Assembly: GCA_947176605.1 (NCBI GenBank)
Contig: CAMWRH010000019.1
Span: forward strand, 1 to 45,763
Source of the DNA: an uncultured Porphyromonadaceae bacterium
GTDB lineage: Bacteria > Bacteroidota > Bacteroidia > Bacteroidales > Muribaculaceae
Direction: 5' to 3'
Length of the DNA: 45,763 nucleotides
Positions 1 to 45,763 of the stretch are shown here, piece after piece. The number at the start of each line of letters is the position of its first letter. Position 1 is the first letter of the stretch. The notes beneath the pieces are model-generated. The model was not told the DNA's origin and did not search any database. It worked only from the letters and a program-made list of their open reading frames with translations. The position numbers and the translations under genes were made by a program.

Positions 1-42
1 GGTTTGGGTTTTGCGGGGTCCTTTCTGGGTTCTCTCGTCGGC

Positions 43-393
43 TCAGTCGGCATCTGTGTCTGCGGGGTCGGCGTCGGGGTCGCGTGAGAGGAGTGTGAGG
101 GTGTCTTCGATGGTGAGGGGCTGGGTGTTGAGCAGGAGGTTGACGTCTTCTGTTTTCATGCGCGGTGTGTGGAATTCGAGTACTTTGATTTCTATGGGGA
201 GGCGCTCGGCGGGGGCGAGGGCTTCGATGTCGATTTCGAAGTCGGAGACGGTGCGGAGGTTACCGTCGGAGTCGAGCTGCTCTTTGGGCTTGAAGTAGCT
301 GAGGGAGTGCTGCTGGAGCAACTGTTTGAGGGTCTGGCGGGTTGGGTCGGGCTGCTGTGGGCGGCGTCCGCCGGTCTTGTATCCTTGTGCCAT
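43..393 (-). CDS. Putative small terminase-like protein (116 aa)
   Basis: The ORF encodes 116 residues and opens with MAQGYKTGGRRP. Such a Lys/Gly/Arg-rich opening (KTGGR/KGGR followed by P-x-x-x-T) is common at the N-terminus of Bacteroidetes phage small-terminase-like DNA-binding proteins. A central acidic helix follows, then the segment LAPAERLPIEIKVLEFHTPRMK (about residues 59-80), which resembles the conserved 'L-x-P-x-E-R ... P-K' end of that family. The C-terminus is acidic and disordered-looking (repeated Asp/Ala). It is transcribed away from the ejection-protein genes, with a candidate TAAATTTG promoter about 50 bases upstream of its ATG. The gene call is fairly secure because the reading frame has sensible composition. 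The small-terminase role is inferred from the N-terminal pattern only, and a second candidate lies next to the large terminase (28639-29052). Confidence 0.6.
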   Translation of the reverse strand: MAQGYKTGGRRPQQPDPTRQTLKQLLQQHSLSYFKPKEQLDSDGNLRTVSDFEIDIEALAPAERLPIEIKVLEFHTPRMKTEDVNLLLNTQPLTIEDTLTLLSRDPDADPADTDAD

Positions 394-418
394 GTGATGT
401 AATGTTTTTTTGTGTGGT

Positions 419-488
419 GATTCAACGGTTAAAAGTCGGTTGCAAATTTAGCTTTATAATTTAGCGGCTGAATTAAATTCGTTGAATC
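419..488. repeat. Perfect 9-bp inverted repeat flanking a promoter-like box
   Basis: GATTCAACG at 419-427 and its exact reverse complement CGTTGAATC at 480-488 enclose 52 bases. This spacer is AT-rich and contains the promoter-like box at 443-450. Inverted repeats around a promoter are the layout of the phase-variable invertible promoters known from Bacteroides, though those usually have longer arms. No invertase gene is visible in the window. Confidence 0.4.
443..450 (-). promoter_or_regulatory. Candidate Bacteroidetes -7 box (TAAATTTG, minus strand)
   Basis: Read on the minus strand this is TAAATTTGC, an exact fit to the Bacteroidetes -7 consensus TAnnTTTG. It lies about 50 bases upstream of the ATG at 393. 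No convincing -33 TTTG is present at the usual spacing. Confidence 0.35.
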
Positions 489-617
489 CGGACGGTCGGC
501 CGGTTCCGGATGGCTAATATGGCGCTTGTGCGTGGCATGTGTGTGCTTGCGGTGGCGGGTGGTGTGGATGCTGTCGGGACGGCTGGCCGGTGGGTCGGCA
601 GTAATCTCTGTACTGGT

Positions 618-1130
618 ATGATTGGATCTATCTTGGGTGCGGCTGTCTCGGCTGCGGGGAGTATCTTCGGGGGCATTCAGGCTTCGAAGGCTATGCGTAA
701 GGTGAAGGATAATGTTGAGGCTCAGAGGAGCCGCAACAAGGCGTGGTATGAGAGGCGGTATAATGAGGATGCCACTCAGCGTGCGGATGCGCAGCGGATT
801 CTGGCGCGGACTGAGGCGGCGATTCGTGAGAGGAATATGGCGGCGGCCGGGACGCAGGCTGTGATGGGTGGATCGGAGGAGTCGCTTGCGGCTGTTAAGG
901 CCGCCAATAATGAGGCTATGGCGGATGCTGTGTCGCGGATTGTAGCGCAGGGTGAGGCGCGTAAGGATGCTGTGGAAGCGCGGTATCAGCAACGTGAGGC
1001 GGCTCTTGACGAGCAGCTGAATAATCTGGAGACGGGGCGTGCGCAGGGTATCTCGCAGGCTGTGGGCGGTCTGTCGTCGGTGGGTGCGAATCTGGCTGAT
1101 GCTTTTGGTAAGGACGTGAAGGAGGCGTGA
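618..1130 (+). CDS. Putative internal virion / ejection protein, gp14-like (170 aa)
   Basis: I chose the ATG at 618 because the protein then begins MIGSILGAAVSAAGSIFGG, a glycine/alanine-rich hydrophobic start typical of small phage ejection or pilot proteins. The frame stays open upstream to 510, but that part reads as non-protein-like. The hydrophobic N-terminus (residues 1-22) is followed by a long, charged, Ala/Gln/Arg-rich helical region (residues 23-140) and a short Gly/Ser tail. There is no enzymatic motif. The gene is followed after 10 bases by the 1141 gene and then by the giant gene. Three consecutive ejection-type genes next to the portal resemble the gp14-gp15-gp16 arrangement of T7-like phages. 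That comparison rests on layout and composition, not on a detected domain. Confidence 0.7.
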   Translation: MIGSILGAAVSAAGSIFGGIQASKAMRKVKDNVEAQRSRNKAWYERRYNEDATQRADAQRILARTEAAIRERNMAAAGTQAVMGGSEESLAAVKAANNEAMADAVSRIVAQGEARKDAVEARYQQREAALDEQLNNLETGRAQGISQAVGGLSSVGANLADAFGKDVKEA

Positions 1131-1140
1131 GGGCGGCTTT

Positions 1141-2238
1141 ATGGCTATGGATGATGAGATGAAGGATAAGGATCCGGGTATGGCGGCGGATGAGTCGCGG
1201 GATCGTGCAGGGGCTCTTTCGGGTGCTGAGGCTACGGCACAGGGGGACGGTGCACGGGACGGTCTGGCTTCCGGGGCTGCTGGCGGCGGTGATTGGGCCG
1301 AGGTGCAGGTGGGGGCGGCTTATGACCGTTCGATCCGGATGCTGGAGGAGGCGGCGGCGAAGGTGACGCCGGAGTCGGATGAGCAGCGGAGGGCGCGGGA
1401 ACGGCGTGAGCGATCGAGGAAGATTGTGTCGGCTGTGGGTGACGGCGTGGCGGCGCTGGCTAATCTGTTTTTTACGTCGCGGTATGCTCCGAATATGTAT
1501 AAGCCGGAGCTGTCGCAATTGGGGGCGTTGAATAAGCGTCTGGAGCAGGAGCGTGCGGCCCGCAGGGAGAATAATGAGAAGTATCTGAATTTTGTGCTTA
1601 AAGGGGCCGGGATGCAGGCGGAGAAGGCGAAGACTCTGCGTGAGCTTCAGGCTCAGCAGGAGAAGCTGCGGATTGCCCGCGAGGCGGCTGAGCGTGAGGC
1701 GGAGAAACATAAGTGGGAGAAGGATTTGCAGGAGGATAGGCGGCGTGAGCAGTCGGGTAAGGCTGATAAGGTGGCTGCGGAGGCTGAAACGGCGCGTGTG
1801 GAGGCTGGCTATGCTCCGCGGATGCAGGAGACTAAGCTTGTGTCGGAGAAGGCTCTGGGTACTCAGCGTGTGGCTGCGGCTGGAGCTTCGTCGGCTGCGG
1901 CTGAGGCTTCGAGGGCGGCTGCTCAGAAGTCGAGGAGTGATGCTGTGAAGGAATATGCGGCTCGGTCGGCTGACGGATCGGTGACGACGTATAAGAACCG
2001 TCAGGCTGCGATCGACCATGAGCGGCGGGAAGGTACTTATGATCCGAAGCGCTGGGGCGATGACGTGGTGAAGGAGACTGAGGTGACGGAGACGAAGCCG
2101 GATAAGCTGACGGGGAAGGAGCAGACTTCTTCGAAGACGACGCGGACGCGGACGACGTATACCGGGTTTGATGCGTCGCAGTATAAGCGTAAGGATGATG
2201 GTAAGGGGGGTGCGGGGGGGCCTCCTCCTTTGAATTAG
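1141..2238 (+). CDS. Putative coiled-coil internal virion protein (365 aa)
   Basis: This is a highly charged, mostly helical protein. Residues 1-60 are acidic and low-complexity. Residues about 80-130 contain a better conserved block (AVGDGVAALANLFFTSRYAP, then N-M-Y) that I associate with Bacteroidetes phage virion proteins. Residues about 130-270 form an extended coiled coil rich in E-x-x-A/R-x-x-A, where every few positions carry Arg, Glu or Ala. The tail is Lys/Thr-rich and ends in GGAGGPPPLN. It starts 10 bases after the preceding ejection-type gene and shares its codon style (GTG, CGT, GCG, CTG). By position and shape it is the middle member of a three-gene ejection set ending in the giant protein. 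No catalytic motif is visible, and a scaffold-like or tail-needle role cannot be excluded. Confidence 0.7.
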   Translation: MAMDDEMKDKDPGMAADESRDRAGALSGAEATAQGDGARDGLASGAAGGGDWAEVQVGAAYDRSIRMLEEAAAKVTPESDEQRRARERRERSRKIVSAVGDGVAALANLFFTSRYAPNMYKPELSQLGALNKRLEQERAARRENNEKYLNFVLKGAGMQAEKAKTLRELQAQQEKLRIAREAAEREAEKHKWEKDLQEDRRREQSGKADKVAAEAETARVEAGYAPRMQETKLVSEKALGTQRVAAAGASSAAAEASRAAAQKSRSDAVKEYAARSADGSVTTYKNRQAAIDHERREGTYDPKRWGDDVVKETEVTETKPDKLTGKEQTSSKTTRTRTTYTGFDASQYKRKDDGKGGAGGPPPLN

Positions 2239-2371
2239 GATTCGGGGGAGCTTTGTAGAGCGGACGCATGAGTGTGCCTACCTGCAAGGGTCGAGGTGCG
2301 GACTGGCGCCGGGGTGGAATGGTGATTTTATTTTTCTATTGACTTTCTGATTTTTAAGAGGCTGTGTGATT

Positions 2372-5300
2372 ATGGCAGACAATAATGTGAATGGTGTTTC
2401 GGGTGGTAAGAAGTACAGTATCACGACTTCTGACGGTAAGACGCATGATGTGAGTGCGGAGAATGTGGAGAAGTACGGGATGAAGTCGTATGCGTCGGCG
2501 TATGCGGGGGCGACTGTGCATATGCGTGACGCGCAGGGTGCTGATTATGATATTCCTCTGGGGCATTATGATGCTGCTGTGGCGCAGGGCCTTTCTCCTT
2601 ATCTTAAGGATGCGGGGGCGACCGGGGTGGCGGCTAAATCTGCCGGAGCGGCCCGGCAGGTCGCTGAAGCTCCGGCGCAGAACCACGAGTCCCGGGGTGC
2701 TTCGCGTGATGAGGCTCAGGGGTCGGCACGGGGGCAGGCTGAGAATGGCGGTAAGGCAGCCGGTGCTGACGGGGCCGGAAGTGTGGAGGCCAGAAGTGCG
2801 GGTGCCGGGGCAGAGCCGGGGACTGGCGAGAAGGCGGAGGGATGGACTCCGACGTGGCAGGAGAAGCTGCGGATGATGTATGAGATGCAGTTCGGGGGGA
2901 CGGATGTGCGTAAGACCGGCCGTACGGCTGAGGACGGGTATCCGGAGTGGGAGTCGGTGTATTGTCCATCGGTGGATGAGACGGTGGATGCGATGCGGCG
3001 GACTGTGGAGCAGGGTCGGCGTGTGGCTTCGCTGAAGACGCGGAAGGGGCGTGATGAGGCTAAGGCACTGGAGAATGCGGCGCGTGCGGCGGGGGTGCGT
3101 ACGTCGGTGACGGGTCTGACGCCGGGAGGCGTGGCGGCTGATGAGGCGGGAGCCCAGGTGCAGGGGGCGGCAGATGATGGCGCCGGTGTGCTGCTGCATG
3201 GGCGCGGGCCGGTAGCGTATGGTGTCGTGGAGGAGGATGGTGTGCGTAAGACGCAGTGGCTGCTTCCTGACGGCAGGCTTACGACGGATCTTGTGGAGGC
3301 TGATAAGGCTGAGTATGGGGCACGGCGTATGAGGCTTATGAATGAGTTTACGGGGCGTATGAGGGAGAATGGTCTTGATCCGGCGCGGAAGGAGGATGTG
3401 GAGAAGCAGGCTCAGCTGGATTATGAGGCCCCGATTCGTAAGGCTGTGGCGGCTGCTGTGGCGGCGGATGATGAGCGGCGTGCAAAGTCGGATGATGCGT
3501 ATATGGCCAATGCGATGAATATGATCGGTGGCGTGAATGCGCGTCTTGGGCGTCAGGCGGCTACGAAGGAGACCGGCATGGGTGATCTGGTGAAGATTGC
3601 GGAGAGTGCGTTTGAGGGGCTTCCGGCGGGTTACAGGGATGAGCTTGTGGCCGGGTATGCGCGGTATTTTGAGGAGCATAAGGATGAGTTGAAGGGGCGC
3701 AGTGTGGCTGATGCGGCGCGTGATGCTGCGAAGTCGGCGGTGTATGCCCAGGTGCATGAGGCGTATGTGGAGCGTAATATGCCGGAGAGTGGCGGTGAGT
3801 TTCTGCTGCGTAAGATTGTGGAGCTTAATCCGGCTGGGGTGGCGCTGTCGTCGACGATTAATCCGGAGGGGCAGGCTTATGCTGATCTGGATGCGATGGA
3901 GCGTTATGGGTCGGAGCATAAGGGGCTGGATATTACGGGGACGGTGCTTGGGATGGCGTTTGATCCGGTGACGCTGGCTTCGTGGGGTGTGGGTAGCGCG
4001 GCCTCGAAGCTGGTGATGGGTGCCGTTGGAAAGGGTATGGCGCGTAGGGCTGTGTGGCCTGTGGCGGCGCGTGTGGCGGGCGCGCGTCTTGCGGGGCGTG
4101 TGGTCGGGGGCATGGCCGCCGGGGCTGCGAATTTCGGGATGTTTGAGATGTCGAAGGATGCGGAGCGCCAGTTGTATCAGGGTGGTTATGTGAATCCGGA
4201 GTCGGGGAATCTGGAGGATTTCTCGTGGGCTTCGGTGATGCACAGCGGTGTGCATGGTCTTGGCATGGGCGCGGTAACGGGTGCGGTGGCTCCGTTGCTG
4301 GGGAATGTGGCTGACAAGGCGGTGCGTGGCGTGGGCTCGACGGCCGGGAAGGTGGCTTTGCGCACCGGTGAGGTGGCTGTGTCGAAGTTGCTGGAGGGTA
4401 CGGTGTTTGCGGCGCCGGAGATGTATGCTGTGCGGACGATGGGGGATGCTGATTTTGACCGGCTGTATGCGCGTCAGTATGGGTATGACCATATTTCGGA
4501 TGCTGAGGCGCGGGCTGAGGCGCGTAAGGCTGCGCGGGCTGATCTGTGTGGGGATGCGTGGACTGACAGTATGGCGCTGATGATGGGTTTCGGTCTGTCG
4601 CATGCGGTGAAGTCGGCTCCTTCGGTGGTGCGGGGGCTGCGTGCGGTGCAGCCTCGTGTGGATGCTTCGGGGCGTGAGGTGCCTTTGACGCGTGAGGAGC
4701 GTCTACAGAATAACCGGAGTTTTAAGGAGCGTGTGCGCCGGATGCTTGACAAGGAGGGTCCGGAGGGTGTGAAGGCGTTTACGCGTGAGGAGCTTGCTGA
4801 GCTGAAGCGTAAGGGTTACGGTCGGCTCGGGGATCTGTTTGCGTATGATCGGGAGCATGAGTCGCGGCGTGTGAGTGTGCGGCGCGAGGGTGCGGACCTT
4901 ACCGGGGGATTCGGGCTTGCGGAGATTTCGGAGGCTGAGCGTGGCAATGAGGCGTTTGACGGGTATGAGATGATGGAGGCTCTGATGTCGGACGGGAGTG
5001 TGAGTGAGGCTACGCGTGCGAGGGCTTATTATGTACTGACGGGGCGTGTGCTTGTGCCTTCTACGGTATCGGGATGGCGGCGTGAGAATACTGCGGACGG
5101 TGGGATTATCGTAATGGGTGTGAGTCAGTCAGGGAGCGTGGTGACTTCGCGCCGTTTTGATTCGGAGCAGGGTGCGCAGGAGGAGATTGAGCGCATCGGG
5201 CGTCAGGTGGAGCTGAATACGATTGATGTGGGTGAGCAGGCGCGTGTGGCTGAGGCGTCCGGTCGCGTGATGCTTGCCGCTATCAAGGAGGCTTATCCGG

Positions 5301-8300
5301 GTATGCCGGCGGATGGCGTGTATAAGGTGTATGAGCGTGTGAAGGGGGGTAAGGATGAGGTGACGGAGGCTGAGCGGAAGCTGGCGGAGCGGATTGATGA
5401 GGCTGTGGAGCGGATGTCGGGAGCTGGCGTGGGCGATGATGTGAGGCCGGAGAGTATACGTGCGCGTGTGTCGGAGGAGACTGGCGTGAATGTGGATGCG
5501 GCTATCCGTAAGGAGCCGGGTAAGCGTTCGGCTGGGGAGCAGGGGGCTGTGGAACGGTATGTGCGTGAGCTGTTCGGCAGGGATGCCGGGGAGGAAGAGG
5601 CACCGGGTGCCGGGTCGCAGGTGGATGCTTCTTTGGCTGAAGGGATTATGGCTGCTGAGGCTGAGGGGCGTGCGGTGTATGAGCGGGCGGCGGATGGCGA
5701 TGAGTCGGCGGGAGCTGATATGGAGACTATAGGTGCGCGTGTGGCTGAGACGCGTGCGGCGCTGGAGGAGACGCTGGGTGATGAGGCTGACGCTTATATG
5801 TGGCAGGTTGATGAGAATCCGTGGGCTCTGCTGGAGAATCCGGAGTTTTCGGAGGATGTACGCGTGGCGGTAATCGACTATCTGAATGCGAAGAGTGTGA
5901 TGGATGGTGTGATTGGTGGCGCTTCGGAGAGTCTGGAGACTCGTGAGCGGGAGATGTCGAATCTGATCGGTCGGCGGACGCATAGGGATAAGGGTGTGCT
6001 TGTGCCGGCGGTGATGAAGCTGGATGACCGTGAGGTGTATGTGCTTACGGGAGATGTGGTGATGTTGCCCGACGGTAGCGGTGTGGATCCGGAGAGGTCG
6101 AGTGAGCGGCTGACGGTGGTGTATGCTGATACCGGGGAGTATGGGATGACGAGCCGGGATCAGGTGCGTTATGTGCGTGATGCAGTGGATCCGGCGGCGG
6201 AGCTTTCGGAGGCTGTGGAGCGTATGCGTGATGAGGAGGCTGTGCGTCTTGCCGGTATGGCTGGGGCTTCGGAGGGAGCCACTCCGGCCGCTGAAGCTCC
6301 TGCGGCGGATCATGAGGCAGGCGGGGAGGCCACTCCGGTCGCTGAGGCTCCGGCGCAGGACCACGAGGCCCGCGTGGATGGCAACAATGGCACTGAAAAT
6401 ATTCCCGGCAACGGCAACATTGATGCAGAAAATATTCCTGCACCTGCGGATACGGCTCAATACGACCAAGGATATGAATATGGGCTCAACAGCGTACAGA
6501 ATTATTCGGATGAACGACTGAACAGCGAGATTGAGAAACTTAGAGGAGGTGCCGACTTGCTGACAGACTTCGGGCGAGGAATGCTTGAAGCGATGGAGTA
6601 TGCCCAGCAGGAAAGAGCGATGGCGGCTCAGAGCGTTCCTGAAAATGCGGAAAGCGTTCCCAATATTGGCGAAAACACCGAAATTCCTACAGAAAATCGT
6701 GAATCATCCACGGAAAGCGTTCCCAATTCCGCAATTCCTGTAGAAAACGTACAGGAGACGGGCCACGAGACCCACGGGGAGGCTCCGGCGAGTGGAGAAC
6801 AGTTCTCCCCTACTGACGGCACGGCTCCGGCGGCTCCGGCGGCTGATGCGGCTCCGGTATCTGAGGAGACAGGGGGCGCGGTGGAAAGCGCTCTGTCGCG
6901 GATTCCGGTGGATGAGGCATCGGGAGAGCCGATGTTTGAAGCCGTTGAAAAGGATTTGGCCTGGGATGGACTTGTAGAGGCAGTCGGGAGCGAAAAGGAT
7001 GCAGCCGACATAGCACTCGCCCAGATAGAGCAGGCGAACGCAGACCTTGAATCGCTGAAGAAGAAACCGCCTACGATGAAAGCACCCAAACTGAAAGGGT
7101 CTCCCATGGCCATGGCGAAAGCCAAGCAGGACGCGCAGGCGAAATATGCCGAGGAAGTTGCCGATTACAATCAGCGACTCGCTGACACGCAGGCGAAGGC
7201 GAATGCTTGGACTTCAATACTGGGAGTGCATAGAGACCGCACGTCAGAACTTCGGAGACAGCAGGAGGAGGAACGCCGTCGGCGTGACGCAGAATTGCAC
7301 GACCAAGCCGTGGCTCAGTTTGAGGAGGAACAGCGACTGAAAGCCGAGCGTGATGCAGAACAGGGCGCCATAGGCACTCACGCAGTGAATCCGAAGATAA
7401 AGGAGAAATGGGACAAGGCAGACAAGATCAAGGGTAATAGGGATATTGTAATTCTTGCTGATGGGTCTTCATTGGCCGGTCACTACTATTTGATTGGTCC
7501 AGAAGATGCGACAGCCAGCCATGATGTGGATAATGGCTTTGAGCCGACAGAAGGCTTCCCTATAGACAAGAATGGGCAGAGCACAAATGACCGCGATTAC
7601 AAGAGAGATAAGGATGCACAGAGAATGGTGTACTCCATGGGTGATGACTATGACGGAAGAGCTATGCAGAATCCTATCATAGTCAGTCAGGATGGGATTG
7701 TTCTATCAGGCACTAACCGATGGAATTCAGGCATATTGGCTGCTCGGCAAGGAACGGACAAAAAATATCTGGCATACGGACGTGAATTCGGTAGCAAATT
7801 TGGTTTCACTCCTGAGCAGATTGACAGTAAGGAGCATCGACGAGTGGTATTTGTGCCTGACGAGGCACTACCCTATGACGCGACCACCTTCTCACGCTTC
7901 AACGCGCAGGAGATGAAGAGCCAAAGCAAGCCGGAGGCGGCTGTCAAACTTGGCAAGATAGTACCTGACAATGTATTCGGGGACATAGTGACCGACATTG
8001 CCAAGTATGACCGACTCTCGGACTACTACCGGGACGAGGAGGCGGCAGCGCAGGCACTGGGCGCACTGATGCAGGCAGGAGTGATCAACGACAAGCAGCT
8101 GCCCGAACTTCGGACCGGTACGGCACTATCGGCCGCAGGCAAGGAACTTATTGAGAACACACTGATAGGAAAGGTCTTTCAGTCCTCTCCAGATGCAGTG
8201 CGTCAGATAATCTCCATGCCATCTATGAGGGAGACCATAGTAATGGGCCTTGGGGAGATAGCGAGCAACAGCACCCTCGGCAAGCGTGGCTATGACCTCA

Positions 8301-11300
8301 GCGCGGAACTTTCAGCCGCCGTTGACCTCGTGACGCGAGCCAAGAATGCGAGTCCCGATGTATATAAGGAGGGTATGCCAGTATCGCCATTCGGCAGGAT
8401 GCAGGGTCTATTCGATGACCAGTACGGAGACAGCCGTGTGACTGACGCGACCACCCTCCTGCTTGCCGACATACTGAACAGCGGTAAGCCGAGCGAACTG
8501 CGCAAGATACTCGCCATGTATAACAAGCAGGCAATCGAGGCGTCCGCGGGGGCAGTTGACCTCTTCAGCGAGAGCGGAAAACCATATACCAAGGAAGAAA
8601 TATTAACCAGTGTAAACGAACTATTCAGTAATGGAACAGCAAGAGAAAAACAGGAACTTGTCGACGCAGCCATCGCCGACAGGAAACAGAGGGTTTCAGC
8701 CGAACCGGCGGAGCGTAGAAAAGGCGAGGCAGTTGAACAAGCTGCGGATGCTGGCGGACGCAGTGAAGGCAGTGAGGAACGAGCCGGAGGAAATACCGGA
8801 GTGGATGGAGAAGGCACCGATAATATACCGGAGGAAAGGATAACCGCTCCCCTATCCGAGTCAGAAACTGATGAATATGGGAGGCCCTTCGTCATATCCT
8901 CAGACGGAAGCACCACATTCGGAGACATTGATGCGGAAAGCGGACTGAAAGCCGCACCGATACGTCTGAGCGTCGGGGAAAACAGAAAAGATAATAATGG
9001 CACAAACCATGGCTACGGACTTATGCATATAGAAGCCGGACATGGGGAACAGATCAAGAATGCCGGATTTGCATCTGTAGAGGAATTTGTGGAGAATGTG
9101 GCACGTAATTACGAGACTATCAGAGAAGGCAACCGCTATGGCAACAAACCGACATACCTGCTCGAAGTCAAGGACGGCCACAATAACACACTGTTCATCC
9201 AGCTCTCCAATGATGGAACATACTGGAATGTAAACAGCGCGGGCATCTTCCGAGAAAGATACTCGCGCAATAAACCGGTAGTTTCGTCCTTACCCACCAT
9301 TGGAAGCAGTTCAAACGCCGAAACTGCTGAAGTTAATCACGGCCAGAACGAGGGCGCAGCCGTCACCAGCGGGAATTCTTCCGAAACTTCCGGTGGCAAA
9401 GATAATGCTTTGTCAGCAAATAAACAAGAACCGGGGGTGGAAAGTTCTCTGGGCGAGCGTATAGCCGAGGCAGATGCGACAATGAACACCGAGCCGACCG
9501 AAGAGGAGGCACGGAAGATCGCAATCTCTAAAAGGAATTTCGCACGAGAAAACCGGGATGAGTCGTCTTTGCGAAAGGCAGTAGAGGACTGCATAGCAGG
9601 GTGGGAAACAGGGTATGAACCAGGCCATGAAGAAAAATACAGAAGTTCATATCTCAAATACCGCGCCGCTAAAGAATTGCTTAACGAACTTCCACCGGCA
9701 GAGCCTGAAAAGAGCCGGACTCCGGAGGAAGATGCCTCCGAAGCGCAGAAAGCGGCAGGCAACTACAAGATGGAACACCGCAAGGTTGACGGCTACAACA
9801 TCAGCATTGAGAACCCCAAAGGTAGTGTGCGCCGTGGTAAGGACGCGGACGGCACGGAGTGGGAAACCTCCATGCAGAACGCTCCTACACTCTCTGAGGA
9901 CAAAAAAGGTAGCAAATTTTCGGGAGATGGGCAAGATAACATTTCAGATTCCGCCAAATCGGGCACAGGGAAAGTGATACTGAGTGGTAAGACTAAAAAT
10001 GGCAGGAAATATGATGTTATGGTGGCGAAGGATGAGACGCGTGACGGGGTGCGTAAGGTGTCGTTGGAGACACGTTTTGACAATGGAACAACGGGTGCTG
10101 TAAGAAATAGCTTCGGTTTGCCGCTATCATTTATTGGGTCGGAGAACAGGGCGTTCGATGTGGCGGAAGGTAGCTTTAATGTTACGGGTGTGATTGTTGA
10201 TGCCGACGGGGCTGTGAGGGCGCAATTGTCGGACGGACGTGAAGTGGCCGTGAACGACCTACCGGCGGATATGGCGGGGAAACTCGGGATAAAAGTGACG
10301 GGCGAGCACCGGGGAAACAGGCTTACGGAGGCTGAAGTGGTGGAATACGAGGCTCATGTAAAATCCCAGCTTGAGGCTTACGTTGTCAATGGAATGCGCA
10401 AGAGAGCTGCCATACGCATGCTCAGAGAGGATATCTGGAGGCATGAGGAGGTGTACCTTGCCGCGGGATACTCAGCGGATGAGGCGTATGCCAGGGCTAC
10501 GAGTCTTGCCCAGGGGCTGATAGAGAAGCTTACCCCGAGAAAGGTTGGTGGATTTACCATCTACATCGAGAATGAGCGTGGCAGCGTCCGCAGCGGGGTT
10601 GATGAGGAAGAAAAAGTCTGGGAGACAGAGATGCGGAATGATTATGGTTTCATTGCCGATGCCAAGGGAACAGACGGAGATAACATTGATGTCTTCCTGT
10701 CTTCCGACATTGACGGATGGAACGGCAGGAAGGTGTTTGTCGTGGATCAATACAACCCTGACGGTAGTTTCGACGAGCATAAGGTGATGCTCGGCTTCAA
10801 TGACCGGGAGGAGGCGTTTGGGGCTTATCTCTCCAACTATGAGGAGGGATGGGAGAAAGGACGCAGACTTGAATGCACGGAGGTTAATCTTGAGGACTTC
10901 GAGAGGTGGATTAATTCGTCAAAGCGCAAGACCAAACCATTTGCCGAATATGCAAGTGTAAAGCCTGTTGATGAAGAAGTCAATATGCCGACCACTCTCC
11001 AGTGGAGTAATGAGCGTGCAGACAACGGCGAGCCATTCTTAATAGGGACTAATGGCAGTATAGACTTAGTGGAAATTGAGCAGGACGTATTTGACAAAAT
11101 GGGCATTGCCAAAGCACCATTCCGTCTCACCCCCTCAATGGTAAACCATGTTTATGAACGTCATAAGAAAGAACTGAAACTCAAATCTCCCGAAGATGCA
11201 GTAGACGCAATTCTTGACGTGATGAATAACTTTGACCACGTCCGTAAAGGCAGGGATAATACATTCATCTTCTCGGTTGAGGGTGCGCGCAGTATTTCTG

Positions 11301-14300
11301 CACGTCGTGCTGTGACTTTTGTCCTTGAATTTGACAAAGGAGAATGGCTTGGTATTAAGACTGTCGGATATGACAGAATACCCAACTTAAAAGAATTGAC
11401 CACGCTTTGGGAGAAGGGCGAGGGAAATTCTTCTACTACAGGCGTTGCTCCTGCAAATGTTTCTTCCGAACAGCCCTTACAAGGCAACAAGGCTGACGGC
11501 ATCGCTTCAAACCAAAGTGCGGTCATTTCTGTCGGCAAAGTTAACACTTTGTCAGCAGATAAACAAGCGGAAATCGCAGAAAGTTCTGAACCGTACACGA
11601 TTACACCTGCTGTATATGTTGGCAAATCGCGTGGCGGTAAGCCGGGCAAGGAGACCCCTATGCACCGTGTGACATTCAACCGTCCGCTGACAGCCGAGCA
11701 GGAACGTGCTGTAAAGGCATTTGCCAATGAGACCATGGGCGAGAAGAAAGGACGGTTTGCCACCAAGCGAGGCTGGGCAGACCGCGAAGCCGCTGACGGC
11801 TCATGGCTGTTCCGCACCGAGGAGGATGCTCGCAAGGCAGGAGAGATAATCGGCAACGAGGAAGCCGTGGCCGATGCACAGCCGCTGACAGCCGATGAAC
11901 TCCGCGATGCAGTTGCGCCTGCTGACAAACCAAAGGGAAAGAAACCTGCCAGGCCGAAGAAAGCACCTGTCAACCGCGTCAGTGTTGAAGATGTAATGAC
12001 CGACCTTTCCGAAAAGGGAGAGACCAAACTGAGCGATCATGCAGAGCCTGTCAGGAAAGAGCCGGAGACACAGTATGAGATTTCGGACGATGAGATGAAC
12101 AGTCTGGCGGACGAGCTGCGCGACCTACTGGGTATCGGAGAGGACGAGGGAGACAGAAGCATCAGATTCCGCGACCCCGGAGAACTGACACCGCAGGAGC
12201 GTCAGAAAATCCAGTCGGCAGGCATACGCATGGCTATGGGCATGATAGAGCGCGGAGTAACCAAGTTTCCCGACCTCGCCACGAAGATGGTGGCGATGTT
12301 GGGCGATCAGATACGTCCGTGGCTCAAATCGTTCTACGAGGGCGCACGATGGACTCCCGGCTATGACAAGTATGAGTTTACGCCATCGGAAGAGGTAGCG
12401 AAGTTTGACGTGCAGAACTTCGACAAGCCGACCTACGACGCTATCAAGGACGCAGAAATGCGAGTTGAGGAGCGCAAGGCGCAGACAGCGGCTGAACAGG
12501 CAGAGAAAGAACTGAAGGAAACCCGAAACAAACAACGCAAGGAAAATGACAAACAAAGAGAAGCAGATACAGCAGCTCTTGCAGGCGAAGCAGAGGCTGT
12601 TGCAGGCGAAGCAGAAGCTATCGCAGACAGCGCGAAAGATGAGCGGGCAGTCGCAGAAGCCTCAGAGAAAGTAGACAGGGCGCTTGACAAAATCAACCAT
12701 CAACTTGCCATCTTAGGGTACTTTGAGCGAAAAGGGAAAGACCCTGTGGCAATAGCGGAGCGAAAGGCAGCCGAGGCAGGAGCAGACTTGGCCGCCCGGC
12801 TCGTTGATGAGTTAGGACTTGATCTGACCGACCTGCCAAAGGGAGTGACTGTGGCGAGCGCAGACTTCGGCGATAACGGAGGTTATGTCAGAATCAATCT
12901 GCCTGTGCGGAAAGGATACGAGCCATTGCGGATTGACATCCGGTTCGACCGGACGGACAGCGGGAGTCTGCGCCTTGTGGAACTCACATCAACATTAAAG
13001 CGAGGTGATGCGCAGTCGTACATAATCGGGGCGGACAGCAAGGTCTGGCTGAGTGCACCGAAATACGGTGAACTGCTGGAGACGATAAAAGAGCAGATGG
13101 GTAAATATCTGCCCAAGGAGGAGAAATTTGAGGTTCCGGCGCACTGGCATGGAAAGACTATTGCCGAACTTGAACAAATGCTTGCTGAAATTCTGTCCAA
13201 GTCAGGCAGTAAGTTGGGCAAGAGTTTCGGCATGGATAAGATTGCGCGAGGTCTTTCCAAGTACATCGAGAGCCGCAAGGCCAAGGAGGAAGCACCTGCC
13301 GAAGCACCCAAAGAGAAGATTGTCAACGGCTATAAGGTCGGTGACGAGGTGATGTGGGACCGTTACGGCAACGGCAAGTGGGAGAAAGTCAAGATTGAGG
13401 ATTTTGACGCGGACGGCAGTCCTATCTTTGAATCGGTCAAAGGGATAATGAGCGAGAAGGGAGACTGGAGCCGGGTGAAGCCTGCGGACGGAATCTTCGG
13501 TGAGGCACAGCGTGTGGCAAGAACCGCGCAGGAGAAGAAGCGAAAATCTCGCAAAAAAGATGTAACTTTGAAGGCAGAAGATAAGGTCGGTGATTTGTTT
13601 GCCGGCCTGTCGGAGACTGAAACTGAAAATAAACCTGAAACAACTGGAACGAATGGACAACGAGATGGCAATAATCCAAGCCAAGGAGTGGCTGGAGGAA
13701 AACTCCCACACACCGTGGGCACTGATGAGACTGGAGCTGATGGAGGATTACCGGCCTCAGGAACTGGACCGACTGATAAGGGAAGGGGTGCTGATGGGAA
13801 AGGTGCAGGAGTGGAGCGAGGAACTGACGGAGCGACACATGGAACTGATGCGGACGGGGGACTACAACCACGCCTCGGAAATCGGGGACGTGATGAGGGC
13901 GGAACTGATCGAGGAGGCAATGGCACCGGAGTGGAGCGTGGAGGAGCTTCTGGAGCAGGCGCTGGATCAGGGCGTGGTGCTGAGCGAGGAGCAGAAGGAC
14001 TTTCTAAGGGAGAACCTGCCACCGGGTCTGGCCGCGGAAGTGGAACTACTGCCGTAAAGAAACCGAAAAAGCCTGAGGCAAGATACACCCGGAACTTCCG
14101 CTATGACGAACAGGAAGGGAACGAGGCAGACACCTATACGCCCTCACAACGACTGGAGGCGAACGTAAAAGCAATCGAGACTCTTGCAGAGGTGCTGTTT
14201 GGCGGTAAGCCTGCGACCGAAGAGCAGAGAGCCATCATGTCGCGCTCCCGCGGATGGGGACAGGTTGACTTAGGGAAATACTACGACATCGACCATATCC

Positions 14301-17300
14301 TGCGCATCACATATCCGAGTGCGCCGATAAACCGACTCGCCAAAGCGATTCAGAAACTTGATCCGCAGGGTGATAAAAAACTATTTGACGCTATAAAACG
14401 AGCGTCACTGTCGTCATACTACACTCCCACCCCGATAGCGAGGGCGATGAACACGTTCCTCAGTCTTGCAGGGTACAAGGGAGGGGCATTTCTTGACCCC
14501 TCCATGGGCAACGGCATGTATGAGGGCACACTGCCGAAGAGCATACAGGAGCGCACAGCCATCACCGGAGTTGAACTTGACTGGCTGAGCGGTCAGTTAA
14601 GCCGTATGCTCTACCCCGATGCCAACGTGATAATCGGAGGCTTTGAGAAATCGGGTATCGCTCCCGGCTCGTTTGATGTGGTAACAAGTAATGTTCCTTT
14701 CGGTGACATCGTTGTCAACGATCCATCGTGGAAGAATGACGCGACACCGCTGAAGCGTTCGGCCCAGAACCGCATACACAACTACTATGCAGTGAAGATG
14801 CTTGAGGCGGCGCGTCCGGGCGGTCTCGTGGCGATGCTGACAACAAGCGCGGTCATGGACACTCCGAGCAATCAGAACATCCGGGCGCACATCGCAGACC
14901 AAGGCGAGATACTGGGCGCGATACGCCTGCCCGACAATACATTCCAAGGAACAGGGGTAGTGACCGACATTCTCTTCATCCGCAAATGGAGAGACGATCA
15001 AGACCGCGCCCGGACACGCGAGGATGCAGCCTACAAGGAACTGGAGCAGGCATTCCTCTCACACTTTGAGAAAACCGCACCCAACAAACTTGACGGCAAG
15101 GAGGAGAAAGTGCGGTTGAACGGCTACTTCGAGAAGAATCCTCGCAACCTTATCGGAGAGGTTCAGGCAGGCAACCAGTATGGGAAGCGAGACGCTTTCG
15201 GACTGACGAGCAAACTATCGGTTGAGGAGATAGCGTCAGAGATAGAGAAAGCCATCAAGCGTATTGTCGGAAGCCGCCGTGGCAGTATCTTCAATCCGAC
15301 ACGCACCATCCGGGAGGCACAGCATGCAGTGCGCGAAGCCTATAAAGGAGAGGGAGACTGGGTAAGCAACGGCAACCTCGTCATACAAGACGGCAAGGTA
15401 GGCGTGCTGACCGCGAAGAAGAACGAGTATGGGGAAGTGACACGAATGTTTGAGGCGGCTAAAGCCGCTCCCGGTAAGAAAGAACTGGAGCGGACGGAGG
15501 CGATGATCGGCGTTCGCACCGCGATGAAGCAACTGATAGCCGGGCAGATCGAGGGAGCGAAGGAACGGAACCTTACTGCACTCCGCACAGAACTTCAAAA
15601 GGCATACGACAATTTTGTCGGGAAGTACGGAAGACTGCAGGATAAGGAGAATTCCTTTATACTTGACGATATAGACGGCTATACGCTACAGGCCCTGGAG
15701 AGATGGAAGAACGGCAAGTTTGAGGGACTGAGCGACATCTTCACAAAGAACTCCATCAAGCCGGCGCTGAAACTTGACGGAAAGAAGACACCGCAGGAGG
15801 CAGTCGCACTGTCGCTGGCGGAGTACGGCTATCTGCGTCCCGACTATCTCGCCAAGGCACTTGGCGAGGACTGGGCGGAGCAATGCGGAGACTTCGTATT
15901 CCTCAAACCGAACAGCGAGGATGACTACGCTACACGCGATGAGTATCTGAGCGGAGACGTAGTCAGCAAACTTGCGGAGGCGCGCGCGGCCGCGGAGAAA
16001 GACAAAGCGTTCGAGCGTAACGTCAAGGCACTGGAGGAGGTACAGCCGGAGCGCATACCGTTTGACGACATAGCCATCCACCTCGGGGCGCGCTGGATAC
16101 CCGAGAGCATACTCAATGATTTCGTCAACGACCTCTTCGGCATCCAAGCCGTGAGGAGCAACCGCAACCGCAGATGGGATCCTGAAAAGAAAACATATAT
16201 CAACGACCAAAAGAGCGGAGTACGCTATATCCCCGAAACCGACTCGTTTGAGATCAATATCGAGAAGAAGGAACTGGGAGGAGCGGCCCAAGACTGGGAG
16301 ACACCGAGAAAGACAGCCAAAGAGATATTGCAGGCCGCTTTGGAGGACAAGACCCTGCTCATCAAGTATAAGGACAAGGAGGGGAACGAACACATAGACG
16401 AAGAGCAGACTGAACTGGCGAATCAGAAGATAGCCGACCTCCGGGAACGCTTTGAGTCATGGCTTCCGAGCGACCCGGAACGTGTGGAAACGCTGGAGCA
16501 GACATACAACGACCGCTTCAACCGGACCGTCATACGCCACTTTGACGGCTCACACCTTGTAGTGCCCGGCTTGATGGGGAAAGAACTGCGACCTCATCAG
16601 AAAGATGCGGTATGGATGCTCATCAACAACCGTGGAGGCATAGTCGACCACATCGTGGGAGCAGGCAAGACACTCGTCATGCAATCTGCCATCATGGAGA
16701 TGCGAAGAATGGGAATCGCCAAGAAGCCTATGATAGTCGCGTTGAAGTCAACCGTGTCGCAGATAGCACGAGAATTCAAGGAGGCCTTCCCCTCTGCAAG
16801 AGTCCTCGCCCCGAACGACAGCGACTTCAAGAAAGAGAACCGCAAGAAATTCATCGCCAACATTTCGCTGAACGACTATGACTGCATCATACTGAGCCAT
16901 GAGCAATACTGCATGCTTCCGCATACGGAGGAGGCGGAAAGAGCCGTGATAGACGAGCAACTGTGGCAGCTCAACAACATGATCGAGTATCTCTACGGCA
17001 CGAACGACACGAGCCAAATGACCAAGAAGCAGATCAAGGCATTGGAAAAGCGCAGGAACAACCTTACGGCCACACTGGAGAAACGACTTGACCGGAATGT
17101 GGACAGGGAGTTCTGCTTCGAGAACCTCGGAGTGGACTACATGTTCGTGGACGAGAGCCATCAGTTCAAGTCACTCCCCTACGTAACGAGTTACCAAAAG
17201 GTAGCGGGACTTGGAGACGCGCAGGGGAGCAGCCGGGCAGTGGCACTACTCACAGGCATCCGGCACCTTCAGCGCATGCACCAAGGAGACAAGGGAACGG

Positions 17301-20300
17301 TGTTCCTATCCGGCACCACCATCACCAACTCCCTTGTGGAGATATACAACCTTCTGAACTACCTGCGACCGAGGAAACTTGAGGAGTTGGGAATGCCGAC
17401 CTTTGATGCATGGGCAAGTACATTCGCAGTTCACTCAGCAGAACTGGAGGCAGGCGTGACAGGCTCATTTGCTATGAAAGACCGCTTCCGCAGCTTTGAT
17501 AACGTTCCGGAACTCTCGCAACTATACGCTGAAATTGCTGACGTTCGCAACGACACTAACCTTAAACTTCCGAAACCTGCTGTTGACGGAAGAACGGTTA
17601 TTGTTCCTGCAAGCGACTCAATGCAGGAGATCAATGCAGAAATCGTGAAGATGCTTGAAAGCAAGGACGGAAGTTTCTTCGGAATCCATCCGAAAGACCC
17701 GAACCGCGCACCATGGGGACTCCATGCCTCTACACTTTCTGCTAAAGCTGCGGTCAGTCCGCGGCTTATCTTCCCGGATATGGAGGATGATGGAGGGAAG
17801 GTACACGCAGTGTGCGAGAACGTCAAGAAATTCTATGACGAGCAGGGGGAGCAACGCGGAGTGCAACTCATCTTCTGCGAGATGGGTGTACCCGACAAGA
17901 GCAAGAAGTATGACGCATATACCGATATGGTCAACCGCTTCGTGAACGACTACGGCATACCACGCTCAGAAATCGCTTACATACAGGAAGCCAACACCGA
18001 GGAGAAGCGCAAAGACCTCTTCCAAAGGGTGAGGGACGGAAAGGTGCGTATCCTTATCGGAGGGACAAAGAACATGGGAACAGGTGTGAACGTGCAGGAC
18101 CGTATCACCGATATGCACATGCTGACCGTGCCTTGGACACCCTCGGCGCTGGAGCAGTGCATAGGACGCGGCGCGAGGCAGGGCAACCTTGTAGCACGAG
18201 ACTTCATGGGCAACAAGGTGAGAGTGCATTACTACGCCACGGAGGGGAGCCTTGACCTCTACAAATACCAGTTGCTTGATGCAAAGGGTAAGATGTTCAC
18301 GCAGTTCAAGATGGGGACCGTCAACGGAGGGCGTAGTTTTGATGAAGGTTCAGCCGACGAGGACGGCAACATCGACCCGGCAGAAATGGTAGCGATCCTT
18401 TCGGGCAACCCGGTAATATTTGAGCGAGCAAAGCAGGAAAAGGTCGTAAGGAAACTCCGCGCACTTCGCAACGGCTTCGAGCGGGACTATCAGCGCAAGA
18501 AAGCGAAATACACCGAACTGCAGGCGCGTGAAGAAAGACTGGCACGTCTCGTAAGGCTTAACGAGCGAGACCGCGCTGATCTGGCACGCGAGGGGTTCAA
18601 GCCGGACGACAAGGGAGTCTATCCCACCAAATTCAGCGTCATGGAGGGCTACAGCCGCTATGGAGGCAGGACATTCGACAAACCGAAAGAGGGAGGAGAA
18701 TACCTGCTGAAAATGCTTGAAGAAGGTAAAGACGTAACCCTGCAAGGGTTCGGCCAACGTGCGAAAATCGTAACCGTCAATGAGGAAGGCGCAGGAGGAC
18801 TCTTCTCTTCCTACCGTGTGCTTCAGATAGGAGACGGAGAGCGCGACATCAAATACACCGTGCGCCTTTCAGACGATGCGACAGCGGCAGGCACGGCATT
18901 CCGTAACCTGCTGAAACGAATCATTGACAATGGAGAGGTATTCAAGCGCGACCTTGACGAGACCAAGCGACAACTCGCAGGAATGAATATCGGAGACGGT
19001 GTATTTCCTAAGCAGGCGGAACTTGACGAGGCAGTAGCCAAATTCAAGGAACTGAACGCAGAGTATAACAAACTCGGAAAGAAGCCGGATGCAAAGGATG
19101 GCAACAAGTACAGGCTTGTGGAGGAAGGCGCGGAACTCGACTGGCTCGAGAGCCTCGGAGACGATGAACTTGTACACGTCTACCGCAACGTGCAGATATT
19201 GCCGGACGGGAGCATGGCGAGTCCTATGGCCGCCTACAACGTAGAGACCGGGGAGATACGGAGACTGTCGCCGGGGAGATGGAACGGTCCGGAGGAGCGT
19301 CAGATAATCCTTACGCCGGAGCAGGAGGAGAAACTTGCGGCTCTGAAAAGGGACGGCTACGTCATCAACGACAAAGGGAAGCAGGAGGAATTCTATCAGA
19401 TCTCGAAAGAGATGCGCTTCTTCAAGACCAAGAAAGAGGGAGTGAAGCTGCAATTCAACCTTACGCGAGCCGGGAGCAAGGACATGTGGGCAGACTACAA
19501 CCCATACGACCACGCAATCAAGGTAATGCTCAACGACCAGTTCAAGGCGGCCTGGAAGCGACCAAACCTCGTAGTGGTAGAAGCCGTCATGCCCAAATCG
19601 GAGATAGAGGGAGGCTACAAGGCCCCGTATGCGGCCCTGCCCACTGGGGAACATAAGTGGAACAACGGACGCAGCCTGTACCTCTCGCGATGGAGCAAGA
19701 TAGTGAGGATAGTGCCTTTCGCGGAAGTGGCGGCCGACATAGACCGCTACTGGCGAGAGAATCCTTCGGCCTACAGGGGGGCGAAGGTGACGGACTATGA
19801 CCGATTCCAACCGCAGGTGAGGAAGGAACTGGAGAAACTCGGCTACCGATTCGAAGACAAGGGGAAGCGAGGGGAACTGAGCGAGGCCGAACTTCAGAAG
19901 GCATATAAGAGCGAGAACGCGACATACATCACCAACGAGGACATAGAGCGCATGAATGCCGAGATGCAGGAGGCATGGCACGAAACGCCAGTGACCGAGC
20001 GCGCGCTTGCACCAAATCCGAAGAGCGAAGCGGAAGCGGAAAGGCTCGTCATGGCCGACCGGGTGGAGGAACTGGCAGACAAACTGAATACACCTGTAAG
20101 AATCATCATCAATGAGATGGAACTTCAAGCAGTGTCGGAGGACGGCAAACCGAGATACACCCGGAGGGAGCGCAGGGCAAAAGGATGGTGGAGCAGTAAG
20201 ACAGGCGAGGTCGTTGTCGTATTGCCTAACAATGTGAATGTGGCAGACGTGGAGAACACGGTTGTGCATGAGGTTGTCGGGCATAAGGGACTCCGTGCCT

Positions 20301-23300
20301 TTATCGGAGAGGAGCGTTTCGATGAATTCCTTGGCGAGGTCTATGATCACGCCTCCAATCCTATCCGTGCGAAGATAGACAAAGAGACGGACCGTATGGT
20401 GAGTGAAGAAGCCGACCGCCTGCGCGAGCGGAAGAGAAAGGCTCACGAGCGAGCCGGAGAGGATTACAACTCCACTTACTATTCCGATATGGCCGAGGCA
20501 CGAGTTGAAGCGGAGAAGAAGCGCGAAGAGTACCGCCGGGAAGCCACCGAGGAATATATGTCAGACCTCGGAGGACGGATAGGCGATGAGGGTTTTGAGA
20601 AGATGAGCCGAGACGAACTGACGCTATGGGGGAAGATAAAAGCGAAGGTGCAGGGATTCCTTGACAAATTCCTCAAAGGGCTGAAGATAGCGAAGAGCAT
20701 ACGGCTCAATGACAAAGACCTCTCCTATATTCTCTTCAAGTCTTGGAAGAATGCGAGGGAGCGCGGAGTATTCGCGGAGGCAGAGGACGCGGTGAGACGC
20801 AGGAAGAGCGGCTACGATGCAGACGCTCAGACACGTTTCCGTGATCCGGACATGAGTCTTCAGGAGACGGTGACGAAGATGAAGGTGGATGCGATGGCGG
20901 CCAATAAGGATAGCTTTGAGGCAAAGCGTGAGGCGATGAAGGCCATCGGAGGGAATCTGAACAAGCTGCGTCAGGCGATGGCACGGCAGAGGGAATATGA
21001 CATCACGACGGTGAAGAGTGTGAGCGACCTTGCGCGGGTGCTTCTGGATTCGGGTCTGCTGGATGATATGAGCCGACCTGAGATTAAGCGTATACTTGAC
21101 GCCGTGGACAATGCGGTGGGTAAGGAAGATGTGAGCGGTCAAATGGACAAGGTGCTGGACATGATGATAGACAATCAGCTTCGGCACGGCCAGAACACGT
21201 TCGGGCGCGTGGTGTCCACACGCGGGAGCCGTGTGGACGGACGGGGCGTGAAGGTGGCCGGTCAGCTTGATGCTGCCGGGGAGATTTATGCCAAGGTGGT
21301 GAAGCGGGAGATGAAGAGTGTGGCGGAGGCATATGATGCCAATGGCGAACTTCTGGAAGATTGCATTGCCTATAAGATGCAGGACGCATTGAGCCGGATG
21401 GGGAGCGATGACGCATCGATAGCCGAAGAGGCCGGCATCGAGTATCAGGCATTGCAGATAGCGTATTGGCATGCGGACGCAATCAAGGGGAGCAAAGAGG
21501 AAGAGAAGTCGCTACGTGAAAGCCTTAATGCCCTTAAGGCCGACCATGTGGCCGGGCGCCTGAGTGATGATGCATACCGGCAGGCTGTGGAGGCTACGCG
21601 GGAAGCGATCCGGGAGAACCGGATGGAGCGGGTGGAATCCTACAACAGTCTGACGGAGGCTGTGGCAAGTGAGCTGTCGGAGAGCATGGAGCGTGTGAAG
21701 GAATGGCGCGAGGAACAGCGGGAGCGTGTGCGCGAGATACAGCACAATGCTAATTCCGACCTTGAGGGACTCCCGGCTGACGAGCATGTGCAGGAAGGGC
21801 GTATGCAGAAGCTGATGAACAATGACCTTATTCGCTGGCTGCTGGGACCGTTGGGTACGTTTGACCAGATGCTGAGGATGATCGGCTACAAGAATGTGCG
21901 TGGCGAAGGTTATCTCTACAACCGCTTCATGCGCGGATGGGATGAGGCTTCGGGAAAGGAGTTCACCGGATTCCAGAAAAGTATGGAGACTCTTGACAAC
22001 CAGGTAAGGCTGATATTCAGCAATCCTCAATACGGGAAGCTGAAGATGGCGGGGAAGATACGGGAATTCACCGATCTGTTCAAACTGGATCGCGTATTGC
22101 CGGAGATGGAGGTAGAGTTCATGAACGGAGGAAAGATGAAGCCTCACAAGCTCCGACAGGGGAACCTGCTGTACATCTATATGGCCGACAAGATGGCCGA
22201 CGGACGGATGAAGCTGCGCAAGATGGGTATAACCGAGGATACGGTAGAGGCAATAAAACAGCATCTTGACCCGCGCCTTATCGAACTGGCGGACTGGATA
22301 CAGGATGAGTTTATGGTATCGAAGCGGAACGAGTATAACGAGACTCACAAGCGGATGTTTGGCACAGTTATGGATGCCATAGAGCATTACTTTCCGCTGA
22401 AAATCCTTTCGAATTCGAGGGTTGAAGATGTGGATGTGTCAGCCGGGACGCAGGGCGCAGCCATACCTGCCACGATAACTGGCTCGCTTAAGAAGCGCCG
22501 CCGCAATAACCTTGCACTCGACATAATGGGGGCGAATGCGCTGGAGGTATTGGTGGCCCACTTGCAGCAGATGGAGAAATGGAATGCGTATGCGGAGTTC
22601 AACCGGGATCTGAACACGCTGCTGTCGTACAAGCGGTTCCGCAACAAACTGATGAACATGACGACCGTGTATGGCGCGGGCAGGAAGTTATGGAACCGAT
22701 TTGTGGATGTCAGCAAGTTGGCTGCCGGGTCGTACCGACCGACAGTATCGGATCTTGACAAGTCAGCTGTGAACTTCGCCAAAGGAGTGACAGCCGCGAA
22801 GGTGAGCCTACGTCTGCACACGGCGTTAAAGCAGCTGCTGTCTATGCCGGCGTTCCTGTCGGAATGCAGCGTGAGGGATCTGGCCGGAGGGATTGTGAAT
22901 CCGGCAGGGGCATGGAAGTGGGCGATGGAGAACATGCCGCTGTTTGAGAAACGGTGGAAGAGCCGCATGTCGGGCAATCCGCACCTGATGAAGACGGAGC
23001 TTGACTGGAAGATGTGGCGCAACCGTGTGGTGGAAACGGCGAGCCGGATCGGGATGTCGCCGAATGCGTTTGTGGATGCCCTGACAGTGGCGATAGGCTC
23101 ACGGGCGATGTATATGAGCAAGTACCGGAAATACAGGCGCTACGGATACACGGAAGCGGAGGCGCGGGAGCGTGCGCGGCAGGATGCGGAGATACTGTTT
23201 AACCAGACTCAGCAGTCGAGCGAGGGGGCCTTTATGTCGACGATGCAGGCTGATCATTCGTGGGTGAGCACGATGCTGACGGTGTTCCGAAATTCATCGA

Positions 23301-24442
23301 TGGCATATACGCGTCAGCTTCACGATGCGTTACGCAATCTGAAGCATTACGCCACGCCGGGGTATAAGGCGAAATCGATAGAGTTCATGACCAAACAGAT
23401 GGTGCGTGACGGCATTGATGATGCGCGTGCGGCGAGAAACGCACGTGAGGAATACCGACGCGGGATGCGTAGGGACATGGCCCGTGTAGCGGTGTTCGGT
23501 TATGTGATCCAGTTTGTATGGAATATGGGTGCTTACGGGGTGTATGCCCTGCTGGGTGATGACGATGAGCGGAAGCGGAAGAATCTGAAGGATGCTGCGA
23601 TCCACGCGATGTTCGGCGGCCTTGAGGGTCTGACAGCCGGCGATGCCATAAGCGGGGGATTGAATCAGCTGTTCAATTCAGATTCGGAGGTGCGTTCGCT
23701 TGTAAAGGAGATGCCGGCCACTACCGATCTCGAGGAGCTATGGGAGAGTTTCGGCACTGATGAGGTGGAGGCTATGACGGGACTTGTGGAGCTGATGGTG
23801 CAGATGGGAGCGGGCTTCAATCCTCAGACACTGACGGATGCGGTGGTGGCCATCACCGATGCATTTGAGGGTGACAAAGCGGCTCAGCATGAGGCTGCGT
23901 TGCTGATCAGCCGCGTGCTGAGCACTCCTCAGAGTCAGACGGAGGCCCTTTACTTCGATGAGGTCGGGGCTACTGCGGATGAGGCCAAGCGTATGACGGT
24001 GGATGAGCTTGTGGAGCGCTATGCGAAATACAGGCTTCGCCGGAATACGGCGTTTACAGGGTGGATGTATTCGGATGATGCGCGTGATGACGCGATGGAG
24101 CGTCACCGCAAACGTGGGAAGCGGCTTGTGAAGGAGCGGCTTTCGGGGCATGCGAAGAACAGTGAGACGCAGGATGCGCTGCGGGAGTATGAGGAGTACC
24201 GCAAGGGTCTGAAACGAGCCGAGGAATGCTGGGAGCGTGGAGATGAGGAGGGTTACCGCAGGCGTATGGATGCCCTTCGCAAGAAGCATGACGAGGAGCT
24301 GATGGTGCGGACGGGTGTGTATAAGCGGGATATCGAGGAGCTGATGCGGATGTATATGGCGGGAGAGGATCCTGACACGGTGCTGAAGCTGATGGAGGGG
24401 GCTCGGGATACGTACCTTTTGGAAATGAAAAATAAAGACTGA
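2372..24442 (+). CDS. Giant polyvalent internal-virion protein (about 7,356 aa)
   Basis: The frame opens at a GTG at 2366; I prefer the ATG at 2372 (MADNNVNG). Regions by residue: 1-90 N-terminal beta-type domain; 90-155 Ala/Gly linker; 520-755 hydrophobic, membrane-active-looking segment; 1300-1515 repetitive linker; 1543-1660 coiled coil; 1690-2085 DdrB/ParB-like domain (IVLSGTNRW near 1776); 2165-2315 and 2880-3020 BECR-nuclease-like domains; 2726-2853 pyrophosphatase-like domain (DGDNIDVF at 2768); 3740-3895 Gly-rich linker; 3900-4215 adenine-N6 methylase (FLDPSMGNG at 4040, NVPF at 4107); 4734-5300 SNF2-type helicase (GAGKT at 4763, DESH at 4927, QCIGRGARQGN at 5262); 5587-5810 conserved polyvalent-type domain; 5966 HEVVGH, metallopeptidase-like; 6160-7356 helical C-terminus with a NQTQQSSE motif and a late membrane segment. 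This combination defines phage/plasmid polyvalent proteins, which are delivered with DNA to counter host defences. Its place between small ejection proteins and portal suggests virion packaging. That is inference. Confidence 0.93.
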   Translation: MADNNVNGVSGGKKYSITTSDGKTHDVSAENVEKYGMKSYASAYAGATVHMRDAQGADYDIPLGHYDAAVAQGLSPYLKDAGATGVAAKSAGAARQVAEAPAQNHESRGASRDEAQGSARGQAENGGKAAGADGAGSVEARSAGAGAEPGTGEKAEGWTPTWQEKLRMMYEMQFGGTDVRKTGRTAEDGYPEWESVYCPSVDETVDAMRRTVEQGRRVASLKTRKGRDEAKALENAARAAGVRTSVTGLTPGGVAADEAGAQVQGAADDGAGVLLHGRGPVAYGVVEEDGVRKTQWLLPDGRLTTDLVEADKAEYGARRMRLMNEFTGRMRENGLDPARKEDVEKQAQLDYEAPIRKAVAAAVAADDERRAKSDDAYMANAMNMIGGVNARLGRQAATKETGMGDLVKIAESAFEGLPAGYRDELVAGYARYFEEHKDELKGRSVADAARDAAKSAVYAQVHEAYVERNMPESGGEFLLRKIVELNPAGVALSSTINPEGQAYADLDAMERYGSEHKGLDITGTVLGMAFDPVTLASWGVGSAASKLVMGAVGKGMARRAVWPVAARVAGARLAGRVVGGMAAGAANFGMFEMSKDAERQLYQGGYVNPESGNLEDFSWASVMHSGVHGLGMGAVTGAVAPLLGNVADKAVRGVGSTAGKVALRTGEVAVSKLLEGTVFAAPEMYAVRTMGDADFDRLYARQYGYDHISDAEARAEARKAARADLCGDAWTDSMALMMGFGLSHAVKSAPSVVRGLRAVQPRVDASGREVPLTREERLQNNRSFKERVRRMLDKEGPEGVKAFTREELAELKRKGYGRLGDLFAYDREHESRRVSVRREGADLTGGFGLAEISEAERGNEAFDGYEMMEALMSDGSVSEATRARAYYVLTGRVLVPSTVSGWRRENTADGGIIVMGVSQSGSVVTSRRFDSEQGAQEEIERIGRQVELNTIDVGEQARVAEASGRVMLAAIKEAYPGMPADGVYKVYERVKGGKDEVTEAERKLAERIDEAVERMSGAGVGDDVRPESIRARVSEETGVNVDAAIRKEPGKRSAGEQGAVERYVRELFGRDAGEEEAPGAGSQVDASLAEGIMAAEAEGRAVYERAADGDESAGADMETIGARVAETRAALEETLGDEADAYMWQVDENPWALLENPEFSEDVRVAVIDYLNAKSVMDGVIGGASESLETREREMSNLIGRRTHRDKGVLVPAVMKLDDREVYVLTGDVVMLPDGSGVDPERSSERLTVVYADTGEYGMTSRDQVRYVRDAVDPAAELSEAVERMRDEEAVRLAGMAGASEGATPAAEAPAADHEAGGEATPVAEAPAQDHEARVDGNNGTENIPGNGNIDAENIPAPADTAQYDQGYEYGLNSVQNYSDERLNSEIEKLRGGADLLTDFGRGMLEAMEYAQQERAMAAQSVPENAESVPNIGENTEIPTENRESSTESVPNSAIPVENVQETGHETHGEAPASGEQFSPTDGTAPAAPAADAAPVSEETGGAVESALSRIPVDEASGEPMFEAVEKDLAWDGLVEAVGSEKDAADIALAQIEQANADLESLKKKPPTMKAPKLKGSPMAMAKAKQDAQAKYAEEVADYNQRLADTQAKANAWTSILGVHRDRTSELRRQQEEERRRRDAELHDQAVAQFEEEQRLKAERDAEQGAIGTHAVNPKIKEKWDKADKIKGNRDIVILADGSSLAGHYYLIGPEDATASHDVDNGFEPTEGFPIDKNGQSTNDRDYKRDKDAQRMVYSMGDDYDGRAMQNPIIVSQDGIVLSGTNRWNSGILAARQGTDKKYLAYGREFGSKFGFTPEQIDSKEHRRVVFVPDEALPYDATTFSRFNAQEMKSQSKPEAAVKLGKIVPDNVFGDIVTDIAKYDRLSDYYRDEEAAAQALGALMQAGVINDKQLPELRTGTALSAAGKELIENTLIGKVFQSSPDAVRQIISMPSMRETIVMGLGEIASNSTLGKRGYDLSAELSAAVDLVTRAKNASPDVYKEGMPVSPFGRMQGLFDDQYGDSRVTDATTLLLADILNSGKPSELRKILAMYNKQAIEASAGAVDLFSESGKPYTKEEILTSVNELFSNGTAREKQELVDAAIADRKQRVSAEPAERRKGEAVEQAADAGGRSEGSEERAGGNTGVDGEGTDNIPEERITAPLSESETDEYGRPFVISSDGSTTFGDIDAESGLKAAPIRLSVGENRKDNNGTNHGYGLMHIEAGHGEQIKNAGFASVEEFVENVARNYETIREGNRYGNKPTYLLEVKDGHNNTLFIQLSNDGTYWNVNSAGIFRERYSRNKPVVSSLPTIGSSSNAETAEVNHGQNEGAAVTSGNSSETSGGKDNALSANKQEPGVESSLGERIAEADATMNTEPTEEEARKIAISKRNFARENRDESSLRKAVEDCIAGWETGYEPGHEEKYRSSYLKYRAAKELLNELPPAEPEKSRTPEEDASEAQKAAGNYKMEHRKVDGYNISIENPKGSVRRGKDADGTEWETSMQNAPTLSEDKKGSKFSGDGQDNISDSAKSGTGKVILSGKTKNGRKYDVMVAKDETRDGVRKVSLETRFDNGTTGAVRNSFGLPLSFIGSENRAFDVAEGSFNVTGVIVDADGAVRAQLSDGREVAVNDLPADMAGKLGIKVTGEHRGNRLTEAEVVEYEAHVKSQLEAYVVNGMRKRAAIRMLREDIWRHEEVYLAAGYSADEAYARATSLAQGLIEKLTPRKVGGFTIYIENERGSVRSGVDEEEKVWETEMRNDYGFIADAKGTDGDNIDVFLSSDIDGWNGRKVFVVDQYNPDGSFDEHKVMLGFNDREEAFGAYLSNYEEGWEKGRRLECTEVNLEDFERWINSSKRKTKPFAEYASVKPVDEEVNMPTTLQWSNERADNGEPFLIGTNGSIDLVEIEQDVFDKMGIAKAPFRLTPSMVNHVYERHKKELKLKSPEDAVDAILDVMNNFDHVRKGRDNTFIFSVEGARSISARRAVTFVLEFDKGEWLGIKTVGYDRIPNLKELTTLWEKGEGNSSTTGVAPANVSSEQPLQGNKADGIASNQSAVISVGKVNTLSADKQAEIAESSEPYTITPAVYVGKSRGGKPGKETPMHRVTFNRPLTAEQERAVKAFANETMGEKKGRFATKRGWADREAADGSWLFRTEEDARKAGEIIGNEEAVADAQPLTADELRDAVAPADKPKGKKPARPKKAPVNRVSVEDVMTDLSEKGETKLSDHAEPVRKEPETQYEISDDEMNSLADELRDLLGIGEDEGDRSIRFRDPGELTPQERQKIQSAGIRMAMGMIERGVTKFPDLATKMVAMLGDQIRPWLKSFYEGARWTPGYDKYEFTPSEEVAKFDVQNFDKPTYDAIKDAEMRVEERKAQTAAEQAEKELKETRNKQRKENDKQREADTAALAGEAEAVAGEAEAIADSAKDERAVAEASEKVDRALDKINHQLAILGYFERKGKDPVAIAERKAAEAGADLAARLVDELGLDLTDLPKGVTVASADFGDNGGYVRINLPVRKGYEPLRIDIRFDRTDSGSLRLVELTSTLKRGDAQSYIIGADSKVWLSAPKYGELLETIKEQMGKYLPKEEKFEVPAHWHGKTIAELEQMLAEILSKSGSKLGKSFGMDKIARGLSKYIESRKAKEEAPAEAPKEKIVNGYKVGDEVMWDRYGNGKWEKVKIEDFDADGSPIFESVKGIMSEKGDWSRVKPADGIFGEAQRVARTAQEKKRKSRKKDVTLKAEDKVGDLFAGLSETETENKPETTGTNGQRDGNNPSQGVAGGKLPHTVGTDETGADGGLPASGTGPTDKGRGADGKGAGVERGTDGATHGTDADGGLQPRLGNRGRDEGGTDRGGNGTGVERGGASGAGAGSGRGAERGAEGLSKGEPATGSGRGSGTTAVKKPKKPEARYTRNFRYDEQEGNEADTYTPSQRLEANVKAIETLAEVLFGGKPATEEQRAIMSRSRGWGQVDLGKYYDIDHILRITYPSAPINRLAKAIQKLDPQGDKKLFDAIKRASLSSYYTPTPIARAMNTFLSLAGYKGGAFLDPSMGNGMYEGTLPKSIQERTAITGVELDWLSGQLSRMLYPDANVIIGGFEKSGIAPGSFDVVTSNVPFGDIVVNDPSWKNDATPLKRSAQNRIHNYYAVKMLEAARPGGLVAMLTTSAVMDTPSNQNIRAHIADQGEILGAIRLPDNTFQGTGVVTDILFIRKWRDDQDRARTREDAAYKELEQAFLSHFEKTAPNKLDGKEEKVRLNGYFEKNPRNLIGEVQAGNQYGKRDAFGLTSKLSVEEIASEIEKAIKRIVGSRRGSIFNPTRTIREAQHAVREAYKGEGDWVSNGNLVIQDGKVGVLTAKKNEYGEVTRMFEAAKAAPGKKELERTEAMIGVRTAMKQLIAGQIEGAKERNLTALRTELQKAYDNFVGKYGRLQDKENSFILDDIDGYTLQALERWKNGKFEGLSDIFTKNSIKPALKLDGKKTPQEAVALSLAEYGYLRPDYLAKALGEDWAEQCGDFVFLKPNSEDDYATRDEYLSGDVVSKLAEARAAAEKDKAFERNVKALEEVQPERIPFDDIAIHLGARWIPESILNDFVNDLFGIQAVRSNRNRRWDPEKKTYINDQKSGVRYIPETDSFEINIEKKELGGAAQDWETPRKTAKEILQAALEDKTLLIKYKDKEGNEHIDEEQTELANQKIADLRERFESWLPSDPERVETLEQTYNDRFNRTVIRHFDGSHLVVPGLMGKELRPHQKDAVWMLINNRGGIVDHIVGAGKTLVMQSAIMEMRRMGIAKKPMIVALKSTVSQIAREFKEAFPSARVLAPNDSDFKKENRKKFIANISLNDYDCIILSHEQYCMLPHTEEAERAVIDEQLWQLNNMIEYLYGTNDTSQMTKKQIKALEKRRNNLTATLEKRLDRNVDREFCFENLGVDYMFVDESHQFKSLPYVTSYQKVAGLGDAQGSSRAVALLTGIRHLQRMHQGDKGTVFLSGTTITNSLVEIYNLLNYLRPRKLEELGMPTFDAWASTFAVHSAELEAGVTGSFAMKDRFRSFDNVPELSQLYAEIADVRNDTNLKLPKPAVDGRTVIVPASDSMQEINAEIVKMLESKDGSFFGIHPKDPNRAPWGLHASTLSAKAAVSPRLIFPDMEDDGGKVHAVCENVKKFYDEQGEQRGVQLIFCEMGVPDKSKKYDAYTDMVNRFVNDYGIPRSEIAYIQEANTEEKRKDLFQRVRDGKVRILIGGTKNMGTGVNVQDRITDMHMLTVPWTPSALEQCIGRGARQGNLVARDFMGNKVRVHYYATEGSLDLYKYQLLDAKGKMFTQFKMGTVNGGRSFDEGSADEDGNIDPAEMVAILSGNPVIFERAKQEKVVRKLRALRNGFERDYQRKKAKYTELQAREERLARLVRLNERDRADLAREGFKPDDKGVYPTKFSVMEGYSRYGGRTFDKPKEGGEYLLKMLEEGKDVTLQGFGQRAKIVTVNEEGAGGLFSSYRVLQIGDGERDIKYTVRLSDDATAAGTAFRNLLKRIIDNGEVFKRDLDETKRQLAGMNIGDGVFPKQAELDEAVAKFKELNAEYNKLGKKPDAKDGNKYRLVEEGAELDWLESLGDDELVHVYRNVQILPDGSMASPMAAYNVETGEIRRLSPGRWNGPEERQIILTPEQEEKLAALKRDGYVINDKGKQEEFYQISKEMRFFKTKKEGVKLQFNLTRAGSKDMWADYNPYDHAIKVMLNDQFKAAWKRPNLVVVEAVMPKSEIEGGYKAPYAALPTGEHKWNNGRSLYLSRWSKIVRIVPFAEVAADIDRYWRENPSAYRGAKVTDYDRFQPQVRKELEKLGYRFEDKGKRGELSEAELQKAYKSENATYITNEDIERMNAEMQEAWHETPVTERALAPNPKSEAEAERLVMADRVEELADKLNTPVRIIINEMELQAVSEDGKPRYTRRERRAKGWWSSKTGEVVVVLPNNVNVADVENTVVHEVVGHKGLRAFIGEERFDEFLGEVYDHASNPIRAKIDKETDRMVSEEADRLRERKRKAHERAGEDYNSTYYSDMAEARVEAEKKREEYRREATEEYMSDLGGRIGDEGFEKMSRDELTLWGKIKAKVQGFLDKFLKGLKIAKSIRLNDKDLSYILFKSWKNARERGVFAEAEDAVRRRKSGYDADAQTRFRDPDMSLQETVTKMKVDAMAANKDSFEAKREAMKAIGGNLNKLRQAMARQREYDITTVKSVSDLARVLLDSGLLDDMSRPEIKRILDAVDNAVGKEDVSGQMDKVLDMMIDNQLRHGQNTFGRVVSTRGSRVDGRGVKVAGQLDAAGEIYAKVVKREMKSVAEAYDANGELLEDCIAYKMQDALSRMGSDDASIAEEAGIEYQALQIAYWHADAIKGSKEEEKSLRESLNALKADHVAGRLSDDAYRQAVEATREAIRENRMERVESYNSLTEAVASELSESMERVKEWREEQRERVREIQHNANSDLEGLPADEHVQEGRMQKLMNNDLIRWLLGPLGTFDQMLRMIGYKNVRGEGYLYNRFMRGWDEASGKEFTGFQKSMETLDNQVRLIFSNPQYGKLKMAGKIREFTDLFKLDRVLPEMEVEFMNGGKMKPHKLRQGNLLYIYMADKMADGRMKLRKMGITEDTVEAIKQHLDPRLIELADWIQDEFMVSKRNEYNETHKRMFGTVMDAIEHYFPLKILSNSRVEDVDVSAGTQGAAIPATITGSLKKRRRNNLALDIMGANALEVLVAHLQQMEKWNAYAEFNRDLNTLLSYKRFRNKLMNMTTVYGAGRKLWNRFVDVSKLAAGSYRPTVSDLDKSAVNFAKGVTAAKVSLRLHTALKQLLSMPAFLSECSVRDLAGGIVNPAGAWKWAMENMPLFEKRWKSRMSGNPHLMKTELDWKMWRNRVVETASRIGMSPNAFVDALTVAIGSRAMYMSKYRKYRRYGYTEAEARERARQDAEILFNQTQQSSEGAFMSTMQADHSWVSTMLTVFRNSSMAYTRQLHDALRNLKHYATPGYKAKSIEFMTKQMVRDGIDDARAARNAREEYRRGMRRDMARVAVFGYVIQFVWNMGAYGVYALLGDDDERKRKNLKDAAIHAMFGGLEGLTAGDAISGGLNQLFNSDSEVRSLVKEMPATTDLEELWESFGTDEVEAMTGLVELMVQMGAGFNPQTLTDAVVAITDAFEGDKAAQHEAALLISRVLSTPQSQTEALYFDEVGATADEAKRMTVDELVERYAKYRLRRNTAFTGWMYSDDARDDAMERHRKRGKRLVKERLSGHAKNSETQDALREYEEYRKGLKRAEECWERGDEEGYRRRMDALRKKHDEELMVRTGVYKRDIEELMRMYMAGEDPDTVLKLMEGARDTYLLEMKNKD
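2661..2706 (+). repeat. In-frame copy of the dispersed repeat inside the giant gene
   Basis: This stretch reads tcgctgaagctccggcgcag followed by aaccacgagtcccggggtgc, closely matching the intergenic element (tcgctgaagctcgggcgcgg, then gactacgaggcccgggg). Translated in the gene's frame it gives VAEAPAQNHESRGAS. The intergenic copies in the same frame read FAEARARDYEARGGA. It sits in an Ala/Gly-rich linker. Confidence 0.6.
6291..6375 (+). repeat. Two further in-frame copies of the dispersed repeat in the giant gene
   Basis: Two adjacent copies encode AAEAPAADHEAGGEA and VAEAPAQDHEARVDG. They lie in the linker where codon use changes, about residues 1303-1340. A weaker third trace follows near 6762-6795 (GHETHGEAPA). 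Confidence 0.55.
8631..8843 (+). CDS. Overprinted small ORF inside the giant gene (70 aa, uncertain)
   Basis: This 70-residue ORF lies in the +1 frame relative to the giant gene, starting at an ATG (MEQQEKNRN) and ending in TAA. Its residue use looks natural, including KARQLNKLRMLADAVKAV and EEIPEWMEKAPIIYRRKG. Over the same bases the giant protein's own frame is a low-complexity Glu/Gly/Ala linker between the ParB-like and first BECR-like domains. I do not recognise the family. It may be an expressed overlapping gene, the remnant of a separate gene absorbed by fusion, or a chance frame. The first two are favoured only by composition. Confidence 0.25.
   Translation: MEQQEKNRNLSTQPSPTGNRGFQPNRRSVEKARQLNKLRMLADAVKAVRNEPEEIPEWMEKAPIIYRRKG
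13653..14057 (+). CDS. Overprinted ORF inside the giant gene (134 aa)
   Basis: This 134-residue ORF is in the +1 frame relative to the giant gene, starting MDNEMAIIQAKEWLEEN and ending AAEVELLP before TAA. It reads as a normal acidic, helical, globular protein: Trp, Leu, Met and Glu are well mixed, with motifs such as HTPWALMRLELMEDYRPQEL and APEWSVEELLEQALDQG. The giant frame over the same bases is a Gly/Thr/Asp-rich linker of low complexity, just before the methylase domain. This is the reverse of what a chance shadow frame should look like. The upstream sequence offers no strong Shine-Dalgarno, which is normal for Bacteroidetes. It resembles small proteins encoded beside methylase/helicase genes on Bacteroidetes mobile elements, but I cannot name a family. 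Expression is unproven. Confidence 0.45.
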   Translation: MDNEMAIIQAKEWLEENSHTPWALMRLELMEDYRPQELDRLIREGVLMGKVQEWSEELTERHMELMRTGDYNHASEIGDVMRAELIEEAMAPEWSVEELLEQALDQGVVLSEEQKDFLRENLPPGLAAEVELLP

Positions 24443-24448
24443 TAAGAT

Positions 24449-26461
24449 ATGAGCGTAAGAAAATTGCATAGAGTGAGTAGGGTTATGGGTGATTTCGCGG
24501 TAGCTGAGGGTGCCAGCGGGGGGGCTCCCTCCGCTGAATCCCGGGCGCGGGACTACGGGGCGCCGGGCGGAGCGAGGGTTGGCTCGGGTGCGCGGCGCTG
24601 GGATGTTCTGGCGGAGGCGCAGGGGTGCTGGATGGGGATGGACCGGTTCAGGCGCGACAGGGAGCGGAACAAGCGGTATACGTACGGGCGTCAGTGGGAT
24701 GACGAGGTGTGTGTGGACGGGCGTATGGTCAAGGAGTCGGATCTGATACGGCGTCAGGGGAATGTGCCGCTGAAGAATAACCTTATCCGGCGTATGGTGC
24801 GTGCGGTGCTGGGGGTGTATCAGAGTCAGCAGTCGGAGCCGACGTGCATGGCTCGGGACCGGGATGAGCAGAAGTACGGCGAGACGATGAGTACGGTGCT
24901 TCAGTGCAACATGCAGCTGAACCGGATGGGCAAGGTGAATGCGCGGAGTATGGAGGAGTTTCTGATTAGCGGCATGGCGGTGCACCGTAAATGGTACGGT
25001 TGGCGTAATGACAAGCTGGACTGCTGGACTGACTATGTGCAGCCCAACAACTTCTTTATCGATTCGAACATGCGTGATTTCCGAGGGTGGGACGTAAGCA
25101 TGGTCGGTGAGGTGCATGACATTTCGTATGAGGATCTGTGCATGAGTTTTGCCAAGAGTCCGGCTGATTACAGATGGCTTGCGGATACGTACCGTCTGGC
25201 CCGTGACAGCCGGCTGTTGGGGAGTCTGACGGAGGAGTTCGGATTCCCTCTGAACGGCAGGTTTGATTTTCTGGTGCCGTCGGATCCGACTCGCTGCCGT
25301 GTGATAGAGGTGTGGCGCAAGGAGAGTAAGCCGAGGTGGAGATGCCATGACGTGAACAACGGGGATGTGTACAAGATCGAGACGGAGGATTATGCCGAGA
25401 TGGTGGAGCGTGAGAATGCGGGGCGGCTTCGGGATGCCCTGTCGGTGGGGATGGATGCGGAGGATGTGCCGCTGATACGGGCGGAGTGGTTTGTGGACAG
25501 TTACTGGCATTATTACTTCCTTACGCCTACGGGGGAGGTGCTTGACGAGGGTGAGACTCCGTATGAGCATAAGAGCCATCCGTATGTGTTTGTGGCGTAT
25601 CCGTTCATAGACGGTGAGATACATTCGTTTGTGGCGGATGTGATAGATCAGCAGAGGTACGTGAACCGTCTTATCACGATGTATGACTGGATAATGCGTG
25701 CGAGTGCGAAGGGTGTGCTTCTTTTTCCGGAGGATTGTCTGCCGGATGACATGACAATGGATGATGTGGCCGATGAATGGGCGCGGTTCAACGGGGTGAT
25801 CATGATAAAGGGTAACAACCGTGGTCAGCTTCCGCAGCAGGTGGCGAACAATTGCACGCAGATTGGGATCAGCGAATTGCTGAATCTTCAGCTGAAATTC
25901 TTTGAGGACATATCGGGTGTGAACGGTGCTCTTCAGGGCAAGCCGGGATATTCGGGGATGTCGGCGTCGCTTTACAGCCAGCAGACGCAGAATGCGACAA
26001 CGTCGCTGCTTGACCTGATGAATACGTTTTCGGACTTTGTCAGGGAGGGTGCGTATAAGGATGTGAAGAATATCCAGCAGTATTATGACACTCCGCGGGT
26101 GTTTAACATTGCGGGGAAGAATTCGCATCTTGTGGAGTATGATCCGCGTAAGATACGTGATGTGGAGTTTGACCTGTCGATAATCGAGAGTACTGCGACT
26201 CCGGCGTACCGCGCGATGGCGAATGATTTTCTTATGGAGATATGGAAGAGCGGTCAGATTACTCTGGAGCAGCTTCTGGAGCATGGTGACTTCCCGTTTG
26301 CTGACAATCTGCTTCAGAGTGTGAAGAGTCAGCAGGAGGAGATGGAGCGCGGGGGAACTCCGTCGGGGCTGCCTGCGGAGGTAAGGGAGGCTGCCGGCGC
26401 GGGAGCGGATATGGCTGCTGTGGAGAAGGCTCGGCAGATGCTTGGAGGCGGGGGGCGCTGA
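24449..26461 (+). CDS. Portal protein (670 aa)
   Basis: This is the ring protein at the unique capsid vertex through which DNA enters and leaves. The 670-residue length and the order of segments fit P22-like portals. A basic N-terminal helix (about residues 60-90) is followed by the core phrases KNNLIRRMVRAVLGVYQSQ (about 110-130), DYVQPNNFFIDSNMRD (about 198-213) and SGMSASLYSQQTQNATTSL (about 505-525). A Gln/Glu-rich helix and a Gly-rich tail end the protein. It starts 6 bases after the giant gene stops, implying co-translation, and faces the terminase gene end to end. The N-terminus is odd: residues about 20-50 are a translated copy of the dispersed repeat (see 24516-24580). Portal identity comes from motif memory and position and is quite secure. 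Confidence 0.87.
   Translation: MSVRKLHRVSRVMGDFAVAEGASGGAPSAESRARDYGAPGGARVGSGARRWDVLAEAQGCWMGMDRFRRDRERNKRYTYGRQWDDEVCVDGRMVKESDLIRRQGNVPLKNNLIRRMVRAVLGVYQSQQSEPTCMARDRDEQKYGETMSTVLQCNMQLNRMGKVNARSMEEFLISGMAVHRKWYGWRNDKLDCWTDYVQPNNFFIDSNMRDFRGWDVSMVGEVHDISYEDLCMSFAKSPADYRWLADTYRLARDSRLLGSLTEEFGFPLNGRFDFLVPSDPTRCRVIEVWRKESKPRWRCHDVNNGDVYKIETEDYAEMVERENAGRLRDALSVGMDAEDVPLIRAEWFVDSYWHYYFLTPTGEVLDEGETPYEHKSHPYVFVAYPFIDGEIHSFVADVIDQQRYVNRLITMYDWIMRASAKGVLLFPEDCLPDDMTMDDVADEWARFNGVIMIKGNNRGQLPQQVANNCTQIGISELLNLQLKFFEDISGVNGALQGKPGYSGMSASLYSQQTQNATTSLLDLMNTFSDFVREGAYKDVKNIQQYYDTPRVFNIAGKNSHLVEYDPRKIRDVEFDLSIIESTATPAYRAMANDFLMEIWKSGQITLEQLLEHGDFPFADNLLQSVKSQQEEMERGGTPSGLPAEVREAAGAGADMAAVEKARQMLGGGGR
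24516..24580 (+). repeat. In-frame copy of the dispersed repeat in the portal gene
   Basis: The bases ggctccctccgctgaatccc followed by gggcgcgggactacggggcg and gccgggcggagc match the intergenic element almost base for base. The element is read in the frame giving SAESRARDYGAPGGA, just after the first 20 or so portal residues and before the conserved portal core. Unlike the intergenic copies it lacks the GGACGCACC palindrome. Confidence 0.7.
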
Positions 26462-26469
26462 AGCGCTTG

Positions 26470-26489
26470 CACAGGGCTAAAGCCGTGTG
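26470..26489. terminator. Hairpin between convergent portal and terminase genes
   Basis: CACAGGGCT at 26470-26478 and AGCCGTGTG at 26481-26489 pair with one mismatch around a 2-base loop, in the 73-base gap between two genes that end towards each other. No T-run follows, so intrinsic termination is doubtful. A near-identical hairpin occurs at 31803-31822, so it is also a dispersed repeat. Confidence 0.4.
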
Positions 26490-26534
26490 GCGGGGCAAAA
26501 AGGGGTGAGGGGGCCTCGCAGCCGGGCGCTGGGA

Positions 26535-28655
26535 TCAGAAGGAGGCTTCGGATACGGGACCGCGGGAACGGCGGGCGGGGCGTGTGGTGACGGGGATGCA
26601 TCTTGGGACGGGCATCTCGTAGAGGGAGATGTGCAGGCCGATGGCACGGGTCATCAGGAGGTCGTCGTGGCGGCCGGGGATTGCGCCGTATGCGCCGTTG
26701 GGCTTGCGTTCGTAGGTGAGGAGTTCGTCGAGCAGGAGGGTGTCGCGCTCGATGAAGAGGTGGTCGCGGACGGCTTTGATGAGGGTGGTGATTACCATGG
26801 GTTTTGTGGCGGTGTTTGTGTGGAATCCGTATTTGCGAGGTATTCCCTGCCGGATTTCGTCTTCGGACTGCCGGCGCGCGTAGAGGTTTGGGTAAACGTC
26901 GGAGATCTGATTGAGGATGTATTGCGACTGGTCGCCTCCTTCGATCTGGCGTTCGCGGTCGTGGGTTTCGAGGGTGTTGGATTCGATGACGAGGAGGGCA
27001 TTGTCGTAGTATGCGGCGATGCGTGCGGCGCGCCATGCGAGGCGGTCGATGTCGCAGTGTCCGCGCCATTGTGCGACAACGGACTGAGGGAGGCCTTCGG
27101 CCATATCCATGCGGTCAAAGACTACGATAACGGACCAGTCGGCCTTGTCGGACCGGCCTCCGATGTCGACGACGACGAGGTATCGGTCGGTGACGCGCAT
27201 TTCCGGGTCGATCTCCGGTTTTGCCCAGATATGGAAGAGTCCCTGTGAGTCGGGACGGAATCGGATTCCCTTAAGAGCGCCTTTCCCTTCGGGGGCATCG
27301 GCAGAGAGTTCGCCGATGAAACGTGGCGGGGTGCATGCAGGGCGGTACTCGCGGACGGTGTACCGGTCGAAAACCATGGTGCCGGAATGGACGAAAGCCT
27401 CAACATCGTCGGAGGGGTACTCGGAGGCCATGACGGCGTGGGAGTTTTTTCCGGCGCGTTCGTGGACGTACCAGTTGATGGCTTCGAGAGTGGCTCCCTT
27501 TTCCCAGAGCCACCACAGATAGCGTCCGGACTCTTCGCGTGAGGAGAGCGCGGAGGGGGCGTGTCGGCCGGCGTACAGTGAGCGTGCGAAATGGATGAGC
27601 TTATCGGGCGATTCGAAAGGGAGGGAATACTGTTCGATTTCAAACCATGGGATAAACAGCGGGCGGAACTGAGAACGCACCTTTGCATCCGGGGCAGGAT
27701 ATGCGGCCGCCTGATATTCGGAATGAAAGAAGTTGCCGGTGCCGTTGGCCGTGGACTCATAGACGATCATTGTGTAGGGGCGGTAAAGTATACCGGAGCA
27801 TGCGGAGCGGACTATGTCTTCGGGCGACTTTCCGTCGGTCTTTCGCCATAGTCCGACTTCGGAGAGGTGTACGAGGTTGTAGTCGCCGCCACGGCAGGAG
27901 TCGGGGCGCTCGGCGGTGCCGATCTTGATCTTGCAGTTGCGTGCGGGGACGCGGTGTATGGATCCGGATTTTCCGACGCCTACGATTTTGGGGTCGGCAT
28001 CTGACCACCGGTGTCCGGGAGGATGTAGCATTTCGGCGGGATATGACTGTATCATTCGGTCAAACATATCCTTGATTTCGTCGGAGGCGGAGCCCTGATG
28101 GGCGATGATGAGGGAGTTGAGGCCCTTTCGGTGCAGGAACTGGAGCCAGGCCATGTAGAGCTGTGTGGTGGTGGATCCACCCCACTGGCGGGCTTTGAGC
28201 ATGATGATGCGTATGGGTTGGCCGGCGAGGCGGCACTCTTCGAATATTGAGACGAGGCGTCGCTGTGGGAACCATAGGCGGAACAGAACATCGTCTCCCC
28301 CACCCTTTTTCTTGACCTTGACGAACATTGCGCACCAGAAAGGGAAGTCGTGGCGGCATCGGATGCGGATGATCTGTCGGGCTACTTTTGATATTTCCTG
28401 CGGTGTCGGGGTGACTTCGAGGCCTTTGGCAAGGAACTGGCGTATTGAACCGAATAGGGTTATGCTCTGGATCAGGGGTATGTGGATCATGGACTGTGGG
28501 ACCCATTGCTGGGGGAGGATGAAATCGGGGATGCTTAGGAGTGTGCGTGTGCCGATGCTTCCTTTCCCGGTGATTGGGTCGAAGGGTGCGTGGAGGCGGT
28601 CGTTGCGCCGGTCGTTTTCGGCGAGGATTGCGTCGATTTCAGGATTTTGAGCCAT
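26535..28655 (-). CDS. terL: Terminase large subunit (706 aa)
   Basis: This is the packaging motor, with an N-terminal ATPase and a C-terminal RNase H-like nuclease. The variant Walker A is KARQWGGST (about residues 153-161) and Walker B is LVHLSEVG (about 260-267) with its catalytic Glu. The nuclease acidic residues are in VVVDIGG (about 494), VIESN (about 559) and GRHDD (about 663). The length is within the range of large terminases, with an N-terminal extension of about 130 residues. It is on the minus strand between portal and scaffold, both of which are on the plus strand, which is unusual for a structural cluster. Its start (MAQNPEID) overlaps the end of the small upstream gene by 17 bases, so the two are probably translated together. 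Motifs make the identification secure. Confidence 0.95.
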   Translation of the reverse strand: MAQNPEIDAILAENDRRNDRLHAPFDPITGKGSIGTRTLLSIPDFILPQQWVPQSMIHIPLIQSITLFGSIRQFLAKGLEVTPTPQEISKVARQIIRIRCRHDFPFWCAMFVKVKKKGGGDDVLFRLWFPQRRLVSIFEECRLAGQPIRIIMLKARQWGGSTTTQLYMAWLQFLHRKGLNSLIIAHQGSASDEIKDMFDRMIQSYPAEMLHPPGHRWSDADPKIVGVGKSGSIHRVPARNCKIKIGTAERPDSCRGGDYNLVHLSEVGLWRKTDGKSPEDIVRSACSGILYRPYTMIVYESTANGTGNFFHSEYQAAAYPAPDAKVRSQFRPLFIPWFEIEQYSLPFESPDKLIHFARSLYAGRHAPSALSSREESGRYLWWLWEKGATLEAINWYVHERAGKNSHAVMASEYPSDDVEAFVHSGTMVFDRYTVREYRPACTPPRFIGELSADAPEGKGALKGIRFRPDSQGLFHIWAKPEIDPEMRVTDRYLVVVDIGGRSDKADWSVIVVFDRMDMAEGLPQSVVAQWRGHCDIDRLAWRAARIAAYYDNALLVIESNTLETHDRERQIEGGDQSQYILNQISDVYPNLYARRQSEDEIRQGIPRKYGFHTNTATKPMVITTLIKAVRDHLFIERDTLLLDELLTYERKPNGAYGAIPGRHDDLLMTRAIGLHISLYEMPVPRCIPVTTRPARRSRGPVSEASF

Positions 28656-29052
28656 TTCTGTTTTTTTTCATTCGGTAGATGAATTCTCCGACGGTGCGCG
28701 GAGTGAGATAGAAGGATGGAGCGGGCTGATTGACTATTGCCGAGACGATTTCGAGGGTGGTGAGTCCCGGGCATTTTGGGCGGAGCAGTCGGTAACGGCG
28801 GTAGATTTCGAGGTACATGCGCCGTTTGGTGCGGGTCATGGAGGGTAGCGGGCGCCCTTTGATTAGCGCAGAGATGACGATTGCGGCCCTTTCTTCGGAG
28901 ACCCAGAACCGTGATGACGGGGAGTCTGCTATGGTGCGGATGATGTCGGACATTGAGACTACTTTTGACTGCGCTATGAGTTTGCGGTAGAGGCGCAGGA
29001 TTTCGAGGTTGCGACATCGTGTGAACTGGACGACTGAGCCGGGTGATTTCAT
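28639..29052 (-). CDS. Putative small terminase / DNA-binding partner of TerL (137 aa)
   Basis: I chose the ATG at 29052 (MKSPGSVVQFTR). The longer open frame to 29205 runs through a dispersed repeat and is unlikely to be translated. The protein is basic and helical and contains two similar halves. Each is a helical stretch (LEILRLYRKLIAQS; YLEIYRRYRLLRPK) followed by a hydrophobic helix and a 'serine/proline - F-W/Y - V/L - S/T' turn (SSRFWVSEERAA; APSFYLTPRTVGEF). This suggests tandem winged-helix-like or helix-turn-helix units that bind DNA. It lies immediately upstream of the large terminase on the same strand with a 17-base overlap, the classic place for the small subunit. The family is familiar from Bacteroidetes phages but I know of no proven function. 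The 43-393 protein is a rival candidate. Confidence 0.65.
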   Translation of the reverse strand: MKSPGSVVQFTRCRNLEILRLYRKLIAQSKVVSMSDIIRTIADSPSSRFWVSEERAAIVISALIKGRPLPSMTRTKRRMYLEIYRRYRLLRPKCPGLTTLEIVSAIVNQPAPSFYLTPRTVGEFIYRMKKNRNGSKS

Positions 29053-29120
29053 TGGGTTGAATTTTGAGTTAGGTATTTTGGAATCAGAAAGAAGGATTTT
29101 TTTGGCGTTGGGCTTTGGGA

Positions 29121-29226
29121 TGCTCTTCCCTTCGCTGAAGCTCGGGCGCGGGAGTACGAGGCCCTGGGCGGAGCGGGGGAGCTTCGCTGCTCCCGGTGGA
29201 CGCACCGGGGAGCGTCCCTACGTTGG
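29121..29226 (+). repeat. Dispersed repeat, copy A, with GGACGCACC palindrome
   Basis: The copy holds cttcccttcgctgaagctcg, then gggcgcgggagtacgaggcc, then gcggagcgggggagcttcgc. It ends in the palindromic module ggacgcacc (29198-29206) facing gagcgtcc. It occupies most of the 300-base gap between the divergent terminase and scaffold genes. Confidence 0.8.
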
Positions 29227-29284
29227 GGCGCGACTACACCCGGGAGGCGGGATGCCGGGATAATAATGCAAAAATAATAAAAAG

Positions 29285-29330
29285 ACTCCAACGGATAAAA
29301 CTTGGAGGGGTTGAAGTTGGAGTATTTTTG
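29285..29330 (+). promoter_or_regulatory. Candidate promoter and operator-like inverted repeat before the head genes
   Basis: TATTTTTG at 29323-29330 fits the Bacteroidetes -7 box TAnnTTTG, and CTTG at 29301-29304 is an acceptable -33 box 18 bases upstream. A perfect 8-bp inverted repeat (ACTCCAAC at 29285-29292, GTTGGAGT at 29316-29323) brackets the -33 box and touches the -7 box, as an operator or attenuator would. The scaffold ATG is 22 bases downstream. Confidence 0.45.
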
Positions 29331-29352
29331 CAGAATAAATCCGTAATGAGCT

Positions 29353-30105
29353 ATGGAAGAGATGATGAATGAACAACAGCCGGCACCAAGTAAGCGTGAT
29401 GCGCATCTGGCACGCCTGAAGAAGAATTATCCGGATAAGGAATTTGAGGATGATGAGGCGCTGTTCGGTCAGATAGGTGAGGATTATGACCGGTATGAGA
29501 GTGAGAACAGTGCGATGCGTGAGCGTGAGCAGACGCTTAGCGATATGTTTGCGAAGGATCCGCGTAGCGCTTACTTTCTGAATGATATGCGCCAGGGTGT
29601 GGATCCGGTAATCGGGCTGGTGCGTCGTTTCGGCATGGAGGTGAAGGATGTGCTGGATGATCCGGATATGCAGGCTGAGCTTGAGGAGGCTAATAAGGAG
29701 TATCTGGAGCGTGTGGCGAAGAGTCGTGAGCTTGACGAGGAGTATGAGCGTAACATGCAGGAGACGCTTGCCACTACCCTCCCCCAGTATCAGCAACGGA
29801 TGGGGCTGAGGGATGATGATATTGACAAGATCTGTGCGGCATGGCTCCAGATAGTGCGCGATGGGGTGCTGGGTAAGCTGACGGAAGAGACAATCGTGCT
29901 TATCTCGAATGCTCTGAATCATGATGCGGATGTGGCGAACGCTCAGGCTGAGGGTGAAGTGGCTGGGCGTAATGCTAAGATCGGGATGCAGCTTCGCCGA
30001 CGCGAGGCGGGCGACGGAGTGCGTAGCCTTGCAGGCCGAAACGGCGATGGCGGCGATCAGGCGCAGAAGCGCTCTATCTTTGATCTGGCGCGGGAGGCCG
30101 AGTAG
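29353..30105 (+). CDS. Putative capsid scaffolding protein (250 aa)
   Basis: This acidic, almost entirely helical protein lies directly before the major capsid gene, the standard position for a scaffold. The N-terminus is disordered (Glu/Gln/Pro-rich). A conserved block, KNYPDKEFEDDEALFGQIG (about residues 24-42), is followed by a long coiled coil (about 45-150) and a C-terminal Arg/Gly-rich tail ending FDLAREAE that could contact the capsid protein. No protease motif is visible, so proteolytic maturation is not indicated here. Two more ATGs follow within four codons, so the exact start is uncertain by a few residues. It is the first gene of the plus-strand head cluster and has its own candidate promoter. 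Confidence 0.75.
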   Translation: MEEMMNEQQPAPSKRDAHLARLKKNYPDKEFEDDEALFGQIGEDYDRYESENSAMREREQTLSDMFAKDPRSAYFLNDMRQGVDPVIGLVRRFGMEVKDVLDDPDMQAELEEANKEYLERVAKSRELDEEYERNMQETLATTLPQYQQRMGLRDDDIDKICAAWLQIVRDGVLGKLTEETIVLISNALNHDADVANAQAEGEVAGRNAKIGMQLRRREAGDGVRSLAGRNGDGGDQAQKRSIFDLAREAE

Positions 30106-30117
30106 GCTTCTGGCTTT

Positions 30118-30190
30118 GCGATGCACCTCCCTTCGCTAAAGCCCGGGCGCGGGGCTACGAGGCCCGGGGCGGAGCCGGGGAGCAACGCTT
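30118..30190 (+). repeat. Dispersed repeat, copy B
   Basis: The copy comprises gcgatgcacctcccttcgct, aaagcccgggcgcggggcta and cgaggcccggggcggagccg. It lacks the GGACGCACC palindrome. It fills the gap between the scaffold and major capsid genes. Confidence 0.75.
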
Positions 30191-30228
30191 TTCAATCAGG
30201 AATATATTAACCTTTAATTTACAGGAAA

Positions 30229-31752
30229 ATGAATAAAATGAGTAACAGCCCGGTGGAGCTTTCGGGCGAGAAACTGACGGCAAGCGCCGGCACGGGTGGT
30301 CTGGGAACTCAGCTTCCGGGTCAGGCGGCTACGGTAGGTGCTGCGGCTAACGCGACGGGCGGTATCGGTCCGGGTCAGTTTATAGAGAGTGACATAGATA
30401 AGGAAATCTATGAGTTTAACAGTGATGACACTCCTCTGATGCAGCTTATGCTGCGTGCCAAGCGTGTGGCGGTGACGTCGCCGGAGGTGGAGCATTATGC
30501 TCTTGATGAGCCGCGCTGCATGGCGGTGACGACAGCCAAGGTGGGTGACGGCACGGACGAGAATGTGGTGCTTAAGCTTGAGAAAACAGACCGCGGTCTG
30601 TTTCAGCCGTATACTACGGTGCTTGTGAAAGGTGTGGACGGCTACGACCAGAAAGGTCAGGAACTCACACCAGGCAAGGAGCTGATGCTCTTTGTGACAG
30701 GGATGACGGATGTGGACAAGGAGCCTATTGTAATGGCCGTCAACGGCAAGAAGGCTAACGAGACCGATGCGGTGGGGACGGTGCCGGAGATTCCTGCCGG
30801 GACTACGCTGATTATCCTCGGTAATGCGCTTTATGAGACTCAGAAGAATGTGGCACCCAATATCATAGTGCCGTCGCCGTATCTGCTGTATTGCCAGAAG
30901 CGAGGTTTTTCGAGTATCGTAAGCGATTATTTCGAGGCTCAGCGCAAGCATATCCCGTTCAGTAAGGCGCTGATAGCGCAGATGCAGATCAAGAAGTTCA
31001 AGACTGACGGCAACCGTACCCTGTGGGCGGGGCGTCCGGCGAAGTTTCCGGTGGATACGAAGATCGGGGTGCAGTATATCTACACGACTGAGGGTGTGCG
31101 CTGGCAGATACGTCGCCATCTTGACAAGACGGGGAAGTGGAGCTATGAGGAGTTCATCGCACTGGCGAAGATGATCTTTACGGGAGATGATGTGCCTAAG
31201 GCGGTGATGATTCTTGCGGGCAAGAACTTTATCGAGAACATCCAGACGATTGACTTTTCGAAGCATCCGGAGGTGCAGATTTCGGTAAAGACGAATAAGA
31301 TCGGCTGGGAGGTGACGAATATCCATACGATTTTCGGAGATCTTGAGTTCAAGCTGGAGCCGTGTCTGAACCGTCTGGGCTGGAGCAATTCGGCGGCTGT
31401 GATCAATTATGTCAATGGCCTTGTGCATTATGTATATTCTGCCGAGCATAAGAGCAGCGAGGAGATCGAGGGTGAAGAGGCCAAGCGTGAGAGCACAGTG
31501 GTGTGGGACGCGCTTGGGCTGAAAGGTAACGCTCATATCTGGATTGACGGTGAGGGTAACTGTTCGACAGAGGGGCAGACTACCTTTGAGCTTTGGGGCG
31601 ACAGTGCGGCACCGGCGACTCCGACGGAGGGTAAGGTGTATGTGCTGATGAATGACTGCCCGGGTATTGATGCCGGGGCGGTGACTGGCCAGAGCTGGCA
31701 GTATAAGGGTGGTAAATGGCAGGAGTATACCGGAGAGATAAAGACTTCGTGA
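30229..31752 (+). CDS. Major capsid protein (507 aa)
   Basis: This is the shell subunit. It follows the scaffold gene. The start of the core (GQFIESDIDKEIYEFNSDDT, about residues 50-69), the DTPLMQLM phrase and later segments (KFPVDTKIGVQYIYTTEG; GWEVTNIHTIFGDLEFKLE) fit an HK97-fold capsid protein of the kind seen in Bacteroidetes phages. The first 45 residues are Gly/Ala/Thr-rich. After about residue 425 there is a short extra module rich in Gly, Trp and Asp that ends WQYKGGKWQEYTGEIKTS and may be surface-exposed. The upstream sequence has an AGGAAA stretch just before ATG, one of the few Shine-Dalgarno-like sites in the window, consistent with high expression. Confidence 0.87.
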   Translation: MNKMSNSPVELSGEKLTASAGTGGLGTQLPGQAATVGAAANATGGIGPGQFIESDIDKEIYEFNSDDTPLMQLMLRAKRVAVTSPEVEHYALDEPRCMAVTTAKVGDGTDENVVLKLEKTDRGLFQPYTTVLVKGVDGYDQKGQELTPGKELMLFVTGMTDVDKEPIVMAVNGKKANETDAVGTVPEIPAGTTLIILGNALYETQKNVAPNIIVPSPYLLYCQKRGFSSIVSDYFEAQRKHIPFSKALIAQMQIKKFKTDGNRTLWAGRPAKFPVDTKIGVQYIYTTEGVRWQIRRHLDKTGKWSYEEFIALAKMIFTGDDVPKAVMILAGKNFIENIQTIDFSKHPEVQISVKTNKIGWEVTNIHTIFGDLEFKLEPCLNRLGWSNSAAVINYVNGLVHYVYSAEHKSSEEIEGEEAKRESTVVWDALGLKGNAHIWIDGEGNCSTEGQTTFELWGDSAAPATPTEGKVYVLMNDCPGIDAGAVTGQSWQYKGGKWQEYTGEIKTS

Positions 31753-31761
31753 ACGGGCTTT

Positions 31762-31970
31762 AGATGCACCTCCCTTCGCTGAAGCTCGGGCGCGGGACGG
31801 ATCACAGGACTGAAGCCCTGTGGCATAGCAAAAAGCTGGCGCTCGGGGGACTGGCGATACACTTCCCTTCGCTGAAGCTCGGGCGCAGGCCTACGAAGCC
31901 CGGGGCGGAGCGGGGGAGCTTCGCAAATCCCGGTGGACGCACCGGGGTGCGTTCCTACAGGGGGCGGGGC
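31762..31970 (+). repeat. Dispersed repeat, two copies (C1 and C2) around a second hairpin repeat
   Basis: Copy C1 (about 31764-31800) breaks off after gctcgggcgcgggac. A hairpin repeat follows at 31803-31822 (CACAGGACT / AGCCCTGTG, one mismatch), then a full copy C2 from 31845 with the GGACGCACC palindrome at 31935. Together they fill the 280-base gap after the capsid gene. The nested order suggests that one element inserted into, or recombined within, another. Confidence 0.8.
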
Positions 31971-32031
31971 CTATTTTGGAGCGGTGGCTCCGCCCTCCTT
32001 TTTTTTAAATGAGACTTATTTTGAATCAGAG

Positions 32032-32631
32032 ATGAGACGATCAAAGAGAACTTATGCCATCTTTCATCTGACGGAGAAGCATACGGCATTCTATCTTGGC
32101 AAGATGAGGGTGCAGGTGAGTTTTACGGGTGGCATAATCACTAAGAAGGGTGTGACACCGGCGACGTTCACGACGGAGGATCCGGTGGTGCAGCTTGCCA
32201 TAGAAAGCAGTGATGATTTCAGACGCGGTGTGATCCGTCTGAAGAGTGAGTATCCGCTTGGAGGTGACGTGCCGGTGGGTGTGAATCCGCGTGAGGTGGC
32301 CACTACCGATGAGCATATCGGTGTGGAAGAGCCGGAGTATTGTGATACGCCAATGGCCGGGATGCCGTCGGATTACGGTTATGAACCGGATCCTGATATG
32401 GTGGTGGATTACGATTACGAGGCGCAGCCGGCGGAAGCGGATAGTGCGGCATCGGGGGAAGCCACGGCGGAAGCGGATGAGTCGGTGCTGGAGGTTCTGG
32501 ATGCGAGCTGCAAGGATGTGGCCAAGCAGTATCTTGAGGAACACTTCGGCGAGAATCCGGCGAAGCTGAGGACTCGTGATGACGTGCAGCGCTGCGCGGC
32601 GAAGTATGGGATACGGTTTAATTTTGTATAA
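32032..32631 (+). CDS. Unknown virion-type protein after the capsid gene (199 aa)
   Basis: I chose the ATG at 32032 (MRRSKRTYAIFHLTEKH). The frame is open back to 31933, but that part is translated repeat. The N-terminal 85 residues look like a small beta-rich domain (KHTAFYLGKMRVQVSFTGG; TTEDPVVQLAIESSDDF). The middle is acidic and low-complexity (Glu/Ala/Asp/Tyr). The last 45 residues form a helical end, CKDVAKQYLEEHFGENPAKL, then a short KYGIRFNF tail. The arrangement (beta domain, acidic linker, helix-extension-helix-like end) recalls small head or neck proteins encoded after the capsid gene in other tailed phages. I cannot name the family. Confidence 0.75.
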   Translation: MRRSKRTYAIFHLTEKHTAFYLGKMRVQVSFTGGIITKKGVTPATFTTEDPVVQLAIESSDDFRRGVIRLKSEYPLGGDVPVGVNPREVATTDEHIGVEEPEYCDTPMAGMPSDYGYEPDPDMVVDYDYEAQPAEADSAASGEATAEADESVLEVLDASCKDVAKQYLEEHFGENPAKLRTRDDVQRCAAKYGIRFNFV

Positions 32632-32659
32632 GTAAGTGTTTGAATCTGAACACTTGCTT
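32630..32659 (+). terminator. Intergenic hairpin between two head-region genes
   Basis: AAGTAAGTGTT (32630-32640) pairs with AACACTTGCTT (32649-32659) over 11 positions including one G-T wobble, with an 8-base loop. It begins inside the stop codon of the upstream gene and has no T-run. It could be an attenuator, an RNA-processing or stabilising hairpin, or a protein-binding site. Confidence 0.4.
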
Positions 32660-32673
32660 AATCTGAGCGGGCT

Positions 32674-33309
32674 ATGATTGTAGGGGTGGCTGAGATGACG
32701 CGTGATGTACGTGTGGCAATCGACATGAATCGAGAAGAGGAGATTCTTCTGAATGCCGGGGATGCCGATACGCTTCTTCTTGACGGAGTGATCGAGGGAA
32801 AGCTTGCGGATGCGGTGCGGATGGTGGAGGTGGAGGCTCCGCGGCATCTGCTGGAGAGCGGGCATGACTTCGGCGACTGCGACCTTCACATTGGCGATGA
32901 CGGGAAGGGATTCGTGATACTGCCGCGCGACTTCATGCGGCTGCTGTGCTTCCGGATGAGTGACTGGACGCGGCCGGTGTATGAGGCGATTACGGAGAGC
33001 GATGCGCTGTATGGGCGTCAGTCGTCGAAATGGAAGGGTGTGTGCGGCAGTGCATCGAGGCCTGTATGCGCGGTTGTGCGGAGGAGCGAGGGTCTTGTGC
33101 TTGAGTTCTATTCAAGCCGGAGCGGGCTTGCTACGGTGGCTCAGGCTACGTATCTCCCCTACCCTATCGTAGACCGCGACGGCGGAATAGATGTGGCCGA
33201 GGGGTGCTATCGGGCGGCGGTGTACCGGGCGGCCTCGCTGGCGTTGGCGAGTGTGGGAGACCAGAACTGGCAGACTATGCTTGAAATTTCAAAATCATTG
33301 ATGACATGA
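32674..33309 (+). CDS. Putative neck / head-tail connector protein (211 aa)
   Basis: This is a 211-residue protein of mixed secondary structure with no recognised catalytic motif. Visible phrases are HDFGDCDLHIGDDGKGFVIL (about residues 68-87) and PRDFMRLLCFRMSDWTRPV, plus a basic middle and a helical C-terminus ending SLALASVGDQNWQTMLEISK. The last 35 residues resemble the C-terminal helices of phage adaptor or connector subunits. It lies between the capsid and fibre genes and overlaps the next gene by 4 bases (ATGA), a typical coupled pair. Position and this weak resemblance suggest a connector, but the assignment is inference. Confidence 0.75.
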   Translation: MIVGVAEMTRDVRVAIDMNREEEILLNAGDADTLLLDGVIEGKLADAVRMVEVEAPRHLLESGHDFGDCDLHIGDDGKGFVILPRDFMRLLCFRMSDWTRPVYEAITESDALYGRQSSKWKGVCGSASRPVCAVVRRSEGLVLEFYSSRSGLATVAQATYLPYPIVDRDGGIDVAEGCYRAAVYRAASLALASVGDQNWQTMLEISKSLMT

Positions 33310-34529
33310 GCAACAAAGATGTGCAGGGGTGTGCGAACGTAAGCCGTAACGTGACTGTAGGCGGAACGGTGTCGGTGGGCGGGTCGGTGCTGGTGAGTCA
33401 TCATCTCGTGGTGAAGGGATGGGTGGACGCGCCGCATGTGAAGGGGCCGATGAAGGGTCTGTATGCGAGTGAGACGGCGCTGAGGGCTGCGTATCCGCGT
33501 CCGGAGCCGGGATGGTTTGCACTTGTGGGCAACACGCTTCCGGCTGCTGTGTGGCGTTCGCAGTCGGGAACGTGGCAGCCTACGGGTGCGCAGGGTGGCG
33601 AGTTTACGATATGGCTTGATGAGATTGAGTCTGCCCTCGCCAGAGACCGGGAAGAGATAACGGACATTACGGAACGCCTGTCGGCGCATGACACAACGCT
33701 TTCGGGTTATGGCACACGGATTACTGCGGCTGAGAATACGATTTCGAACCATGAGGGCCGGATTACTGCGGCTGAGAAGACGATTTCGAACCATGAGAAT
33801 CGGATTACTGCGGCTGAGAAGACGATTTCGAACCATGAGAATCGGATTATTGCGGCTGAGGATACACTGGAGAATCAGTACGAGCTGATTGGTGATCTTC
33901 AAGAGTGCGCCTCTGACCATGGGGATCAGCTGAGGGAGCTGGAAGAAAATGTGGTGTATCGTCGTGAGGCTGGTGCGGCCGGCGGTATCGCTCCGCTTGA
34001 TGAGACTGCGAAGGTGCCGGAGGTGAATCTTCCGGATGTGGTGTATCGGCGTGAGGTGAATGCTTCGGAGGGTGTGGCCCCACTTGACGGGACAGGGCGT
34101 GTGCCGATGGCGAATCTTCCGGCGACGGAGATGTTTGAGTCGGAGGTTTGTAATTGGATCGGCAGGCCGGGAGGTATCGCGCCGCTGGATGAGTCAGGGA
34201 TTGTGCTGGCGGACCATCTGCCGGATATGGTGCTTCGGGAGGAGGTGGGGCAGCCCGGTGGGGTGGCTCCGCTGATGGCGGCGGAAACTGAGGGTGAAGG
34301 GACGGTGCCGCTGCGGCATCTGCCGAGGGCGGTGATGAATTCGATCATTACGGTCACTATCGGTAAGGCGGAGGGTATCGCTTCGCTTGACGCGGAGGCG
34401 CATGTGCCGATGGAGCAGATGGCGCTCGGGCGCATGATGGTGCGCGTGGACTCGGAGGAGGAGATGGAGGCGCTGATCGAGTCGGGCAAGTGGGATGAGA
34501 ATAAGATTTATTATACGGTGGAGGAGTGA
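33306..34529 (+). CDS. Tail fibre with 14-residue coiled-coil repeats (407 aa)
   Basis: Residues 10-45 are VGGTVSVGGSVLVSHHLVVK followed by GWVDAPHVKGPMKGLY, and PGWFALVGNTLPAAVW follows at about 61-76. This is a fibre N-terminus I recognise from Bacteroidetes phages and probably attaches it to the tail. Residues about 115-225 are a heptad coiled coil with Ile or Leu at most 'a' positions, including a run of near-identical 14-residue units (see 33717-33842). Residues about 220-380 contain four or five copies of the phage fibre repeat 'GG-I/V-A-P-L-D ... V-P-x-x-x-L-P', separated by YRRE-type helices. The end, KIYYTVEE, is also common in such fibres. It is probably trimeric. It overlaps the gene before it by 4 bases. 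Confidence 0.85.
   Translation: MSNKDVQGCANVSRNVTVGGTVSVGGSVLVSHHLVVKGWVDAPHVKGPMKGLYASETALRAAYPRPEPGWFALVGNTLPAAVWRSQSGTWQPTGAQGGEFTIWLDEIESALARDREEITDITERLSAHDTTLSGYGTRITAAENTISNHEGRITAAEKTISNHENRITAAEKTISNHENRIIAAEDTLENQYELIGDLQECASDHGDQLRELEENVVYRREAGAAGGIAPLDETAKVPEVNLPDVVYRREVNASEGVAPLDGTGRVPMANLPATEMFESEVCNWIGRPGGIAPLDESGIVLADHLPDMVLREEVGQPGGVAPLMAAETEGEGTVPLRHLPRAVMNSIITVTIGKAEGIASLDAEAHVPMEQMALGRMMVRVDSEEEMEALIESGKWDENKIYYTVEE
33717..33842 (+). repeat. Three tandem 42-bp units encoding two coiled-coil heptads each
   Basis: Units begin at 33717, 33759 and 33801, with a degenerate fourth from 33843. Each encodes a version of RITAAEKTISNHEN, with Ile at the first position of both heptads. 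Units two and three are nearly identical in DNA, so the array is recent and its length can change without breaking frame. Confidence 0.9.
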
Positions 34530-34533
34530 GGTA

Positions 34534-34581
34534 TAATGCATAATGCATAATGCATAATGCATAATGCATAATGCATAATGC
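34534..34581 (+). repeat. Tandem heptamer tract (TAATGCA, about 7 units)
   Basis: Six full TAATGCA units and a partial seventh lie just after the fibre stop codon. CCTAAAA-type runs follow up to the small ORF at 34626. The same heptamer recurs at 42587-42771. Confidence 0.9.
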
Positions 34582-34625
34582 TTTAGACCTTTCATCTTGC
34601 ACCTAAAACCTAAAACCTATTTGGT

Positions 34626-34805
34626 ATGGCTTTGATGCATAAGGGGCGCGAGGTGGCGCAGGTCTGGATTGGCGGTCGTGCGGTGTCGGCTGTGTGGCAC
34701 ATGGGGCGGCTGGTGTGGGAGGGGGTGAAGTCGTGCTTCGGGAGCGGCATATGGAGGTATGATAAGCCTTGGAGCGGCTCTGACGGATGGCGAGGGAGGC
34801 TTTAG
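34626..34805 (+). CDS. Small fibre-region protein (59 aa)
   Basis: The ATG at 34626 opens a 59-residue frame (MALMHKGREVAQVWIGGRAV, then SAVWHMGRLVWEGVKSCF). The pattern 'G-R-x-V-x-x-V-W-x-x-G-R-L-V-W-E' is a tiny Trp-rich beta unit that I have seen as short stand-alone proteins between fibre genes of Bacteroidetes phages. It is flanked on both sides by AT-rich tandem repeats that are not coding, and its GC-rich codon use matches the neighbouring structural genes. This supports it as a real gene despite its size. Its role is unknown; a small fibre cap or an assembly factor are guesses. Confidence 0.55.
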   Translation: MALMHKGREVAQVWIGGRAVSAVWHMGRLVWEGVKSCFGSGIWRYDKPWSGSDGWRGRL

Positions 34806-35024
34806 GCGTTAGGCATTAGGTGTTAGGCTTTAGACCTTTCACCTTGCAACTAAAACCTTGCAACTTAAACCTTGCAACTAAAACCTAAAACCTAACGACA
34901 CCTAAAACCTATCACCTAAAATTCCTAATTCCTCCCTCCTAATTCCTCCTGCGGCGGTCGCGACAGGTCGCGACCCTACAACGGAATTCCTAATTCCTAA
35001 TTCCTAAAACCTAAAACCTAAAAT
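34806..35024. repeat. Low-complexity TTAGG / CCTAAAAC / AATTCCT repeat region
   Basis: About 220 bases with no gene. It starts with TTAGG-type runs, continues with repeats of AACCTTGCAACT and CCTAAAAC, then AATTCCT units, and ends just before the ATG of the giant fibre. Such tracts are frequent in Bacteroidales intergenic DNA. Confidence 0.85.
34956..34980. repeat. Palindromic element GGTCGCGACAGGTCGCGACC
   Basis: GGTCGCGAC is followed, after one base, by its near repeat GGTCGCGACC and then CTACA. The core GTCGCGAC is itself a palindrome. The trailing CCTACA is shared with the GGACGCACC palindromes (copies A, C2 and E end ccctac or cctaca), so both may belong to one class of REP-like elements. 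Confidence 0.7.
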
Positions 35025-38000
35025 ATGGGTAAGATAATACATACGGGGGATATTCCCGACCTTGAGACCGGATGGGAGGGGTACAGCGGCGAGGCGGTGG
35101 AGCGGCTTTTGCGCCGTACGCTGTCGGAGGCGTTGACTTCGCTCAAGGGTAAGGCGGGGGTGTTCCATTATGACCAGGCGAACAACCGTTATCTGGTCTT
35201 TGCGGACGAGGAGTGCCGCGACCTGTATCTTGAGAATCCGGCGGAGCACCGCGATCTGCTGATCGCCAATTTCGAGGCTCCGTTCAATTATTCGGCTGAG
35301 ATTGCGCTGCTGTCGGATGCGTTTATGGCGGTGCTGGCCGGCAGCACGGGGCATTATCTGGAGTTTACGTTTGCCACGAAGAATAAGTCGGGGCAGGATG
35401 TAGGCGAGGATGTGACGTGTACGTTTACGTTCATGCGCGGTTCGGTGAAGCAGTCGGTGACGCAGCGTTACCGTCGCGGCACGGTGGTGCGCTTCAATAT
35501 CGACAAATATCTCGATACGGGTACCAACAACATCACGATCGGCATCGTGGGCGACCAGACGCTTGCGGCCACTACGGTGGGTGTGACGGTGCAGATGGTC
35601 GACCTCTCGCTTTCCGATACTTACGACCTCTCGCAGGCCCTCTCCCCTTCCGAGGAGGCGCAGCTGGAGGTGGGCTACACGGTGAGCGGCTACGGCGCGA
35701 AGGTGATGGAGTGGTATCTCGACGGTGTGCAGCTCGCTTACGTGAAGAGTGAGGATGAGGTGACGGATGCCACGGCCACGCGCACGAAGTATATCCCGCT
35801 GGCCGGACTGGCTTCGGGACGGCATATGTTGCAGTACCGTGCGTATACGGTGATCAATGGGGAGCGCTTCTATTCACGGATGCTTCACCGCGACATCATG
35901 CTCAGCGGCGGGCGCACGGTGCTGACGGCCATCGGGGCGGAGCTTCCGTTGGGTGCGGAACCCTGCGGCGAGGGTGAGGCCCTGCGGCTGGAGGGGGTGA
36001 CGCAATACTTCCCCTACCGTCTGCGTCTGGGTCTGTTCAATCCCTCGTATGCCACTTCGACTCCGATGGAGGTGTGGCTCGGAGATACGCTGCTCACTAC
36101 GCTGGAGATGCGCAACGGGGTGCAGACGGAGTATGACCTGCTCGTCACGGCTGCCGGCGCGCAGGAGCTTCGGCTTGTGGCCGAGGGCGTGGAGTACCGT
36201 GTGGCGCTTGACGTGACCCCCTCTTCGGCTTCGGTCGATGAGATCACGCAGGCGCTTCTGCTGGCGCTTTCGGCGTCGGGGAAGAGTAACGGTGCGGCTG
36301 ACCGCGAACGGTGGGATTACGGCGATTTCCGCACGGCGTTCGAGGGATTCCGCTGGAACGAGACGAGCGGCTGGCAGTCGGGGCGTCTGCTGATCAGCGG
36401 GGGCGCGGCGATTGTGAATGACTGCCGCCCGTTGGCATCTGACGGCACGGCCACCGGCAAGACGCTGGAGTTTGAGTTTGCCACCCGGAATGTGACGGAC
36501 AATGACGCCGTGGTGTGCGACCTGCGCAATGCCAACGGCACCGGAATACTGATCACGGCCTCGGAGGCTTCGCTGACTTCGGCCATGAAGAGCCGCATAT
36601 CGACACGCTATAAGGCGGGGGAGAAGGTGCGGCTGAGTTTCGTGGTCACGCGCCGCAGCGGCACTTCCGACAGCCGGATGGCGCTGCTGTATGTGGACGG
36701 GATTCTGAGCGGTGCGGCCGATTATGCGGCTACCGATAATTTCATCTCCGACACGGCGCTGCGCATCGGGTCGGGCGAGGGTGCGGATGTGTCGTTGCGT
36801 TCGCTCCGGTTCTATGACACGGCGCTGAGTGATTCGCAGATCCTTAACAATCATATCCTGTATCAGGAGACGGCGGCGGAGTTCATGGAGGTCTATGACC
36901 GCAACAATGTGCTTGAGGAGGGCACGTCGGATCTGTCGACGGAGGCTCTGTCGGGTCAGTTGCCGATCATGATAGTGACGGGGAATATTCCGGCGCTGGA
37001 GGCCACGACCGACAAGAACCTTCAGATCGATGTGTCGGTGGAGTATATCAATCTCCAGGACCCCGAGAGGAGCTTTACGCTTCGTGACGGGGCGATGCGT
37101 CCGCAGGGCACATCGTCGATGTCGTATCCGAAGAAGAATTTCCGTCTGTATACGCGTAAGAAGGATTCCACGGTGCTGTATGATTCACGAGGCGCGGAGG
37201 TGGCCGACCGTCTGTATGCTTTCCGTGCGGGGGCGCAGCCGGTGGACTGCTGGTGCCTTAAGGCGGATTACGCGGAGTCGTCGGGGGCGCACAATACGGG
37301 TGTGGCGCGTATCATGAACGCGGCCATGCGCGATGCGCAGCCGGGGGGTGAGTACCGTTGCCGCACGCGTGCGCAGCAGGCTGCCGTGGACGCCGGGTAT
37401 GCGTATGACGTGCGTACGGCCATCGACGGCTTCCCGATTCTGATGTTCTACCGTCTGACGGAGAATGACCCGCTGGTGTTTATCGGGAAGTATAATTTCA
37501 ACAATGACAAGTCGACGGAGTCGGTGTTCGGCTTCCGCGATATTCCGGGATTCGACAACAGCCGGATGCAGTGCTGGGAGCTTCTGACCAACGGTCATCA
37601 TCTCGCCCTGTTTACGGATACGTCCGACTGGGATGCTGAGTGGCCGGAGGCTTTCGAGGGGCGTTATCCTGACGGGAATACGGATACTTCCGATCTGCTG
37701 GCCTTTGCCCGCTGGGTGTCGGAGGTGAGTGCGGAGGATTTCGCCGTGCAGAAGCATGAGCATATCGATGTGTATAAGATGGCGGCCTATTACGTGTATC
37801 TGATGCGCTTCGGGGCTGTGGACCAGGTGGTGAAGAATTCGATGCTGACTTCGGAGGACGGCCTGCACTGGTATTTCATCAATTACGATAATGATACTGT
37901 GATCGGTCTGCGTAATGACGGCCTTCTGATGTATCCTCCGACGATCGACCGTCAGACGCCGGACGGCACGGTGGAGGGTGTGTATGCCTATGCGGGTCAT

Positions 38001-41000
38001 GACTCGCGGCTGTGGAATCTGCTGGAGGGTGACGCGGAGTTTATGGAGACGGTCAGGGAGGTGGATCAGGCGCTGTATTCGGCGGGTCTGTCGTATGAGC
38101 GTGTCGTGGCCGAGATGGATGAGGGTCAGACGGCGAAGTGGTGCGAGAGGGTGTATAATCTTGACGCGCGCTATAAGTATCTGGGCCCTTGGCAGGATAA
38201 CGGCATCAACAATCTTTTCATGCTGCAAGGCTCGCGCCGCACGCACCGCCGCTGGTGGCTGTCGGAGCGTTTCGCGCGTCTGGACGCTGAGTATGTGAGC
38301 GGTGAGTATAAGGCGAATTCGTTTGAGGTGAAGCTGTCGGGCGCTCCGGCGGGGCTGGAGTTCTCGGTGGTGGCCGGCATGGCGTTCAAGTACGGCTATG
38401 GCGTGAATAATGTGGCCGTGGAGTCGGGCGTGGCTCTGGAGAAGGGTGAGCGGAAGGTGTTTGCCACTCGTTCGGTGCTGAATGTGGGCGACCCTCTGCG
38501 CATCTATGCTGCGCCGTATCTTGAGGAGATCGATGTGAGCGGCATGGCGCCTTACCTTACGCAGATTTCGATTGCTCCGGTGTATTCGGAGCGGCTTGAC
38601 ACGAAGCTGGAGCGGCTTGTGATTGGTGGCGCTGGCGTGCGTAATACGGCGCTTGCGAATCTGTCGGGTATCGGTCAGGCTTCGGCTTTGCGTGAGCTTG
38701 ACATCCGCGGGCTTGAGGGTCTGACTTCGGCTGACCTTAGCGGCAATGTGCTGCTTGAGTCGCTGCGGGCTGAGGATTCGGGTCTGACGTCGGCCACTCT
38801 TCCGGCGGGTGCTCCGCTGAGGGAGGTGCGGCTTCCGGCCTCGCTGCAGGCGCTGGGTCTTGACGGGCTGTATGCGCTGACTGACGCGGGGCTGAGCGTG
38901 CAGAACAACGGTCAGAACCTTACGCGCATCGAGGTGCGCGGCTGCGCGGGTCTTGATACTCTGCGGCTGGTGCGCGACTGGCTGACTTATAAGTCGGCTC
39001 CGGATGCGGAGTGCTCGCTGGCTCTGGACGGGGTGGACTGGAGCGGTGTCGACACGCAGTGGCTGATACGGCTTGGGGGGTTCCGTCAGATTCAGTTGCG
39101 CGGTACGGTGCGTCTGTCGGAGGCTACAATCGATGAGCTGACGGCTCTGCAGTCGATTTATGGCAACAATTGCTTTACGCCCGGTTCGGAGCTGTATATT
39201 CAGGTGCCTGTAGGTATCTATATCATCGGGCCGGATACGGTGCGGGGGTTGCAGAGTGCGCGTTACGAGATGCTTGTATCATCGTCGGAGGCGGGTACTT
39301 CGTCGCTGGCTCTTGAGGGGTCGAATGCCAATGTGACGTTTGAGGACGGTGTGCTGACGGTGGCCGACATCACTTCGAATCAGTCGGTGACGCTGGTGGG
39401 CAAGTTTGTGCCGGATTCGGGTCTTGCCACGGTGGTGCGCAAGACGGTGTCGCTGGAGCGTGTGGTGTATCCCTCGTCGGCTACGCTTGACGGCCCTAAG
39501 GAGGTGGCGAAGTTAGGTGTGTATGAGTATGCGCTTACGATGGGAGCGCATGACGCGGATGCCCGCTATGATGTGGAGTGGTCGCTTGAGGGTGTGGCGG
39601 TCGAAGAGGGGCTTGTGTCGCTCGGGAGCTGCAATTCGGCGGGTGCTAATGTGGTGGTGTCCGGACTTGATGTGGAGAAGACGTATGTGCTGACGGCTAA
39701 GGTGACGAAGCGTGACGGTACGGTGCTTTTCAGCAAGTCGTTCACGGGTTCGCTGATGGTGAGTGACGCTATCCTTACGCGTGTGAGCAATCCGGAGATC
39801 ATGGCTGTGTGCTACGCGCAGGGGTGGGCGCAGAGTCCGGCGTTCATGACGGCTGCGGAGGCTTCGGCTGTGACGGAGATACCGTCGGGTGCGTTTTCGG
39901 GATGCAGGGCTACTACGTTCAATGAGTTCCAGTATTTTGTGAATGTGAGTTACAAAGAGTTGACCGCCAACTCATTCGGATCGTCCATCCAAGAGATTTC
40001 ATTTCCATGGGAGGAAATTGAGGATTTCAATATACTGGCAAGTAAATACTGCGGTATTCAGATTGCCAACTTCCCCCGACTCAAGCGATGCATCGGCAAT
40101 CTTTTCGTGGGCACTGGCAGCACTTCTCTGGATAGGATAATGCAAGAGATACATGCTCCGGAACTTGAAGAGATTCTGTCTGGAACCGAGATGTATCATA
40201 AAGATTATTGCATCTATTGCGTGGTGTCTGCCTCCGGAATCAATGTTGTGGATTTCCCGAAACTGAAAAGGCTTGAAGCGAGGATTCAGAATACATCCAC
40301 CCGCGTAATGGCTACTCAGTACATGCCGTCACTGGAGTATCTGAATAATGTTCTGTGGCTGACGGATGAGAATGTGGAATTCCCGTATTTGAGGACAATA
40401 GGAGCGTCGGGGGAAATACATAGTGAAACTACAAAGTGTCTGAGCCTCCCTTCTTTTGAACTGTATGAGGGGACTTCATGGTCCCTTTATTTCTACGGAC
40501 GCGTATCCACGCTGCTCAAAATAGAAGAAATCCATACCCCTAAAGCTGAGCGGTTGGACGCATATTGTAGCTTCTGTCCCAATTTAAGGCTGATTGATGC
40601 CCCGATGGCGAAAGAGGTTTCAATCATGATAAGCGAAACTCCAAGTCTGACCGAAGGTGGGTTAAGAATTCCAAATGTGGAGATTCTTAAGATGAATGGC
40701 TGCAACCTCAATATGTCACGATGCTGGCTGCAGACGTTGCCTAATCTTGTGGAAATCCATGGTAAGGCCACATTTGCTACAGAGGAAGAGGAAGTAGAAC
40801 TGAATCTGCCCGGTCTGAAGGTGCTGACCTCTATCTTTAAACTGCCAATCCCTACTGCATATGGTTATAATCCTTATGTTCCAGGGCAGATGCCTACATC
40901 ATTTAATGGAATAAACAGTATGGTCGGAATCTCCGGCATTCTAACGAATGTCAAAAGATTCTCAGCTCCTGCACTGGAGGTATTTGAAGACGGATTTTCC

Positions 41001-41579
41001 GGGTGTAACGGATTGACTGAAATCAATCTTCCGAAAGTAGAATATCTAAGATCTGTGATTGCAACGGATTGCCCGTCTCTTGAGCGCATCGTAATGCCTG
41101 CTGTAAGGTACCTCTATTTCTATTCTTCTAATAGCTACTCTATTGTAGGAAACTGTCCTCTTGTAGAGGAACTGAATTTCCCGGCGTGTGTGCAGCTCTC
41201 CACGTATACATATGGATTGGCTAAATATGCTCCCGATATTAAGAGAGTAATATTATCTGCTGAGGAAGATGTGACAATAGGGGGCTGCCTTTTCAGAGAC
41301 TCCAATGTGGAAATGTTTAGTGCGAGGGTAGCATCCGTGCAATGGCCCGATACGTATTTCTTTGGATATAATGCCCGGAAACTTAGAGATGTCCGGCTAT
41401 ATGGAGAGCTCGAATTGTATAAAAGTCCCTCCTTGGGTTTTGTAAATGTAGGAACGGATGTGCCGGAGGAAGAGGAGAAAGTGCTTCACGTTCCTGCCAA
41501 TTCAACGGTGTATGATTCGGGATACATATATAATGGCATGGTGAGTGACTCAGGTTTCACCTTGGTAAAAGACTTGTAA
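35025..41579 (+). CDS. Giant tail fibre with LamG-, CotH-kinase- and LRR-like segments (2,184 aa)
   Basis: The N-terminus (IIHTGDIPDLETGWEGYSGE, residues 4-23, then AVERLLRR) is a Bacteroidetes phage fibre start. Residues about 90-400 hold Ig-like beta domains. Residues about 430-616 look like a LamG/concanavalin-type lectin domain (LYVDGILSG; LRSLRFYDTALSDSQI). Residues about 670-980 resemble the CotH protein-kinase family: PQGTSSMSYPKK at 693-704, WCLKADYAESSGAHN from 743, and INYDNDTVIG with Asp955/Asp957. Residues about 1180-1330 are leucine-rich repeats. Residues about 1370-1590 are Ig-like. Residues about 1600-2184 are BspA-type leucine-rich repeats (IPSGAFSGC). Codon use becomes AT-richer from about base 39940, so the tip may be imported. 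It is probably the receptor-binding fibre. CotH activity is inferred from motifs only. Confidence 0.9.
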   Translation: MGKIIHTGDIPDLETGWEGYSGEAVERLLRRTLSEALTSLKGKAGVFHYDQANNRYLVFADEECRDLYLENPAEHRDLLIANFEAPFNYSAEIALLSDAFMAVLAGSTGHYLEFTFATKNKSGQDVGEDVTCTFTFMRGSVKQSVTQRYRRGTVVRFNIDKYLDTGTNNITIGIVGDQTLAATTVGVTVQMVDLSLSDTYDLSQALSPSEEAQLEVGYTVSGYGAKVMEWYLDGVQLAYVKSEDEVTDATATRTKYIPLAGLASGRHMLQYRAYTVINGERFYSRMLHRDIMLSGGRTVLTAIGAELPLGAEPCGEGEALRLEGVTQYFPYRLRLGLFNPSYATSTPMEVWLGDTLLTTLEMRNGVQTEYDLLVTAAGAQELRLVAEGVEYRVALDVTPSSASVDEITQALLLALSASGKSNGAADRERWDYGDFRTAFEGFRWNETSGWQSGRLLISGGAAIVNDCRPLASDGTATGKTLEFEFATRNVTDNDAVVCDLRNANGTGILITASEASLTSAMKSRISTRYKAGEKVRLSFVVTRRSGTSDSRMALLYVDGILSGAADYAATDNFISDTALRIGSGEGADVSLRSLRFYDTALSDSQILNNHILYQETAAEFMEVYDRNNVLEEGTSDLSTEALSGQLPIMIVTGNIPALEATTDKNLQIDVSVEYINLQDPERSFTLRDGAMRPQGTSSMSYPKKNFRLYTRKKDSTVLYDSRGAEVADRLYAFRAGAQPVDCWCLKADYAESSGAHNTGVARIMNAAMRDAQPGGEYRCRTRAQQAAVDAGYAYDVRTAIDGFPILMFYRLTENDPLVFIGKYNFNNDKSTESVFGFRDIPGFDNSRMQCWELLTNGHHLALFTDTSDWDAEWPEAFEGRYPDGNTDTSDLLAFARWVSEVSAEDFAVQKHEHIDVYKMAAYYVYLMRFGAVDQVVKNSMLTSEDGLHWYFINYDNDTVIGLRNDGLLMYPPTIDRQTPDGTVEGVYAYAGHDSRLWNLLEGDAEFMETVREVDQALYSAGLSYERVVAEMDEGQTAKWCERVYNLDARYKYLGPWQDNGINNLFMLQGSRRTHRRWWLSERFARLDAEYVSGEYKANSFEVKLSGAPAGLEFSVVAGMAFKYGYGVNNVAVESGVALEKGERKVFATRSVLNVGDPLRIYAAPYLEEIDVSGMAPYLTQISIAPVYSERLDTKLERLVIGGAGVRNTALANLSGIGQASALRELDIRGLEGLTSADLSGNVLLESLRAEDSGLTSATLPAGAPLREVRLPASLQALGLDGLYALTDAGLSVQNNGQNLTRIEVRGCAGLDTLRLVRDWLTYKSAPDAECSLALDGVDWSGVDTQWLIRLGGFRQIQLRGTVRLSEATIDELTALQSIYGNNCFTPGSELYIQVPVGIYIIGPDTVRGLQSARYEMLVSSSEAGTSSLALEGSNANVTFEDGVLTVADITSNQSVTLVGKFVPDSGLATVVRKTVSLERVVYPSSATLDGPKEVAKLGVYEYALTMGAHDADARYDVEWSLEGVAVEEGLVSLGSCNSAGANVVVSGLDVEKTYVLTAKVTKRDGTVLFSKSFTGSLMVSDAILTRVSNPEIMAVCYAQGWAQSPAFMTAAEASAVTEIPSGAFSGCRATTFNEFQYFVNVSYKELTANSFGSSIQEISFPWEEIEDFNILASKYCGIQIANFPRLKRCIGNLFVGTGSTSLDRIMQEIHAPELEEILSGTEMYHKDYCIYCVVSASGINVVDFPKLKRLEARIQNTSTRVMATQYMPSLEYLNNVLWLTDENVEFPYLRTIGASGEIHSETTKCLSLPSFELYEGTSWSLYFYGRVSTLLKIEEIHTPKAERLDAYCSFCPNLRLIDAPMAKEVSIMISETPSLTEGGLRIPNVEILKMNGCNLNMSRCWLQTLPNLVEIHGKATFATEEEEVELNLPGLKVLTSIFKLPIPTAYGYNPYVPGQMPTSFNGINSMVGISGILTNVKRFSAPALEVFEDGFSGCNGLTEINLPKVEYLRSVIATDCPSLERIVMPAVRYLYFYSSNSYSIVGNCPLVEELNFPACVQLSTYTYGLAKYAPDIKRVILSAEEDVTIGGCLFRDSNVEMFSARVASVQWPDTYFFGYNARKLRDVRLYGELELYKSPSLGFVNVGTDVPEEEEKVLHVPANSTVYDSGYIYNGMVSDSGFTLVKDL

Positions 41580-41583
41580 GGAT

Positions 41584-41958
41584 ATGTACAGCAAAGGAGA
41601 GATGACGTACGCGGAGGCGTACTGTTACCTTCGCCGTAGGGATGCGAAGGTGGTGACGATGCAGGTGCGCTCGCAGGAGGCGGACCTGTATGAGGAGGTG
41701 GCGATGAAGAGGCCGCTGGAGGTGAGGCGCGAGGGGGACGCGGTGAAGTTCGGCGGGTGGTTTGTCGTCAGACCGCCGTCGATGTCGTATGCGGATGTGA
41801 AGACGGCGGTGATCAAGTTGCGCTATAGCCATGATGACCAGATGGCGATCGTGCTGAACCGTGAGAATGGCGGTGAGGATGCGGAGCTATATGAGCGGAT
41901 GCAGGCGTGGCGGGAGTTCGCGGCTGAGGTGGCTTCCGGAATCAGGAGTGAGGAATGA
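41584..41958 (+). CDS. Small protein between fibre and lysin (124 aa)
   Basis: The start is 4 bases after the fibre stop, so translation is probably coupled. The protein opens with a helical stretch (MTYAEAYCYLRRRDAKVVTM), followed by an alternating strand-like middle (EVRREGDAVKFGGWFVVRPP) and a helical C-terminus (AELYERMQAWREFAAEVA). It has no signal peptide, membrane segment or catalytic motif. Proteins of this size and shape often sit between the fibre and the endolysin in Bacteroidetes phages, but I know of no function. A fibre-assembly chaperone or small tail component would fit the position. Confidence 0.7.
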   Translation: MYSKGEMTYAEAYCYLRRRDAKVVTMQVRSQEADLYEEVAMKRPLEVRREGDAVKFGGWFVVRPPSMSYADVKTAVIKLRYSHDDQMAIVLNRENGGEDAELYERMQAWREFAAEVASGIRSEE

Positions 41959-41996
41959 GGAATCAGGAATGAATCAGGAATTTAGGAATTCAAGAT

Positions 41997-42593
41997 ATGG
42001 TAGTTTTGATTGACAATGGGCACGGCGTCTTTACGGATGGGAAGTGCTCGCCTGACGGTAAGTACCGTGAGGGTGTATGGGCGCGTGAGATGGCGGCCAT
42101 GATAGTGCATGAGCTGAAAGGGCGCGGTGTTGATGCGCGGCTGCTTGTGCCGGAGTCTGATGACGTGGCGCTGAATGTGCGCACGCGCAGGGTGAATGAT
42201 GTGTGCGCGGCCTATGGGGCGCAGAATGTGCTGGTGGTGTCGATCCACTCGAATGCGAACTCGGCTGACGGTAAGTGGCATGACGGTCAGTGGAGCGGTT
42301 TCATGGCGCTTGTGTCGCTGAATGCGTCGCAGAAGTCGAAGTGCCTGGCCGACCTTATCTGGGCGCGTGCGATTGCGGCGGGGCTTAAGGGTAACCGTTC
42401 GGTGACGGAGAAGCCCGGTCAGCGGTATGTGGCGCAGAATCTTGCGATATGCAGGGATACGAAGTGTCCGGCTGTGCTGACGGAGTCGGCGTTTCATGAC
42501 ACGCGTGATGGGGTGAAGACGCTGACGGAGCGTAAGCAGAGCATCATGCTGGCGCATGTGGAGGGTATTATGGAGTATATCGGGAATGCATAA
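41997..42593 (+). CDS. N-acetylmuramoyl-L-alanine amidase endolysin (198 aa)
   Basis: This zinc amidase cuts the bond between N-acetylmuramic acid and the peptide stem of peptidoglycan, releasing progeny. The whole protein is one Amidase_3-type domain. Zinc ligands are His9 in DNGHG, Glu31 in WAREMAAM and His84 in VVSIHSNAN. The catalytic Glu163 is in VLTESAFHD. All four residues are present. There is no signal peptide and no separate wall-binding domain, so it needs a holin-type membrane lesion to reach its substrate. The candidate spanin and a small membrane protein follow directly. It ends right at the heptamer repeat tract. Domain identity is secure. Confidence 0.93.
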   Translation: MVVLIDNGHGVFTDGKCSPDGKYREGVWAREMAAMIVHELKGRGVDARLLVPESDDVALNVRTRRVNDVCAAYGAQNVLVVSIHSNANSADGKWHDGQWSGFMALVSLNASQKSKCLADLIWARAIAAGLKGNRSVTEKPGQRYVAQNLAICRDTKCPAVLTESAFHDTRDGVKTLTERKQSIMLAHVEGIMEYIGNA

Positions 42594-42771
42594 TGCATAA
42601 TGCTTAATGCTTAATGCATAATGCATAATGCATAATGCGTGAGGCTTTGGGCATTATGCATTATGAATTAGGCATTATGAATTATGAATTAAGCATTATG
42701 CATTGAATTAAGCATTATGCATTATGAATTATGAATTATGCATTATGAATTATGAATTATGAATTATGCAT
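42587..42771. repeat. Heptamer repeat tract and 15-bp hairpin between lysin and spanin
   Basis: About 170 bases of TAATGCA, TTAATGC, GCATTAT and ATGAATT units. CATAATGCATAATGC at 42624-42638 pairs perfectly with GCATTATGCATTATG at 42651-42665 across a 12-base loop. The tract runs right up to the start codon of the next gene, and many units contain an ATG. Confidence 0.9.
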
Positions 42772-43299
42772 TCGATGATGTGTAAGGCGGTGGCGGTGGC
42801 AGTGGTGCTGGCGCTGGCGATGGGTGCAGGGTGCAGCCGCAGGGTGGTGACGGTGCCTGTGGAGTCGGTGCGTACCGAGGAGGTGCGTGCGGATACTTCG
42901 GCGCTGTTGGAGCGTGTGTCGGCGCTGATGGCGGCGAGGTTGGAGAGTGTCGCGCGCCGTGACTCGGTGAGTGAGAGGGTGCGTGAGGTGTTGGTGCTGT
43001 CGGCAGGGGGTGATACGCTGCGCCGTGATGTGGACCGCGATGTGTATCACGGCAGTGACACGGATGCGCGGCTGAGTGTGATGGAGAGCCGTTATGAGGC
43101 GATGCTGGCGGCGCTGTGGGCGCGGCTGGAGTCGGTGAGCGCTGATTCGGTGGCCGAGCCGTATCCGGTGGAGCGTGAGCTGTCGCGCTGGGAGCAGGTG
43201 AAGATGGATGCGGGAGGGGTGGCGCTCGGTGTGCTGGCTGCGGCAGTGGCGGCACTGGGTGTGTGGGGACTGGTGAGAATCAAGAGAATGAGGAATTAG
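42766..43299 (+). CDS. Candidate unimolecular spanin-like lipoprotein (177 aa)
   Basis: Residues 7-22 form a hydrophobic signal sequence, followed by Cys23 in GAGCS. The lipobox is weak, with Gly rather than Leu at -3, but lipobox rules are looser in Bacteroidetes. A charged helical stretch spans about 35-128. The phrase PYPVERELSRWEQVKMDAGG (132-151) leads into a C-terminal transmembrane segment (149-170) and a basic tail. An outer-membrane lipid anchor at one end and an inner-membrane helix at the other is the layout of unimolecular spanins, which fuse the two membranes in the last step of lysis. This family lies beside amidases in Bacteroidetes phages. Start codon choice among 42766, 42775 and 42778 is open. 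Lysis function is inferred from topology and neighbours. Confidence 0.7.
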   Translation: MHSMMCKAVAVAVVLALAMGAGCSRRVVTVPVESVRTEEVRADTSALLERVSALMAARLESVARRDSVSERVREVLVLSAGGDTLRRDVDRDVYHGSDTDARLSVMESRYEAMLAALWARLESVSADSVAEPYPVERELSRWEQVKMDAGGVALGVLAAAVAALGVWGLVRIKRMRN

Positions 43300-43343
43300 G
43301 AGTGAGGAATTAGGATTTTTCTAATTTCTAAAAGCAAACGACG

Positions 43344-43814
43344 ATGGAGATTGACTGGATAAATCTGTTGCAGGTGCTTGGCGGGGTGCTGCTGGGTGGC
43401 GGTGGTGCCATCGGGTGGAAGGCGGCCAAGCGTAAGGGGATGGTGGAGGCTACGGAGAGTAAGTGGGATGCGGAGGATAAGCGGTTGCGGACGCTGCTTG
43501 ACGCTGAGGTGCGTCTGACGGAGCGCATGAGTGAGATGAATGCCACTATCGATAAGCACATCGACCGTAACCGCGAATTGTCTGACCGCCTGTATACGTC
43601 GGAGACGGAGCTGAACCGTGTGAACGCGCAGTTGCTTGCCGTCACGGAGGAGCGTGACGCGGAGCGTGCGGAGAAGGAGCATTACCGTCTGTGGCATTGC
43701 CGCCATTCGGAGTGTACCGGGCGTCAGCCGCCGAATGAGCGCCTTAAGGGGCGCACGTATGAGGAACCGCTTGACCTGCGCCGCCTTATCTCGATGCGGC
43801 GCAAGGAGGAGTGA
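43344..43814 (+). CDS. Small membrane-anchored coiled-coil lysis-region protein (156 aa)
   Basis: Residues 6-24 form one Gly-rich transmembrane helix (NLLQVLGGVLLGGGGAIGW). A basic AAKRKG stop follows, then a long charged coiled coil (about 33-113) with heptad-like Leu/Met spacing and a C-terminal Cys pair (Cys119, Cys124 in HCRHSECTGRQPP). One N-terminal membrane helix with a soluble coiled coil matches an inner-membrane spanin or an accessory holin-like protein. It is downstream of the amidase and the candidate spanin. The Cys-x4-Cys end could bind metal or make disulphides. I do not know a proven function for this family. Confidence 0.7.
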   Translation: MEIDWINLLQVLGGVLLGGGGAIGWKAAKRKGMVEATESKWDAEDKRLRTLLDAEVRLTERMSEMNATIDKHIDRNRELSDRLYTSETELNRVNAQLLAVTEERDAERAEKEHYRLWHCRHSECTGRQPPNERLKGRTYEEPLDLRRLISMRRKEE

Positions 43815-43825
43815 GCGGGGGACTG

Positions 43826-43905
43826 GCGATGCACTTCCCTTCGCTGAAGCCCGGGCGCAGGACTACGAGGCCCGGGCTGACGCGGGGTAGCTTGGCGGGT
43901 TTGAT
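43826..43905 (+). repeat. Dispersed repeat, copy D
   Basis: The copy comprises gactggcgatgcacttccct, tcgctgaagcccgggcgcag and gactacgaggcccgggctga. It fills most of the gap before the paralogue cluster and lacks the GGACGCACC palindrome. Read in one frame it gives FAEARAQDYEARADAG. Confidence 0.8.
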
Positions 43906-43929
43906 TTTTTAATTTGAATTTGGAATGAT

Positions 43930-44391
43930 ATGGAGACTATTGAATTGGTGATCGGTCGGGATGATGTGCTGGCCGAGGTGGATAAGGCCACGGATTATAC
44001 GGGGTCGAAGATGGATGGTGAGGATGGAGAGGTGCGTGACCGGATCGCGATGACTGAGGAGGATATGGAGAATCTTCAGCGTTTCTGGGAGGAGTCGGCG
44101 AGTCTGGCGAATGAGCGTCTGAAGGGTATGTGGGTGAGCGGGTCGCGTCCGGATGATGCGGGTGATTACCGTGTGAAGCTGGAGGTGAGCCGGAATTTCG
44201 ACAAGGGTCTGACTCCGAGTGTGGAGTCGAGTCTGCGGAGTTATTTTATCCAGAGTATCGTGGGGCGTTGGTTCAGGTTTGTGAATAAGCAGGAGACGGG
44301 GGATTGCGCTGCGGAGGCCGGGGCGATGATTGAGGATGTGCTGCGGAAGCTTTATTCGCGCAGACGGCCTGTGAGTCCGCGCCGGCGCTGA
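43930..44391 (+). CDS. First of three tandem paralogous virion-type proteins (153 aa)
   Basis: The last 75 residues carry a shared pattern: strand DYRVKLEVSRNF, a helix, SYFIQSIVGRWFRFVNKQET, then a helix and an Arg-rich tail (SRRRPVSPRRR). The two genes that follow have the same strand, 'W-x-x-x-x-N' turn and tail at the same place. The N-terminal half is acidic and helical, with no recognised motif. The family looks like the short proteins that Bacteroidetes phages encode between capsid and tail genes, which suggests a neck or tail-completion role, but that is not shown. It is first in the cluster, after a dispersed repeat. Confidence 0.75.
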   Translation: METIELVIGRDDVLAEVDKATDYTGSKMDGEDGEVRDRIAMTEEDMENLQRFWEESASLANERLKGMWVSGSRPDDAGDYRVKLEVSRNFDKGLTPSVESSLRSYFIQSIVGRWFRFVNKQETGDCAAEAGAMIEDVLRKLYSRRRPVSPRRR

Positions 44392-44442
44392 CGTGCGGGG
44401 GTGATTCTGATTTTTGTGTATAATTTTTAAAATTTTGTGATT

Positions 44443-44943
44443 ATGGCTCAGAAGAAGAGTGTGAAGGTGACGGTCTATATGGACTGGTTGCTGTATGACA
44501 TCATGAATGAGACGTTCCTGCGCGGGCGTACGATTCAGGATGACAAGAACTATAAGGAGGTGGCAAGCATGTTTGCGAGTGAGGATGAGGAGAATCAGGA
44601 GAAGATTCTTCGCTCGGTGAAGCGTGCGTTTGCGGAGGTGCAGACGGAACTGCCGGAGTATCTTGACGAGGATGGCACGGAGACTGATAATGCGAATATG
44701 AAGGAGGATGAGGATCTGGTACTGAATCTGGTGATGCCATCGAATTTCAATGAGGCGGCTACGAAAGGTATCGGTGAGGCTGTGCATGACTATATCGCGA
44801 AGACTGCAATTGCGGACTGGTATCTTGTGACCAACAAGGGTGACGCGGATGCTTATGCGGCTCTTGCGCAGAAGAGTATGGAGAGTATCCGTAAGGCGGT
44901 AAGTAAGCGTAGCCGTCCGCGGCGTCCGGCGGACCGTGGCTGA
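44443..44943 (+). CDS. Second of three tandem paralogous virion-type proteins (166 aa)
   Basis: I chose the ATG at 44443 (MAQKKSVKV) over an in-frame GTG two codons upstream. The protein has an N-terminal strand and helix (VKVTVYMDWLLYDIMNETFL), an acidic middle (DEDGTETDNANMKEDED), then the shared C-terminal module: DLVLNLVMPSNFNEAA, HDYIAKTAIADWYLVTNKGD, helix, and Arg-rich tail (SKRSRPRRPADRG). The aspartates and the IADWYLVTN phrase line up with its neighbours. The leader ('gattttt ... gtgattatggc') resembles that of the giant gene at 2372. Its function is unknown; a virion connector is suggested by family resemblance and position. Confidence 0.77.
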   Translation: MAQKKSVKVTVYMDWLLYDIMNETFLRGRTIQDDKNYKEVASMFASEDEENQEKILRSVKRAFAEVQTELPEYLDEDGTETDNANMKEDEDLVLNLVMPSNFNEAATKGIGEAVHDYIAKTAIADWYLVTNKGDADAYAALAQKSMESIRKAVSKRSRPRRPADRG

Positions 44944-44959
44944 GGAGGGGCTATGTGTG

Positions 44960-45493
44960 ATGAATGTGATTGAATGCGGGGGCAGTGAGGGGGGAAAGCG
45001 TGTGGCTGTGGTGATGCTGCGGCGTGGTGATCTGGTGTATGACATCCGGAACTGCTGCTATATCGAGGGGCATGTGATGCCGGATGATGCTGATGAGGCC
45101 CGGCATACGGTGCAGGATGTGGGTGAGGCGGGGAATGTGGACCGTGTGACGCGTATGCTTGATCTGGCGCATGCGGAGCTTGTGGAGCGTCTGCTTCCGA
45201 TGACGCGTCGGGAGCTGGATGATCCGTTGGTGACGAACCGTCTGGCGGAGCGCGGTGTGTATGGTGTGGTGCTGGAGGTGGGACGGGATTTTTCGCAGTC
45301 GACGCTGAATCTGCTGGGGAAGCTGATTCATGAGGCGATGGTAAGCTGGGTGGTGGCTGACTGGATGAGTATCACGAATCCGGGGAAGGCGGATGTGTGG
45401 CGTGCGAAGGTGGATGAGCTTCTGGCGCGTGTGTCGGGGGTGAAGGCCCATCGTGGCGGACGCCTGCGGATCCGGCCTCATTGGCTGGGATGA
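44960..45493 (+). CDS. Third of three tandem paralogous virion-type proteins (177 aa)
   Basis: I chose the ATG at 44960 because a strong Shine-Dalgarno (gaggagggg, 44942-44950) lies 9 bases before it. An in-frame GTG at 44936 would add eight residues and overlap the preceding gene. The N-terminus is strand-rich (KRVAVVMLRRGDLVYDIRN). The C-terminal half has the shared module: YGVVLEVGRDFSQSTL, HEAMVSWVVADWMSITNPGK, helix, then a His/Arg-rich tail. It is the most diverged of the three. A strong terminator follows after 46 bases, so the gene ends the transcript. Confidence 0.77.
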   Translation: MNVIECGGSEGGKRVAVVMLRRGDLVYDIRNCCYIEGHVMPDDADEARHTVQDVGEAGNVDRVTRMLDLAHAELVERLLPMTRRELDDPLVTNRLAERGVYGVVLEVGRDFSQSTLNLLGKLIHEAMVSWVVADWMSITNPGKADVWRAKVDELLARVSGVKAHRGGRLRIRPHWLG

Positions 45494-45539
45494 TGTGTGG
45501 ATGCTGTGTTTTCCGGAGTCGGCTATGGCCGGATATGGG

Positions 45540-45568
45540 AAGGGCCCGCTTTTGGAGCGGGCCCTTTT
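45540..45568 (+). terminator. Strong intrinsic terminator after the paralogue cluster
   Basis: AAGGGCCCGCT (45540-45550) pairs perfectly with AGCGGGCCCTT (45556-45566) around a 5-base loop, and the stem runs into TTTT. It marks the end of the right-hand operon. Confidence 0.88.
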
Positions 45569-45589
45569 GGCAGGGACTCCCCTACCCTT

Positions 45590-45717
45590 TGCCGGCGCCC
45601 GGGGGACTGGCGATGCACATCCCTTCGCTGAAGCTCGTGCGCGGGACTACGGGGCCCGAGGCGGAGCGGGGGAGCTTGGCAACTCCCGGTGGACGCACCG
45701 GGGTGCGTCCCTACAGG
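45590..45717 (+). repeat. Dispersed repeat, copy E, full length with palindrome
   Basis: This is the most complete copy: gggggactggcgatgcacat, cccttcgctgaagctcgtgc, gcgggactacggggcccgag, gcggagcgggggagcttggc. It ends in the perfect palindrome ggacgcacc (45691-45699) / ggtgcgtcc (45702-45710). The remaining bases to 45763 hold nothing I can name. Confidence 0.82.
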
Positions 45718-45763
45718 GGAGGCGGATGCGCCGGGACCCAGGGGAAAGGCGGGGCTGGAGGGG

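What the first reader, a model, noticed from the sequence alone, without database searches (positions are those of the whole stretch)
2372..24442. A 22-kb gene fusing an internal-virion protein with a full polyvalent anti-host cassette
One open frame links hydrophobic, ejection-type ends to ParB-like, two BECR-nuclease-like, pyrophosphatase-like, N6-methylase, SNF2-helicase and metallopeptidase-like domains. It lies between small ejection proteins and the portal, as the large internal protein does in T7-like phages. Polyvalent proteins are established as cargo that enters the cell with phage or plasmid DNA. Here the cargo appears to be built into the injection apparatus itself, at about 7,356 residues. 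This is far larger than T7 gp16 or the N4 virion RNA polymerase.
Basis: partly seen in the sequence, partly recalled or inferred. Interest (0 to 1): 0.85.

Follow-up and report, generated by a model that had tools for sequence, protein, structure and literature searches.

The report
Giant phage protein with swappable payload
A phage gene encodes one 7,356-residue protein that is predicted to ride in the virion and enter the cell with the DNA, and its relatives show that the DNA methylase-helicase block in its middle is exchanged as a unit, which would let such phages change how they evade host restriction.

Summary
The frame is real: 2372-24442(+), 7,356 aa, no stop; 309 of 338 listed relatives are 6,000-7,129 aa long. 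The domain list largely holds: InPase (plus a truncated copy), N6-methylase and SNF2 helicase (DarB-like) are clear; ParB-like, two BECR-like and a zincin are likely. The kind is known: Bcep22-like podophages carry giant DarB proteins, and JC1 gp69 (4,515 aa) was found in virions. So cargo inside a giant virion protein is not new. That this one is ejected is likely but untested; neither end matches T7 gp16 or N4 gp50 by profile. New here: the methylase-helicase cassette (about residues 3700-5578) sits in an exchangeable slot. Cassettes of 308 full-length proteins form two classes (203 and 105), about 25-30% identical to each other. Of 7,679 pairs whose two ends are >=85% identical, 3,717 have cassettes <=60% identical; one pair is 99-100% identical in all six other modules. 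Isolates BKO1-TP3 and BS-TP4 differ in the same slot. Some relatives have none of these cassettes. One cassette locus was found in each of 5 phage records, so exchange between phages is the likely source.

The parts
510..1130 (+). 206-aa small protein, first of the small-medium-giant trio; candidate ejection protein
   Evidence: homologs in 12 other loci (isolates, IMG/VR contigs, family genomes), 37-65% identity; Pfam T7_gp14 only E 0.038, below cutoff; no profile match to T7 gp14 or N4 gp52
1141..2238 (+). 365-aa protein, second of the trio
   Evidence: homologs in the same place in related loci; no family match
2366..24442 (+). giant polyvalent protein, 7,358 aa from GTG 2366 or 7,356 aa from ATG 2372
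2996..6265 (+). conserved N end, residues 211-1300, with a Gly/Ala-rich stretch around 500-760
   Evidence: measured in 279 full-length relatives, best identity about 56%; AF2 model poor
7403..8665 (+). ParB-like module (DdrB type), residues 1680-2100
   Evidence: weak; 85% identical to P0023, which lists PF18763
8843..9325 (+). BECR-like module 1, residues 2160-2320
   Evidence: profile match to module 2, probability 98.6; 95% identical in P0014 although its ends are 51-62%
9740..9883 (+). truncated InPase copy, residues 2459-2506
   Evidence: PF18823 positions 1-48 of 135, E 8e-15
10541..10912 (+). InPase domain, residues 2726-2849
   Evidence: PF18823 E 4.7e-56
11018..11425 (+). BECR-like module 2, residues 2885-3020
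   Evidence: PBECR3 E 5.5e-4, below cutoff; 93% identical in P0051 although its ends are 44-56%
11603..12625 (+). conserved unnamed region in front of the cassette, residues 3080-3420
   Evidence: covered to 60% or more in 330 of 338 relatives
13463..19099 (+). exchangeable methylase-helicase cassette, about residues 3700-5578 (edges taken from the P0203/P0208 alignment and carried over to the window by eye)
14414..15001 (+). N6-adenine methylase core (DPSMGNG, NVPF), residues 4017-4212
   Evidence: PF02384 E 3e-12; motifs
16580..18184 (+). SNF2-type helicase core (GAGKT, DESH), residues 4739-5273
19988..20845 (+). zincin-like metallopeptidase module, residues 5875-6160, HEVVGH at 5968
20963..24439 (+). 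conserved helical C end, residues 6200-7358
   Evidence: AF2 pLDDT 71.7, pTM 0.63; fold matches among long viral proteins
24449..26461 (+). portal protein, P22-like
   Evidence: PF16510 E 2.3e-39; phrog_156 E 1.7e-92
26535..28655 (-). 706-aa conserved gene, possibly the terminase
   Evidence: homologs in 12 other loci, 39-68%; no Pfam match at E 0.001; the isolates' records call their homologs 'tail spike protein' while a structural note in them names a terminase
30229..31752 (+). major capsid protein, SU10 type
   Evidence: PF17236 E 1.4e-10

Best explanation
The gene encodes a giant DarB-type polyvalent protein that is likely packed in the virion and ejected with the DNA, and relatives show that the methylase-helicase cassette in its middle is exchanged as a block, which would let such phages change how incoming DNA is protected from host restriction. 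Shown here: the frame, the main domains, the setting among virion genes, the conserved ends, and the cassette exchange at protein and DNA level. Inferred: (1) the conserved N and C ends take the protein into the head and out through the portal, helped by the 206-aa and 365-aa neighbours; (2) the zincin next to the C end cuts the cargo free; (3) in the cell the methylase-helicase protects the DNA as P1 DarB does against type I enzymes, while the ParB-like, BECR-like and InPase domains act on host nucleic acids or nucleotides; (4) recombination in the flanking conserved regions, during co-infection or with resident prophages, swaps the cassette.
For: Frame and family. Domains. Setting: portal and capsid genes and the same gene order in isolates BKO1-TP3 and BS-TP4. 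C end: the model matches 75 viral predicted structures at E <= 0.001. Exchange: cassette identity to the window is 25-30% in 202, 70-95% in 104 and 20-25% in 1 of 307 full-length relatives, with none between 30 and 70%; two clusters, 203 and 105; 3,717 of 7,679 pairs with both ends >=85% have cassettes <=60%; 2,705 of 5,725 pairs with ends >=95% likewise, their ParB, InPase, front-region and zincin medians being 94-99%; P0203 and P0208 are 99-100% identical in the six other modules measured and 29% in the cassette, with sharp edges; the class changes 38 times on a tree of the ends of 267 proteins, against a mean of 70 for 50 label shuffles; DNA of contig L062 aligns with L063, L064 and L065 on both sides of a 5.8-6.1 kb gap and resumes at the same base 16496 of L062 in all three; BKO1-TP3 vs BS-TP4: 78% and 62% identity on the two sides, no blastp alignment over about 1,700 residues between, with SNF2 versus strawberry-notch helicases inside. 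Precedent for a virion-borne DarB giant: PMC9144972 (passages).
Against: No virion proteomics for this family. No sequence-profile link of the ends to known ejection proteins. The N-end model is poor and the C end has no solved relative. The relatives are mostly predicted proteins of public collections, chosen as best matches to three regions of this protein, with the best 120 rows per search listed, so pair counts are not a random sample and few lineages weigh heavily: at ends >=85% only 6 of 15 multi-member clusters hold both cassette classes, at >=95% 3 of 14. The slot is not always filled by a known cassette: 4 of 343 proteins, 2 of 6 family-genome giants (G002, G135) and all 11 IMG/VR or Prevotellaceae stretches checked show no match to the three cassettes (most of those stretches are partial). 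The left flank of L062 has further unaligned gaps, so the cassette is not the only variable part. In BKO1-TP3 Pfam finds the helicase but not the methylase at E 0.001; its methylase part is inferred from the 28% alignment to the window. The zincin module did not match N4 gp50's peptidase region by profile. Antirestriction activity is untested.
Confidence: 0.73

Rival explanations
1. The protein is packed in the virion, but its ends are part of the trans-envelope conduit itself, as with T7 gp16: the cargo is built into the injection machine.
Confidence: 0.3
2. The protein is made late in infection and works in the producing cell, or is cut before packaging so that only part enters virions.
For: P1 DdrB is processed before packaging (PMC5512222, passages); a zincin-like module with HExxH lies beside the C end.
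Against: JC1 gp69 was detected in purified virions with 15.6% coverage (PMC9144972, passages), although that does not show it is uncut and it is only a distant relative; the domain types here are those that Iyer et al. assign to virion-delivered proteins.
Confidence: 0.2
3. The cassette differences arise by switching within one phage genome (inversion or a silent copy), a phase-variable antirestriction system.
For: Two discrete classes coexist in near-identical proteins.
Against: One cassette locus per record in 5 of 5 phage records searched, with a query that detects both classes (the four IMG/VR records may be fragments, BKO1-TP3 is given as a complete genome); one imperfect inverted pair only (29 nt, 76%) around the window cassette.
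Confidence: 0.06
4. The frame or the mosaic is an assembly artefact.
For: The window is one contig of a draft genome, and most relatives come from assemblies.
Against: 309 of 338 relatives have comparable length; the exchange is also seen between two phages deposited as complete genomes and in several end-type clusters.
Confidence: 0.02

Closest known systems
Bcep22-like giant DarB proteins (Bcep22 gp75, BcepIL02 gp70 4,667 aa, JC1 gp69 4,515 aa)
   Same: Giant single protein with a DarB methylase-helicase core among late genes; core 29% identical to BcepIL02 over window residues 3843-5313; JC1 gp69 found in virions (PMC9144972, passages)
   Different: This one is 1.6 times longer, has ParB-like, BECR-like, InPase and zincin-like modules around the core, ends unrelated by profile, and lies before the portal rather than before the lysis genes
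Bacteroides phage BKO1-TP3 gp55 (5,553 aa) and BS-TP4 gp3 (5,391 aa)
   Same: Same trio, portal and reverse-strand 706-aa homolog; InPase, zincin and part of the N end homologous
   Different: C end and most of the N end not recognisably related; BKO1-TP3 carries the other cassette class, BS-TP4 a strawberry-notch type
Polyvalent proteins and their methylase-SNF2 dyad (Iyer et al. 2017, PMC5512222)
   Same: Same domain vocabulary and late-gene setting; module mosaicism already noted there for the Helicobacter protein jhp1044
   Different: Exchange of a whole methylase-helicase cassette between near-identical giants was not in the passages read
N4 virion RNA polymerase gp50 (3,500 aa) and T7 gp16 (1,318 aa)
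   Same: Works like: last of a small-medium-giant gene trio, giant multi-domain protein meant to cross the envelope
   Different: No sequence-profile relation of the ends; no RNA polymerase domain found
P1 DarB
   Same: Methylase-helicase antirestriction protein carried in the head (PMC5512222, passages)
   Different: DarB is a separate, smaller protein (recalled); here the core is one module of a giant

Membership tests
Polyvalent proteins (Iyer et al. 2017) | two or more disparate effector domains in one polypeptide | tested here: met
   InPase, N6_Mtase, SNF2 and Helicase_C above cutoff
Polyvalent proteins (Iyer et al. 2017) | phage type lies next to virion genes | tested here: met
   portal gene starts 7 bases after the giant gene's last base; capsid gene nearby
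Polyvalent proteins (Iyer et al. 2017) | delivered into the new host with the DNA | not testable with these tools
   needs virion proteomics or a translocation assay
DarB-like antirestriction proteins | methylase-SNF2 core homologous to the DarB-like family | tested here: met
   phrog_10089 E 1.2e-244 and 4.5e-200
DarB-like antirestriction proteins | protects phage DNA against type I restriction | not testable with these tools
   the methylase part weakly matches EcoKI M by sequence (E 0.009), which is no test of function
Bcep22-like giant DarB virion proteins | giant DarB protein among late genes | tested here: met
Bcep22-like giant DarB virion proteins | short-tailed virion | not testable with these tools
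   P22-like portal and a tail-needle match E 8.7e-6 of a coiled 407-aa protein fit; a weak tape-measure match (E 0.023) of a 156-aa ORF is the only hint otherwise; half of the phage genome is not in the window
Bcep22-like giant DarB virion proteins | N-terminal cell-wall hydrolase (lytic transglycosylase in Bcep22, from PMC6630229) | tested here: inconclusive
   no Pfam match above cutoff in residues 1-1689
Bcep22-like giant DarB virion proteins | ends homologous to BcepIL02 gp70 | tested here: not met
   hhalign probabilities under 1% for both ends; blastp without low-complexity filter shows a 25% stretch at 890-1088 (E 5e-5) that the profile does not bear out
T7 gp16 / N4 gp50 ejection proteins | last gene of a small-medium-giant internal-protein trio | tested here: met
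   gene order only
T7 gp16 / N4 gp50 ejection proteins | sequence or fold homology of the ends | tested here: inconclusive
   no profile match; weak 8vb2_A structural match
T7 gp16 / N4 gp50 ejection proteins | virion RNA polymerase domain (N4 type) | tested here: not met
   none in Pfam or PHROGs scans at E 0.1

The most novel reading that the evidence does not exclude
These phages carry a payload bay inside a giant injected protein: constant ends deliver it, and one internal slot takes any of at least three different methylase-helicase cassettes, so that the antirestriction weapon injected with the DNA is swapped as a unit to follow the restriction types of the host population, in the way hosts swap type I specificity genes.
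Probability: 0.4. Interest if true: 0.82.

Novelty: new variant of a known kind. Interest (0 to 1): 0.62.

Why it matters
If right, the anti-restriction function of a phage can be exchanged by recombination inside a virion protein without touching its delivery ends. That gives a concrete, testable link between the restriction repertoire of Bacteroidales hosts and phage genotype. The conserved C end, whose predicted fold recurs in many long phage proteins and has no solved relative here, is a good target for learning how proteins of 800 kDa could be packed and ejected.

Tried and rejected
Frameshift or chance frame: rejected, 309 of 338 relatives >=6,000 aa. T7 gp16, N4 gp50, BcepIL02 and BF1-TP2 as homologs of the ends: no profile match; BKO1-TP3 and BS-TP4 match part of the N end only. 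Phase variation: one cassette locus per record in 5 of 5 phage records; one imperfect inverted pair.

Cleavage-site motif: [TIFLMNQV][RK][FY]R[DLE] sits at three module borders of the window protein (3266, 5580, 6156; 7 of 1,000 shuffles reach three); 1.84 per full-length relative against 0.28 shuffled. It was designed after looking at this protein. It is absent from BKO1-TP3, BS-TP4, BcepIL02 and 10 of 11 further relatives tested, and present three times in BF1-TP2. Kept as a lead only; shared ancestry may explain the positions.

Literature: passages read in PMC5512222, PMC9144972, PMC6630229 and PMC12629997 (the last has no occurrence of darb or polyvalent); abstract and outline of PMC12633501; others seen only as search listings. 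Searches listed no paper that I recognised from title and abstract start as describing this Bacteroidales family or a cassette exchange in it; the listings were capped and the library lacks most subscription journals. The Bcep22/BcepIL02 paper was not held, so what is said of Bcep22 comes from papers citing it. My notebook calls some IMG/VR relatives 'rumen'; no call shows their source, and the word is dropped here.

Full report
1. What is there. Window 2366-24442(+) is one open frame of 7,358 codons from GTG, or 7,356 from the ATG at 2372, 814 kDa. The window is a whole 45,763-bp contig of a 2.89-Mb draft genome. Upstream lie genes for 206 and 365 aa; downstream a P22-like portal, a reverse-strand 706-aa gene, and an SU10-type capsid protein.

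2. It is not a chance frame. Three searches with different regions of the protein listed 338 distinct relatives (the best 120 rows each; 381, 625 and 627 passed the threshold among those scored), 4,077-7,129 aa long, 309 of at least 6,000 aa. None is longer than this one. The few named relatives come from Muribaculaceae, Duncaniella, Prevotellamassilia, Bacteroides and other Bacteroidales and Prevotellaceae; the window's host is thus likely a Bacteroidales bacterium. In 149 genomes of the window's family, 13 (the window's own included) have a C-end match, several only short pieces.

3. Anatomy (residues from GTG). N end 211-1300; ParB-like 1680-2100; BECR-like 2160-2320; truncated InPase 2459-2506; InPase 2726-2849; BECR-like 2885-3020; a conserved unnamed region 3080-3420; methylase 4017-4212 and SNF2-type helicase 4739-5273 inside a cassette of about 3700-5578; zincin-like 5875-6160 with HEVVGH; C end 6200-7358. 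The two BECR-like modules match each other by profile (probability 98.6); only the second reaches PBECR3, below its cutoff. DPSMGNG, NVPF, GAGKT, DESH and HEVVGH are present (their reading as methylase, helicase and zincin motifs is recalled). Among 309 full-length relatives GxGKT is found in 309, N[VPL]PF in 301, DE[SAC]H in 308 and an HExxH-type pattern in 309 (whole-protein matches).

4. Setting. The Bacteroides phages BKO1-TP3 and BS-TP4 have the same order: small, medium, giant (5,553 and 5,391 aa), portal, reverse-strand homolog of the 706-aa gene. In three relatives a homolog (60-62%) of the gene that the BKO1-TP3 record calls integrase lies about 1.0-1.6 kb upstream of the small protein; in one of them, G002, bat-operon-type and TonB-receptor genes lie some kilobases further upstream. 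This points to temperate phages; Pfam did not confirm the integrase name. The trio order equals N4 gp52-gp51-gp50 and T7 gp14-gp15-gp16. The place before the portal is not T7's.

6. The exchangeable cassette. Identity of this protein to its best relatives is at most about 56% for the N end (211-1300) and 60% for the C end, but reaches 93-96% in single inner modules of proteins whose ends are 40-62% identical: P0023 (cassette 81, following region 96, zincin 94, ends 40-43), P0005 (cassette 94), P0014 (BECR 1 95), P0051 (BECR 2 93). Among 308 cassettes there are two clusters, 203 and 105; the window's identity to 307 others is 20-30% (203) or 70-95% (104), with none between. Of 7,679 pairs with both ends at least 85% identical, 3,717 have cassettes at most 60% identical; the same criterion gives 0 of 7,466 pairs for ParB, 8 of 7,579 for InPase, 28 of 7,675 for the front region and 79 of 7,537 for the zincin. 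The reverse is rarer: of 3,727 pairs with both ends at most 60% identical, 30 have cassettes at least 85% identical. P0203 and P0208 are 99-100% identical in the six other modules measured and 29% in the cassette; the change-over is sharp at both edges. On a tree of the ends (267 proteins, FastTree) the class changes at least 38 times by parsimony, against 70 on average for 50 shuffles of the labels; near-identical tips are poorly resolved, so a firmer guide is the number of end-type clusters with both classes: 6 of 15 multi-member clusters at 85%, 3 of 14 at 95%.

7. DNA and isolates. Contig L062 (window-type class) aligns with L063, L064 and L065 (other class) up to about base 10,370-10,720 and again from base 16,496 in all three, with no block of 150 bases or more between; there are other unaligned stretches further upstream, so the N-terminal half varies too. 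The proteins of BKO1-TP3 and BS-TP4 are 78% identical over 71-2594 and 62% over 4309-5547 of BKO1-TP3, with no blastp alignment between. Inside, Pfam finds an SNF2-type helicase in BKO1-TP3 and an N6-methylase with a strawberry-notch helicase in BS-TP4. Over 343 proteins compared (338 relatives, the window, three Bacteroides phages, BcepIL02), the best-matching cassette is the BKO1 class in 221, the window class in 115 at 45% identity or more and in BcepIL02 at 30%, the BS-TP4 class in 2, and none in 4.

8. The slot is not always so filled. Of six giants in family genomes, four (G051, G081, G090, G102) carry the BKO1 class and two (G002, G135) match none of the three cassettes at E 1e-5; neither do the 11 IMG/VR or Prevotellaceae stretches checked, nor BF1-TP2 (nearly all of the 11 are cut at one end). 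Four of those relatives were scanned and show InPase, ART-PolyVal, LPD13, LPD23 or PBECR3.

9. Source of the exchange. In 5 of 5 phage records searched there is one cassette locus, and only one imperfect inverted pair near it in the window. Recombination between phages or with resident prophages is therefore the likely route. The window class scores higher against stand-alone DarB-like proteins of 1,940-2,026 aa in related host genomes (main segments 34-35%, 562-599 bits) than the other class does (26-28%, 301-333 bits), so the classes look like old, separate lineages.

10. What is known. Iyer et al. 2017 (PMC5512222, passages) defined polyvalent proteins, the methylase-SNF2 dyad, the DdrB-ParB, PBECR and InPase domains and the idea of zincin processing, and noted mosaicism in one Helicobacter protein. 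JC1 gp69, a 4,515-aa DarB-like protein, was detected in virions with 51 unique peptides (PMC9144972, passages). N4 gp50 is described as beads-on-a-string cargo that passes a channel of about 35 A (PMC12633501, abstract). The length (longest of the 339 compared) and above all the block exchange of the antirestriction cassette are what this case adds; ten literature searches listed no report of it that I recognised.

11. Verdict. A real, intact-looking gene of a known kind with a new twist. My estimates: virion carriage and injection likely (about 0.8), antirestriction by the cassette likely (about 0.7); the exchange is shown by sequence; its purpose (following host restriction types) is open.

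Noticed in passing
G000 contig C29 (L002, L008): The same genome holds a second, diverged portal (51%), 706-aa-gene homolog (59%) and capsid (56%) in another order, while the C-end search found only the window's own giant: another phage or a remnant.
   Followed up: partly
window 12161-12175, 19103-19117, 20831-20845 (residues 3266, 5580, 6156): Motif [TIFLMNQV][RK][FY]R[DLE] at three module borders, at similar places in many relatives but absent in others: possible processing sites, designed post hoc.
   Followed up: partly
window 35025-41579: 2,184-aa protein with CotH-kinase (E 7.9e-10) and sub-cutoff Laminin_G_3 and LRR matches, perhaps a tail or adhesion protein.
   Followed up: no
L003 37208-38698, L004 35987-37477: Both isolate records annotate a reverse transcriptase behind the large tail-region protein, as in diversity-generating retroelements (recalled); none turned up among the window genes scanned with PHROGs and Pfam.
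   Followed up: no
L012 13159-15933, L013 13187-16444: Two IMG/VR relatives have an extra 924-aa or 1,085-aa frame between the giant gene and the next 700-aa frame.
   Followed up: no
L056 (G090:C1): The giant gene is split into frames of 3,900 and 2,499 aa in one genome; break or assembly error, left as it is.
   Followed up: no
L068, L069, L070: Host genomes of the family carry stand-alone DarB-like proteins of 1,940-2,026 aa that score higher against the window's cassette class than against the other, possibly of conjugative elements.
   Followed up: partly
L013, residues 4005-4147 of the frame 2-13183: Weak cyclodipeptide-synthase match (E 0.0056, below cutoff) near the end of a relative's giant protein.
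   Followed up: no
L053/L054 (G002) and L059/L060 (G135): Giants of 5,480 and 5,769 aa without a match to any of the three cassettes; what fills their middle was not examined.
   Followed up: no
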